The position numbers were made by a program, and so were the translations under genes. The notes beneath the pieces are model-generated. The model made no database searches. It was not told the DNA's origin and worked only from the letters and a program-made list of their open reading frames with translations. A DNA stretch of 64,000 nucleotides from Tribonema minus. Its lineage: Eukaryota > Sar > Xanthophyceae > Tribonematales > Tribonemataceae. Location of the stretch: the NCBI GenBank assembly GCA_017506865.1, contig JAFCMP010000542.1, positions 434,001 through 498,000 on the forward strand. The letters run 5' to 3'. This document shows positions 1-64,000 of this stretch, one piece after another (within the stretch, counting starts at the first letter, position 1; the number at the start of each line of letters is the position of its first letter).

Positions 1-1475
1 GACCACTGGTAAGTTAACAACTGTGCAGGTCGGTCAACTTGGTGCCGGGCTTGCCCAAGTCTACTTTGAAGTTCAACAATGACCAGGCCTGGATATGCAT
101 GCAAGGTATGGGCACAGGGCAACGTCAGCGCTCCAGGTGTCGGATTGGTCGAGGTTTGGCACAGGCAGAAATTGCCCTGAAGATCTGCCCTCATAATGCC
201 TTCAGCCATCGCCAGATTTGTCAGGGTCCGCAGACGGAGCAGTGGCTAAAGCTGGTAAGCAGCGCCTGTCAGCCTTCAAGTCAGTCACGCAGCAAAGTTT
301 TACTGGTAGTGCAGCACTTCGCGCTAAGCGAGAATTGTTCAAATTTTAATTTTTAAAACGCACATCAGACATCAAATCCAGCATCACCAAGCACCCAGCA
401 GCAGGAGCAGCAGCTGTGGCGGACCGTGCTGATGATGAAAGCGGTATATATTTGTTGCCTTCTGAGTCGAGGGACCCAGATATCGAGGCTGGTGGTAGTG
501 TTATAACAAGGGAGGACCTTATTGCCACTATCCTGCAGGCCATGGCGAATCTGCCAGTCGATAAAACTACACTGCAAGTCATACTCAGGTGTGCTGCTTG
601 GCACAATGCTTAGTTCACACAACTGTACATGTGCGGTTTGCTTGTAACTGCGTGAGCATGGTAATCCACGATGCTGTGGCACAGATGAGGGGGGTGGACA
701 GCTTCTTGGCGAAGCAATCAAAAAGAGGGTGGACATCTTTTTGGTGAAGCAATTAAAAGGGTGTCCTATTTCCTGGTTTTGGCATTTGAAAATCAACAAA
801 GAAGCCGTCTAGTGTCCTTTTAAAATCGAAGACAAGACGGTAATCTTAGAAAAGCTAAGTGGCACTGCTTTCATTTACATTAATGAATAAGCTCGCAGTG
901 TGCTAGCAAAATGCATTGACCCCCCGTGCTGTACGGTACCCCGGCCTCAGTCTCAACATCTTGCGTGCACGCGTGCGGGCTAGTGCTGGACAGGCCGTCA
1001 ATGCTTCTCGCTTTTGTGTTTCATATTATCGGGAGGCATGTCGCAGCGTGTGCGCGTACGCACCTCAGACGTGCGCCAGCCAAGCCAAGCGCTGGATCGC
1101 AGCGTCGCCACAGGAGTGAGTGCCAGACCTTTGAGGCCAGCCAGACAGAGTCTTAAAGGGTAATGCTGGCGTTAACACCAAGGATCTAGCACTGCACGCC
1201 AAAAAGCGGCGGGGGTCGCGTGTGATCATGAACCTTCACTTCACCTTCAACTTGAAGTGGACGCACCGCTGCATGCGGGGCATGATACAGCATCGCCCTT
1301 GAGTCAGTCAGTGCAACCTATACAGGTACGATGCCTAGTGCCTCAAGGCGATTTGGCGCGCTGTTGCAACCCGCCAAACTGCACGTCGACCGTTGTGTCC
1401 GCCACACTGCTGGCAATTTCCCGCACTCAATACAACCGACCCTTCTAGACCCGTCAGCTGTTCTAGACCCAGCGG
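1..1475. other. No recognisable gene
   Basis: Only short overlapping ORFs without family resemblance are present. Around 318-340 there is a weak match to the TTCGCGC...GAGCGAGAATT motif shared by the dispersed repeat seen at 3.8 kb and 52 kb. A short GTTGAA/TTCAAC-type motif lies near 1246. I see no convincing exon structure. Confidence 0.5.
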
Positions 1476-1894
1476 GTGCTAGATTTGGGTGATGCAGGCG
1501 TTAAGCTGGTGGCCGAAGTCTTGCAGAGTACTTCAGATTCAGTCAGCAGCGAATGCGTCCAAGCAGAGGCTGTGCCGTGTGGACTTCTTGCGGCAGCATC
1601 TGCGGGTCTTCGGAAACGCAAGGTGAGAGAAAGAAAAACTGCAGACTTGACGGGACTCCTGCGCTGTAGACTGCTAAACGCAGACGTGATGTGCAGAGTT
1701 GTGTGCTTTTCCTGGAGCGAGGGTGTTCAGCTGCTTCGTCGGCGCTTTAGTCTGCGTTCAACGGCGTTGTCCGAGATGGTGGCAGAGGCTGCTGCTGCTG
1801 CTGCTGCTGCTCCTGTCACCAGCAATCACGGATTTCACAGATCCGCTTTTGTGCCGCTTCGCAGACGCCAAGTTAGACGCAGTAGACCAGCGAC

Positions 1895-2686
1895 ATGGAG
1901 CGGTTGGCGGATGCAGATGCGAACGCTGTGTCTGGCTCTGAGAGCTCTCTCGGATCGCAATCATTCAGTCAAGGCGTCACAGACACGGACGAGATATGGA
2001 CAGAGGAGCAGCACTGGGAGCGCTTTGGCTTGTCAGTAACATCTGCTTTTGCTGGAGTCGGTGCGGCTTTCGCAGACCAATCATCCCATGTACAGCCAGT
2101 AACAGCAGCAACGCAGTTCGGCTTCAACTCTACAAAGGATGACTCAGACGGTTCTGTCATACCTGGGATGTCATCAGCAGATCGTCCGCCAAGCCGTCAA
2201 TGGCAGCAGCGCACAGCGGAGCAGGAGGCAGCGATACTTGCTGTCCGTCAACAGCAGCAGCTGCACGAGCTGCACAACTCTCAGCGGGTGCTGCAGGCGC
2301 TGTCCGCATGTCTGCACACCAACGAAGTGGGATCGTCAGCGGATCTCAGTGGCGTGACGGCTGCAGAGCAGGCGCACCTGCCATCCAGCCAACTTGAAGG
2401 TGACCATAGCTCGGCGAACACTCCATTGCTGCAGCGGCAGCAGCAACTTGTCCTGCAGCATCAGCAGCGCCTTCACCATCAGCAGCAGCGAGTGGTGCAG
2501 CACCAGCACCACGAGCAGCAGCAGCTTCAATTGCACCAGCAGTATCAGGAGCATCAGCGCCAGTTGCAGCAGCGGCAGCAACGACAGCGACAGCTGCTGC
2601 AGCGGCAACAGCAGCAACAGCAGCACAGCCTACAGCGTCTGTTTGAGCACCCGTCAGTGCCATCGCAGCAGCATCACCAATATTAG
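1895..2686 (+). CDS. Gln-rich protein ORF, copy 1 (intact)
   Basis: This is a 263-codon ORF of unknown function. An in-frame TAG lies four codons upstream (1883-1885), so 1895 is the first available ATG. Residues 1-150 are mixed and acidic to Ser-rich. The C-terminal third (about 165-250) is almost entirely Gln with His, Leu and Arg, encoded by CAG-rich repeats. Such Gln/His tracts are typical of disordered regions in transcription-associated proteins, but no folded domain is visible. Another ORF (1476-2039) overlaps in a different frame and runs through poly-Ala encoded by the CTG/GCT run. Copy 2 of this ORF has a nonsense codon. It could be non-coding low-complexity sequence; codon-level constraint cannot be judged here. 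Confidence 0.4.
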   Translation: MERLADADANAVSGSESSLGSQSFSQGVTDTDEIWTEEQHWERFGLSVTSAFAGVGAAFADQSSHVQPVTAATQFGFNSTKDDSDGSVIPGMSSADRPPSRQWQQRTAEQEAAILAVRQQQQLHELHNSQRVLQALSACLHTNEVGSSADLSGVTAAEQAHLPSSQLEGDHSSANTPLLQRQQQLVLQHQQRLHHQQQRVVQHQHHEQQQLQLHQQYQEHQRQLQQRQQRQRQLLQRQQQQQQHSLQRLFEHPSVPSQQHHQY

Positions 2687-2699
2687 CATCAGAGTCTGA

Positions 2700-4567
2700 T
2701 GCACTGCAGTCTCCTTCCAGCAGTAGTACTACTACCTAGTACTAGTTATTGTCACAGGCAAGCAGCATGGTCACGCCACGGCAGCACAAAGTCATCATGC
2801 GCGCTTTTACAGAGCCTGCTTCAGGTTGCCACACAATGTTTGTTTTCTCATTACGTCTCGGAGTCAGAGCTGCAGGCCCTGGGTCTGAGCATCAAGCTGC
2901 ACAAGCCGGACTCATGGTCCAGGAAGCATTCGCTCATGCGCCGGCACTCTGTGACAGTGTGTGACTAGGCACTGCAGTGCACTATGGGTTTTGGCAGCCG
3001 GGCACAGATTTTCTCTTTCCATCTCCTCAACAGGAATAGCATGAGCGAGTAGTTGGCCAATGGCATTAGCTATTTTACGCACTCTATGTACAAGGCGCCT
3101 GCCACTGTGCTTGCCAACAGTGTGTCACCGTGATGTGACATCCTTACCCAAATACAAGTGTATGTATTGCGGAGGTCCCGTATGTGCACTGCACGCATGC
3201 GCAGTCATGCGGTCAAGGTGTCTTGTGCTCCTGCGCTGTTTATTCCGTGCGATGCTCCTTGTTGTAAGTGCTGACATTGCAGTATGAATATGCGTATACT
3301 ATAGTTGCCATATGGCCATCGCATGTGCATCTACTAGTAGCTTTACTTCGACCCAAACGATTTTTAAAGCCGCAATTGGTTTTGTGCATACTTGACGTCA
3401 CATGCACTCTGCCTGCCTGTGCACGCACCAATGCCACTGGACACACATGTTGCTCACTGGTGCCCTGATGTGGGGCAATACGCATGTTGTTCAGGAGATC
3501 AGAATGATATTCTCCTGGTTTTCTCTAGAATGAGGTTGTATTGATCAGATAATCCACGAACGTCAGAAGGAGAAGACTCATATCCAGCCATGTATTCAAA
3601 ACGTGTTCACAGTGCGCAGCACCTGATGTTGTACTTGTGCAGCATAGTGTCAGGATGTGTATTTCTGATCGTTTTAGTGGGGCTGAGACTGGGCGCTTTA
3701 GTGCTTAAGCTGGCACAAAAAGTAGCTTCAAGCACTCGTCAGTAGTAGCTTCAAGCACTCGTCAGCCTCTGCTGCCTTGGCTTCCAGCCAGCAAGTGCCA
3801 AAGAGGCATTTTCTGTATGTACTTTTTATTAGTTCTCGCTCAGGGCGCGAAAAAGCCCAGATGATTGGCATGTAGCTGCAAGGAATCTACATGTCGTATG
3901 ACAGTCTGAACGTGTCGCAACGACAACCACTCAAACGCCGCCGCCGCCAAACGGCATCTCGGGGTCCTCCCCTACGTCCTCCTCCATGTGCCCCCCCCCC
4001 TGGATTCTCTGTATGTACCTTCGTCCATCACTCGGGCTGCTCTCATGTTTGTTGCGGTGTACGTGGGCTCGCCAGCTGCACCTCTAGTGCCCTCCTGCGG
4101 TGAGAGTTGGAACAACGAAAAGACTTTTGTCATGAAACGTAAAAAAGCCAGCACCCATACCACTTTTTTTTTGCTGGCATCATATGACATGTGACGCCTC
4201 ATGCACTCTGTAACATTGCCACAGCAAATACGCGCAACCGCGCATCAGGCTACATACCCTTCGCTTGGACACATCAACAGTAATCATCACGCTTAACACG
4301 TTTTGAGCACCGTACTAACTGTACAACTCATGCCATACAGGCAATGCTGGTTGTCTCACAACTCTTTGCAACAAGCTGAAGTTGTGAAGTTTGTGGTGGG
4401 TGTTGAGGCACACCGAAGGCACTCAGCACGAGACTTCAACTCAGTAGACGCCGAGACTTCAAACGTGAAGGCTACCCTGAAGTTGAAGTTCCCCAAACTT
4501 TGATCGATTGCACGGCTGAGCTCAGAGGCCCCTCCGCGCGGTACACACAGATCTCGCCTCACTCGTC
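2700..4567. other. Intergenic stretch inside copy 1 (repeated at 7010-8877)
   Basis: No coding exon is recognised. The stretch carries a reverse-oriented fragment of a dispersed repeat (about 3805-4035), also found near 52 kb. A TTCAAC/GTTGAA cluster lies just before the F-box gene at about 4437-4497. Confidence 0.5.
3805..4035 (-). mobile_element. Dispersed repeat fragment (copy in unit 1)
   Basis: Read on the minus strand, this segment closely matches 52660-52880 on the plus strand. Shared landmarks are a GTCGTTGCGACAC segment, a GCCGCC-rich stretch, a Gly/Arg-rich reading frame and the signature GGGCTTTTTCGCGCCCTGAG followed by CGAGAA and TAATAAAAAGTAC. The same DNA recurs at 8115-8345 through the tandem duplication. 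It is probably the tail of a transposable element. The class is not determined. Confidence 0.5.
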
Positions 4568-6110
4568 ATGGCCGGAAACGCACGAGCTGGCTCTCAGACT
4601 GAGCTCGACACCGACCAGCGTGCACTGAACTCTCTCGTCGATCGAGCTGAGGCACTTCTCCGCAAGCGGTGGTTGACGGCGACGTTTGCTGGCACAGCGC
4701 CGCCTGAAGGTGCGGTTCTTTATTTGGTATTGTTGTGCATGCATTGGTCATCTGTTGATGTGCATGCATACTTCATCTGCTATGCATGGGACGGACTGCC
4801 CTGAATTTGACAGTGAACACCACTTTTCTGATCTGTCGATCTTTTCTTTCCTGCAGATGTGGAGGCTGCTGCGATGGAATTACCGATCGTCATGACCGAG
4901 CTACAGAGCATCCAAGCGGTGCTGCGCCATCTCCACCCTGATGCTGAAGGCATCGCGCCAATGCGAGGTCTTCTGAGCCTGACCGCCACATTGCGGATAC
5001 TGGAGCAACGCTCGGCAGCCGTTCAGGATGCGGTGGGAAACGGCGAACGCCCCTGTTGCAGGATGCGCGCAGAATCACCGGCAACAGCAGAAGTGCTCAT
5101 GAGCAATGAGCTGCTCACCACTATCCTGTCATTTGTAGGCCCTGGCAACTTCCTTTTCGTCGCGCCTGTGAGCAGGAGGGCACGTGCTCTTTACACGGCA
5201 TGTGTGGCGACTGTTTCACGAGGTCTCATCAGTACACTTGACAGAGTTCAAGGCCGCGGTGCTGTCGCAGTCAAGGCTTGGCCTTGCTCTGGTTAGCCCA
5301 GGCTTCGCCGATGGATTGCCGTCGCTGCCAGAGGCCACGCGAGTCGAGCTTTGCGTGGTATTGGGGGAGCTGGGCTCTTCAGAGGCGGTTGAACGCATGC
5401 AGCTTGCAGGTCTTGCTGTTGACATCGAGGCACTCATAGGCGCAGCAAAGGCGTGTGACGTCAATTCCCTGCTCGCAAAATTGGCAGGCCCGCTTGGCGG
5501 CCGTGAGTGTAGTGAGGCAACCCTAGGCGGAGCAGTAGTTGAAGTAGGGCTTGCATTGCGAATGCCTTTTGTGCAGTAATCAGACACGACTTTAACCTTC
5601 CACATGGCACGGCTTCTTCTGCTTCTACCTGTTTAGCCACGCTTGCATATCACGGTGATATTGCACTTGGGGAGGGCGCTCCGGTCCACCTCCCACGGCA
5701 CCAGGCAGTGGGCATTTCCGGTCAAGGTTGAGACCGGGTCTCACACACTTTCACCCTCTGTGGTTGGCACACCACCACAATGGCGATCTCGGCAGGACTT
5801 TGACGTACAGGTCGAAATGCGTTGCATTGACCACCTGGGCGCACATGAGCTACATGCAGGCGCCCGTATGGACATAGGATTACAGCTTGCCGAGTGGGGC
5901 GATGACGGTTCGGCCGTCTCATGGCTTCCATCAAAGCTGCCCCAGGCTGAGTCGTGGCCATCTTGCTACATCAATGCCCTCTGCAATGAGGCCGCCATGT
6001 GGGGCCGGATTAACTCCCTCGACTTCCTTCTTACACGCGGTCAACAATTGTTTGGCGCCTTAGGCACCATATCTGCCGATAGTCAGCTGATACAGGCTTT
6101 CCCATCGCTG
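4568..6110 (+). pseudogene. F-box/ankyrin-like gene, copy 1, frameshifted and truncated
   Basis: The exon layout is the same as the 8878 gene: exon 1 4568-4709, an intron with GT...CTGCAG ends, and exon 2 from 4857. One extra T at 5214-5216 (ctgtttcacg against ctgttcacg in copy 2) shifts the frame just after the F-box-like helix region. The 3' end is lost: at the duplication junction (6110) the ankyrin-like frame runs into the CTG run and then into the Gln-rich unit, ending at 6251. It is therefore doubly broken. A residual transcript could still encode the N-terminal half. Confidence 0.65.
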
Positions 6111-6204
6111 CTGCTGCTGCTCCTGTCACCAGCAATCACGGATTTCACAGATCCGCTTTTGTGCCGCTTCGCAGACGCCAAGTTAGACGCAGTAGACCAG
6201 CGAC

Positions 6205-6996
6205 ATGGAGCGGTTGGCGGATGCAGATGCGAACGCTGTGTCTGGCTCTGAGAGCTCTCTCGGATCGCAATGATTCAGTCAAGGCGTCACAGACACGGAC
6301 GAGATATGGACAGAGGAGCAGCACTGGGAGCGCTTTGGCTTGTCAGTAACATCTGCTTTTGCTGGAGTCGGTGCGGCTTTCGCAGACCAATCATCCCATG
6401 TACAGCCAGTAACAGCAGCAACGCAGTTCGGCTTCAACTCTACAAAGGATGACTCAGACGGTTCTGTCATACCTGGGATGTCATCAGCAGATCGTCCGCC
6501 AAGCCGTCAATGGCAGCAGCGCACAGCGGAGCAGGAGGCAGCGATACTTGCTGTCCGTCAACAGCAGCAGCTGCACGAGCTGCACAACTCTCAGCGGGTG
6601 CTGCAGGCGCTGTCCGCATGTCTGCACACCAACGAAGTGGGATCGTCAGCGGATCTCAGTGACGTGACGGCTGCAGAGCAGGCGCACCTGCCATCCAGCC
6701 AACTTGAAGGTGACCATAGCTCGGCGAACACTCCATTGCTGCAGCGGCAGCAGCAACTTGTCCTGCAGCATCAGCAGCGCCTTCACCATCAGCAGCAGCG
6801 AGTGGTGCAGCACCAGCACCACGAGCAGCAGCAGCTTCAATTGCACCAGCAGTATCAGGAGCATCAGCGCCAGTTGCAGCAGCGGCAGCAACGACAGCGA
6901 CAGCTGCTGCAGCGGCAACAGCAGCAACAGCAGCACAGCCTACAGCGTCTGTTTGAGCACCCGTCAGTGCCATCGCAGCAGCATCACCAATATTAG
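6205..6996 (+). pseudogene. Gln-rich ORF, copy 2, interrupted by a nonsense codon
   Basis: This is the duplicate of the 1895-2686 ORF. At 6271-6273 the Ser codon TCA of copy 1 is TGA, which stops the protein after about 22 codons. The remainder stays open to 6996 but lacks a good ATG near its start. A second change, A6662 for G2352, turns Gly into Asp. If the copy-1 ORF is a real gene, this copy is a fresh pseudogene. Confidence 0.4.
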
Positions 6997-7009
6997 CATC
7001 AGAGTCTGA

Positions 7010-8877
7010 TGCACTGCAGTCTCCTTCCAGCAGTAGTACTACTACCTAGTACTAGTTATTGTCACAGGCAAGCAGCATGGTCACGCCACGGCAGCACAAA
7101 GTCATCATGCGCGCTTTTACAGAGCCTGCTTCAGGTTGCCACACAATGTTTGTTTTCTCATTACGTCTCGGAGTCAGAGCTGCAGGCCCTGGGTCTGAGC
7201 ATCAAGCTGCACAAGCCGGACTCATGGTCCAGGAAGCATTCGCTCATGCGCCGGCACTCTGTGACAGTGTGTGACTAGGCACTGCAGTGCACTATGGGTT
7301 TTGGCAGCCGGGCACAGATTTTCTCTTTCCATCTCCTCAACAGGAATAGCATGAGCGAGTAGTTGGCCAATGGCATTAGCTATTTTACGCACTCTATGTA
7401 CAAGGCGCCTGCCACTGTGCTTGCCAACAGTGTGTCACCGTGATGTGACATCCTTACCCAAATACAAGTGTATGTATTGCGGAGGTCCCGTATGTGCACT
7501 GCACGCATGCGCAGTCATGCGGTCAAGGTGTCTTGTGCTCCTGCGCTGTTTATTCCGTGCGATGCTCCTTGTTGTAAGTGCTGACATTGCAGTATGAATA
7601 TGCGTATACTATAGTTGCCATATGGCCATCGCATGTGCATCTACTAGTAGCTTTACTTCGACCCAAACGATTTTTAAAGCCGCAATTGGTTTTGTGCATA
7701 CTTGACGTCACATGCACTCTGCCTGCCTGTGCACGCACCAATGCCACTGGACACACATGTTGCTCACTGGTGCCCTGATGTGGGGCAATACGCATGTTGT
7801 TCAGGAGATCAGAATGATATTCTCCTGGTTTTCTCTAGAATGAGGTTGTATTGATCAGATAATCCACGAACGTCAGAAGGAGAAGACTCATATCCAGCCA
7901 TGTATTCAAAACGTGTTCACAGTGCGCAGCACCTGATGTTGTACTTGTGCAGCATAGTGTCAGGATGTGTATTTCTGATCGTTTTAGTGGGGCTGAGACT
8001 GGGCGCTTTAGTGCTTAAGCTGGCACAAAAAGTAGCTTCAAGCACTCGTCAGTAGTAGCTTCAAGCACTCGTCAGCCTCTGCTGCCTTGGCTTCCAGCCA
8101 GCAAGTGCCAAAGAGGCATTTTCTGTATGTACTTTTTATTAGTTCTCGCTCAGGGCGCGAAAAAGCCCAGATGATTGGCATGTAGCTGCAAGGAATCTAC
8201 ATGTCGTATGACAGTCTGAACGTGTCGCAACGACAACCACTCAAACGCCGCCGCCGCCAAACGGCATCTCGGGGTCCTCCCCTACGTCCTCCTCCATGTG
8301 CCCCCCCCCCTGGATTCTCTGTATGTACCTTCGTCCATCACTCGGGCTGCTCTCATGTTTGTTGCGGTGTACGTGGGCTCGCCAGCTGCACCTCTAGTGC
8401 CCTCCTGCGGTGAGAGTTGGAACAACGAAAAGACTTTTGTCATGAAACGTAAAAAAGCCAGCACCCATACCACTTTTTTTTTGCTGGCATCATATGACAT
8501 GTGACGCCTCATGCACTCTGTAACATTGCCACAGCAAATACGCGCAACCGCGCATCAGGCTACATACCCTTCGCTTGGACACATCAACAGTAATCATCAC
8601 GCTTAACACGTTTTGAGCACCGTACTAACTGTACAACTCATGCCATACAGGCAATGCTGGTTGTCTCACAACTCTTTGCAACAAGCTGAAGTTGTGAAGT
8701 TTGTGGTGGGTGTTGAGGCACACCGAAGGCACTCAGCACGAGACTTCAACTCAGTAGACGCCGAGACTTCAAACGTGAAGGCTACCCTGAAGTTGAAGTT
8801 CCCCAAACTTTGATCGATTGCACGGCTGAGCTCAGAGGCCCCTCCGCGCGGTACACACAGATCTCGCCTCACTCGTC
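7010..8877. other. Intergenic stretch inside copy 2
   Basis: This is the duplicate of 2700-4567. It contains the same repeat fragment and no recognisable exon. Confidence 0.5.
8115..8345 (-). mobile_element. Dispersed repeat fragment (copy in unit 2)
   Basis: This is the duplicate of the 3805-4035 fragment, carried along by the 4.31-kb tandem duplication. Confidence 0.5.
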
Positions 8878-11003
8878 ATGGCCGGAAACGCACGAGCTGG
8901 CTCTCAGACTGAGCTCGACACCGACCAGCGTGCACTGAACTCTCTCGTCGATCGAGCTGAGGCACTTCTCCGCAAGCGGTGGTTGACGGCGACGTTTGCT
9001 GGCACAGCGCCGCCTGAAGGTGCGGTTCTTTATTTGGTATTGTTGTGCATGCATTGGTCATCTGTTGATGTGCATGCATACTTCATCTGCTATGCATGGG
9101 ACGGACTGCCCTGAATTTGACAGTGAACACCACTTTTCTGATCTGTCGATCTTTTCTTTCCTGCAGATGTGGAGGCTGCTGCGATGGAATTACCGATCGT
9201 CATGACCGAGCTACAGAGCATCCAAGCGGTGCTGCGCCATCTCCACCCTGATGCTGAAGGCATCGCGCCAATGCGAGGTCTTCTGAGCCTGACCGCCACA
9301 TTGCGGATACTGGAGCAACGCTCGGCAGCCGTTCAGGATGCGGTGGGAAACGGCGAACGCCCCTGTTGCAGGATGCGCGCAGAATCACCGGCAACAGCAG
9401 AAGTGCTCATGAGCAATGAGCTGCTCACCACTATCCTGTCATTTGTAGGCCCTGGCAACTTCCTTTTCGTCGCGCCTGTGAGCAGGAGGGCACGTGCTCT
9501 TTACACGGCATGTGTGGCGACTGTTCACGAGGTCTCATCAGTACACTTGACAGAGTTCAAGGCCGCGGTGCTGTCGCAGTCAAGGCTTGGCCTTGCTCTG
9601 GTTAGCCCAGGCTTCGCCGATGGATTGCCGTCGCTGCCAGAGGCCACGCGAGTCGAGCTTTGCGTGGTATTGGGGGAGCTGGGCTCTTCAGAGGCGGTTG
9701 AACGCATGCAGCTTGCAGGTCTTGCTGTTGACATCGAGGCACTCATAGGCGCAGCAAAGGCGTGTGACGTCAATTCCCTGCTCGCAAAATTGGCAGGCCC
9801 GCTTGGCGGCCGTGAGTGTAGTGAGGCAACCCTAGGCGGAGCAGTAGTTGAAGTAGGGCTTGCATTGCGAATGCCTTTTGTGCAGTAATCAGACACGACT
9901 TTAACCTTCCACATGGCACGGCTTCTTCTGCTTCTACCTGTTTAGCCACGCTTGCATATCACGGTGATATTGCACTTGGGGAGGGCGCTCCGGTCCACCT
10001 CCCACGGCACCAGGCAGTGGGCATTTCCGGTCAAGGTTGAGACCGGGTCTCACACACTTTCACCCTCTGTGGTTGGCACACCACCACAATGGCGATCTCG
10101 GCAGGACTTTGACGTACAGGTCGAAATGCGTTGCATTGACCACCTGGGCGCACATGAGCTACATGCAGGCGCCCGTATGGACATAGGATTACAGCTTGCC
10201 GAGTGGGGCGATGACGGTTCGGCCGTCTCATGGCTTCCATCAAAGCTGCCCCAGGCTGAGTCGTGGCCATCTTGCTACATCAATGCCCTCTGCAATGAGG
10301 CCGCCATGTGGGGCCGGATTAACTCCCTCGACTTCCTTCTTACACGCGGTCAACAATTGTTTGGCGCCTTAGGCACCATATCTGCCGATAGTCAGCTGAT
10401 ACAGGCTTTCCCATCGCTGAAGTTTGTGGACGCGAAGGACACGGAGCACACCATGACACTCACAGACGCGGCCGCTGCCGCCGACAATATCGCAGTGCTT
10501 CAGTGGCTTCAGTCGCGGCACGCACTCGAGTTCACTAACATCACCATGCCAGTGGCCGCATCCGACGCTGTGCTGCCCGACTGTTAGTGGCTGCTAGCGC
10601 AAGGTCGCCCGCACGACAGCAATGACATTTGCGAAGAGATCGCATTGAGCGGTGGCCCGGGACCGTTGATGGCCTGGGTCAGGAATTGCGGCGGACGCGG
10701 AGGCGACTGGACCCCGCAAGGCATGACAGGCATGCTGGCAACAGCGCCCCGGTCCTTGTGCACTGGCTGCGTGTGGCGGGGGCGCACTGGCCGGCAGACC
10801 TGGCGGAGGTGGTCACAACAAAAGTTCATGAGCTATCACCATCGACCATACTGTGGGCGGTGCAGCAGGGCTGCCCCTTTGGGCGGTGGACTAGTCAGGT
10901 GTGTGTGTGGCTAGATGACAACCACGATGACGGTGGTACAGTAAGGCGCACGCTGCACGATCTCGGCTGTCCCTGTGCATGTCCGCGCCCCTACAAGGTG
11001 TGA
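8878..11003 (+). pseudogene. F-box/ankyrin-like gene, copy 2 (longer frame, probably decaying)
   Basis: Exon 1 is 8878-9019 (47 codons, phase 1). The intron (GTGCGG...CTGCAG) leads to exon 2 from 9167, which stays in frame to a TAA at 9886-9888, giving 287 codons in all. Residues about 129-158 (NELLTTILSFVGPGNFLF...) resemble the F-box-like helices that precede degenerate ankyrin repeats in large protist families. Homology-like sequence continues past the TAA. A second frame covers 9867-10040, and the first frame resumes with ankyrin-like phrases (NEAAMWGRINSLDFLLTRG, AVLQWLQSRHALEF). A TAG follows at 10585-10587, then WLLAQGRPHDSND, and a third frame (HWLRVAGAHWPADL) ends at 11003. Either several introns are hidden here or, more likely, the gene is accumulating stops and frameshifts. 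The presumed role is substrate recognition in a ubiquitin ligase, by analogy only. Confidence 0.55.
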
Positions 11004-11904
11004 ATGGCAACTAGTCTTTTTACAACCTGCAATGCGAAGTGTACGTCACAACTTCAAGTGAATGCTGTGTGTGTGCCCTCTGCCTCGCCCCCTTGCCTTT
11101 CTGAACATGTGCCTGTTTTCACGTGCATGTCCTAGTGGTGACACAGCTGCATGACATTGTGTGCTGTGATCCTGCTTTTCAGCAATTGCATGCATTGACA
11201 CGGTGGCATTTGCCATGCATGCATTATGTGCATGACAATGGCGGATGCTTCTCCATTGTGCGTTGTTGACGATGAGTGTATATTGTTATCACTATGTGTG
11301 GTGCAGTGCATATACCCATGTACTGTAGTTGACATTGCTGCCAGAGCCATTGGCAACTGTGCATGCACGAATTGTCTCTGCCCATCTCGGCGCTGCATTG
11401 ACTGTAGTGTGCAGATTGTTGCGGCTGTAGCGCACCGTGTTGCTTGCAATATTCTGTTGCATGCTGGACCATTGCTGGTGTTCACTGATCAGCACAAAAA
11501 ACGACCAACTAAACCAGCAACGCGCGCACATGCCGTGAGAACTTGAGAGTAATTCGAGCGCCAAACGAGAGTCTGAGTCTTGAGTCGCTGTGCAAACCGT
11601 ACAAAGGAAGAGTGCTGCGACGGCAGAGGGACAGGATTCACTTTATGATCAAAAACTCGCGCAAACCAAGTGACTCTTAGCGCGAGTTTAAATTCAAACT
11701 TCAACTGTTTTGGGAACTTCCCCCCCGGGCCGTGTGACGGCTGAGGCAGGTGGATGGATCCGGAGAAGGGAGGGGGGACCAACAGCACCGACAGAGGGTG
11801 GTCTGCAGTAAGCAGGGCTGCACTAGCGGCCAACAGCAGGTACTTGCCTCGCCTGCGAGCTGGTGTTCGTAAAAACCGCTCAGGCTTGCTTGCGCAGACA
11901 AGTA
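11004..11904. other. No recognisable gene
   Basis: Only weak ORFs lie on both strands. Around 11640-11700 there are short GCGCGAG/CTCGCGC inverted motifs reminiscent of the dispersed repeat signature. Nothing else is supportable. Confidence 0.45.
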
Positions 11905-12740
11905 CGGCAATCAGCTAGAGACACACCAGATCACAGAGGCTACTGCCTGAAGGACAGCAGAAGCCGTGGTTGCTTCTAGGGAATTCCCGGAGGCGGCTGC
12001 GGTCCGCGACCTCCTGCCCTGCGAGCTTGAGGTCTGTGTTTGCCTAGGGCGATGCAACAAATCCTCGAGATGGCATGGAGCACGCCCCAGACGCTGCACA
12101 ACTGTCTGACAATGGCATCACAACACTAGGGCGCTGGCACCAGAATCGGTCTGGCTTTGCCAGGAGGCATTCGTGCTCTCCTTTTGCGGCAGCACCACAA
12201 TCGATTGGTGGCTGCTCCACTGCGCCCTCTGCTGTTCGGAGGGTAGTGTGTCCTCTGTGATCTACTGACATATTACATGGCGGAAGTAGAGCCCAGAGGT
12301 ACCATAATGCCGGCAAGACAGACGATGCTCAACAATACTCGTTGGAGGTACAAAGATATGTTCAGCATGCGTTCACTATACTAGGGGGGCACCTTGGCCT
12401 GGGCTTGTATTGAGACATGAGCACACAATGCATGTCTCAACTAACACGTAGCTGGCATCGAACATAGGCCAGGCTAATGCCTGGGATTGAGACTACCTGC
12501 GGCGTGGAAGGGGAACCAGGGTGCAGCCTCTGGCGGCCCCCCCAACCTGCTGCTCTCGCAGAGGGCTCTGTGTAAAAAGCGTGGTTGTCTCTAGTTAGTA
12601 CACTAACACTGACGGCGGTTGGCGATGTGCATGCAATACTGGATCGCGGGAGGGTAGCACTTGTCGTTTTCCCTCCTCTGGGGGTATGGGGGTATTCCGC
12701 TGCCTCCATGCTTCACGGGCCGTCCCTATGACTGATGCCA
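11905..12740. repeat. About 1-kb dispersed repeat, copy A
   Basis: This is the first of three related segments (A, B at 12915-13925, C at 16275-18065). Shared blocks include GATCACAGA-GCTACTGCCT at the start, CGACCTCCTGCCCTGCGAGC, GGGGCACCTTGGCCTGGGCT and CCCCCCAACCTGCTGCTCTC. A and B lie in tandem with a period of about 995 bp and clear divergence. Short ORFs exist, but none is preserved in all copies. It is probably a non-autonomous mobile sequence or an old gene fragment. Confidence 0.75.
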
Positions 12741-12914
12741 GCCATACATCAAATGAACTAGTAACATCAACCCTAACCCCAAATTAGCATGGCCTGCACA
12801 GCTTTTGTTTACAATATTCCATTACTGAAGGCAGTATTCCAAACCGTACTCTGATGCTGAGCAAAAGTTGACTTTTATGTATGTGCACATGATAAAGCAG
12901 CCAAGTAGAAGTGA

Positions 12915-13925
12915 TCACGACAGATCACAGATGCTACTGCCTAACGTACAGCGGAAGGCCGTGGCTGTTGCCAAGAATTTACTTGGAGGCGGCTGCGGTT
13001 TGTGCGACCTCCTGCCCTGCGAGCTTGAGGTCTGTGTTTGCCTAGGGCGATGCAACAAATCCTCAAGATGGCATGACGCACGCCCCAGACGCTGCAGAAC
13101 TGTCTGACAATGGCATACTACAACACTAGGGCGTTGGCACCAGAATCAGCCTGGTTTGCCGGGAGGCATTCGTGCTCTCCTTTTGCGGCAGCATCACACC
13201 AGTTGGGGTGGCTGCTCAAAGCGCCTTTCGCTGTTCGGATGGCAGTGTCCTTTGTGATCTACTAACATATTAGCAGGCGGAAGCAGAGCCCAGAGGAACC
13301 ATGGAGCCGCAACATAGATGATGCTGAGCAGCACGCATAGACATAGGTAGACATAGGTAGACCTGCTGCACACAACTACATAGGGGCACCTTGGCCTGGG
13401 CTTGTAGTGAGACACAAGCATGAAATGCATGTCTCATCAAAACACAACATAGCTGGCATCGGACATAGGCAGGCTAATGCCTGATCATGAGAACACCCCT
13501 GTGGCGGGAAGGGGAACCAGGGTGCAGTTTCGGCGGCCCCCCCAACCTGCTGCTCTCGCAGAGGGCTCTGTGCAAACTGCGTAGTTGCTTCTAAAAGGAC
13601 TCTGGCACTTACGGTGGTTGGCGATAAGTATGCAGCACGAAATCGCAGGAGGGTAGCACTTGTTGTTTTCCCTCCTCTGGGGTATGGGGGTGCTTCCGCC
13701 CTCCCATACTTTCCGGGCCACCCCTATGTCCGATGCCAGCCGTAGGTCATTTAGATGAAGTATGGACAGTAATAGCATGGCCTGTGTAGCTGCCTTAGCC
13801 CCCCGCTACGGTCTCCACCTTCGGGGGCTTGGTGGTGAACCTTGGGCAAGTTCACTGCTGTACTAAGGGAGACCCGGGTACGTTCATGCCCTTGTTGTTA
13901 CTTGTTGTTAGTGGTGTAAGCATGG
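12915..13925. repeat. About 1-kb dispersed repeat, copy B
   Basis: This is the tandem neighbour of copy A. It extends further right than A, into GGTCTCCACCTT...GGGGGCTTGGTGGTGA and CAAGTTCACTGCTGTACTAA, both of which are also present in copy C near 17950-18015. Downstream similarity with copy C continues into the duplicated exon pair, so B and C belong to a larger old segmental duplication at an offset of about 4.1-4.2 kb. Confidence 0.75.
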
Positions 13926-14093
13926 CGACATTATAGTTTATACATGTATGTCTGAGAGAACGCTTCCACATCAAAACCATGTGTGCATTGCATGAGCTAT
14001 TGCATACGCTGGTAGAGTATTGTTGCTGATGATCACCAGTGATGTTGGATCATCATCCTGGGGATGACACTTTTTTTGGTGATGCTCCTAGCT

Positions 14094-14764
14094 CAACACA
14101 ATGCGCCACATGAAGTTCATGACGAGGCTGGTCGGGTCGGACTGCAACAAGAGCAGCGGATCCAACAGAATGTTCCTGGTCTTGAGAAGATAGTTCAGGT
14201 GAGCAACACACCTGCCCTTGTCTTGCTGTTTTGATGCACTAGTGCAAGCTAGCATGCGCCATATTTCGAACAGCACAACAACTGAGTAGTTGAACACACA
14301 TGTGTTGCTCCTGCACCAGACTCTTGTGTACGAAGTGGCATATTGAACAATGCAGCTTTTCAATCAGGCAATCACTGCTTGTATCAAGATTCTTCGCTGA
14401 TAATCGCATACAATGAGGCAGGCTGAAGTTATTGCATGCAGCGTCTGTCACCGAGCAGGGATGTTGCCGTTCAGGCTCAGTTTATACCTGTGTTCATCAT
14501 GCAGCCTTTCAATTTTTCCGGCTCTCAGCGTTTTCGTTCGCATGCTGATACTTTCCAAGTCGTACTACATATGTTCATCACTTATATATACAGACACAGG
14601 TACCCAACACGAGTTGTTGTTTGATGCATACATACTTACCCATGTGTTGACTGTGTTGTGGTCTCGTTCCGTTTGTACACAGGTGACAACGCTCAGCATC
14701 ACACGCGCCTCACACTTCATCTCGGCAACCACTGCTGCTCAGCCAGAAAGACAAGGTGTTACGA

Positions 14765-14796
<32 letters not shown>

Positions 14797-14797
14797 G
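14094..14797 (+). CDS. Putative exon pair, family member 1 (partial gene)
   Basis: Two exon-like blocks are conserved between this locus and 18260-18930. Block 1 ends at 14198 on a GTGAGC donor, with GLEKIVQ as the last residues. Block 2 starts at 14693 after a TACACAG acceptor (VTTLSITRASHFISA) and runs through a CAG repeat (poly-Ala/Ser frame) to a GT at 14798. In the sister locus the same splice signals bracket GLVKISQ and VTTFGIVHAPSYLSA. Conservation of exon blocks and splice sites, with diverged introns, suggests descent from a real gene. I cannot find its start, end or function. Confidence 0.3.
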
Positions 14798-15439
14798 GTT
14801 GTGTTCTTGCGGAGAGCAATCAAGCGGGGCGCAGGGGCAACAAGAGAGCAAAGGAGCGCGTTGAGCTTGCATATAGACACTATGAGTACATACATTGGCA
14901 CAGCTGGCTGCCGAGCATTGGTGACAGCGAGCGATCATACTTCAACAATTGCAATGCGCTAATGGCAGCATATGCCATTACACTGCTGCAGTTTGATGCT
15001 GCTGTGCGCTCTCCAGCGCTATATATACCTGAGACAGAGTCATAATGACATCATTAAATCAGCTCTGAATGTGTGTATGTTTCAACGAAGTTTCTGGCGG
15101 TGCTGTTTTTGCATGTCTTGGATCATCATGGTGTTGTTGGCGTTTTCCTATGATACAATTTGCAGTCAATAGTCAATTAACTTTTTCTTTGATCACAACG
15201 GTCCTCACGCTCGACAAATGTCTGTTGTCTCAGTTTGTCTGCACATGCAATGATTGATTGTGCTTGCTACATCATGCTGGGCATGGCTTCTGCGATGTTC
15301 ACACCATACGCACACACCAGTTATTTTTTGTGCTTGTGGTGAGCATGGCGTCTGCAATTTTAAATCATCCACAGTGCAGCACACACACAGCTCTGCAATG
15401 TCGAGTCATACACAGCTCATGTTGTCAGCAAAGCTAAGT

Positions 15440-16270
15440 TCATAGCTATAGGGTTTCCGCCCTCAGGCTGCAGGAAGTCAGTACATCCTGGGGCTTCTTC
15501 GCGCGCTAAGTACACGTTTTAATAAAGAGTACGTCTAAAGCTGGGCGACCGGTATGTGTTATGGTGCAAAGAGTACACCTATTGGGCTTTTTCGCGCCTG
15601 AGCGAGATTTTTGAATACAATGTACATGATCTGCGTCTGCACACAACTACAGTTTGTCAGACAGACCCTGGGCATGGCGTGTCACCACCTTTGCAGTTGA
15701 AGGAGAGAGAAAGCACACAGAGCGCTGAGCGAGGCTGAAAGTCATTTGAGTCAGCCTGGGCCAGCCTGTCAAGCGCCCTTATCGTTTGTGGAGCAGTGGA
15801 CCTGTTCAGAGCTTTGCTGTCTGAGCAAGCTCAGCCTGCAGCCCGTCGGAAAGTTCGAAGCCTGCGGAGCCTCTGCGGAGGACGCTGTCGCCATGGCTGT
15901 AAACGGAATGGTAAGCCGTCTGTGCATGCGTCCATTGAGCCAGATGGGTTGTACACGCAGCGTTAAGGTAAAGTTCGCACCGTCGTGCAAGATCAACCAA
16001 CATATCTTTCGCACCGCTGCTCCGTCAACATTCGGAGCATGCACGATTGCAAGTAGTAGTGACACAACACATCAATATCGATTCATTGGTTCGCAGCTAT
16101 GACAACTGGCGCTTGTCGGCATCAAGCCCAGTATAAATTTCATCCAGTTCGCCGGGCATTAGCTGCGGTTCCACTTGCTGGGGGGCTCTGGCAACGATTC
16201 ACGTGCACAAGCATACCAATACAAGCGCTCTGGCTGCCTGTCTCACCTCTGCATTTCCTTGTGATGCAAT
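15440..16270. other. Short dispersed-repeat signatures, otherwise nothing recognised
   Basis: At about 15445-15530 and 15585-15640 there are two partial matches to the element signature (GGGCTTTTTCGCGCCTGAGC, then CGAG, and a TAATAAAGAGTAC relative). The rest up to the start of repeat copy C shows no supportable gene. Confidence 0.4.
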
Positions 16271-16274
16271 GTGA

Positions 16275-18065
16275 TTGCTGCTTCAAAGCACCCTCTGCTG
16301 TTCGGATGGTAGTGTCATCTGTGTTCTACTAACATTTATGATAGATGGCGGAAGTAGAGCCCAGAGACACCATGGTGCCGCAACGTACTGTACATTGTGT
16401 CCATCACCATAGAGAGATGTACAAAAGTGGTACCCAAGCTCGTTAACGCCGAAAGGCGTGGCAGCGAATGCGGCTGGTTTGGTGGGTGGGCTGGGCTGCA
16501 GGGCTTGCAGGAGCTAGCACCAGCGGCCCCCAGGTGATGCCAGCGTGCGTAGCCCCTTCGAGAGAACTTCAAACGTGTGGTGGTGTCTCGGAAGCCCTGG
16601 CTGGCGTGCGGAGGAGGGACAGGGAGCGGCTTGGCGTGCTTGGAGAGCAAGCGGAGTCGGCTGCACGCCACGGCACCAACCACAAGTTACTAGCAGCGGT
16701 AAATGGCAATATCTTGTCAGGCTTGCAGCCTGCGGTGAGCCGTGACCTCGCTCATCAAGGAGGCGATGCTTTACTTAGTTATATAGCCTTTCTCTCTAGC
16801 GTCAGCGCCTGGCGCCCAGTGACTCCCTCTGCTTATCTCTATGATATCGGGGTTCACGTAGATAGCCACAATCTCCAGTTCAGGGCCCATCATGGTGACC
16901 TTGGCCTGCATGAAAACTTTGAGATGGAGTCTGCGTGGAGCTGGGTGGCCCTTAGAAGGGTCTGTCTGTGGGGGGAGAGTCTTGCAGCTTTGTTTGGTAT
17001 CCCTGCTAGTGTGTGGGGGACAGTCGCTTGCGGATGCTTTGTTGGGGGTGATATGGGAGGCCCGGTGAACCACCGTCCCGCTCATCAAGGAGGCGATGCT
17101 TTGCTTAGTTATATAGCCTTTCTTTCTAGCGTCAGCGCCTGGCGCCCAGTGACTCCCTCTGCTTATCTTTATGATATCGGGGTTCACGTAGATAGCCACA
17201 ATCTCCAGTTCAGGGCCCATTATGGTGACCTTGGCCTGCATGAAAACTTTGAGATGGAGTCTGCGTGGAGCTGGGTGGCCCTAAGACGGGTCTGTCTGTG
17301 GGGGGAGAGTCTTGCAGCTTTGTTTGGTATCCCTGCTAGTATGTGGGGGACAGTCGCTTGCGGGTGCTTTGTTGGGGGTGATGTGGGGGGCGGGGTGTGG
17401 CGTGCAAGCTTTGCATGCTACATCCAAGAGTGAGAACAAGGCGACACACCTACAACATGGCATTTCCACAGCCACAAGTGGAATATAATAAAAGTACAAA
17501 AGCTAGCCACAGTGCATTCACTGACATAGGGGGCACCTTGGCCTGGGCTTTCAATGGGACATAGCAAGAACATATTGACAACAAAAGATCAGCTGGCATT
17601 GAACATAGGCAGGCTTGGTGCTGGATATGAGATTCCCCTGTGGTGTGGAAGGGGATACAGGGTGCAGTCTTGTGGCGGCCCCCCCAACCTGCTGCTCTCG
17701 CAGAGGGCTCTGTGTAAAAATTGCGTAGCTGCCTCTCGAAGTACACTGACACTGACGGCGGTTGGCGATGTGCATGCAGCACTGAATCGCGGGAGGGTAG
17801 CACTTGTTGTTTTCCCTCCTCTGGGGGTATGGGGGTATTCCGCTGCCTCCATGCTTCCCGGGCCGTCCCTATGTGCAATGCCAGCCGTAGCTCATACGAA
17901 GTATGTGATAACTTAGCATGGCCGATGTAGCTAGTTTTCCTCCGCTATGGTCTCCACCTTGTTGTGGTGCGGGGGCTTGGTGGTGAGCCTTGGGCAAGTT
18001 CACTGCTGTACTAAGAGAGACCCGGGTAGGTTCATGTCCTTGGCCCTTGTCATTGCTGGTGTAGC
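16275..18065. repeat. About 1-kb dispersed repeat, copy C, split by about 1.1 kb of other sequence
   Basis: The left part (16275-16385) matches copy B around 13210-13310 (CTGTTCGGATGGTAGTGTC, GAGCCCAGAG). The right part (17525-18065) matches B from about 13380 onward. Between them, about 16390-17520 is foreign to A and B and contains the 330-bp tandem repeat, so it looks like an insertion. Confidence 0.7.
16750..17409. repeat. 330-bp tandem repeat, two units, inside a long ORF
   Basis: The units start at 16750 and 17080 and are near identical. The 330-bp period equals 110 codons, so the plus-strand ORF (16468-17433, 321 codons) stays open through both. The minus strand is also open over most of the array. 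It reads a more protein-like phrase (GPELEIVAIYVNPDI, twice) that resembles the beta-strand of endonuclease/exonuclease/phosphatase folds in non-LTR retroelements. That resemblance is weak and is a suggestion only. Confidence 0.65.
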
Positions 18066-18259
18066 TAGAGCGACCTGAGAATGCATACCTGCCTGCCTAG
18101 ACATTGTTTTCATTCAAAACATTCATGATCAACACCACCGGTGTTAGATTGTGCATTGCATGAGCCATAGCGGATGTAGGTATGTAAGGTATGGTAGCTG
18201 ATCATCCCACTGACTTGTCAGAACTCATCCTGGGATACTACTGCGTGGTGATGCTCCGA

Positions 18260-18965
18260 GCTCAACACACCACATTGCTCAACACGCCACATTGCTCAAC
18301 ACGCCACACCAACACATGGCAAGGCTGCAAGACTGCCCGTGCTTCAACCAGAGCGGCGGTCACCACACAAGACTATCTTGGTCTTGTGAAGATATCTCAG
18401 GTGAGCAACACAGTTGTCCTTGTAGAAGCAGCAGTGCCTATGCCACATTGAGCCATCATTTGAGCAGTTGATCACACGTCTAGAACCCGCAGCTGCCCCT
18501 TGCACACGGTGTCATGTTGACGCTATTTGTGTCGTCATACAGCTCGCACCGTTTTAGCAGGCCACTTGTAGCATAAAGTGGTTGTAGCCCAATATGCTGC
18601 GTCTGTAGTTGAGCAGCAATATTAGACATTGCCGTGCTTTGGTCAATGAAAATCTATGTCTGTCACAGCTGTGAGCGCTCAAGTACTGAAGGCCCCTAGC
18701 ATCATTGGTGCGCGCTTGATGTTGCTTATGCGGGCATGACTTGCGTCAGAGCATGACTACTACATATGACACCAGGGTACTCAAGCGCACCGCCAATGTT
18801 TTGTTGTCATTTTGTTGTGCACAGGTGACAACGTTCGGCATCGTACACGCGCCATCCTACCTGTCGGCGGATGCTGCAGCTCCATCAGCAACGCAAGCAG
18901 TGCCAGTAGGTGCAGCAGCAGCAGCAGAAGTGAGTGTGCTTGTGAGCACTTACTTATTGTTGTGA
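18260..18965 (+). CDS. Putative exon pair, family member 2 (partial gene)
   Basis: This is the paralogous counterpart of 14094-14797. Block 1 ends at 18400 on the same GTGAGCAACAC donor. Block 2 begins at 18825 after GCACAG and reads VTTFGIVHAPSYLSADAAAP, then an Ala-rich segment to a TGA at 18963-18965. The first block begins with a short tandem repeat of GCTCAACACRCCACATT. Function is unknown, and both members may be remnants. Confidence 0.3.
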
Positions 18966-19299
18966 TGCAGTATGCACCTCTATCATCTTTATTGTCAGCG
19001 GCACAAGGCACTGTGTTTCTCACCTGGAATGGGAGGGGCACAAGGGGGGGTGCAAGATTGGGAAGCGTGCAGCGCTCGCATACACACACACGTGTACATT
19101 GGCACTGCTGGCTGCTGAGCATCAGCGCCAGCAGCTGTTATACTTCAACTTGAAGCATTCACACAGCATTCATGGCAGATAACATTTGAACAGTGACATT
19201 GTGCTTTGTGTGCGCTCTTCAGCGCTACACTTGAGGCGAATGATGGCAATCTCAATCTAAATCAAGACATGCTGTGCCCTCAAAAGCAGTGGTGTGATG

Positions 19300-21495
19300 G
19301 CGCTGTTGTTATGCAATGCATTATATCGATGATGCCGTGTTGCAAGATTGCATGTATTCACACACGGTCCTGTCTCTGTTGTTGGCGCTGCTGATATGCA
19401 TCACTATGTACTGTTTCAGTCGATTGCATCTAGCTCCAGGTAGTTTTGACGATGGTCGCGTATTTGGGGCCAAGAACTTCGAAATGCCTGCTGTGTGTGT
19501 CAACAGCACCGCGTCTGTTCAGCTAGTTGAAGTTGTACACCTTGCACCTTCCACATGTGAACCATCAGCACAGACCCAGGTTGAACAGCCAGCCACCGAA
19601 AGACTTCAATATATACCAAACGCGTGTGGCTTCTGCAGAGACGGCGGTTCAGGTAGATTCAGGTAAGGTAACAGGCTGTCTGTGTGTGCGCAGGGCATGG
19701 GGCGCTCTTCAACCATTGCTGCCAACAGTGTGTTACGATGTGCTTGATGATGCGCTTGACTTCAGCAACATGAAAGCAACAACTTGAAGTGGGGTATTGC
19801 ATATCGCGCCCGTAGGCGTGGTATCAGATGAGTTTGTGGCAAGTTTGTGAATGCTGTTGTGCGGTACTTCGGAGTGTGTAATTTTGAAGAAATTGCACTT
19901 GCAATGGTTGATTCTGCCTTCAGGATAAGACATCAACAACGCTTGCTATAGATACCTGGAATACTGGGGGGTTTGTAGAGGGAATGTCAGGGACATGTGC
20001 TGCCTGAGCTGCAAATGATGTGCCCTGATGGCGAACAAGTTGCCAAGCACAGGCATGTGTGTTACACGTGAACAAGCAGGTGCCTCAACATACAGAAATA
20101 GACCCCAACAGGAGAAGACCTGACATCGCCGTATTTGACATGGCTGAGGTCAAGGGATGTGGATAGCGCAAGCATATACATGCGCTGAATGGTTCACGTG
20201 CGTTCATTGTGCAGTGACAGGCAAGCAAACCTGCTGCTGCTACTCTTGACAGCACTGCATTGCAACTGCACGCAGGCCAGCAACACCATCAACAACAGAC
20301 GTGCCATATACGCGACATTACAACTTCAACAAGTGACGCATACTCACTTCAACAGAGGCAGCAGTGCACACAGAGGCCATGGATGGCGGCGGCATCATCG
20401 CTAAAGTACACGTGGACGAAACTGTATTGTGTGGAAAGCACGCGCCGTGCGATGGATGGCTAGCAGAGCGCGCAACGCCGTGCGCGGCGAAAGCGGGTGC
20501 GCGCACTGCGTCCACTGTTGTTGTTGCTGAACACCACCGCAGTGTCCCCCCCCCCCCCCCCCCCCCTTCTTCACCGCCCCGCCTGGTGACTTGTTGAAGT
20601 TGACTTCCTCGCGCCAATACCCGAGAAAGCTTTCGCATTGTTGAAGCCACAGCAGCCAGGAGCTGGCGCATCACGCACTGGTGCCCGCGCGGTGCTGTGG
20701 AGTACAGCTCTAAACATGGTTTTGTACACAGAACGCTAACCGCTACCCCCGGCCAATACGCACCACACTCTGGACATCGACAGGGTTTTTCTTTTTTGTC
20801 GGTTTTCTCAGCGAAGTATTTGACATGCACAGGGTCTAGCTACAGATTTTGTCTCGGCTGCTTCTGCTGAGCGGCGGTGATGCGCTCTTGTGCGGCCGAG
20901 TGTGTGCAACACCCGCTGCGCAAAAGCTGCATAATCACCTCACCCCCTTGCTGCCGCTGTCCCCTCCAGCAAGTTCAAGTTGAACGTGCAACCGCCTTGG
21001 GTCACACAAAACCAAAGTGGTATGCGGGTGGGTGGCGTGTTGCATGTAGCAATGCCAGCTCGAGTGATGAGCGCTGCTGGTTGTCCCCCTGCCCCCCCCC
21101 CCCCCCCTGCCCCCCGCCCCCCCGCCCACCATCGCCGCGATTCCCTCATCCAGGGCCACTGCTGCCTGTGCGGCTGTGCAAAGACAGGCGGATTGCATTG
21201 CCTTGCCTGCCGCATCAACCTGTGGCACCACACCACCGCTGGCGACGCCAGTGTTGCCACGATCAACAAGCCCCCCCGCCCCCGTCTTCATTGCGCTGCT
21301 CAACACCCCCCACTTGCCCTTAGGCGCACTGGCCATGGTTGGCGTTGGCATAATCTCTCATCGTCAACACCGCTCCCATCTGCGTGTCTCCTCAGCCCCC
21401 CCTCCACCTCTGCCCCGGCGCTGCAGCTGCCGCAGCGTGCGCTGCTGTGCCGCCACCGCAACAGCCGTAGCCGCTGCAGCGCGCATCCATTCGGC
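19300..21495. other. 3' flank of ATG1; no recognised gene
   Basis: The stretch contains a 21-nt poly-C run (20546-20566), other C-rich tracts (21080-21130) and short TTCAAC motifs. The long plus-strand ORF over 20980-21867 is antisense to the last ATG1 exon and is explained by that exon's GC-rich Ala/Gln codons. No separate gene can be supported. Confidence 0.45.
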
Positions 21496-24400
21496 CTACA
21501 CAGCCTGCTGCGACGCGGCGCTGGACATCTGCATGGGCACCGCCGCCGCCGCCGCCACACCTGCAGGCGCCGCCGCGCTGCCGCCGCTGCTGCCTGTGCG
21601 CGAGAGCCTGGCGGCAGGGGCTTCCTGCTGCTGCTGCTGCTGGTGTTGGTGCTTGCGCGCCATGGCGTCCGCGCCTTCCACAAAGCGCTCCAGGTAGGCC
21701 TGCAGCGTCCTGCGGTCCGTCTCGCTCAGGCCCTGCGCAGGACTGCACGACACGCAAACATTGTCTTGAGGACAACAGGTGGACTGAAGTGCAAGCAGGG
21801 GCAAGGACAAGGGGTTGTGTGTGTGTGGGGGGGGGGGGGGGGGGGGGGGAAGGAGCGGTCCAATTGAGAACTGCAGCAAGGATGCATCAACATGCTCAGG
21901 GTCAAGCGAGGGCTGAGATAGGGGGCAGGGTCACGTTAGGGATTGGGGGCGGGCGGATGAGTCTACTTGAGAGCTGCAACAGCATGCACCATTGCAGAGC
22001 AATTCTGATGAAGTATCACCAGTGCTCAGCACACATTCAAGAAGTTGGCAATGGCGGTGTCTAAAGCAAGCGACAGCGGCAATTGAGGAAAAGCCAGCAC
22101 ACCGCTTGAAGGCCTTCCTCGCTCAATTCCCCGCTGCGTCAATACTGCCACGCACTGGACCACAGCTTTCAGGGAGACAAAACAAATGAATAAAAGCTCG
22201 CTACACACTCGAACACCAGCTCTGGGGGGCATCAAGAAACAGAAGCTCGCTACATACACTTGAACACAGCTCCGGGGCGCATACAAGTTGAAGTTGACGC
22301 TCACCCCGTGGACCCCTGCGACAGGCGCCCCGCCCCCTGCTGAGCGCTGCCGCCGATGCTCGCATCCAGCAGCAGCGTCTCCACCAGCAGCGCCGCGCGC
22401 TCAAACCGCTCACGCCCCTGCTCCCACTGCCCCAGAACCTCGCTCACAGCGGCGTCGTTGGCGAGTTTGAGAGCTGCCAGCAGCACCAGACGCTCCGCCG
22501 AGAGTGCCGTTTCGGCGGCGGCGGTTGGGGAGCTGGGCTGCGGCGCCTCAGGCGACTCTGCAGGGGGGCGGTCCTGATCCCTCATAGGATCCCGATTGGT
22601 GGGATCGCGATTAGGGTCTGCCCTGGTAGGATCGCGCTGGGGCTCCCTAGACCAGCTGGTGGTGTTAGCCAGAGCGTTGTCCATCTCGCTCGCTGAGGCA
22701 GCGGGTTGGCTCTTGAGCTGTGACAGGGCAAAAGGCAAATGCGGATGGGGGGCAGGCTTATGGTGAATCAATCGCCTTGCTGAAAATGCAGGGTTATGGA
22801 TTACCGATTTATAATTGTCACCTGCAATGGCGGGTGGGACCGATTTGATACGTGGAGCACCGCTACAAAGTCAAACCACCATGACGAGCACTGCCACAAA
22901 AGTCAAACCAGCAACGCAGCTCACTCTTGGTGTATGTTCCTAAACACCCGAGAGCAAATAACGATTGCTAAAGGTTTGTCGCAAGGTGTTCATGGCTGAT
23001 TTGCCTGATGCTGATCGTAGCCCTACCTACACCCTACCCAACCACACTTAGGGCACCTCAACTCCTCAAGCAAGCATATGATAACATCATGCGCCTGTGC
23101 GCTGGTTGATCACTGCTGTGCACTGTCTGTACTGCTTCTGCACTGCATCATCCAACAATGCCTGGTCAAAGACACTTGCGTTCACCACATTTCTCATCAC
23201 CTACTGAACCAATGAGGTGCAACAGGTACGCTGTGCATGTACAAGCTGTGGCGTTGCACAGGCGAGAAAACTGCGGTGACCTTGCTGCCGTCACCTCTGC
23301 CTACTGCAGCACCGAACACCAGACACTTCAACGCTTCACAAACTTCAACTTCCACTACCCAGAGACACTACATACATACATACCTTGGCATTGCACTGCT
23401 CCGAGCGGTCGAGCACTGCTGCAAACTGCTGTGCCAGCCACTGCTGCAGACCCTCCCCCCACGCCGTCACCTGCCGTATAGCATCCGCTGAACCCCCCCC
23501 CCTGCCCCCTCCGCACCCCCCACCCCCCCTTTATTGGGGGCACCGGCCACCCCCCTCTGTGCCTCCTGTCGAAGGGCGTCTTGGGCCTGGCGGGCCCATG
23601 TGATGGCCGTTTTTACCATGCTGAGGCTCTTGAGGTACAGGACCAGGGCCTCGCCAAAGAGCCGCATGCCATCTGCGCGCACATGTAACAGATGATTGTT
23701 GTTATTTACAATGAAGATGAATACGGAATGATCTCTTTTCAGCCAGTCAACAGGTTTGAAGTAGGGAAGAAGTACCACTCAGGTCTAACTAAGGCGTTGC
23801 ACATGGACTGGCTTTCTCAATTAAAGTGTGCAGTCATGTATGCGCTCTACCAGGGTCCATGACTCAGGGGTGAATGCAGTGAGCGGAAAGTGTGTGACGG
23901 TGACAGATGATGATGGAGAAAGCCTGAATTGCACGCACTGCTACCCCTTACCCCAACAGCAATCCCAAACTCATTGAGTGCGCATGCACAGCACTGACGG
24001 AGCAGCTCTGAGCATCACATGCGTCAAAGTGCAGCAAAATCAACTTCAAGTTGAGGACTGTAGCCCCCGCGCACAGCGTCGCCAACATCGACACCTACTG
24101 TGCTTCATGAAGAGATTCTTCATCAATGATTTCATTTTTGACCTATGGACCTGAGCGCCATTGCGGGCGGCGAGCCAGCATCAGTGATTCAGTATGGCCC
24201 TGGTGCAGCGCAGCTTCTTCAACAATTATTTCAACATAAACTTCAACTTCAACTCACGGACCTGAGTGCATTGCGGGCGGCGAGCCAGCATTAGTATTGC
24301 CCTGGTGCAGCGGCTCAGCAGCAGTGCCAGTAGCGCCCTCCCCCTCCAGACCCCCCATTCCCAGGCCCAGCGCAATACTGACTCCCAGCGAGCTGCTGCG

Positions 24401-27400
24401 ATGTTCAAACGGCGCTATCGCCGCCGCCGCTGCCGCCGCCGCGCCGCCACCGCTGCTGCGCGCAGCGAATGACGCGGCGCCGCTGCTGCTGCCGCTGGCT
24501 GCGGCGGCGGCGGCCGCAGCGGCAGCGGCAGCGTTGTTGCCGGCACGTGACGTGTTCTCCGTACCGTCGGTGGAGACGCACATGGCCACGAGTGAGGCGC
24601 ATGAGGCACGGGCCGCCGCGAGATGTGCAGCTATGTAGGAGGCGTGCAGCGCGCGGAGCGCAGAGTAGACCTGTTGAGACGTGACACGCGTGGGAGGGGG
24701 CAGGTAGGTATGGTGAGAGCCAACTCATGAGTAGCTGCGCTGAATGGGTGGTGGCACGCACGCACAAGGGTGGGTTAATGGCACGTAGAGTCTTAGTGGT
24801 CCGGAGTGGTGTTGCGAAGTTGACTGTGTTGAAGAGACAGCTCATGTGCATGCGCCAGTCACACAGCGCAATTTGCAGCGGCAAGTGATTCCGAAGATGA
24901 CAGAGGCGCTGTTGGTGAGAACAACGCCTTGTCCAATGCAGCTGCCAGCGCTGTACAATAGCAACTTCAACCATTCATACAGGGCCACCTATAAGAGCGC
25001 AACATGGGGTATGCATGGTGCTTGCAGCAGAAGCATCGCAGCTTGTCGTGAATTGTGATCGCCTACGCTGCAAATCACAGTCGCCCTGCAGACAGGAACG
25101 AAAAGCAGGCGAGAGCCACACAACCTCAAAATGTACTGATGCAGCCCCCGTCAACCATACTGATCCAGCAAAACCAACTCCAACTTGAACTTGAACTTAC
25201 GCTGGAGTCGCCCAGCTGCGCCAGCAGCACGGCTCTGCGGCCAAACACCTCCACCGCCTGCAGGCACCTCACCACACCCTCCAAGCCGGCTCCAGGGGGG
25301 GGTGCAGCAGCGCTCGCCCCCGCCGTCGCCCCTCCCTTGCCCTGCGCAGGCAGTTGCTTCAGGGGGGTATGTATGCTGGTAGAAGGGGCAGGTAGCGGGG
25401 GGCAGTTGCTCAGGCTGCTGCGGCCGAGAGGCGGCCTGGGGCACTGCTGCTGCGGCTGATACTGCTGCTGCTGCTGCTGCTGCAGAGAGTTGTACCGCGC
25501 CCCGTCGCCGCCGCCGCCGCCGCAGAAAGGCGGCTGCGTCTGCGTCGCAGAGTGCGCCGTGTGCAGCGGCGGCGCGCGCTCCACAATCACGTAGTCATCG
25601 CTGCCCGCCAGGGGGCTAGTGTCCCCACCCCCCTGCAAGTGTGCAGGGAGGCCCAGATTGAGCGGTGGCGGCAGCCCGTAGCCCCCCACTAGCCCCCCCC
25701 CCACGTGGTGCTCCAGGCCCCCCCCTCCGCCCCCTGCCACATTGGACCCGAGGACAGTAATCAGGGGCTGAGTGGACGGGGGCGAGGCGGTGAGCGGCTT
25801 GAACGCGTGCGTTCGCGGCGTCGGCGGCCGCAGCGCCTGCCGCAGCAGGTGCGGCGCGTAGCTGCTATAGCCAATGTAGCCGCCCGCCGCTGCCGCCGCC
25901 GCTGCCGCCGCCGCCGCTGCTGCCGCGTCCTGCTGCTGGCGCTGCATGTGCGCTTGGTACTCCGCGGCGACGGCGGCGGCGTCATGCGCGCCGCTGCCGC
26001 TGCGGTGATGTTGGAAGTGGTGCTGCGGCGGCGGCGGTACGTGAGGGCTGGAGGGCGCCTGTGTGGGCATGCTGTTGCGGCGCGGTTCCTGGGGGAATAG
26101 AGCGGGCAGGCGGGGCAGAGTATGGAGCGCAGCGGTCGTGTGAGAGGATGGGGTATGTATGTATGGTTCAAGTGATGGCAGGAAGGATTGTACAGTTTAA
26201 AAGGTAGCAGGAATGACTGTACTGTGGGGCGAAGGCTTGAGAGCACGGAACGGCAAGCATCCTGGTTCAAACTGGACAGCAAGTAGCCGCATTCTGGGTT
26301 GTATGTAGTCACAAATCCCGCAAGTTCGCCATATATTTATAATCAACCCATCCCTTTCAGTCTGCCCGCAGGATATACTTCAACAAGCCACAAGCACACC
26401 AAAGCACTGCACCACTACAGATGCACTAACATGCACCAACAACACGTACGCAAAGCGCTGCGCCACTACAATGCACTAGTTAGCAGAGCACTTACCCCCC
26501 CAGGCGACACCGGCGGTTTCCCCCTGCTGCCCCCGAGTCTCAGCTGCGAGTCACTCGCCATGCGTCCCAGGGAGGCCCTATCAGGGCCCCTTGCAGCCCC
26601 CCTTGCGGGGGTATGTAGGGTATGGGGAGACGGCGGCGGCAGCTGAACCGCCTCTGCAGACATGGTGCGCCGTGAGCGGGAGTCGCGATGCGTGGCTGCT
26701 GTTGGACATATGATGCAGCACAAATAGCAGCATACTAGCGGTGAGAAGTGATCAGGGATTGATGTTGATTGCGGGGCAACTGTGTGAGGGGCGCTAACCC
26801 TAGCCTGACATAGGGAAAGCAGTGGCATCGGCTGCTTCGATAGTTGGTGGGTGCGCAAAAATGGACAGTGGCACGATGCAGGGAACGGAGGACTATGTGG
26901 TTCAAGAGCACACACATGGTGGCAGGGGGCATGGGCTGGCCGTTGTACTACACATATTCTACTAATCGGCAGCACAATCATGTAGCGCCTTATGCGGTTT
27001 CTTGAGCGGCTTTCCAAAGTTCGCTGATCAGGCTTGCTGCACCAACATGCTGTCATAGCAAAACACGTGGTAGCTCACAACAGAAGCACACAACAGGGAT
27101 GTACTCTGGCAGACATTGACGATATAACGCATCGAACCGCAAGCCGGCCCTGTACTTGCAGCTCAGTAAGCCTCAAGACACTCATGCTGGTGGCACATGG
27201 GTACACACGTGACATCTTCACACTTGAAGTACACACATGCCTTGCACCTGCTGAACTTGCGCAGGCCGGGCTGATCGCTGCCACCTCTGTGTGTGCTCCA
27301 GAGGCACCATCACTATCCTGCAAACACTACATCACATGTGCACGTGCACAGCCCTGCTGCTCTGGTCGCGCTGGTCGCTGCCACATCTACGTGCACCGAA

Positions 27401-30400
27401 AGCCAACAATCACCGCTAATAGTGTTTTGTCGTAGCAGCTACAATGTGTGCATACATACGTACCCGCTGCCGCTCTCGCTGCGCTGGCCGCTGCCGCATC
27501 CGCGTGCAGCGCAAACTCTGGCGCTGTTGCACAGGCGGCATCAGCGCTCGGCCTGCCCCCCTCGGGTGCCCCCCTTGCGCGCATGGGCGGCGTGAGGAGC
27601 ACTGACGTCTGCTGCTGCGGTGACGTGCCGGGTGGCACTGCGCCTGAGGGAGGAGGGGGGGGGGGGGTGTCAGTCGATCAGGGTTGAAGTTGGGCATTGC
27701 TGACGCGGGGGGGGGGGTCAGTGTTGAAGGTGATGGTGTATTGTGGTAATCCTGCAGTTGGGAACAAGGTAGAACCTGAGAGACGCAAGGCGTCAACCTT
27801 GCTGTGTGCGGCCATTGTGGATTGGAACCAGGTCGGCAAAGTGGGTCAGCTGAGGCTGGTGATACACCCGCCTGTAAGATGAAAGCAGCAATGCAGTGTG
27901 CAGCCATGCCATGTGTTTGTGCGCAACCCCAAGGCTGTGCAGCCCTTCTCTACAGCACGTACGCCGTTGGTAGCCATTCTATCCTACATGTGTCTTTTCT
28001 GCCCTTCAGTGCCAGGGAGTGCTGCGCATACACACATACATACCCATACTGCTGCGCACCTGCTCCAGCATTGACGAACTCTGCACCGAAGAAGGTTTCG
28101 AATGACGCGCGCTTATTAGGGTCCCGCTTGAGCAGCATCTTGAGCACCTCCAGGCACCCCACGCCAATCTCAACATCCTCTGGCACCACCAGCGACCGCG
28201 ACTTGATGTTCTGCAACGCGCAACAAAGCAGCCAGAGCGGGATCAAGCGGAAGGAGAAGAACAAGAGGGGGTTACATCCAGCGTTGGGTGGGCGTGGGTG
28301 TGACTTCAAGTTGTATTTGAGTTTGTGCAAGTGCGATGCCAATGCATGGCGAGTTCATGTTTTTGCGTATTGACAAAGGTTAGGATACATACCTACCATT
28401 GCGTCTACGCCCCCAATTTCAGCAGCAAGAAAAAACCCGGCGGTAACAGCACGCAGCAGGCTAGCAGGCACAGTCAACGCCCTCGCTTGCATCAAGGGAA
28501 TAGCCGAACATCCATAAACACACAGACAGCACAGTAGGCTATCAGGCGCATGGCGCCAGCGCACGCACCTCGCCTGCATCAACAAAACAGCCAAACATCC
28601 ATAAACACATAGCAGGCAGTGGGTCAAACAGTACATCATGGCAGCGCACTCACCCGCAGCAGCTCCAGGTGGTTGGCGCCGCCAAACGGAGGATGCCCCA
28701 CCACCATCTCAAACAGTATAGCGCCCACCGACCAGAGATCCGCCTTGGCATCATAGCGACGACCCTCCAGAATCTCAGGGGCCATATACAGGGGGCTTCC
28801 GCACAGGGTCTCTGCCATGCTCGCCACCTCCAGGTGTCGCGCAAAGCCAAAGTCGGCGATTTTGAGAATAAGGCCGCCGGTGGCGGGAGCCGTGTGCGCT
28901 AGGCTTTCTGTAATAGGGGGGGGCAGGGGGCGTGGCGGTTACGTCAGTTGCAGCAGCAGCCAAAACTGCGGGTGAGTGCGTGTGCGTCAGCCCTCTGTGC
29001 AAGGGGCATGGCGGTGGCGTCAGTTGTGCCAGTCACAGCAGCCCAAAATGCCAAAATAGATGTCACGCCAGGCATTTTTTACGCTAGCGCAGGGAGCGTG
29101 GCTACCTACTACGTTAAGTAGGGTTAGGGTTAGGGTTAGTTAAGTAGCCAAAACTGCGGCAGAGTGAGTGTGCACCAGGCTCTCTGTTCAAATACAGCGG
29201 GCAGGGGGCGTGGCGGCTACAGCAGTAACTAGCAGCTGAAGCTGCAGCAGAGCGGAGGCGCACGCAGAGGCTGCGGCAGCAACCTGTTACAAGGGCCAAA
29301 ACTGCTGATGCAGCAACCTTGCCGTGCGACTATCAGCTGGAAGGCTGAGGCAAGTTCAATGCCTGCATCAATGACAACGTTATGGTTGACGTTCACAGCA
29401 CTTAACCTCGACCACACCGAGGGTTGACTGCGAGCAGTGCCCAAATGCAGCGAGGGCTGCAACTTCATCTTCAGAGCATCAACACTTCAACTCCTGGCTT
29501 TTTCTGGCGCCAACTGCAAATGGATCCCGTGTCGACATGAGCTCTTGCGCAAGGCGACATGGCATTTCAGACGACAGCACATTCAGAGGCCACAGACGCA
29601 TCAGCTTCAAGTGATTCCCAAATTGTCTGAAGTAGCCTCGAGCGCAGCCCGGCGGCTGACATCTTGAACTTGCCTTGCTTTCGCAAGCGTTCAAGTTCCA
29701 AAAACACGCCCAGCCGGCCAAGTTAGAGGAGCGTACATGACGCGTGAACCATTACGTTCTCATGGCAGTCCAGAGCAAGTACTTTCTAAAATCCACATGC
29801 AGGAGTAGGATACCTGGCAGCTTGGCCAGCAGCAGATTCTGCGGCTTGAGGTCGCGGTGAATCAGGCTGCGCTCCCACAGGAACTTCAAGCCTGCGGCGA
29901 GGTGCGTCATGAATGCCTGAGCCGTGCCCTCGCGTAACCGCCCTCGTGCCTTGATGAACCGCTGCAGATCCCCCCCCTCGCAGTACTCCAGTATCAAGTA
30001 GATGTTGTTGTCGGTTTTCTGACATGAGCGAGGTGGTGGGGTAGGTTAGTATGGGCTCGTACGCATCTTGCTGTGTTGATGGTTTGTGATCCATGGCATG
30101 CTGTGCGCATGCATGTGCTGCACGGTTGACCTAACCCTAACCCTAACCCTAACCCTAACCCTAAACTAACTTAGCCGCAGGCTCACACGTGTCAACAATG
30201 GCGTGACACGTGATCGATGGGCTATGTCGCATCAATCTGTGAACAATGGAGTGACACGTTGTGGGCTGGGTTGCGTCAACGTATTAGCAATGGAGTGACA
30301 TGTATCTAATCGATGAGCCATGTTGTCAATGTATGAGCGGCAAGACTGCTACTGCATGCCGAGTGACACACCCACAGTCCTTGAACTTGGTAGCTGATTG

Positions 30401-31519
30401 ACCAACAATGCAAGCTCTAGCAGTGGCATTTGATGCACCACATGAGTGGTGAAGTGTGCCACTGAGGTGACGTGCCACTGAGGTGACGTGCCGCTGAGGT
30501 GACGTGCCAATCAGGTGACGTGCCACTGACCAAATGAGCACTGCTGCCGTGCGACAGGCCACATGCGGCGGTTCAGCACGAGTACATATCAGCAGCAATG
30601 ATGCGGCCACTGGTGATGCCGCAAGTAATCGAGCAATCAACCAAGAGGTGCAAGCTGAATATACCACCCAAGCAGTGACAAAGTTGGCTCATGCCGCCTG
30701 ATAAACTGCAATGCTCATGTCAGGGCAATGAGGCTGCTGTGTGACTTACACAGGGGTTGAGCCGCTGCGGCGTGCCGTGCAGAGAGACGAGCAGACTCAC
30801 TGCAGCATTAGCATGATGCTCACCCATCGGCCCATTTGCGTTGCACGCGATGAAGCCCACCTTACACTTCACTTCAACCAGCCACTTCAAGTGATCGCTC
30901 ATGCACACCTTGATGTCATAGAGCTCCACCATATTGGGATGCCTGAAGTTCCGCAGTATGCTTATTTCGCTCTCCAGATTCTCGGTGTGCTTCCTGTTCA
31001 GCTGCTCCCTAGATATGATTTTGATGGCCACCAGGGACCCGCTGGCCCGATTTTGCCCCAGCGACACCTGCGGAAAGCACATGACAATGACATGACAGGT
31101 GTGACAAAATAGTCATGACAGGCCATGGTCTTGACAAACTGATAACTACATGCTGTGGCATGAAGCGAGGGGCGCGATGAGTGCAATGCGCAGTGCCGGC
31201 AACAGCATGTGCGCGGACACGTGGAGTAACTAGCCGAAAGTCGTCCAGGACACTGTGAAGGACAAGTGATGGTCTTGACTGTCATTGGCGTGCCTTGCTG
31301 CAAGCGACAAAAGATATTACTAGATAAAGCAAGCCATCCGGTGACTGGAGAGAGTTCAGTTGCGTTTATTCGGCAAGGGTGTCAGCCGACAAGCAAACTA
31401 CCGCAGCAGCATGTGAAGAGGGGCAGCTTGTCACCACTCATGTTCAAAGCGCTCACCGTCGCGAATGAGCCCTTTCCCAGCCTTGTAGTGAGGAGATACT
31501 CGCCCACATTTTTGCTCAT
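21496..31519 (-). CDS. ATG1: ATG1/ULK-type autophagy-initiating Ser/Thr kinase, 12 exons
   Basis: Exons: 31519-31457, 31067-30909, 30018-29814, 28907-28654, 28210-28060, 27643-27464, 26653-26496, 26088-25201, 24670-24262, 23672-23471, 22709-22305 and 21742-21496. They sum to 3321 nt (1106 aa) with matching phases. The start is the first ATG after an in-frame TGA. The kinase domain spans residues 8-270: glycine loop [11 protein letters not shown], Lys37 in [12 protein letters not shown] with Asp130, DFG with Asp161, and the ULK-like [13 protein letters not shown] long disordered Gln/Ala/Gly-rich linker follows, with SDDYVIVE at about 553-560, matching the ATG8-interacting LIR of ATG1/ULK. The C-terminus has helices resembling the tandem MIT (EAT) domain that binds ATG13: [60 protein letters not shown] and [15 protein letters not shown]. 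The exon 11 acceptor is the least certain boundary. Confidence 0.9.
24138..24212 (-). repeat. Copy of the exon 9 edge and donor site inside ATG1 intron 9
   Basis: GCGGGCGGCGAGCCAGCATC and flanks repeat the 3' end of ATG1 exon 9 (24262-24309), including the splice donor context CAG|GTCC. The two copies lie about 105 bp apart and differ by small indels. The copy therefore supplies a second, decoy 5' splice site. Confidence 0.75.
29117..29141 (+). repeat. Interstitial telomere-like tract (TTAGGG)3
   Basis: GTAGGGTTAGGGTTAGGGTT and flank lie in ATG1 intron 3. The tract is too short and too embedded to be a chromosome end. Confidence 0.85.
30131..30166 (-). repeat. Interstitial telomere-like tract (TTAGGG)6
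   Basis: This is the longest such tract in the window (CCCTAA on the plus strand) and lies in ATG1 intron 2. It is followed by a three-unit imperfect repeat of about 52 bp (30190-30330) and an 18-bp repeat (CACTGAGGTGACGTGC..., about 30456-30532). Confidence 0.9.
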
Positions 31520-32456
31520 ACTTGCCAAGTGCAATCAGCAGCTCCAGTTCGCTGACGCCTGACGGCGGTGCTCCTGCTGCCTGCGTGTCTTTAGCACCGG
31601 AAGGCGCCGCGCGGCGTGTGTGTTCGGAACAAACTCCGCCCAAAGCCCAAATGTGAGCCTGCTCCTGTTGTGTCGCCTAGCCAAGCCTGTGCTGTGAGAA
31701 CGGGCGCCAACTGCTTCAAGCAAACAGAGTGCTGGTGATGACGCCTAACGCTACAGGAGGGCTGAGATGATGGACTTGAAGTCACATTCGGGTGCTAAGC
31801 CATCGTACGGCGTTGGGTTTTCCGCCGCGGTTGTGTCCACCTGCTGCGTGACTTGCCCTTCGTGAAGGTTGCTGTGTACTTTCAGACGCAGCAAAAATGC
31901 GTGCTGACTGCGAAGCGCTCCTATTGTGCCGCTCCTGGACTCGAGATAGAGCTGGACCTTAGCCGCCTACGCTCTCGTGCAATGACCTGTCACACACACA
32001 CACAGCGGCGCACAGAGAGCTGACAGTGCACGCACTTGAGCTCAACTAGAAATGATCTCAGAAAGACAGCGCGTTCCTCAACCTCCAGCTGTGGAGAGTT
32101 TTGGATCCAATTGGACTGGAGCCACTGGTGCCACAGGTGCAGTGTGTGATCACGATCTGAGGTGTGGTGCACAGCGCATGTGGGGGGGGTTGCAGCTGCC
32201 CAGTTCATGTAGCTGCCGCAGTTGAATGCAGTTGAAACAGAAATGACAATGGTGACAGGCATGCAGCAATGCTGCGCAACTGGACATGCATGCCATCAAC
32301 CAGCACGTATCTATGGGAGCACGAACATGCACGAAAAGAGGTGCACAGGCAGGGATAGCAACAAGAGAAGGAATATCGTGCACATTTCTGAGAAAAACAA
32401 AAACATCACTGTTGTGCACTGCAGAAGTATCACCATACAAACGACGCACGTACATA
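31520..32456. other. Intergenic region upstream of ATG1
   Basis: This contains the presumed ATG1 promoter and 5' UTR and the 3' flank of the upstream membrane-protein gene, which is on the same strand. No TATA box or other defined element stands out, and there is no recognised exon. Confidence 0.4.
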
Positions 32457-33645
32457 CTATCCGACGTCAACCACGCCTGTGAACCGCCACCGCCGTACTA
32501 CAAGCACCGCCGCTGATGCAACAAACAGCCCCAACCACAACCAGACCCACACTGGCGGTTGCATCTGCAACCGCATGTATACTGCTGCACCCAGCAGCCC
32601 CAACGCGACAGCACCACCGCCGCCTATCAGCCGCCACGGCCAGTTCTTCGATCTGCTGAGCAGCTGACTGCTGTAGCTAGCACCATTGCCATGTGGCATG
32701 CCGAGCAACACATCATCGCGTCCGCCGCAATCCAGCGGCACATCTATGCTCAGCCAGTAGGCGCGCGCTTTGACGGACCCGTGCTGCCCTCTGCGTTTAC
32801 CGCCGCCGCTTGCGCTGCTGCGCAGCCGGCCCTGCCGCACGCTGCCGACGCCATTAGTCAGGCTGTCGCTGTCGTCGCTGGCGCTGCTGCTGCTCGCGCT
32901 GCTGCTGCTGCTACTGCTGCCGCTGTGCAGCAGGATGCAGCGAACAGCGGCGCCGATGCTGAGCAGTGCAGTCTGGGTAGTCCTGTCCAGGAATTGAAAC
33001 ATCCGCCGCATTACAGGTGCGGGTATGCATGAGCCACATAGCACAGCATGAGAGGCGGCGGCGCCACGCGAGACGCGGCCGACTTTAGGAGCTGTGCGCT
33101 GTGGCCGCAGCTTGGATTTCGGCTTGGTCTCGCTGGTAAATTTGAAGCCCGGGACAGGTTCATTGGGCCACTGTAGAAACGGCGTGGTTGCTGCTGGTTC
33201 CGCTGAAAGGAATTGCTGGCCGAGCAGTTGCGTTTGAAAGTAGGATGGCAGCAATGGCAATTGCTGGTCCTCTCTTTCCTGACTCCCCTCCCGGCTCTCC
33301 TCCCGCAGCACCCAGTGGAGGCTACCAAGGCTCTGCGTCGCCAGTTGGCCCAGGCTGGTATATCTGCACAAGATGACAGACCAGGGAGTTGAAAATGTTG
33401 TGGCGCTCAAATCGGTAATCTTCTATGATCTGGCAACGACTACTGTAGTACCAGCAAGATGCAAGATTAGTTGCCGTATATGGCGACAATCATAACATAA
33501 CAGGAATTGCAAAGATACATCACAGAAGTGGCACTTGCCTGGTTCCGCCCGCCCCGACAGCACCTCCGGCAAATAATGCCGTCCTTTCACCTGCTGCTGC
33601 TGCTGCTGCTGCTGCTGGAGAAGCTGGTTTCTTGCGCCGTGGCAT
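32457..33645 (-). CDS. Membrane protein of unknown function, two C-terminal helices, two exons
   Basis: Exon 2 (33363-32457, 301 codons plus stop) is a clear long frame. It has a hydrophilic N-terminal part, a Ser-rich stretch, then two hydrophobic segments near the C-terminus (GGGGAVALGLLGAAVYM and WVWLWLGLFVASAAVLVV), with a short tail FTGVVDVG. Exon 1 is ambiguous. The frame that has an ATG (33645, MPRRKKPASP then poly-Ala) joins in phase only if the donor is AG|GCAAGT (exon end 33539), a GC-AG intron, giving 337 aa. A poly-Gln frame would use the GT four bases further on (33535) but has no ATG. I do not recognise the family. A tail-anchored or hairpin organelle-membrane protein is possible. 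Confidence 0.6.
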
Positions 33646-33893
33646 GCACACACGTGAAGTGCGACAGCGCTGGCGAGCGAGCGGGGGCGCTTGAGAGCGC
33701 ACGCAGGCCGCCGCCACGGGCTCAATGTGCAGATCTGAAACCAGCAGACCTGTTAGAGGCTACTGTAACACAAGGCGAATGACCAAAAAAACGCACTTCA
33801 CTTGCAACTTCAAACCCCTCTTTTACCAAAATTCGACAAAACGGGCGTCTCGTGAGCTGCGAGGGAGAGGATTGGGAGAGTGCTGCTGCTAAG
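33646..33893. promoter_or_regulatory. Short divergent intergenic region (248 bp), candidate shared promoter
   Basis: The start codons of the membrane-protein gene (minus) and the LisH-lyase gene (plus) face away from each other across only 248 bp. Both 5' UTRs and any promoter must fit here. No TATA box is obvious, and the region contains a TTCACTTGCAACTTCAAAC motif cluster at about 33797-33815. Confidence 0.4.
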
Positions 33894-36800
33894 ATGGAGA
33901 AGCTGAATGAGGGAGACGTGCTGGAGCTCGTTCTTGAGTACCTGAACACCAAAGGGTTCACTCAGGTGGGTTGCTTGCTTCTCGACCACAATGTGTGCGG
34001 CCGTATGCGCTGCTGCACCTACCAGCAAGGTGTACCTTGCAACATCCGCCCGCAACGCGCGAATCTATTGATCGGCCTGCTCGCTCTGCCAGGCGCCATC
34101 AGCTGTCACCGACGTGGCGTTTTCGTACGTGTGTTGCTCTCGCCGCAGGCGGAGCAAGCGCTGCGCAAGGAGCAGCATATCGCTGCCACAGGCCGCCAAG
34201 GCACAGGTACATGCACATTCGAGCGATGCAGTCGTGTCTTTGGTTTGCATAACATTTCAGATTTCGGTGTGCTCCCTCATGTCTGATGCCGCCATCCGCA
34301 CTCGTAAGCTAACATTGTCCGCTGTCAGTCGGCCCAACGCACTGCGCACATTGGGAACTGCAAGTTATCCGTTCCGCTTTTCGTAACATTGCCGTCATGG
34401 CAACGTATCCTGTCGTGCATGTATTGCGGTGCAGCTGTCATAGCTTGGCTGCCGTGCACGAGTTGCCAGTAACCGCTTTCTCAGCAGTGTGTAAACGCCC
34501 AGGACAATAGGACAACACCTAATGACCAGGCCACTGTGCGAGTGCACTGCTCAGCGGTTGTGCATGCAACTTGTTGCTGCGCTGTGCTCAGCACAGTCCC
34601 ATGTGTGTATGTATGTACGCACCACCACGTTCTTCCAGTGCATAGGCATGGGTTGATCAGGTCTGGGCGCACCGCACCTGTTTTGACAAGTTGCTGGTCT
34701 TGAGGTCTAATCTTGGAGTTGCGTGTGTACAATCAGTTGCACTGTCAAAGTCAGCGACATGCACTACTGGCATATGCCGGTACACTTGCTACCTGGCACA
34801 CTGATTGGGAGATCAGAATTGAGTACTTGCTCGTTGCAACAGAGTCATGCAAGGATTCAAGGGCCGCATGCAGGCAGAAATCACCATTGTGCAATGAGCA
34901 TATATGCCACCTGTCAGTGTGGAGGAGGTTTCAAGCTGTTACATGGCAATCCTGTTCTGACTGGGGTGCCATGTGGCATGCCTAGCGTGCCTGCTCTCCG
35001 AGAAACTTTGCGTCCACGCATAATTGAATGTTACACGCCCATTCGCTTTCTCTCTCGACTGCAGGGTCGCGACTGGAATGCCTGCTAGAGGAGTCCCCAT
35101 GTGGCCCATGTCTGGAACTTACATTGAAGTTGCATGCCCTCTTTGCATACATGTACGCATCTGTGACCGCTGAACGCCCATTCACTCTCTCTCTGGCAAA
35201 CGCCACTTCGCTTTCTCTCGCGACCGCAGGGTCCCGACTGGAAGGCCCGCTAGAGAAGTCCCGTGTGGCGCACTTCTTTGAAGTCACTCATAGAAGTTGC
35301 ATGCCCTCTTTGCATTCATGTGCGCATCTGTGACCGCTGTGATTCTCTGTCAATCGCCCATTCGCTTCTCCCTCGATTGCAGGGTCCCGACTGGAAGGCC
35401 TGCTAGAGAAGTCCCATGTGGCGCACATGTTCGGCAGCAGCGTCGCTAACAAACGGCGCCGCACCAATCTAGACGCCGCCCTTGCCGCGGAGCCTAGCGC
35501 GAGTGAAGGGGACAACAAGGATGCCAGCTTAACTGCGGCTCCTGAGGAGTCTCCTATGACCATGGCCACACAGATCACTAGCTACAACCCTTGCAAGGAT
35601 GACCCGTATGGTGCCAGTTCCATGCCCATCTACCAGGTGTCCACCTTTGCACAGCCATCTGCGACTACCTTTGGGGAATACGACTACAGCCGCAGGTGCG
35701 CACTGCTGTGCTTCTGCAAGTACTTGAAGTACACTTCTTCTTTGTGTTCTTGAAGTACACCTGTGCGTTGTGTATGCACCTGTAGTTGTGTGTGTGTGTG
35801 TTGTCCGGCGGTTGGTAGTCAATGCATCCGTTTGAGAGGCAGGCTGCTGCTGCCGTTTGTACCACTGCTGCTGCGGCAAAGAGCCTTTGTAAGGGCAGGT
35901 TGAGATAGGGCATGTGAGTATAGGTGAAGCTGAGCGCTGCCAGCCAACCAGTGGCCAGTGGAAAATTTGATCGTAATTTGATCGTAAATCTGGATCCCCT
36001 GATCTCCTCCCCTGCCCGTGCCTGCCCTGCAAATCTGTCACATGTCGCGTAGCCAGATTCACCCCCGCCTTGCCTTTCCTCCCCCACATGTGTGACTGCA
36101 CCTTCGCAACTGCGCCGCAGCAGTCACCCCCCCCCGCATGCCCAACTGTTCCATACCATGCCCCATCATCATCCAGCTGACCCCCCTCCCCCCCCTTCCC
36201 CCTGGCAACTTCACCCCCTGCCATCACAACTTCAACCCTGCAGCGGCAACCCCACGCGCGCCGCGCTGGAGAAGCAGATCTGCGAGCTGGAGGGGGGGCA
36301 CAGGGGGTTTGCGTTCAGCAGCGGCATGGCAGCACTCAGTGCGGTGACTCGACTCGTGAAACCAGGTCAGGAGATCATACTCAATGACGACTCGTACGGC
36401 GGGACGTACCGTCTGCTGAGCAAGGTGGCGGCGCGCAACCACGTCATCGTGCGCTACGTGGACATGTCGGGCTCCCAGGTATGCATGTATGTATGTATTG
36501 TGTGCGCGCAAGGTATGCTGTACCTACCTGCTCTGTAATACTGCGAAATAGTAGCTTTTTTGGGGTGATGCGAGACGACTTGAGCATCATCAAGAGCGCG
36601 CATTTACGCTTTGTCATGCCGTGACGGTCATACTTCCATCAGCTGCTGGTGTAGCTGCCGCTCAACACACATGTGCGCATTCGGTGAGAGGTGCTTGTCG
36701 TGTAGCCGTTTCTGGCCAGCACACACCAACTTCAACCTGACCTCACAGGGGCACAAAGGCACCTGCCAGGCTTCTCTGGCCATACCTGCCTACCCCATGC

Positions 36801-38493
36801 CCACCATCACATTGCTTAGCACCAACGCGCTATCAACTGCACGTCCGACACATCGCTTCTGACGCCGCCCCCCCCCCCCCTCTCCCCCTTCCCATCAACT
36901 TCAACTTCTCAGGGCCCCGCAAAACTCAAGTCTGCTATCAGCGACAACACGCGCCTCATCATGCTGGAGTCCCCCACCAATCCCATGCAGCGCATACTAG
37001 ACATCCGCGCCATCTCCGCCATCGCGCACGCGCACAACGCCATCGTGGAGGTCGACTCCACCATGATGTCACCGTGCCTGCAGCAGCCCATCAAGCTCGG
37101 TGCAGACATCGTGGTGCACAGCGCCACCAAGTTCATCTCCGGTCACAGCGACTGCATGGCGGGGGTGGTGGTGGTCAAGGACAGGGCCCTGGCGGAGCAG
37201 GTGTACTTCTTTCAGAACGCCGAGGGGACGGGTCTGAGCCCGTTTGACTCGTGGCTGCTGCTGCGCGGTGTCAAGACCATGCACATCAGGGTGGAGAGGC
37301 AGCAGGAGAATGCGCTGGCGGTGGCGGCGTTTCTGTCTGCGCACCCGCGCATCTCGCACGTGTACTACACGGGACTGCCCTCGCACCCCGGGCACGGCCT
37401 CCACATGTGAGTCACTCACTCGCGTGATCACTATCTTACTCACTCACTTGCTCGCTGACTCACACACGGGTCTGCCCTTGCACTCACTCCCGTGTGAGTC
37501 AATCACCCACTCACTCACTTACTTGCTCACTCACCTGCATGGGTGCGGGCGTTCAGCCGCGATCTCTACACGCCTGACCAACGATGCGTTTGAAATGTGA
37601 GGGTTGTGATCGGGGTTAGAATTAGACCAGGAGCTCTGGGGTTGAAAGCAAGCACTTGAACCAGTTTGTCCACCAACGCACTCCTGTTGTCTATCTAGCC
37701 CTGACCTTAACCTCTTATCACGATGCCTGTCATGATCCATGTCACTCACGCATTTGCTCACTGACTTGATCACGTCCTGGCAAGCCCCATCTCATTCTCA
37801 TTGAGCCGCTGCGGCGGCAGCTCGACACTATCAAACTTATATCGCAGTGAATCAATGCTCATGAAATCTGATGCATCACGTATTCTTACTTAGACTCCAA
37901 CCTACATTTTGGTTCAGCTGCTGTAACTGCAATGGCTGCACCTGCCATTTCGCTCCACATTTGGACGAGTACCTGCGTTTTAGTGTCATTCGCTTGTCCT
38001 GTAGTTTATACCTACTTCACTGTTACGCTCCCATAGACTTCAACCAGTGCCGTGCCGTTGGCTTCTAGAATCACTTTCCACGCCACTAACAATACCAAAT
38101 TATCCTCTCGCCCCCCCCCCCGCCCCCAGGTCCCAGGCCAGCGGCGGCGGCAGCGTCATCTGCTTCCGCACAGGATCCCTCCCCTTCTCCCAGCACATTG
38201 TCACCCACACCAAGCTCTTCAAGATCACCGTGAGCTTTGGCTCTGTCAACTCTCTCATCTCCCTGCCCGGGGCCATGTCGCACGCCTCCATCCCCGCGGA
38301 GGTGCGCGCCGCGCGTGAGTTCCCGGAGGATCTCATTCGCATCAGCGTGGGCATTGAGAGCGCGCAAGACCTCATTGCGGACCTGAGCCGTGCCATGGCC
38401 AGCTACGCTGCGAGCGCTGCTGCTGCTGCTGCCATCAAGCCTGCCGCTGCTGCTGACGGCAGCAGCGGCGGCGGCGGCAGTGCGGAGGCGTGA
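33894..38493 (+). CDS. Cystathionine beta-lyase with an N-terminal LisH domain, six exons
   Basis: Exons: 33894-33965, 34149-34206, 35383-35695, 36244-36478, 36913-37406 and 38130-38493. They total 1536 nt (511 aa) with all phases matching. Residues 1-43 form a LisH-like dimerisation motif (VLELVLEYLNTKGFTQAEQA). From about residue 110 the protein is a PLP-dependent Cys/Met-metabolism lyase of plant CBL type: YDYSRSGNPTR, SSGMAALSAV, VDSTMMSP, and SATKFISGHSD with the Schiff-base Lys at 299. The C-terminal signature is SFGSVNSLISLPGAMSHASI. Known family chemistry is cleavage of cystathionine to homocysteine, pyruvate and ammonia in Met synthesis, but gamma-lyase specificity is not excluded. 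There is no obvious plastid transit peptide, because the LisH part occupies the N-terminus. If the LisH exons belonged to another transcript, an internal Met near residue 64 would be the alternative start. Confidence 0.9.
35034..35440 (+). repeat. Three tandem copies of the CBL exon 3 acceptor edge
   Basis: Pyrimidine tract, CAG acceptor and the first 40-60 nt of exon 3 (GGTCCCGACTGGAAGGCC...) occur three times, with exon-like starts at 35065, 35230 and 35383. Only the third continues into the full exon. Copies are separated by shared intron sequence (TTGCATGCCCTCTTTGCAT, ATCTGTGACCGCTG). The first two copies keep the reading frame for about 15 codons. Confidence 0.85.
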
Positions 38494-38724
38494 GGCGGCG
38501 GCAGCGACACCAGCAGCAGCAGCGGCGCCGGCAGCAGCAGCGGCGCCGGCAGCAGCAGCGGCGCCGGCAGCAGCAGCGGCGGCAGCAGCAGTGCGGAGGC
38601 CAGCGGCAGCGGCAGCGGCGCCGGCAGCGCTGACGGCATTAGCAGCGGCAGCGGTCGCGGCGGCACCGGTAGTGGCGGCAGCAGCAGCAGCAGCACAGAG
38701 GCGAGTGGCGTCACATGGCTTTGA
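38494..38724 (+). other. In-frame Ser/Gly-rich extension beyond the CBL stop
   Basis: After the TGA at 38491-38493 the same frame stays open for 76 further codons, nearly all Ser and Gly (SSSGAG units), to a TGA at 38722. The 18-bp repeat AGCAGCAGCGGCGCCGGC underlies it. Either the low-complexity tail was recently cut off by a nonsense change, or it is simply an open GC-rich repeat in the 3' UTR. Readthrough is possible but unproven. Confidence 0.4.
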
Positions 38725-39672
38725 TCGCTGTGTTGAGCGCTGCTGAGGTGAACGCTAACCCTATAATCAGGGTTAGGATGGGGTGTGGGGCGCACGGGCC
38801 CTGCTGCGGTGGGCCAACAAGCAGGGGCGGGGGGGGGAGGGGGCAGGACAGGGGTTCGTGCGGCGGCAGCACTGGTGTGGAACGCTGCTGCTGGCGCAGC
38901 AGCATAAATGCCTAATGGTTTTGCGACAGCGAAAAATCTTCGTCGAATTGGTGGGGCGCCGCACGTGAGGTGGCGCACTTGCCGTTGGCTGCACTGGCTT
39001 CTGGAATTAGGGCGGGACGGCGGCGCGGCGGCAGCAGCAGCAGCAGCAGCTGGAAGATGAGCACTGCTGCTGTGACTTTCGCCTTTGAGTAGATTTGGCA
39101 GCGATTGCTGGGTGGGTAGGGGGGAGGGTAATAAGGGGGCTTCATGGGGCTTTGTGTGTGTCTTTCAAGGGGGATTATTTGGGGTGGGGGGGTGTAAGGC
39201 AAGAAGGAGGGTTCACAGGGCTTTGTGTGTGTCTTTCAGGTCCAGCAGGTGTAAACACGCAGCGCGCGGGTTGTTTGAGGTCCTTGTTCACAGTTGGCTC
39301 TACTGTACAAGGTTTGCGCATTTAGATCAGCAGTCAGTGCGCAATGAGAGCACTTGTGCTGTCGCGCCGGGCGACACCAGTGCTCAGCATGGGCTCGAAG
39401 TGGAGGTGCTGTCATTACTGCCACAGCTACGTTTCAATCAAACGCAACTTTACAGGCGTTGCCGCAAACACAAATGAAACGACCGCAGCACTACGACGGG
39501 TCCCCTGTGCTCCCCCTGCGTTGTTGCGTTGCATGGCAGCAGCAGGTTTGCTTGTGTGCGCTGCGTTGCTGGCGCATGGTGATGTCTGTTGATTCAGTGT
39601 CTGTTGTCTCATGCACTTGATGATGCCATTGCGCACACTGCACGGCAATGACCCAAGACACATGTCACAAGG

Positions 39673-39888
39673 GCCTCACAAAGGTCGAATTAAACACATG
39701 TGCAAGAGCAGCAGTGGTGGCGACACCGCAATGGCAAACTCAGGCCTCACAATGGTCGGGATAAACACCTGTGCAAGACCATCAGATGGTGACAACACCT
39801 CAATGTCAAACTTAGGCCTCACAATGGTCGGGATAAACATGTGTGCAAGAGCATCAGTGTTGGCGACACCGCCATGGCAAACTTAGCC
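39673..39888 (+). repeat. 72-bp tandem repeat, three units
   Basis: The units begin GGCCTCACAAWGGTCG and contain GACACCGC(A/C)ATGGCAAACT. The 72-bp period keeps an ORF open (24 residues per unit), but no gene context supports translation. Confidence 0.7.
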
Positions 39889-40074
39889 ACTGCAAGTTCC
39901 ATTAGCCATTGCACCTGTCCCTGCCTGCAAACCTGGAAGGTCGAGACGTCATTCTACTGCATCATAAATCTGTGTCTGCCTTTGTGCTCACGGCATTGTG
40001 TCCAAGCACGCCAGAGAGGCCGACTAGTTGACGCGCAAATGCAGCTGTGAGAAGAACCTTCTGCTTATTTGTAC

Positions 40075-40093
40075 AACCCTAACCCTAACCCTA
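40075..40093 (-). repeat. Interstitial telomere-like tract
   Basis: Three CCCTAA units lie in intergenic DNA. Confidence 0.75.
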
Positions 40094-41861
40094 TTTCCAG
40101 GGAGGCGTGGTGCTCTCGGACATTCATCAAAGAGCATTGTTCAAAGGAAATGGCGGTGGCATGTTATACCGCCTTTGGCCTGCCACTGGGACACAGCAGT
40201 ACTTATGATCTTGTATTTATAGCAGCCCCAAGGTGGGCTTGATGCGTTGGATAAGAATGCAAAAAACTAAAATCGGACGGGCCCTTAGAGCCCTGCGTTG
40301 CAGGCTTGTACTAGACTCATGGGGGGCAGACACAGCGGCACCCAGTCTGAGCCACACCTATCGTAGCCGATGTCTCCATCTCTTGAGCGAAAACGCCGGA
40401 GGACCGCGGTTATGCCTCTAGTATACATTTGGGCCAGAGGCGCCCGGTCCTCGATTCCTTGCCTAAGCACGCCGCTGACGTGCCTGGCCGAGGTTCTCTT
40501 TCTTGCGTGTTCAAGCAAACGATCTACAGTGTGCCCTGATGCTATCCGTATCCCCATGTTCCAATATCCCCTGCTGCTGCCCAAAGCCGTATCCTCACCA
40601 CACGCGACTCCGCAGCTCCTGCTCACAGCCAGCATCTCCCATCCCCTTGCTGCCTGATGCACCCTCGCCACCATCAGCGCCACCGCGAGTGCTGCCGCAC
40701 CTCTCGGTGCTAACGAGCAGTTTGTACTGTCCGAGTTGCACTTACAAGCCTGACATAAAGTACATGTTGCGAGGAATTGCTGAGCTTTATGTATGAAATG
40801 AATGCATGGTGAAGGTTACGCATGTATGCAGAGGACATGACTACAGCGCATTGAAGTGACGTAGCTGTAGGCAGCGCAAGCATGCATGCCATGGGACAGA
40901 CAAGGGCGCAGCGAGTGCATCTCACTGTGATTGGTGGCCCGGTAAAGAAGGTGAGTTTATTAATGTCGAAGTTGTCCGTTGCAGCAATGCTCCACCAAGG
41001 GTGCACCAGCCAGAGGACCCCAAGCAAACCTATCACATGGAAGTAGCACAGCCTAGTAAAGACAAAAAAGGTGAGAACATCCTAATGACTCCTCTGCTGC
41101 GGCAGTTACGAGACCTGTAACTGCCCCAGCTTCTGCTTCTGCGCTGACTGCGTGACGCGGTGCGTTCGACGAGCGGCAACGCGCGCGCAACTCCTGGCGA
41201 CTTTCTAAAGCACGTAATACAGTACCATGCCGCATGAAGCTCCCAGCCTCATCTCATGAGTGGATCTTCAACAACTTGAAGTGCACTTCCATGCGCAGCA
41301 AGCGGCCTGCCTCATTGGTTCGGGAACTGTTCTGTCCCCAGGCACGCTCCTGGGCGCACGGCGCCCTTGCAGTACTCCGCTAGACGATGCGAAACTGTTG
41401 AAAATGTATGTGCAGGCAACTACCTACCCCCCTCCCCCCCCTCCCCCCTTCCCCCCCCTACTCCCATGCCTCACTTCGCTGATCGCCTAAAGGCCGAGTG
41501 GGAGACCGAGTTCACAGCGTGCCGTTGTGAGAAGGCTGCCGTGGCAGAGGGCGTGTGCATGCATGCGCAAGCGCGTGCGAGCCTTGCGTGTACTACAACA
41601 GCTGCGGCTTGAGCACTGCTGCAGTGCCCACGTGCAGGCATTTAGTGAAACATGCTCACGGTGCCCCTATCCACTATCCTACCCCTCGTCGTACGAATAA
41701 AATGTTGGTCTGTGGCGTTACCGCTACGCGTAAACTATGCGGCTGTGTGCGACGCAAAATGGTGTTGCTGCTGCTGCTGCCGCTGCTGCGGTGGCACTGG
41801 CGCTGCTGCTGTCACTGATGCCGAAGGTTTAGGGTAAGGTTAATGCTAACCCTGACCCTGA

Positions 41862-44800
41862 CTAGGAACTGTAGTCGCGGCAACCATCAGAAAAGGCATC
41901 GATTTCTTCACTTGTGTTGAGTTCCCAGTCGCCGCTCTCCGGAGACTTGTCGATGAAGAACCAGTCCCTGCGCATGAGAGGGGTATGGGGTATGCAGCAC
42001 AGCGGGCATGTATGTCAGCAGCACGTACGTTGCTGACCAGTGCACTAAGTGGGTGTGTACCTACGTGCATGACCTGCATCCACGGTCAAATACTTTGCAG
42101 AGCATTCACGCAAGTCATGGCGCAAGCGGACTGCAATGCGCTGCTGGTGGGGTTGAACATTTGACCTCAATTTCTGATCTTCTGCAAAGTAGGGAAGTTC
42201 AACTTCAACATAGAGTTTACAGCCATCACCCACCGACAGTGAGCAAGGGTATGCGAGGTTTGCACTTCCACTGCTACTTCGTCAAGACCTGACCCAATAG
42301 CAGTGAGTAATGGTACATGCGGCCCTGCACTTCCAAATTCTAGTCAACCCTGCTGACATAGAAGCGTGTGGAATTGCTGGGGACGTATGGAAGTGCTGGG
42401 TACGTATGCTACAAGAATGTACTGGGTTATACAAGTACTGGGTATGCTGGGTATGGAAATGTGCCCACGTGCAGTGTGACACATCCTGTGCACGCAACGC
42501 AGTGCGGGCATATCTGCTGCCGTGCACATAACTCTGCTGACCGCCAGACACACGACTGCCAATGCATTGCAAACTTCAACATTCACTCGCCCATAGAGCA
42601 TGAACGCTTAGCCCATGTTGCTGGCATTGACTCGCTTCAGTTGGCGCTCTGACACCACGTGTCTTGGCAACTTCAACTTCAATAGTGACAAGCCTCAAAG
42701 CTATGATGCCAACCTGAGCACACACTCTAACCCTAAACCTAACCCTGTCACTGCTGAATCACTGAAGTCACGATTTAATCTCGCTGCTGCCTGTACCGCA
42801 CGCATGTGCTTTCAATGAAGACATGAAAGCCTTTCATGTTCAGCATGGAACCGAACTGTACTCAATTACTCAATTACTTGACTCTTAATGTGACTCACAC
42901 TTGCTCCACACGTGGGAAGTCGTAGAAGATATCGTGGAATGCGTCGCGAATCCAGTCTGCCCTGCTGTTGCCGCCATAATAGTTGGTGCTGCCAGTTTCG
43001 CCAATGCCGATTGGCTGCAACACTCAGAGAGTTGTGAGAAACAGGGTGCCCATGAGTGCGTGCTTCAAGTGAGTGAGTAAATGAGTGAGTGAGTGACTCA
43101 GTGATTGACATGTGACACAGAGAGAGCATGTGTCGAAGGCAGTCAAGGTGCATCCGGAAACGCCAACAAGTGCCAAGAAGTGCGAACGTCAACAGCACTG
43201 TGTCATCCAGAGTACAATCACGGGCTTCGGGCGGCAATAGTAAGAAGTGCAAGTGTTCAATGCTTTTAAAGAACGCCGCTTGACACGGAGTACTTAGCAC
43301 ATGCACACTTGATACCGCTCATCCCCCCCCCCCCCCTCTTGGCAGCAGGCGTTGAACCCATGGCCAGCCTTGCGTAGATTGAGCGTTTTGCCTGTGGCAA
43401 TACTCGCTCTGTGTGCGCATTCGGCCGTGCCTTGCGGCGTGTGCACTCCAGTACGCACTTGGTACTTCGCAGCACTCACGTCATGAGTCACATGCTTACA
43501 TACCACGAAATGGCCATCTCCACCCTCGGACCTGAACCCGGATTCTACCTGAAACCCTAGCAGGCACACAGGTGTCATCGATCATTACTTGCTCCACAGC
43601 GTGCGTGCTCTATCATGGAGTCATAACAACCATCCTTTTAGTTCTGACCCACCCTACCAGCACAGGGCCAGGGTTAGCAGGATTAGGGTTAGGGTTAGTG
43701 ATGTGTATGTCTTCACAACGCACAAGTGTCTTACCACGGTGTCTGAGAGTCCGGCCATGTCGTCGTAAGCGCCTGAAAAGAAGTCCTTGAGCGTTACCCA
43801 GGAGTTGTTGTTTGGCGTGCCGGCTCTGTTGTAGCCGCTGCAGGTCCCACAACATCAAACAAGTACAGCGGTGAGAACGGCGCCACTCGCATGACTAGTG
43901 AACAGTGCCACTCGCATGACTAGTGAAGACACAGATGCTGTGCAGATAGATGCCTGCAGAGCATGCATGGCAATGGTGGCCCAAACCCTAGCCCAACCCT
44001 ACTGGTAATCCGGTATTGACAGTCATCCTGCCAGCCATGCCAGGCTGCCTGATAATATCGGCACAGTGGCATGCATATACGAAAACCCATGTACTTCAAG
44101 CGTAGGAAGGGCGCGCATGATGTACTTCAAAGCAGGCATACGACTGTAAGATACAGTAGGATACATACATACCGTAGTTGTGCCTCTGCAGACAACCTGC
44201 AGCATGTCTAGATGCAAGGCTGGGCACTGCCATGCCATTGCAGTTGGCACACTAACCCTAACCCTAATGCGACCACTAAGCCTAACCCACAGTCAGAGCC
44301 GATGGACAAGGCATGCAATGCAGTCATTAGCTGAGTCAGTGCGCATGAGGCTTACACAGGAAGCAATAGACTGCAGCACACGTGCTACAAGTGCTTCTGA
44401 CGGTTACATTGGATCTGACAGTTGCCACCTGCACATCTTGAATACATAGGGTACCCTGGAGGGGTACGCTCAGCCAACAGCTGCCACATAGTGAAAACTG
44501 ACAGTTTCAATTTCACCTGTCACTTACGTCTACATAGGGGCTGCAGATTTGAACTCTGCAAATGGCTCTCTCACTTTGCACAGTCGTTGCAAGAGAATGG
44601 TGTCACAGTGTTTTTTAGTGTCTGTGGGTGTTCTTCTGAACATGTTCGAACATGCGTTCGAAGGTATTTTGATCGTTCAAAAAGTGGCCCAGCAGTTGCA
44701 ATCAGTGTCTCCACCTGCATACAATACACGCCTGACAGTTACGCCTAGCGGTTACGCTCTAGTGAACACTGACCTGCAAACGATCATGTCCACGTAGTCA

Positions 44801-47800
44801 GAGCCAGGGTACAGGTCCCCAAAGGACGTGTAGCTGAACTGATCGGGGGTGCGGCAGTTGTAGGCCAGCTGCAAGCGCGGAGTGGCAGGAAAATGCAGTT
44901 GAAGTTTTAGCCCTGTGCAAGTTGAGGTTGACGCACACACACGCGACAAAAGGTGAGCGGCGGTTGCAGGACAGCTGCGCGTGTGCGCGTGACAGCAGGA
45001 AGGCGATGGCAGTTCAAGTTGAGGTTGACGCACACACTGTGCATCAAAGGGGGATTGCAGCCTCATCTGCTGCGTGCGTATTCTAGCCGTAATGGCGCAC
45101 ACGACAGCAGAACTTTTTCTCAGCGCCCTTGGAACATAGGTACAGCTTTAGTCACCTGGAATTTGGCGTTTACTCCTCGGCCCTTGTGTATGTCATGTAT
45201 GTGGCGGTAGGCATTCTACTTCAAGTAACGTATTTTGTTGTCTATGTAGCGTGTGTTGCCCAAATGCTAATGTGAACATGGGACATCTGCTTCTCGTTGT
45301 CTGAACGCTAACGTAAACATGGGATATCAGATATCTGGTATGCATTGTCCTAATGCTAATGTAAACATGTGACATCGTCTGAGTTGCTTTAGTCACCTGG
45401 AATTTGGCGTTTACACCCCGGCCCTTGAGTATGTCATGTATGTGGCGGTATGCATTCTTGAATGCGTCAGCGTTGTTGCCGCCTGAAAACACTCCCCACG
45501 GATACCTGTGATGAAAACCCGAAACATCAGCAAGGCAAGCATTCATTCAAGATGTGCACGGCTGCGCTGCAAGTGCCAGCACACAGCAAGCAGGGCAACT
45601 GGTGCAGATGCAAAGTGTTGAAGTTGAAGTACGCCAGGCGATCATCACGCAGGCACAATGCCAATCAAAGCGCGCATGCTGCAGTGGCAATCCAGGCGTG
45701 CGAGCCGTCATACTCAAACTGCCGGTGCTCAAGATAGAATAGAATCACATGCGTGCCGTGTTGTCGATAGTCATGCAGACGGAGCGCCTTTGACTACTTT
45801 GCCTGCCGCCGTTTTGACAAAGTGCAGGACGTCCGTTTTTTCCTTTTTGCTTCACAAAAAAGGGCGTTCCCCCCTTGGAGGTACCCCTGGGGGCTGCTGT
45901 TACCACGTACCAGTCCTGCAGGGACGGGACAGCAGAAATCATGGGATGGGTGAGTGAGCATGGCACGGGTGTTGCCGCAATAGCAGCATTTGGTCAACGC
46001 ACATGAGAAAAGGGAGGAAAAAATAGGGCGCATGCTGGCAGAAGCAAGTAGGGCTGTTTCTGATGCCACAAGCCGGTCCTGAGGGCATCAGAAGTTCAAG
46101 AAGCGCAGGACCTCAAAGTATGTACTACGTAGAAGTTGAAGAATGGCCATCGGGAGCTGTCAGTATGGCCATAGAAAGGTTTGGAAGGTTTCAATGGCCA
46201 TGAAAAGGGTTCACAATGGCCACGTGTTGGGCCTCTGGGCTTTGAGTTGTTTTGAGAAGTAGTCACGTGTTGCCGCAGCCCAGAGGGCTTGTTGCCACAT
46301 TCATGTCTTTGCTGAGTGGCAGGGCTGTATGACGTTGAACTTGAGATTGATGCTGAAGTTGAGGTTGCTGTTACTTCTATGTGCCAATGTGCTGCAGGCA
46401 AGGTGGGCCTTCACAAGGGTGTCGAAACATTCATCCTGGTGTGGCGTGTAGACTAACCCTAACCCTAACCCTAACCCTCTCACTGGATAGGCCTGAGGGG
46501 TGACTGTCACAGCGAGCTGCAGGCAAGGTCTCGCACAAGATCATGTTTTTGAAAGATGAAGTTGAACCTTTATAATTGGACTGAACAATTGTTTTTCACG
46601 TACTTGACTCAGTTGACAAGTGACACAAACACGGTGCAGCATTAGTAAGTCCTCTCCTTCACATAAATGTTACCCTTAACCCGGCCCTCACTCTAAGTCC
46701 CGGCTGACCTCACCTGACCTGACGCTACTTTCCATGGGCGCCACAGGTTTGAACATCAAGAAACGAATTTCAAAATAAACGGTTTCTGGATGCGTGTTTC
46801 TTGCCCCTATGGAAACCAGCCTGTCTTCAGCACCAATTTGAAACGCGATTGAAGAACAACAATGCCAAGGTACCCACTTACCCCATTGATCTCGTGCAGG
46901 GGGTCATCATTTTGAAACACAACTAACCACACCTTGCCACCTAAGTAGAGCTCTACGATGTTTGATCCGTTGCTATGAGTCTCAATTGAAGGACAACGCT
47001 GTCGTCAAGTATCACTCACTCCTCATGAAACCAGCTGACCTCACCTGCCCCTATAGTCTAACCATTTTGAGAAGTGATTGAAGAACAACACTGTCGTCAA
47101 GTAACTACTCACCCCGTTCATCTCGTGCAGAGGTCTGAGCCATACGTTGGAGGGGTTGCCCTTTGCCAGCAGTGTGTCCGCGAGACTGTTGATGCGGTCG
47201 TCGTATTGGCCATAGTACGCTATGGCATTCAGGTTGTCGAAGGAGCCATCCGTGGGGTAGAACTGGGTCACGAGCACCACCTGTGTTCATCGCAATACAC
47301 AAGAGAGAAGCAAGCAGGTGCGCACGAATCAGATTGCGTCGGCGATTATCAGAAAAACAAGAGTATCTGCCACTGAGCACTGATGGCACCACCAACCAGT
47401 CCTGACCCTTGTCCCTAGGCTGTCGCGGCAGTGATGGTGCATCTGTTGGTGCATACGCACACATACCTAACCACGTGTGATTACACATATTTACATACCT
47501 CCTTGCCCTGGTCCAGTACCGGCTGTATGTAGGTATCCCATTGCATGTCCTCATTCACATCGGTGAACTTGACCCAGGCGTCAATGTTAGACCTGGCATG
47601 AAAACAAAAAGGTGAGGCTAGGTGGTCAGCAAGTGTGTGTCAAAGGGTTAGGGTTAGGGTTAGGGTTGGTCAACAGCGCGGCATGCTCAGTGCAGATTCA
47701 GGGTTAGCAGTAAATTAGGTTACTGGAGGCATGGCTCATCAGGGCAAGTGACGCTACGAAGATGAACGACTGATGGTGGTGCTTGCCACGCTGCTACATT

Positions 47801-50800
47801 CGTCTGTGGAAGTCAAATTGGACCACCAATAGTCAAAGTATGCCTTCATTCAAGTTGCTGTGCTGCAGAGCAGTTGGTTTATCACAACAGCGCAACTGAC
47901 AAGGTGCACAACACAACTCAGTGGACCAGTGCCAGGGATACAAAAAACAGCTGATAACCTTTAGCTGGATTATACAGCATGCCAGGCACAAGTTCCACTG
48001 CTTTCTTCAGGGAGCCTGCTTGGTAACACTTCAACTCAGCGCTGCCGTCAAGCGCCCAACGTCAGATGGTGCAGACGTACATCCCACTCAAACCCTAACC
48101 CCCACCCTCCCAACTACCGCAGCCCCTGTTCTCAGCGCAATTTAGGCGTCACAGCCCCCGTGCAGTTGTCGGGAGGGCTTAGGTTGAGCACTGTTCTCAC
48201 CCTCACCCCTAAACCTAACGCTTACTCTAACCCTAACCCTACCTGTAGTCATCCTCAAACTGGTTGAGACCCATGTGCGCCGCCACGCCGATCTGAAGCG
48301 GCTTGCCCCCGGGCCGCTTAGGGCCCGTAGTGTCTGTGCGCTTCTTGGTGGGCTTTTTCGTGGGCCTTTTTGTGGGCTTGCGCGTGTGCTTCTTGGTGTG
48401 CTTCTTGGTGTGCCTCTTGGTAGGCTTCCTGGTGATAACATAACACACAGGGACAGCGATCGACATGCAGTGGTGAGGCGCAGGGATGGAACAGATGTGC
48501 ACGTATGAATGTACTGCTGATGTAGACGTACAGGCCTGTGTGTCTGTCAAAGCTTGCATAATATGCATACAGTAGGGGGGTATAGTATGAAATATCCACA
48601 TCGCATTAGTGCTCAGCCATAAGTAGCAAGCCACACTGCCGTAGTGTCGCACTTGCCTGGTCGGACGCCTGGTCGGTTTGCGGGAGCGCTTCTTGGTTGG
48701 CCTCTTGGTGGGCTTCTTTGTGGGCCTTTGCGTGGGCTTCTTTGTGGGCTTCTTGGTTGGCTTCCGAGTGGGCTTCCGGGAGCGCTTCTTGGTAGGCTTC
48801 CTGCAACCGTAGGCACAAAGGGACACACAAAGAGGCGCAACTCAGAGACCGGGCCTTGGCTGAGCGCTGCTGCATGATGGTGGAGGGGAGAGGCTGCTGA
48901 GCGATGACATAATGATAATAATTGAAGTAGCTGATGCGGGTGCTTCGCTTTGTGGAAAGTGCTTGTGCGTACTTGCTGCAAGAGATGACTGTTGCCGTTG
49001 TCAAGCACTGCACTGCGCTTGCGTTGCGGGAGCGGCTCTGCGGGCCACCAAGGCATGATGATCGTTGGAGGTCGCGTTGGTATTCACAGGCTGAACATTG
49101 TGATATTGTGATGGGTTGTGAGATGGCTGAGCACTGATCAGATGTGAGCTGAGCACTGCGAGATGATTCATTGAAACTCATGCGAGACACCTACATAACA
49201 CATTGAACTGCTTTTGGCGAGCTCACTGAGTCAGTTCTCAAGCCAGACAGCCAAAGGTTCTGACGATGAACGCGGTTGCTTGTGCATGTGGCATGCGAAT
49301 GTGCACACACTAGACGTGACACGACGTGTCTGGTCCACATAGAACAACAGTGACATTGATGGCAGTCACTGACACACTTGAAGTTCACTTGCCTGGTGGG
49401 CTTTTTGGTCGGCTTTCGAGAGGGTTTCTTTGTGCGCTTTCTGCAAACAAGTGTCACAGTGGTCAAGGAACCATCCGGCAACAAAAGCGGTGATTAGAAG
49501 AGCAGGTGCTGCAGAAACTGCTGTGATAGCATCATGAGGCATAATGCATTGGAGTGAGCTTGAGAGGCCCAACTTGAAGGCGTTAAAAAAGCACAAAGGG
49601 TGTGTCTGCGTTGTCATTGGGGCGTCTCAATTCTGTGACACTGAAAATTTCACTGGCTACTTCGGACTTGCGGGATGAGCATGATCATGATGTAATTGGA
49701 AGTCAGGGACACTGGAAATCCTCACTGCATCAAGTCAAATTTATACCCTGGCGCGCACACTTGAAGTCAGACTCAACTTCAAATCAGAGACCCCTGGACA
49801 CGTGTCTCCCTCTGTGGCACACATGGCACTGCTGGGCCAGAGCTGCTCTGCATTGGTTTCACCCTTCAGCGATCATCCGAATCGTTGATGCCGCTATGCG
49901 ACTCTGAGTCAGTCACTAATAGTAGTACTAGTGACAGTTTGTCAGGAATTCAGAATCTGATCAGGTCGACTTTCGCTCATTCAGTAAGTCTTAGAGTTGT
50001 TGCAGCTGCTGTGGCTTGGTGTGCCCGCTATAGATGACGAGCCTTGTGCCCGACAAGCGTAATTCCGGGTTGCGCGTCAATTTTGGGTTGGGAATCATAA
50101 TGATTATGCGCTGCTAGAATGCGTCCCCCCTCCCCACACAACGTCATCGGCAACAAGTTCCGTCACATTAGCCGCCGCTGCAGCACATCAAACGGTAGGT
50201 GAAGACTCACACCAATAAACATCGTTCATCAGCAACAGTTACTGTTTATTGACAAGTGCGAGACAATGCCATGGCGCTGAGCCTCAAGCATGACAGTGTT
50301 GTGGAATCATTGAGTGACTTGAGGCCCTGGCATTCGAGTTGACGTTCACGTTGGCAACTTGAAGTTCAACACCCGGTAGAGCATGTAGCATAGAGCACAA
50401 CAGGATGTCAGCAATCAAAGTCAGTGCGATTGTCAGTCAGCACGAGGACACGGTGGGTTCGGATTCAATCGGATTGTTACAGGGTGCAATGGCATATCAT
50501 CACATACTATACCGCACTGACAGACTGTGGCAGCAAATTGGAACCTTTAGCGTCTTAAGCGGGAGCTGGCTTGAGCTACGAATACAAAATTTACTACGGT
50601 ACGCATTGGGTTCAACTTATTGATTTGGATCAGCGCAAAACGGACGGTCTCTTTCAAAGTTGTTTGAAATTGAATGCTACTCAAAAGTAGTCAGCAAGAA
50701 AACATCCAACACCGCCATAAAGGGTAGATTCTTGATGAGCAGCAAGCGCAACAGATTTGGTAACAAGTTGCTGTATTCCGACTCTGGATCTGATTCACCT

Positions 50801-51587
50801 GAGTTTGAGCTTGACATGACATCATTAGTTGACAAGACTTACTAATAGTCTATTTGTGGACGATCAGGCTGAGATCGGATATATGATAGAAGAACAGAGA
50901 CGCATTCTCAAGCTGCACCAGACTGCACTGCAGTGCAACAAACCACTGCAATTACTCAAGCTGCTACACAGTAATCTTGGCAGTCACTCTTGCAGTAGAC
51001 GCTTTCGAATCAGAAACTTCACTTGGGACACAGCTTGAACAGGCTCAGGCTGCCGCAGCAGCACGACCACAATTCCAAGTTTCTAGTGGTACACACGGTT
51101 CTGAAAGGGTTTTTTGCAGGGTGTATGCAAATCGCAACACCAGCCTGAGAATCAATGCTATCAGGAGTTTTCAGTGAATCCACACAGTGATGAAAACTTG
51201 CCTGGGCCGCTTAGTCGGCTTTTTTGTGGGCTTTCGCTTCTTTTCAGCCTGCACGAGGCTGCGGTACAGCTCACCCAGCTGCTCCAGGTCCTGCTTTGAG
51301 TCCATCGATTCACCGGCTGATGCGACAATGGTCCCTCTTGGTTGCGCAGCAGCCACCACGGGCAGCCCAATGCCAGCAGCTGTTGCCTGCAGCTTTCGCG
51401 TAGCAGGTGCTGGGGCAGCACGCTTGTTACTGGCGCTGAGACATCCCACAGCTGCCATTAAACCGCATGCTAGCAACAGCAGGCCGATGCGGCTTCCGAA
51501 GCTGCTGCTACTCCGCCCGCAGCTGCTTGGCGCCTCTGCAACAGCAACTGCAGCCCGTCCCTCGACATCTGTGCCAGAACAACACAT
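41862..51587 (-). CDS. GH26-family glycoside hydrolase with membrane anchor/signal and KPT-repeat linker, 12 exons
   Basis: Exons: 51587-51202, 49440-49393, 48800-48657, 48428-48243, 47592-47499, 47280-47113, 45915-45911 (5 nt), 45505-45397, 44868-44774, 43837-43735, 43014-42905 and 41967-41862. They total 1554 nt, 517 aa. A hydrophobic segment at residues 34-51 (IGLLLLACGLMAAVGCLS) is a signal peptide or signal anchor. Residues about 115-225 are basic KPTK/RPTK repeats, probably an extended wall-associated linker. The catalytic domain follows: VTQFYP, RPLHEMNG with acid/base Glu339, DWYPWG, and IGETGS with nucleophile Glu452. This spacing is typical of GH26, a family that includes beta-mannanases, xylanases and lichenases; substrate is not decided. 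The C-terminus is DWFFIDKSPESGDWEL. Introns 1, 2, 3 and 11 fit only as GC-AG. The exon 11-12 join is the least secure, and a small exon may be missing there. Confidence 0.82.
45145..45460 (-). repeat. Duplicate of the GH26 exon 8 edge with donor, plus a minisatellite
   Basis: TTTAGTCACCTGGAATTTGG and about 60 further bases occur at 45149-45215 and again at the authentic exon 8 end (45390-45455). Each copy carries the CAG|GTGACT donor. Between them (45255-45385) lie three imperfect units of TGCTAATGTGAACATGGGA. Confidence 0.8.
45911..45915 (-). other. Proposed 5-nt microexon of the GH26 gene
   Basis: On the minus strand a strong acceptor (TGCTGTCCCGTCCCTGCAG) is followed by GACTG and then GTACGT. 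Joining HEMNG to GAC TG and then to G TAT CCG TGG gives HEMNG-DW-YPWGVF, the conserved GH26 order around the acid/base residue, with perfect phase. Without the microexon, exon 6 (phase 0) cannot join exon 8 in frame. Confidence 0.7.
46453..46478 (-). repeat. Interstitial telomere-like tract
   Basis: Four CCCTAA units lie in GH26 intron 6. Confidence 0.85.
46845..47125 (-). repeat. Repeated GH26 exon 6 edges with donor sites
   Basis: The authentic edge (47075-47125; minus CACGAGATGAACGGG|GTGAGT) is echoed at 46850-46905, where the minus strand reads CTGCACGAGATCAATGGGGT followed by AAGTGG. A shorter copy of the intron part is at 46985-47035 (GAAGGACAACGCTGTCGTCA). At least one decoy thus has its own strong GTAAGT donor. 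Confidence 0.7.
47645..47667 (+). repeat. Interstitial telomere-like tract
   Basis: Nearly four TTAGGG units lie in GH26 intron 4. Confidence 0.85.
48205..48242 (-). repeat. Telomere-like tract forming the start of GH26 intron 4
   Basis: The intron begins GTAGGGTTAGGGTTAGAGTA on the minus strand, so the 5' splice site itself (CAG|GTAGGG) is continuous with telomere-type repeats. Confidence 0.75.
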
Positions 51588-51954
51588 CGTGCGGGCCGGC
51601 TGGCGCCGCGGCTACCTGGCTCTGCTGTATGCCGTTCGTGGTGCTACCCTGGTATATTGTGGTGCTACCCTGGTATATTAGGTGAATCCCGAAGGTACAA
51701 AAGTCGCTGTCCTACGCTGCTGCTATATGGCCTGCGGCGCACATGACGGCCCGGGGCATCTCCTCGAAAGCGTTTCTCACCGATTTTAGCGAAAGGCATC
51801 ACTCCGTGCAAAAATCAACCTGCCCTGTTCATGAATCCCATTTGTCGGTTGATGCCAATGATTACATATTGCGTACATACCACCAAGTGGAAGGAGCTGG
51901 AGCTGCATGTGTAATGACCGTACCAAGATGAGTTACATCAGTACTAGCTAGTTC

Positions 51955-52880
51955 CTAAAAGGCATAGCACTGGCGCGCGCATCCGCTCAGCTCTGTCGGC
52001 AGCGCTCCACATGGCGTACTCTTCGTGTTATGACGCACATGGCGGAGTGGAAGGGGGGGCAGATGGATGAGGACTTCCGGGGGGGGGGAGGAGATGCCAT
52101 GATGGTGATGTCGTTTAGAAGCGATAGGCAATGCGCATTGAGACACTTCCAAGGTAATACTGTTCACAAAGTCACATGTAGATTCTGGTTGCACGTCCAT
52201 GGACATCCACCATGTGGGCTTTTTCGCGCCCTGAGCGAGACCGAAAAAGCAAACTTTGAAGAGTACATGCTTCCCGGTGACCGGCTACGACAACCCGACG
52301 CGTCAACTGCCGCTCATGGTGGACGTTGCCTGCTTCAAAGCACAGGTGGCGTCGCGGGCGCAGAAGACTGCAGCAGACCCCGAGCGTTGCTGCCGCGACC
52401 AAGAGGCCGCCAAAACTACCCACTATTCTGGTCATTATGATCAGAATTGCTACAAACTTGCCACCTTGGCAATAGGGTCATTTGGCAGCATCGGGGAGCA
52501 GGGGCGGAAGCTGCTGGAGGCTGTGGCGACGGAGTATGCCAGCAGGATGTCAGTGCCTAGAGGAGCGCGCCCTAAAGCTTTTTAGGGCATCGCCCTGGCG
52601 CGCTTACGCTCTGCTCTGTCGGCAGCGCTCCACCGTGTGACATGGCGTACTCTGGCCGTGTCATGACACACATGGCAGAATCCAGGGGGGCGGGCACATG
52701 GAGGAGGATGTAGGGGAGGATCCCGAGATGGCATCTGGCGGCGGCGGCATTTGAGTGGTTGTCGTTGCGACACTTTCAGACTGTCATACGACATGTAGAT
52801 TCTGTACAGCAAGCTTCAAGTTAGATGCCCTTCATCTGGGCTTTTTCGCGTCCTGAGCGAGAATTAATAAAAAGTACATG
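51955..52880 (+). mobile_element. Two tandem copies of a dispersed element tail with a short ORF
   Basis: Two related segments (51955-52265 and 52585-52880) share the opening GGCGCGC...GCTC...CTGTCGGCAGCGCTCCAC, the phrase CATGACRCACATGGC, and the signature GGGCTTTTTCGCGYCCTGAG followed by CGAGA. Between them a frame at 52256-52585 (LATLAIGSFGSIGEQGRKLL near its end, stop at 52583) reads like the C-terminal end of an element-encoded protein. The 3.8-kb and 8.1-kb fragments belong to the same family. A retroelement origin is plausible. No catalytic motif is seen. Confidence 0.5.
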
Positions 52881-53424
52881 CAGAATCTCAGCACATGAGG
52901 AGCCTCTGAGTGTGTTGCTTTGTACGTTGACCAGCGTTGCATTTCATGGACTGCAGTGGCATGTCCATGCTTCGTCTTCAACAGAGCATATTAAGATCCC
53001 GACACTGCGGCTCTCAAAGCTACGAGGCACCGGATGATGACATATCATCGCAATGAAGGGCTGCAATATGGTTAGCACTATGATGCCATTGCAGTGGTGT
53101 GTGTTGTAGCGTTGTCTGCACTGCGGTGCATTGCATATGTGAACATGCGTTACCGCAGCAGCTCACTGACAGGCTGCTGTGGGTCCTAGCCAAAGAAATG
53201 CGGACCACAGTGGTGGCCAGAGCTAGATTAAGTCTGCAGATCTGGACAACGTTAAGCAGCATGCCCTGTTTAGTATACTGTAGTACTAAGAGCTGCAGGG
53301 CTGCAGACATGTCAGGATTTGTGAGTGAAGCGTAGCACACAGAACGTTGCTTCAGCCTCTGCCTACTGGGCCCATTGACTGAATTCTGGACATGAATCTG
53401 GTTCTGTTGGCGGCAAACTGGGCG

Positions 53425-53667
53425 CGCTGATCCATGACATGCGTGGAAGAGTTTGCAGCTGCGCATGAGGAGACGCTGAACGCCTTCGGGCCCGGGGTTA
53501 CTAACGAGCTGAAGAGCTTTGCATTGGAGAGGATAAGGGGGGCGTTGTCTGGAGCGCTGCAGATAGGGCTCTTGCATCGCCTCACGTCTTATTGTCTGTG
53601 CCACAGTCTCGTGGCGCAGCTCTTCAAGTGGGCTCGGCGGCCCCGTCTGAGTCCCATCCATAGATAG
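53425..53667 (+). pseudogene. Possible element-derived ORF fragment
   Basis: A short frame (VEEFAAAHEETLNAFGPGVT followed by NELKSFALERIRGALSGA) has helical, protein-like composition and lies beside the mobile-element copies. It has no recognisable start or partner exons. I treat it as a remnant. Confidence 0.25.
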
Positions 53668-54449
53668 CACCATGATGGTACTAGTAGTTACTCGTAGTAG
53701 TGAGTGATTGTGTATGCTTCTGGCAGGGAAGGCGTGTACAAGCTCAATGGGAGCATACGTGTTGTATTCAACATACATATGATGGTGCAGAATAGGGTTT
53801 CCTCCCCCCAAGCGAAAGTCTCTAAATCTATTAAGGGACCACCCTTGTAAAACCCAAAATAAAGTGTACATAGTACATCAGGTGGATGTTTGTAAACAAA
53901 ATGTGAAGGTGGTGTTACATTGTACTACTACATACCATATGCGCTGAGTGCTAAAGTCAATTTGACGGCATGCCGGGCATGGCACTAGCTTCATTGAGGC
54001 TGGAAGATTACATTCGCAATGAGAAATGTAGACTCGCCTCGATGTGCGTACCAGAGCGCCCCACCCCTTGCCCCTCGGATTAGTTTGTCACCCAGAGCGC
54101 TTCTTGACCAGTTGCCTCAGCAGCTGCAGCTGCTGTCCACCTGATGCCCTGAACCTTAGGAAGAGCACCAGACTCCATCTGGGCACAGCTGCTCATGAGC
54201 TTGTATCGAGTCTGTCGTTTTATGGCATGTAGCTCGTGTCTCGCAGCTTCTAATCAGATACACGACTAGGACTGGCCGCAGCACTCTGATTGGTGATACT
54301 TGGGTGGGACAAATCTGCTCTTGGGCAAGCCATGGTAGACCCCTCCAAAGCACAAAAAAAGCCGAAAAATGGCGCGTCACAAAATATCGAGCTCCCCCAT
54401 TTTGAAATCCTGATTGCCTTCACGTGTGATCACACACTCGACCATCAAC

Positions 54450-57400
54450 ATGGACCGTGCCGTGTTGACGAGGCAGCGCAGGCCTCGCCTGCTGCCTAAA
54501 GGTCTGACAGTGTGTCTAGTGAGTGGGCTCGACGTCGTAGACCTGAACAACAAGGATGATTCAGGCCAGATGCTGCCGACACCTCCACCATATGAATGGG
54601 AGCAAAGTTCCCTTATACCTCGTTGCCTGGCGGAGCATGCGGACACGGGTCTAGAGGCGGTCAACGAGGGCGGGTGCGTGTTGAGACTGAGCCACTTACA
54701 GGATTTGTTGGCACAAGCAGCTCTGCCGGAGCACAAGGCTAGGTGAGATCCCTGTGAATTGTCCGAAGCGTGCTATACTCGCCTCTCTCTTTAGTTGTTT
54801 CCTTCGACGGCCCCTTGTTCCACGTGAAAGCAGTATGCTATTGAAGAAAGTCACTGTCATGGCCTGCAGTCAGTATAGTGCCCCCTTATTGATTATTGAC
54901 ACTAAACTCCAGCCAGCGCAGATTGAGCCACGCTGCTTGGTTTATCGCGTATATAGCACTGGCTATACGATGAATGGTGATCAGCTGGTGATTTACAACG
55001 CCGCACTCCATTGTTATAGCACTGGGACATCGAGAGCGTCTCTGTTGTACAATTCCTGGTGCAGTGACAGCAAAGAATGCAGGCCTTGCAATGCCATGGC
55101 AGCTTCGAAGTACTAGTAGTACCCTGCTATGGCCACAGCCAGCTACCCTCAGGCTGCTATGGCCACAGCAGGGTCACCTGCAAGCGCAACCATCCATGTG
55201 ACAATGCTGCTATGCATCTGGCGTAGTAGTGTAATGGCATTTTGTTAAAGAGGTGCACGCTTGATGTTGCTCGTGGCACAACTTGAAACTTTTGTTCTCG
55301 TGAAAATCAACGGCAGGAAACCTCGCTGCGTCTGTGGAGGTATATTGAGCACACCTTACCTTCTTGTGCGCTCTTTGACAAAACTAGTATTAGATGGCAC
55401 CCGCAGTTGCACTGCTTAGCACGCGGTTGCTTGGGAACGAGTTAGGGTTAGAGTTACGGGTAGGGTTAGTGTCAGCAGCCTAAGCCAACTGCGGCAGTCG
55501 CTGACGTCTGTACTGCACCTCTTCCAGTGTTACAAAGTGCTCAGCCGGCTGTGACAGTCTTTGAGGCTGATACTTTTGGGAGAAAATCCCTACACATGGT
55601 CTCCAAGAAACCATTAGTTTAGCCAGGCCTGAGCGAAGGCCACCGCCATGACCAGGCACATTGGCTGCCGGGCTTGGGACACTTTAGCTCCCGATGGCCA
55701 GCCCGTCTGGACGTACTCCTTCTGAGCAGGCTCAGCTGTGGCGGCACACACAGAACTTCAACAAAGTCAAGAACTTCAAACCCTGCGCTGCGCGCGCTTA
55801 ATACGGAGGGTTCTCTGTCCGCTGTTTTGGACACTAGCTTGCCACCTGAAGGGGATGATCTATTGCAGCTGTGCACTGCAGCTGCTGTTGACGGCCCAAG
55901 AAACACACATGAACGAGCAGGTCTTAACGCTGGTTTCCTGATCAAGTTCAGCAGGCCACCTGGCTACATGTCCTGAGCACTGACTTCATGTCCACGCAAA
56001 GCGCAGGCAAACCTGTCATGATCATGCCTGTGCGCGTGTACAAGACCAACTTCAAGTTGATGTTGTGCTGAGCATCACCACACTGCTGCTGCATGCGTTC
56101 TCGCTGCGCAGGTACAACGTCAAGCGCGCGTGGATCGTGAAGAACCCCCACATGTGGCGCCTGTACAGCCTTCACAGAGACGCCATCGCGCACAAGGGCG
56201 TGCCCCTTGCGGTCCAGATGCACCAGGACGGCGGCCGCAAGCCAGCCATCGCCACCAGTCAGGCACACGAGGTACTTCATGTGAAACTTCAAGTAGTTGA
56301 AGTGCATGAGTACTTGAAGGGCACGTGCTGACCTGCTAATGTGTTTGGTGTGCCAAGGGTGGCGATTGTCATTGCACTTTTTGACACAAGAGGCAGGTTT
56401 TACTGGGATGGCTACTTTCCGTCCAGACTGCGCTTTCAACTACATCAACACTCAGGCACACTTCAGTTCCGCGCTCACCACACGCGTGTAACTGGCAAAT
56501 ACGACAGCGCCTTGGGTGCATGATACAGAAGAGTTTGCTGCATACATACATACATACCACCATCAGGCGCGCTCACCATGGCCCGTTAATGTGCGCAGGG
56601 GGACAATTACTTCAACAAAATACAACAGCGCCTTGGATGCATGATGCAGAAGAGACTGCTGAATACATACATACCACCACGAGGCGTGCTCATCATGGCC
56701 CATGACAAAGCTCATACATGCACAGGGACAATCAGTGGTAGTTGCTGAGCGCTGATGTCAGGTGGCAGCGCTCAAGTCACCTTACGTGAGCGCCTTGAAA
56801 TCATCTCTGTGTTTACATGGTCCTCACCAGATGGCAACCTGCTGTTATGGGTAGTGCTGCAAGCATGCCATTTGCTCCGCCTATTTCTTCAGTGCACGTC
56901 GTTCAACATGAAGTTCAACGCTTCAATTGCACCGAAGTACCTTTGCTGAGTAGGCTGCTGGCCCCATGACTTGAAACCCGTGATTGTGTCGCTCGCAAGC
57001 CCAGGCGTTTCTCAACCTGTGCCTCTTGCCCTGCACTGCACTTGCAGGTGGGCAAGCTGCTGGGACTCAACCCTGCGGCCAACGAGCACCTGCTGTTCCA
57101 CGGCACCAGGACACTCTCGCGAGCTCAGGTCATTGCCACCCAGGGCTTCGATGAGAGGCTCAGCAAGCTCAGCAGCACCCTTGGTGAGAGCCGGTCAAAC
57201 GCGTATTGACTTCTTCAACTTTCAACTTGAAGTATGTTGAACTATCAGACAAACTGGGTGTGTGCTAGGGGTGAACTGTGCTCATGCTTGCACGGGGCGG
57301 AACCTGTGTAACATCTCACATTTGCTGAGCACTCAGCATTCAGTCCATCTCGACCATTGCAAACTGCAGACCGCCTTTTCTCCTTTCAGACGTTGGTTGG

Positions 57401-60270
57401 CAACTGAAAAAATTGTACTGATTGAAGTGGCTCTTGAAGTCGAGTTGACGCGATACCCTGTTGGATAGCTGTTGAGCATGCCGCTTGCGATGAGTTCAAC
57501 AACGTCGCCGCTCTCACAGCGCAGCCTGGTTGCAGCTGCTAATGGTAATGCGGCATATACACCAATCAGAGTGATGTTCATCTACCGACTGCACCGACAT
57601 CTTGCCAGGCTGCGCCATCAACTTTGCAGATGTATCAACCCAACTGCCCCACGCCTTGAGCACTTGATGGCACGCAGACTGGTGCAGCTGACCCAGCGAG
57701 CAACAGCGCGTGCTGTTGTGTGCGTCAGCAGCATGCCATATATACAGGTTACATTTTACCCTCACCGCCACCCAGTTACCGTCGCACTTTGTAGCTGAGC
57801 AGCTAGCACTGACGGCGTGCACCCTGCTCGCCAATGACTCACTAATGACTTGTGTCCCTCAGGCGGCGGCATATGTGTTACCCTCACTGCCACCCAGTCA
57901 CACTTGCGCTAGCCGAGCGGCTGCCACTGCTGACCGCGTGCGCGCTGCCTGCATGCGAGGTGCAACCTGACTTCAAAACGCTGGTCCTTCATGTGCGCAA
58001 CAAGTGCGGGCCCGGCACATTTCCAACGCCCGGGGGCTCAACCGCTTGCATATGTGCTGCTTACTAACGACTGACGACTGAACTGATGACTTAACGTCCT
58101 CATGATTCAGGCGGCGGCATATACTTCTCCGACAGCCCCGACGTCACGCAGGCCTTCAGCGCGTGCGTGCGCGGCGGCTTTGACGGCACCGCCGACGGCG
58201 ACGTGTTTATTCTGGTGGTGGCGCGCGTGCTCCTGGGCCAGCCCCACTTCACCTCAGGGGGGCACGCCAACATACGCCGCCCCCCCTGCATGCAGGGGCA
58301 CTTCTCCGAGGAGTGTGGGCACGCGCTGTGCGACTCCGTCATACGTGAGCAGGGTACGCGCCAGATGTGCATCTACGACCGCTACAGGTGCGTTGCCTGA
58401 AGTTAGCGGTGAAGTTGAAGGTGAAGTTTGCGCTGTGCGACTCCGTCGTGCGCGAGCGGGGATGCGCCAGATGTGCATCAACGACCGCTACAGGTGCGTC
58501 GCCTGGCAAAGTTGAAGGTGAAGGTGAAGGTTGCGCTGTGCGACTCCGTCGTGCGCAAACAGGGGACGCGCCAGATGTGCATCTACGACCGCTACAGGTG
58601 CGTAACTGTGTGAGGTTGAAGGTGAAGTTTGTGCTGTGCGACTCGATTGTGCGTGAGCAGGGGACGCGCCAGATGTGCATCTACGACCGCTACAGGTGCG
58701 TCACTGCGTGAGGTTGAAGGTGAAGTTTGCGCTGTGCGACTCGATTGTGCGTGAGCAGGGGACGCGCCAGATGTGCATCTACGACCGCTACAGGTGCGTC
58801 ACTGTGTGAGGTTGAAGGTGAAGTTTGCGCTGTGCGACTCGATTGTGCGCGAGCAGCGGACGCGCCAGATGTGCATCTACGACCGCTACAGGTGCGTCGC
58901 CTGGTGAAGTTGAAGGTGAAGTTGAATGTGAAGTTTGCGCTGTGCGACTGTGTCGTGCGCGAGCAGGGGACGCGCCAGATGTGCACCTATGACCGCTACA
59001 GGTGCGTTGCCTGGTGAAGTTGAAGGTGAAGTTGAATGTGAAGTTTGCGCTGTGCGACTGTGTCGTGCGCGAGCAGGGGACGCGCCAGATGTGCATCTAT
59101 GACCGCTACAGGTGCGTCACTGTGTGAAGTTGAAGGTGAAGTTTGTGGGCCTCGCACCGGGGGCCTGGGGCAGTAGGCAAGTATGGAGTGCACGGCTGTG
59201 TCTGCGCATGCAGGTAGGGTTGAGGACTGGTGATGCTAACGCGGGGTTAGGGTCAGGGGTAAGGGTCGGATGCATTCAATGTGGGAAGGCGCCAAGGTGC
59301 AGGTACTCCTGTATGATGAAGTGGTCAGACCGCCGAGCTGACTTCAAAACTCAGGAATTGCGCAGAACGCCCGTTTACAACCGGCACAGGTGTGTGATGA
59401 CGGTTTTGCGGTGTGCAACTGAGAAATGTTGAGGTGTCACAGCGTTGAGGTATGATGCCTGCAGGCACTCGCTGTGCAGCTTCAATCGCTCTGCGGTACG
59501 CAGATTGCAGTTGTAGTAGTGCTGTTGCTATGGAATGCATACTTTGTTGAGGGTTGGGGCGAGGGTGAGGGTTAGGTTAGGGTTAAGGTGCAACCCTAAC
59601 CCCAACCCGAAGTATACATTCAGAGTTTACTGCTGCGTTGAGGGCAAGGCAACTAACTGCCTTTGCCATGTTGCCCAGGGTCTGTCACCTGGTTCAAGGT
59701 GAAGCACCTTTGTGGCCACCACGGTGGAAGTGCAGTCGCCCTGATTGGTGACTCTCATGACCATCAAGAAACTTTGACTCCAAGTACACTTCTGTATAGA
59801 CTCGGGCAGCAAGCTTGACGTCCACCATCTGTTTTGTTTCGCGCTATGCGAGAATTACTAGAACGTTCAGTCACAGCTGTATGTTGAGTACTACTTAACA
59901 ATGTTCAGTCTCAGCTTTAAGTGGTGCTTTCTCAAATTTGCGGCAGGATGATCATGCGCATATCTACCGAGTATATGGTTGGTTGTGCATACATGCGCGA
60001 GACGTTGCGGCTTCAACGTGGCACTAACTTGAAGTTCGAATGGTTGTCTGCAGGTGAAGTATGATGGTTTATTGTCAAACTGCACCACCACCACGCACTT
60101 CCAAAGCTCGATGTACCTACATGACGCAACGTCCACATGCACGGACGCCTTCTGTGTAAAGATCAAGTATAATCATGCATGCTTACTTTACTCATAATGT
60201 GGACTTTGTTGCACCTTCATTGTGCAGGGCCTATCCGGAGTTTGTGGTAGAGCACACAAACTCCTTCTGA
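54450..60270 (+). CDS. PARP-type ADP-ribosyltransferase, five exons
   Basis: Exons: 54450-54742, 56112-56271, 57048-57183, 58111-58387 and 60228-60270. They total 909 nt, 302 aa, and all phases match. The N-terminal 98 residues show no known domain. The catalytic fold follows: RAWIVKNPHMWRLYSLHRD (as in ...QN..LW..Y of PARPs), LLFHGTR with His169, GGGIYFSDSP with Tyr201, VARVLLGQP, then MCIYDRY spliced to RAYPEFVVEHTNSF. Aligned against tankyrase-like YVIY...QAYPEYL, the third triad position is Gln281 rather than Glu. An H-Y-Q triad suggests mono-ADP-ribosylation or an inactive enzyme. The first exon is assigned because its AG|GTGAGA donor has phase 2, as exon 2 requires. Further upstream exons cannot be excluded. 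Location is presumably cytosolic or nuclear, as no signal peptide is seen. Confidence 0.85.
56500..56735 (+). repeat. About 120-bp direct repeat in PARP intron 2
   Basis: Two units share GCGCCTTGGRTGCATGATRC, AGAAGAG, CATACATACATACCACCA and GCTCATCATGGCCC-like blocks. Confidence 0.65.
57735..58124 (+). repeat. Repeats leading up to PARP exon 4, including a duplicate acceptor edge
   Basis: CAG|GCGGCGGCATAT, the acceptor and first codons of exon 4 (58108-58122), also occurs at 57859-57873. A relative of TTACCCTCACYGCCACCCAGT is present twice (about 57755 and 57879). The first acceptor would lead into a different, soon-interrupted frame. Confidence 0.65.
58323..59150 (+). repeat. Eight-unit array of the PARP exon 4 end plus donor and intron start
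   Basis: The last 65 nt of exon 4 (GCGCTGTGCGACTC... to CGACCGCTACAG|GTGCGT) and about 35-45 nt of intron (GTTGAAGGTGAAGTT) are repeated. Units start at 58323 (authentic), 58430, 58533, 58631, 58729, 58827, 58937 and 59047; periods are 107, 103, 98, 98, 98, 110 and 110. Every unit keeps the CAG|GTGCGT donor, and all but unit 2 (1-nt deletion) keep the internal frame (REQGTRQMCIYDRYR-like). No unit after the first has an evident acceptor. The last two units are nearly identical, so expansion is recent. Confidence 0.9.
59220..59610. repeat. Degenerate telomere-like patches in PARP intron 4
   Basis: GGGGTTAGGGTCAGGGGTAA near 59242 and AGGGTTAGGTTAGGGTTAAG followed by CAACCCTAACCCCAACCC at 59567-59606 are imperfect TTAGGG arrays. 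The second pair forms a short inverted repeat. At about 59350-59392 a weak relative of the exon-edge unit (CGCAGAACGCCC...CGGCACAG|GTGTG) may be an older, decayed copy. Confidence 0.5.
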
Positions 60271-63200
60271 CCAGCACAGCTGGAGTGCTGAGCGCTGGTG
60301 CTGTGTGTGGAGCACAAAGCAAAGGGGGAAGGGGGGGGGGGGGTGATGTGTTCACGTTGAAGCTGATACAAGGGGGCGTACAGGGTATGTGGGTATAGAT
60401 ATGTCGCAGCGATCAGAGTCCCCGCTCCTTATGTGTGAATTGCCAATCCGGCACAGGCCATGCATGGTGGTGAGCGTAGAGACAAGTTGAAGTGTGCACG
60501 CTGCGCATCGGCACTCACGAGCATCCGCGCAGCGATCGCAGCAGCAGCAGCTGCCTCTATATGGGAACCGGCTGGCAGCAGCAACACGGAGCTGCATGGC
60601 GCAGAGGCCAACTGCACAGCACGGCAAGCGGAATATCCGCAACAGCAACAAATACTTCATGTCAGGCAGCCATGGCAGCGCAGGAAGTGGTGTGCGCAGG
60701 AAGTTTCAACTTCAACTGGTTTGCACTCAGGACAACGTCTTGGCTACCTGTAGATATCAAACCGCAGGTTGCCCGTTGGACGCACAAAAGGGCACAGCAG
60801 CGCTGGCAACTTCAACTTCAACTTTGTGGTGACGCCACATCCCGGCACGGCACAGCAGCCCTGGCCCTGCATTGCATTGCATTGCAAACAATGCAGGGCC
60901 TGCCCACCTTGCAGCCAGTGTCTGGAGGCCGTATGTCTGAGTGGTACACGACAGAGTAGAGCCCAGCGCAAGGCGTTAGCGCGCAGTAAATGTGACGAGT
61001 CTCTGTGTAAGCTTGTGTGCAAGCTCGCTTTGATTGCTGTCGTTTTCTATGTTTCATTCCGCTGCGCCTTCGCCTGGTGAGCCTCCCGAATATTGAAATG
61101 CCATACAGTAGTACTGCTGGCATATTGCGTCATAAGGCATTCATTCAATTATGCATGTGCGCCTTTCGTCCGTATTGAGCATTATAGTTCTCCGACTTTG
61201 GAAGCTGAGCTGCGGAGTTCTGGTGAGCGAAGAGTTGCGCGTGCATGCAGCTTCATGAAGGTGCTCATGGCATTGATGCTGGGCCTGGAGGAATGCTCAT
61301 CCCAGTAGCACCCAGTGCACACGCGTGCATAGCACAGTGGTTTTCGAGACCACCCATTGACCGCTTTGGTAAGGTGCCTGAGAGCACTTTTTTAATACTT
61401 GCTAGTTGGTTTGGCTTTTGGGTGCATCTGGCCACTGGACAGATCCATGTCAAAACAAAGCTGTAGGGCATGCCCGATGGCACCAGTGCGAGAGCTGCAC
61501 AGTGACTGACAGGATACGTTCTTTTTGCAGTTTCCACGGTTTTGTATCATTGCAGCTGCTGGTGTCATGCATCAAGCAGTCTCAGACTTGTGTGGTTGTA
61601 GTGCCGGATGCACTGGCCAGTGGCTGTGTTGGTTGTGCAGCCATGTGCACTCAGACTGATTGTGCTTTCATGAGCCTACAAGCGGTCAGCGAGGACGGCG
61701 TGACTGCTTTTGAAGAAAAGAAAGCCTCTATGTAAACATATCTGCCTATTTACATACATATATGACTGTTGTGTGCCCCTCCGAATGATGACCTCATTCA
61801 ACGAGTTTAATCAAAATTGGGGTGCATGAGATTAGGCCGTCAGTTGCCATTGAGGTTGCGGACAGGCAATACATTATTGACAGCGCATTGTGACGTCCTT
61901 GAGTGCGTTGTACATTTATAAGTTTAGGGTGAGGATTGGGGTTAGAGTTAAGGTTTCACAGCTTCTGTTTGAAGAGATCATCACTATGGCCCAGAAGTGC
62001 AGTGCATGCAGGCACACACACTTTCATTTAGAGTGGCCAAGGACGACACAGCTGTGCCTAACATGCTGGTCAGGCAAACTGGTGACTCGAGAGCTGGTAT
62101 GCACTGCCACAATTCACCATGCAGCGTTAAAGACAGTTAACAATTGTCTTCAAGCAGCATGTTGCACATTGGCTCAAGCTGAGCATCTGCGCGCTGATCC
62201 CGCTGCCAGTCACCAGGCGTCATGACGCCCAGTTAGGGATGCTCAGCGAAGCACTCCCGCGCACCCGCCTCAGCGTCTGCCGCCTCACCAAGCAAGGCAG
62301 TTCACGTCTTCAATGAATCATACAATTTATGCTGACTTTGGCATGCAGCGCTGCAAACATTCTTCGTGCAGTAAAACATCCCTCTGTTTGCTGACATGTG
62401 CCACATGTAACTATAAACACGCTTGTGCAGGTAATGAACCACATTTCTAGGTGCTACATAGAAGCAAGCGTACGGGAGGGTGCAGCGCAAGGCATGTGCA
62501 CTTACATTGTAGCTGCACCTGCATCATATTCTGCACTATGGATGTTTGCATCTTCGCCAACTGGTCCTATACAAACGTCTCACAAACATTCATGTTGGCA
62601 ACTGAACTCCAGAGGCAATTGATCTCGCCTGTTGCGCACAAAGTATACCATTGTCTTGTTGCAGTCACATGACAAGTACTCTTGTTTGCACGCTATGCGC
62701 AGCCTCTTGCTGCTGCAGAGCATGACCGAAAACGTGCAATTCTGGTGTATGAGGGTCAAAGGGGCTCATATCATCTACCACCATCACCATCTAGCTTTGG
62801 TGCAGGCACAGCAGTCAAGAGTTATGGTGCTTCAAATGCATGTGAAAATTTATGCTAGGGTTGCGCGCTTCGCGCAAACCCTAAGTTTAATTTGTAGAAA
62901 ATTCGCCAGGAGTCGTGATAACCCTGGAAACATCCTGCCTTTTCTATCAATCTCAGATCCTACTAGGTGCTGTAGTCAGAGGCCCAGAAGCAGCAGCAGC
63001 AGCAGGAGGAACCGGTGAGGGAGGGCGATCAATCTGCCTCTACAGCGTGTAGGCTTGTTCACAATCAGGTGAGCACCTCGGCGCTTGCAGCAGCACATTT
63101 GTTCTTGTGGAGACATGTCTGTAGAGGTGCAGCGCAGGCGCGCTAGCCTGCTGCGCTGCTGCTGCTGCTGCTACTGCTGCTGCTGCTGCTATTTGGAAGC

Positions 63201-64000
63201 GCTAAGGCATCGTTGTCAGAGAGAGCGACGCATTTTTTGAAACACAATATGTACTGATATCCCTCTGAGTTGCATAGCAGCTTGTAGTGCTTTGCGATAT
63301 TTTGTCATGTTATTGAGCGTTAGGCCCCCAGCTTCTTGGTCTCTGACCAGCATATCAAGTTGAACGCAAACTGAGTGTTGGAACCATATCCAGCCACTCT
63401 ACCCCAGGGCCTGCACTACTACTAGACATACAGATCGACACTTTACAAATTCCAGGGACCCATAAGCACTCCTATCAATTAGCTAGCACATTCTTGTTGC
63501 TATTTTGGCTGGCAGTTCGTACGTGCCGCCAAAGTCATACATTGGCTTTTACCTCCTTCAATCCACAGCTAGCCTGAGGCTGGTAATGCATTTGCCGTAA
63601 ACTTGTTAGCCCCATCTTAAAGTTGCAATGGATGCGATGCCATGCTATGTATACCTGCTGGTGGTGGTCACCGCCACCTGTTGCTGCCAAATGCACTGGT
63701 GGCCGGGACTCCAGAAGCAGCAGCAGCAGCAGCTGTTCACCCGCACATGTCCGTCATGCAATGCTGCCCCAGACCGTTTGCACCATGTCGGTGGACCCGC
63801 AGGTACCAGCTTAGTGGCCAGAGCCTTGCAGTGGTGTGTTGGGCCTGTGTCTGCTGCAGCAGCTGCTGCTGCGCACGGCATATGATAGAACACCAAGGCT
63901 TTGTACAGCTCTAGGCTAGTGCTTTGCAAGGTCAGCAATGGCTTCACAAGCTTTCGCTTCTCTCCGCTAACGAGGAGTCGTTGCTGTTGGCAAAATCGGC
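60271..64000. other. No recognised gene downstream of PARP
   Basis: Several ORFs of 60-155 codons exist on both strands, none with family resemblance. Notable content: TTCAAC clusters (60702-60716 and 60807-60822), triplet CAG/CTG runs (62990-63004, 63151-63190 and 63715-63732), and a perfect-looking hairpin at 62850-62884. The 61890-62225 and 61406-61735 ORFs are open but unsupported. The edge of another gene may start near 63.6 kb, where a CAG-encoded Gln frame ends on a CAG|GTACC donor (63803). Confidence 0.4.

Follow-up and report, generated by a model that had tools for sequence, protein, structure and literature searches.

Copies of exon edges with their splice sites lie within the introns of several genes of Tribonema minus

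Segments that span an exon-intron border, and that comprise the exon edge together with its splice site, were found to be duplicated inside the adjoining introns of several genes of Tribonema minus. The analysis started from a stretch of 64,000 nucleotides (contig JAFCMP010000542.1, positions 434,001-498,000), referred to here as the window, to which coordinates without a locus name refer. The pattern of edge copies is real, recurrent, partly recent and far above chance, and its recurrence across genes is clear. An excess of the copies over intron interiors is likely, and a preference of the duplications for exon edges is possible. As judged from the sequence, the copies are quite probably the outcome of local duplication of an ordinary kind, on which splicing and selection act as filters and by which existing introns grow. 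Junction-spanning copies holding the splice site are present in CBL, GH26, ATG1, the PARP donor, RPN5 and L034 (a paralog of CBL). Six cases in four genes had been listed in the original prediction. Four of these proved solid, the PARP acceptor was found to be old and weak, the donor of GH26 exon 8 could not be recovered, and two edges beyond that list were added (the ATG1 28907 acceptor and the GH26 47113 donor). The identity of PARP was supported by a Pfam score of 27.1 bits (cut-off 26.7) and that of GH26 by 22.6 bits (cut-off 20.2). The genes called CBL and ATG1 matched the Pfam Cys/Met PLP enzyme and protein kinase families, respectively, and keep the names given to them in the original prediction.

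At the donor side of PARP, where eight copies had been predicted, eight units were counted. The end of exon 58111-58387 is followed in the next intron by seven more units, each made up of the exon edge and a GT donor (58323-59145, plus strand). The units were located by the string GACCGCTACAGGTGCGT, and the presence of this string in every unit is therefore by construction. The units are spaced 106, 104, 98, 98, 98, 110 and 110 bp apart, none of the seven spacings being a multiple of 3. The exon unit shares 81-83% identity with each of the other seven, and the inner units are up to 98% identical. Alignment showed that GT is kept in 7/7 donor copies, and an in-frame stop is located 10 nt into the intron past the donor. 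Being a head-to-tail array of eight units, the PARP array has the form of a minisatellite. The hexamers TTGAAG/CTTCAA and ACTTCA/TGAAGT were observed to be ∼4 times commoner in the 312-kb sample described below than predicted from dinucleotides, and TTGAAG is also present in the intron part of the PARP unit. At the PARP acceptor, for which two copies had been predicted, an edge match was seen in which TCAG|GCGGCGGCATAT is identical at 16/16 bases between the original edge (58107-58122) and a copy at 57859-57874, with a further block upstream (73% over 75 bases). The gapped alignment of this intron end (57756-58126, plus strand) fits, if weakly, a single old duplication. A genome search with PARP 57000-59300, which skips very common words, returned, besides the region itself, one 89-base match (77%) outside the array and one of 36 bases within the GAAGTT-rich portion of the unit. 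No full second copy representing a second allele of the PARP region was obtained in this search of one genome. The locus L007 was considered as a PARP paralog with an array and was rejected, as its similarity is limited to ∼90 bases at 77% identity and a search with the PARP protein gave no match in it.

The acceptor side of CBL carries the three copies that had been predicted, each consisting of intron end, CAG and exon start (35035-35426, plus strand; exon 35383-35695). Self-BLAST placed the copies at shifts of 165 (79.8%) and 319 (89%), and the best copy matches at 73/84 bases, including GCAG|GGTC. A genome search with the CBL region identified the paralog L034 on contig C161, which differs from the window CBL at 50/164 four-fold sites. 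Exon 3 of L034 has the same borders as in the window CBL, and the acceptor copy was absent from the 1.2 kb aligned upstream of it (best score 24). L034 harbors its own donor-edge copy with GT, 81 bp in length, 77/81 identical (95%) and located 145 bases downstream of the donor; a copy of this type was absent from the window CBL (best score 17). The intron after exon 3 measures ∼623 bases in L034 vs 548 in the window CBL, as taken from alignment positions. Since each paralog has its own copy and is without that of the other, an origin specific to each paralog is directly indicated and both events post-date the gene duplication. Most simply, the duplications at the two edges of this exon would have arisen separately after that event; a less simple alternative is that each line lost a copy that was present earlier. 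The CBL introns are older than the copies, because the exon borders are shared by a paralog that is without the acceptor array.

In GH26, the donor of exon 6 (exon 45397-45482), for which two to three copies had been predicted, is solid with two. The exon end with 11 intron bases (45386-45458, minus strand) recurs as a 73-base block at a shift of 241 (45145-45217, minus strand). This copy is 94.5% identical, lies 168 bases from its source and retains its GT, with 67/71 bases matching in the donor comparison. The two copies predicted at the donor of exon 8 were not found at either candidate exon end. With the exon taken as ending at 44774, the match was confined to 13/14 intronic bases, and with the end at 43735, it was 8 bases long; by alignment, a 22-base pair (86%) adjoins the acceptor of exon 44774-44868 and not its donor. 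The donor edge of exon 47113-47280 (47061-47133, minus strand), one of the two additions, has a copy at 46832-46902 (minus strand; 78% over 73) and a second, partial copy at 46985-47022 (minus strand; 87% over 39), which reaches only 3 bases into the exon. No full second copy of GH26 was present among the best 40 of 42 candidates in a genome search. Positions 46923-46978, inside a GH26 intron, hold a dispersed motif of ∼50 bases with at least ∼32 matches elsewhere in the genome at 78-93%. In ATG1, two copies had been predicted at the donor of exon 9, and they were confirmed. The end of exon 24262-24670 with its donor (24258-24312, minus strand) is copied at 24147-24210 (minus strand; 81% with gaps), where CTCAG|GTCC is kept. 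The exon ending at 27464 was dropped as a candidate for exon 9, the one ending at 24262 fitting the location at which the copies had been placed; near 27464, there is an exon-only copy that ends 3 bases short of the splice site. The second addition is the acceptor edge of exon 28654-28907 (28892-28957, minus strand), a copy of which is located in the upstream intron with its AG kept (29168-29236, minus strand; 77% over 70; 43/54).

Outside the window, edge copies were observed in the Pfam-recognised genes of a glycosyltransferase with a family 28 C-terminal domain, RPN5 and PAN3. The first of these presumably resembles MGDG synthase. The copy at its exon 4 comprises ∼109 bases at a shift of 157, and the region of the gene (L013:6300-9000) is present a second time on contig C248, with 100% identity over 2701 bases (C519/C248), so that a comparison of the two as alleles is uninformative on the activity of the process. 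The RPN5 edge duplicates form several units, one of which was called by the gene finder as a 57-base in-frame exon; this predicted exon is probably itself a copy. Genome searches gave no full second copy of RPN5 among the best 40 of 2013 candidates and listed none for PAN3. An RPN5 intron also contains a ∼168-bp repeat (L028:5453-5620) with at least 39 further copies at 87-92% and no Rfam family. The copies take two forms, namely, contiguous tandem arrays (PARP, CBL, RPN5 and L008, a locus whose protein matches no Pfam family) and short blocks set off from their source (GH26, L034 and glycosyltransferase exon 4), and some junction-spanning copies thus stand apart from the source and are not strictly head to tail. 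The ratio of block length to shift among 186 self-alignment pairs in the sample was at least 0.9 in 48, 0.5-0.9 in 41 and below 0.5 in 97. Plain slippage therefore accounts for only part of the copies.

Several other repeats and assembly features were recorded. A direct tandem duplication with a length of 4310 bp occupies positions 1797-10419 of the window; its copies share 99.93% identity over 4314 bases, and it is either recent or an assembly artefact. A repeat of ∼530 bp at 40199-40731 has at least 43 matches elsewhere in the genome on both strands, 42 of those at 99-100%, and a genome search with 26900-46000 was dominated by a repeat (best 39 of 1862 candidates). Short interstitial runs of TTAGGG/CCCTAA are located in introns or between genes at 29119-29139, 30130-30164, 46453-46478, 47644-47667 and 48207-48241. 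Rfam searches of the window and of L013, L028 and L026 gave 0 matches. Fragments of the rubisco large-subunit gene, with one stop codon each, were found on contigs C334 (L032:1501-1689) and C112 (L033:1501-1650). They are probably pieces of plastid DNA in the nucleus, and we take them to be of the red-algal-lineage type. Kinase matches with equal or near-equal scores and in parallel order on C144/C223/C278 and on C90/C179 suggest that these contigs are redundant or allelic assembly pieces.

The frequency of edge copies was determined in 312 kb of the 158-Mb genome (554 contigs), a sample comprising the window and, in addition, five blocks of 40 kb each, three smaller pieces and seven short loci. 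The blocks came from contigs that had been chosen for PARP matches and not for exon-edge copies, and C539 is the window's own contig. Gene models were our own predictions, obtained with a gene finder for which long open frames served as the training set. These gave 53 genes and 108 introns, with predicted donors approximating AG|GT(G/A)NG and predicted acceptors of GCAG|G, and a second, looser set of models was kept as a check on the edge counts. Probes consisted of 60 bases centred on the exon-intron border and were compared with targets of 600 bases. Excluded before counting were predicted genes with <240 coding bases or below score 12, low-complexity probes, probes too close to a sequence end, and introns <250 bases (edge counts, outside-gene comparison and border profile) or <450/600 bases (matched test). 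The PARP donor and the GH26 exon-6 donor are missing from the set of predicted junctions, and the counts are therefore without them. The ATG1 exon 9 copy was not scored as spanning because it has only 4 intron bases. L034 was added after counting and enters no count, and L008, which entered through the PARP query, was excluded from the non-window set.

A spanning copy was present on the intron side at 11/148 predicted intron ends and on the exon side at 1/146, an asymmetry that is directly observed. In distant 600-base windows, it was present in 0/909. When the window and the loci from the PARP search were set aside, the corresponding counts were 7/94 for edges and 1/584 for distant windows. 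Probes within introns matched in 31/886 (60-150 bases in), 8/885 (150-300) and 12/558 (300-600), and those within exons in 3/885. The profile across the border has its maximum at the border itself (11/147 at 0, against 0/123 at 105 bases on the exon side and 1/148 at 210 bases on the intron side) and rises slightly again at greater distances (2/101 at 150 bases into the exon and 4/142 at 300 bases into the intron). In a matched test, edges were compared with the interior of the same introns, with targets confined to the intron. Copies were found at 11/129 ends (32 genes) vs 2.76 expected (P<0.001, gene-bootstrap interval 0.022-0.107) and, in the non-window pieces, at 7/88 vs 1.20 expected (P=0.0003, interval 0.007-0.127); in our own gene models, the excess over interiors is thus an observation. 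With C78 and the L loci removed and the window included, the test gave 5 vs 1.10 of 99, the interval extending from -0.001 to 0.08 with 300-base targets and from 0.003 to 0.1 with 400-base targets, and at a threshold of 40, the interval of the matched test touches zero. The looser gene models yielded 11/237 edges vs 5.76 expected, with a resampling P of 0.006 and a gene-bootstrap interval that includes zero; in these models, the rate outside genes (60/903) exceeded that at edges. One or more edge copies were present in 8/32 genes. The non-window matches are confined to 2/8 pieces (C519 and C78), and RPN5 contributes 3/7 of them, one at the predicted 57-base exon. Introns are longer where an end carries a copy, with a median of 1176 vs 709 bases, as counted per end and hence not independently. 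The process had been proposed to be genome-wide. It does recur outside the window in Pfam-recognised genes, and "genome-wide" is here a statement on a sample, because 312 kb of 158 Mb was examined.

General tandem-repeat density had been proposed as the yardstick for the pattern, and here the outcome was divided, as the edge copies exceed intron interiors but are not above the rate outside predicted genes. The latter was 47/1190, or 92/1856 (5.0%) on a regular grid, vs 7.4% (11/148) at edges (P=0.12; non-window P=0.25). This agrees with an alternative which deserves serious weight, although we tend to doubt it, namely, that non-coding DNA carries tandem copies at an even density and those at edges are easier to see, as the part that lies in the exon changes slowly and is protected from deletion. 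A gene-wise sign test was likewise not significant (8 vs 5, P=0.29). Pairs with an exon part stay recognisable longer because the exon copy is conserved, and with all 28 spanning copies of 15 cases taken into the identity counts, exon parts were indeed better kept than intron parts (554/612 vs 583/685, P=0.003, in the 14 cases without the PARP donor; 908/1001 vs 853/980, P=0.01, with it). However, the exon part was better kept in only 5/15 single cases; some of the intron parts measure just 4-11 bases. Simulated substitutions and small indels prolonged visibility by 1.18-1.29-fold (large deletions, which would add to this, being outside the model), compared with an observed excess over interiors of ∼4-fold overall and 6-fold in the non-window pieces, and an even spread does not account for the maximum of the profile at the border. 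It is also conceivable, but rather unlikely, that borders are hot spots of ongoing local duplication tied to a feature of the border (transcription, R-loops or repair), introns lengthening outward from both exon edges.

The fate of the copied splice sites bears on whether the copies are in use, as alternative exons or as spare splice sites under selection. The splice dinucleotide was kept in 25 of the 28 aligned copies, lost in 2 and gapped in 1, which, along with the RPN5 copy called as an in-frame exon, would favor such a role. Against it, 7/7 PARP spacings break the frame, and the CBL paralogs differ in their copies. In addition, read-through past the donor was checked in six donor cases and reaches a stop in 6/6, at a distance of 10 to 201 bases. 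The stop precedes the first copied donor in 5/6 of these; the remaining case is the glycosyltransferase, whose copied donor at +157 puts the reading out of frame. Owing to the frame-breaking PARP spacings and the read-through stops, splicing at a copied site would be detrimental to the protein in most cases. A function of the copies therefore seems very improbable to us, and silent growth of the intron appears to be the likeliest outcome.

Intron gain, in which an exonic AGGT segment would have been duplicated in tandem and the resulting array would itself have created the intron, had also been proposed, and this part of the original prediction was unsupported. The PARP units do carry AG|GT, and tandem duplication is an accepted route of intron gain (PMC3443670, in excerpt). 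The duplicated segment, however, is not purely exonic, as the copies hold 4 to 59 bases of the adjoining intron, and at CBL, the sole gene where the claim was testable, exon 3 of L034 has identical borders even though the acceptor array is absent there; we give this origin very little credence. Least credible is the insertion of an introner-like mobile sequence beside splice sites, since, although the genome has several dispersed repeat families, the PARP unit (the PARP array alone being tested) is matched elsewhere by 36 bases only and each array is built from the edge of its own gene.

Growth of existing introns through ordinary local duplication would proceed as follows. Segments of ∼50-250 bp would be duplicated frequently, either as head-to-tail pairs or with a small gap between the copies, and the presumed mechanism is break repair or slippage during replication; where a block does not adjoin its source, template switching during templated repair may be supposed. 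Where a duplicate spans an exon-intron border, the original edge and splice site would stay in place and the extra copy would land in the intron. Provided that the original site is still the one spliced in the RNA, as we infer, the protein would be unchanged and the intron longer. In the mirror outcome, the exon would be lengthened by the copy, the frame broken or a stop added, and the product removed by selection. Some duplicates would expand further to short minisatellites, such as those of PARP (8 units) and RPN5 (several). Intron lengthening without transposons is rarely visible in progress, and the process is made countable here by copies of graded age, a pair of CBL paralogs and a measurable peak at exon edges. 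Duplicated splice sites can evidently pile up, probably without change to the protein.

Intronic minisatellites exist as a class, and the PARP units resemble them in expanding as a tandem array of 98-110 bp, but differ from them in that the founding unit includes coding sequence and a donor site. Human introns are reported to have come from tandem arrays (Zhuo, 2007), and the tandem genomic duplication model of intron gain is said to be that of Rogers in 1989 and of Gao and Lynch in 2009. None of the titles and abstract openings of the literature consulted described arrays of exon edges as a general means by which introns lengthen. Tandem duplication is an established source of introns in excerpts of PMC3443670, and the present cases are similar in that duplication takes place around AG|GT within genes and is tolerated through splicing; in that model, exonic sequence is copied and an intron is created, whereas here the intron pre-existed, at CBL at least. 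New introns of Daphnia with internal direct repeats that stem from staggered breaks were read as passive growth by break repair (PMC4202315, in excerpt). Break repair is likewise proposed here as a passive source of intron lengthening, but the Daphnia repeats at exon ends measure 4-12 bp, while the present copies mostly measure ∼30-130 bp and include the splice site. In excerpt, PMC9860276 and PMC3257199 contain only mentions. In the RdRp gene of potato, tandem duplication across an intron end and exon start made a new intron (PMC4974935, in excerpt). As in that gene, the duplicated piece in CBL consists of the 3′ part of an intron, the splice site and the 5′ part of an exon. Unlike the potato copy, which gave a new intron, the copies in Tribonema are taken to represent only growth of existing introns, and donor and acceptor sides are both affected, in several genes. 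Duplication across a border into an intron is a known kind of event, and here it is found in many genes.
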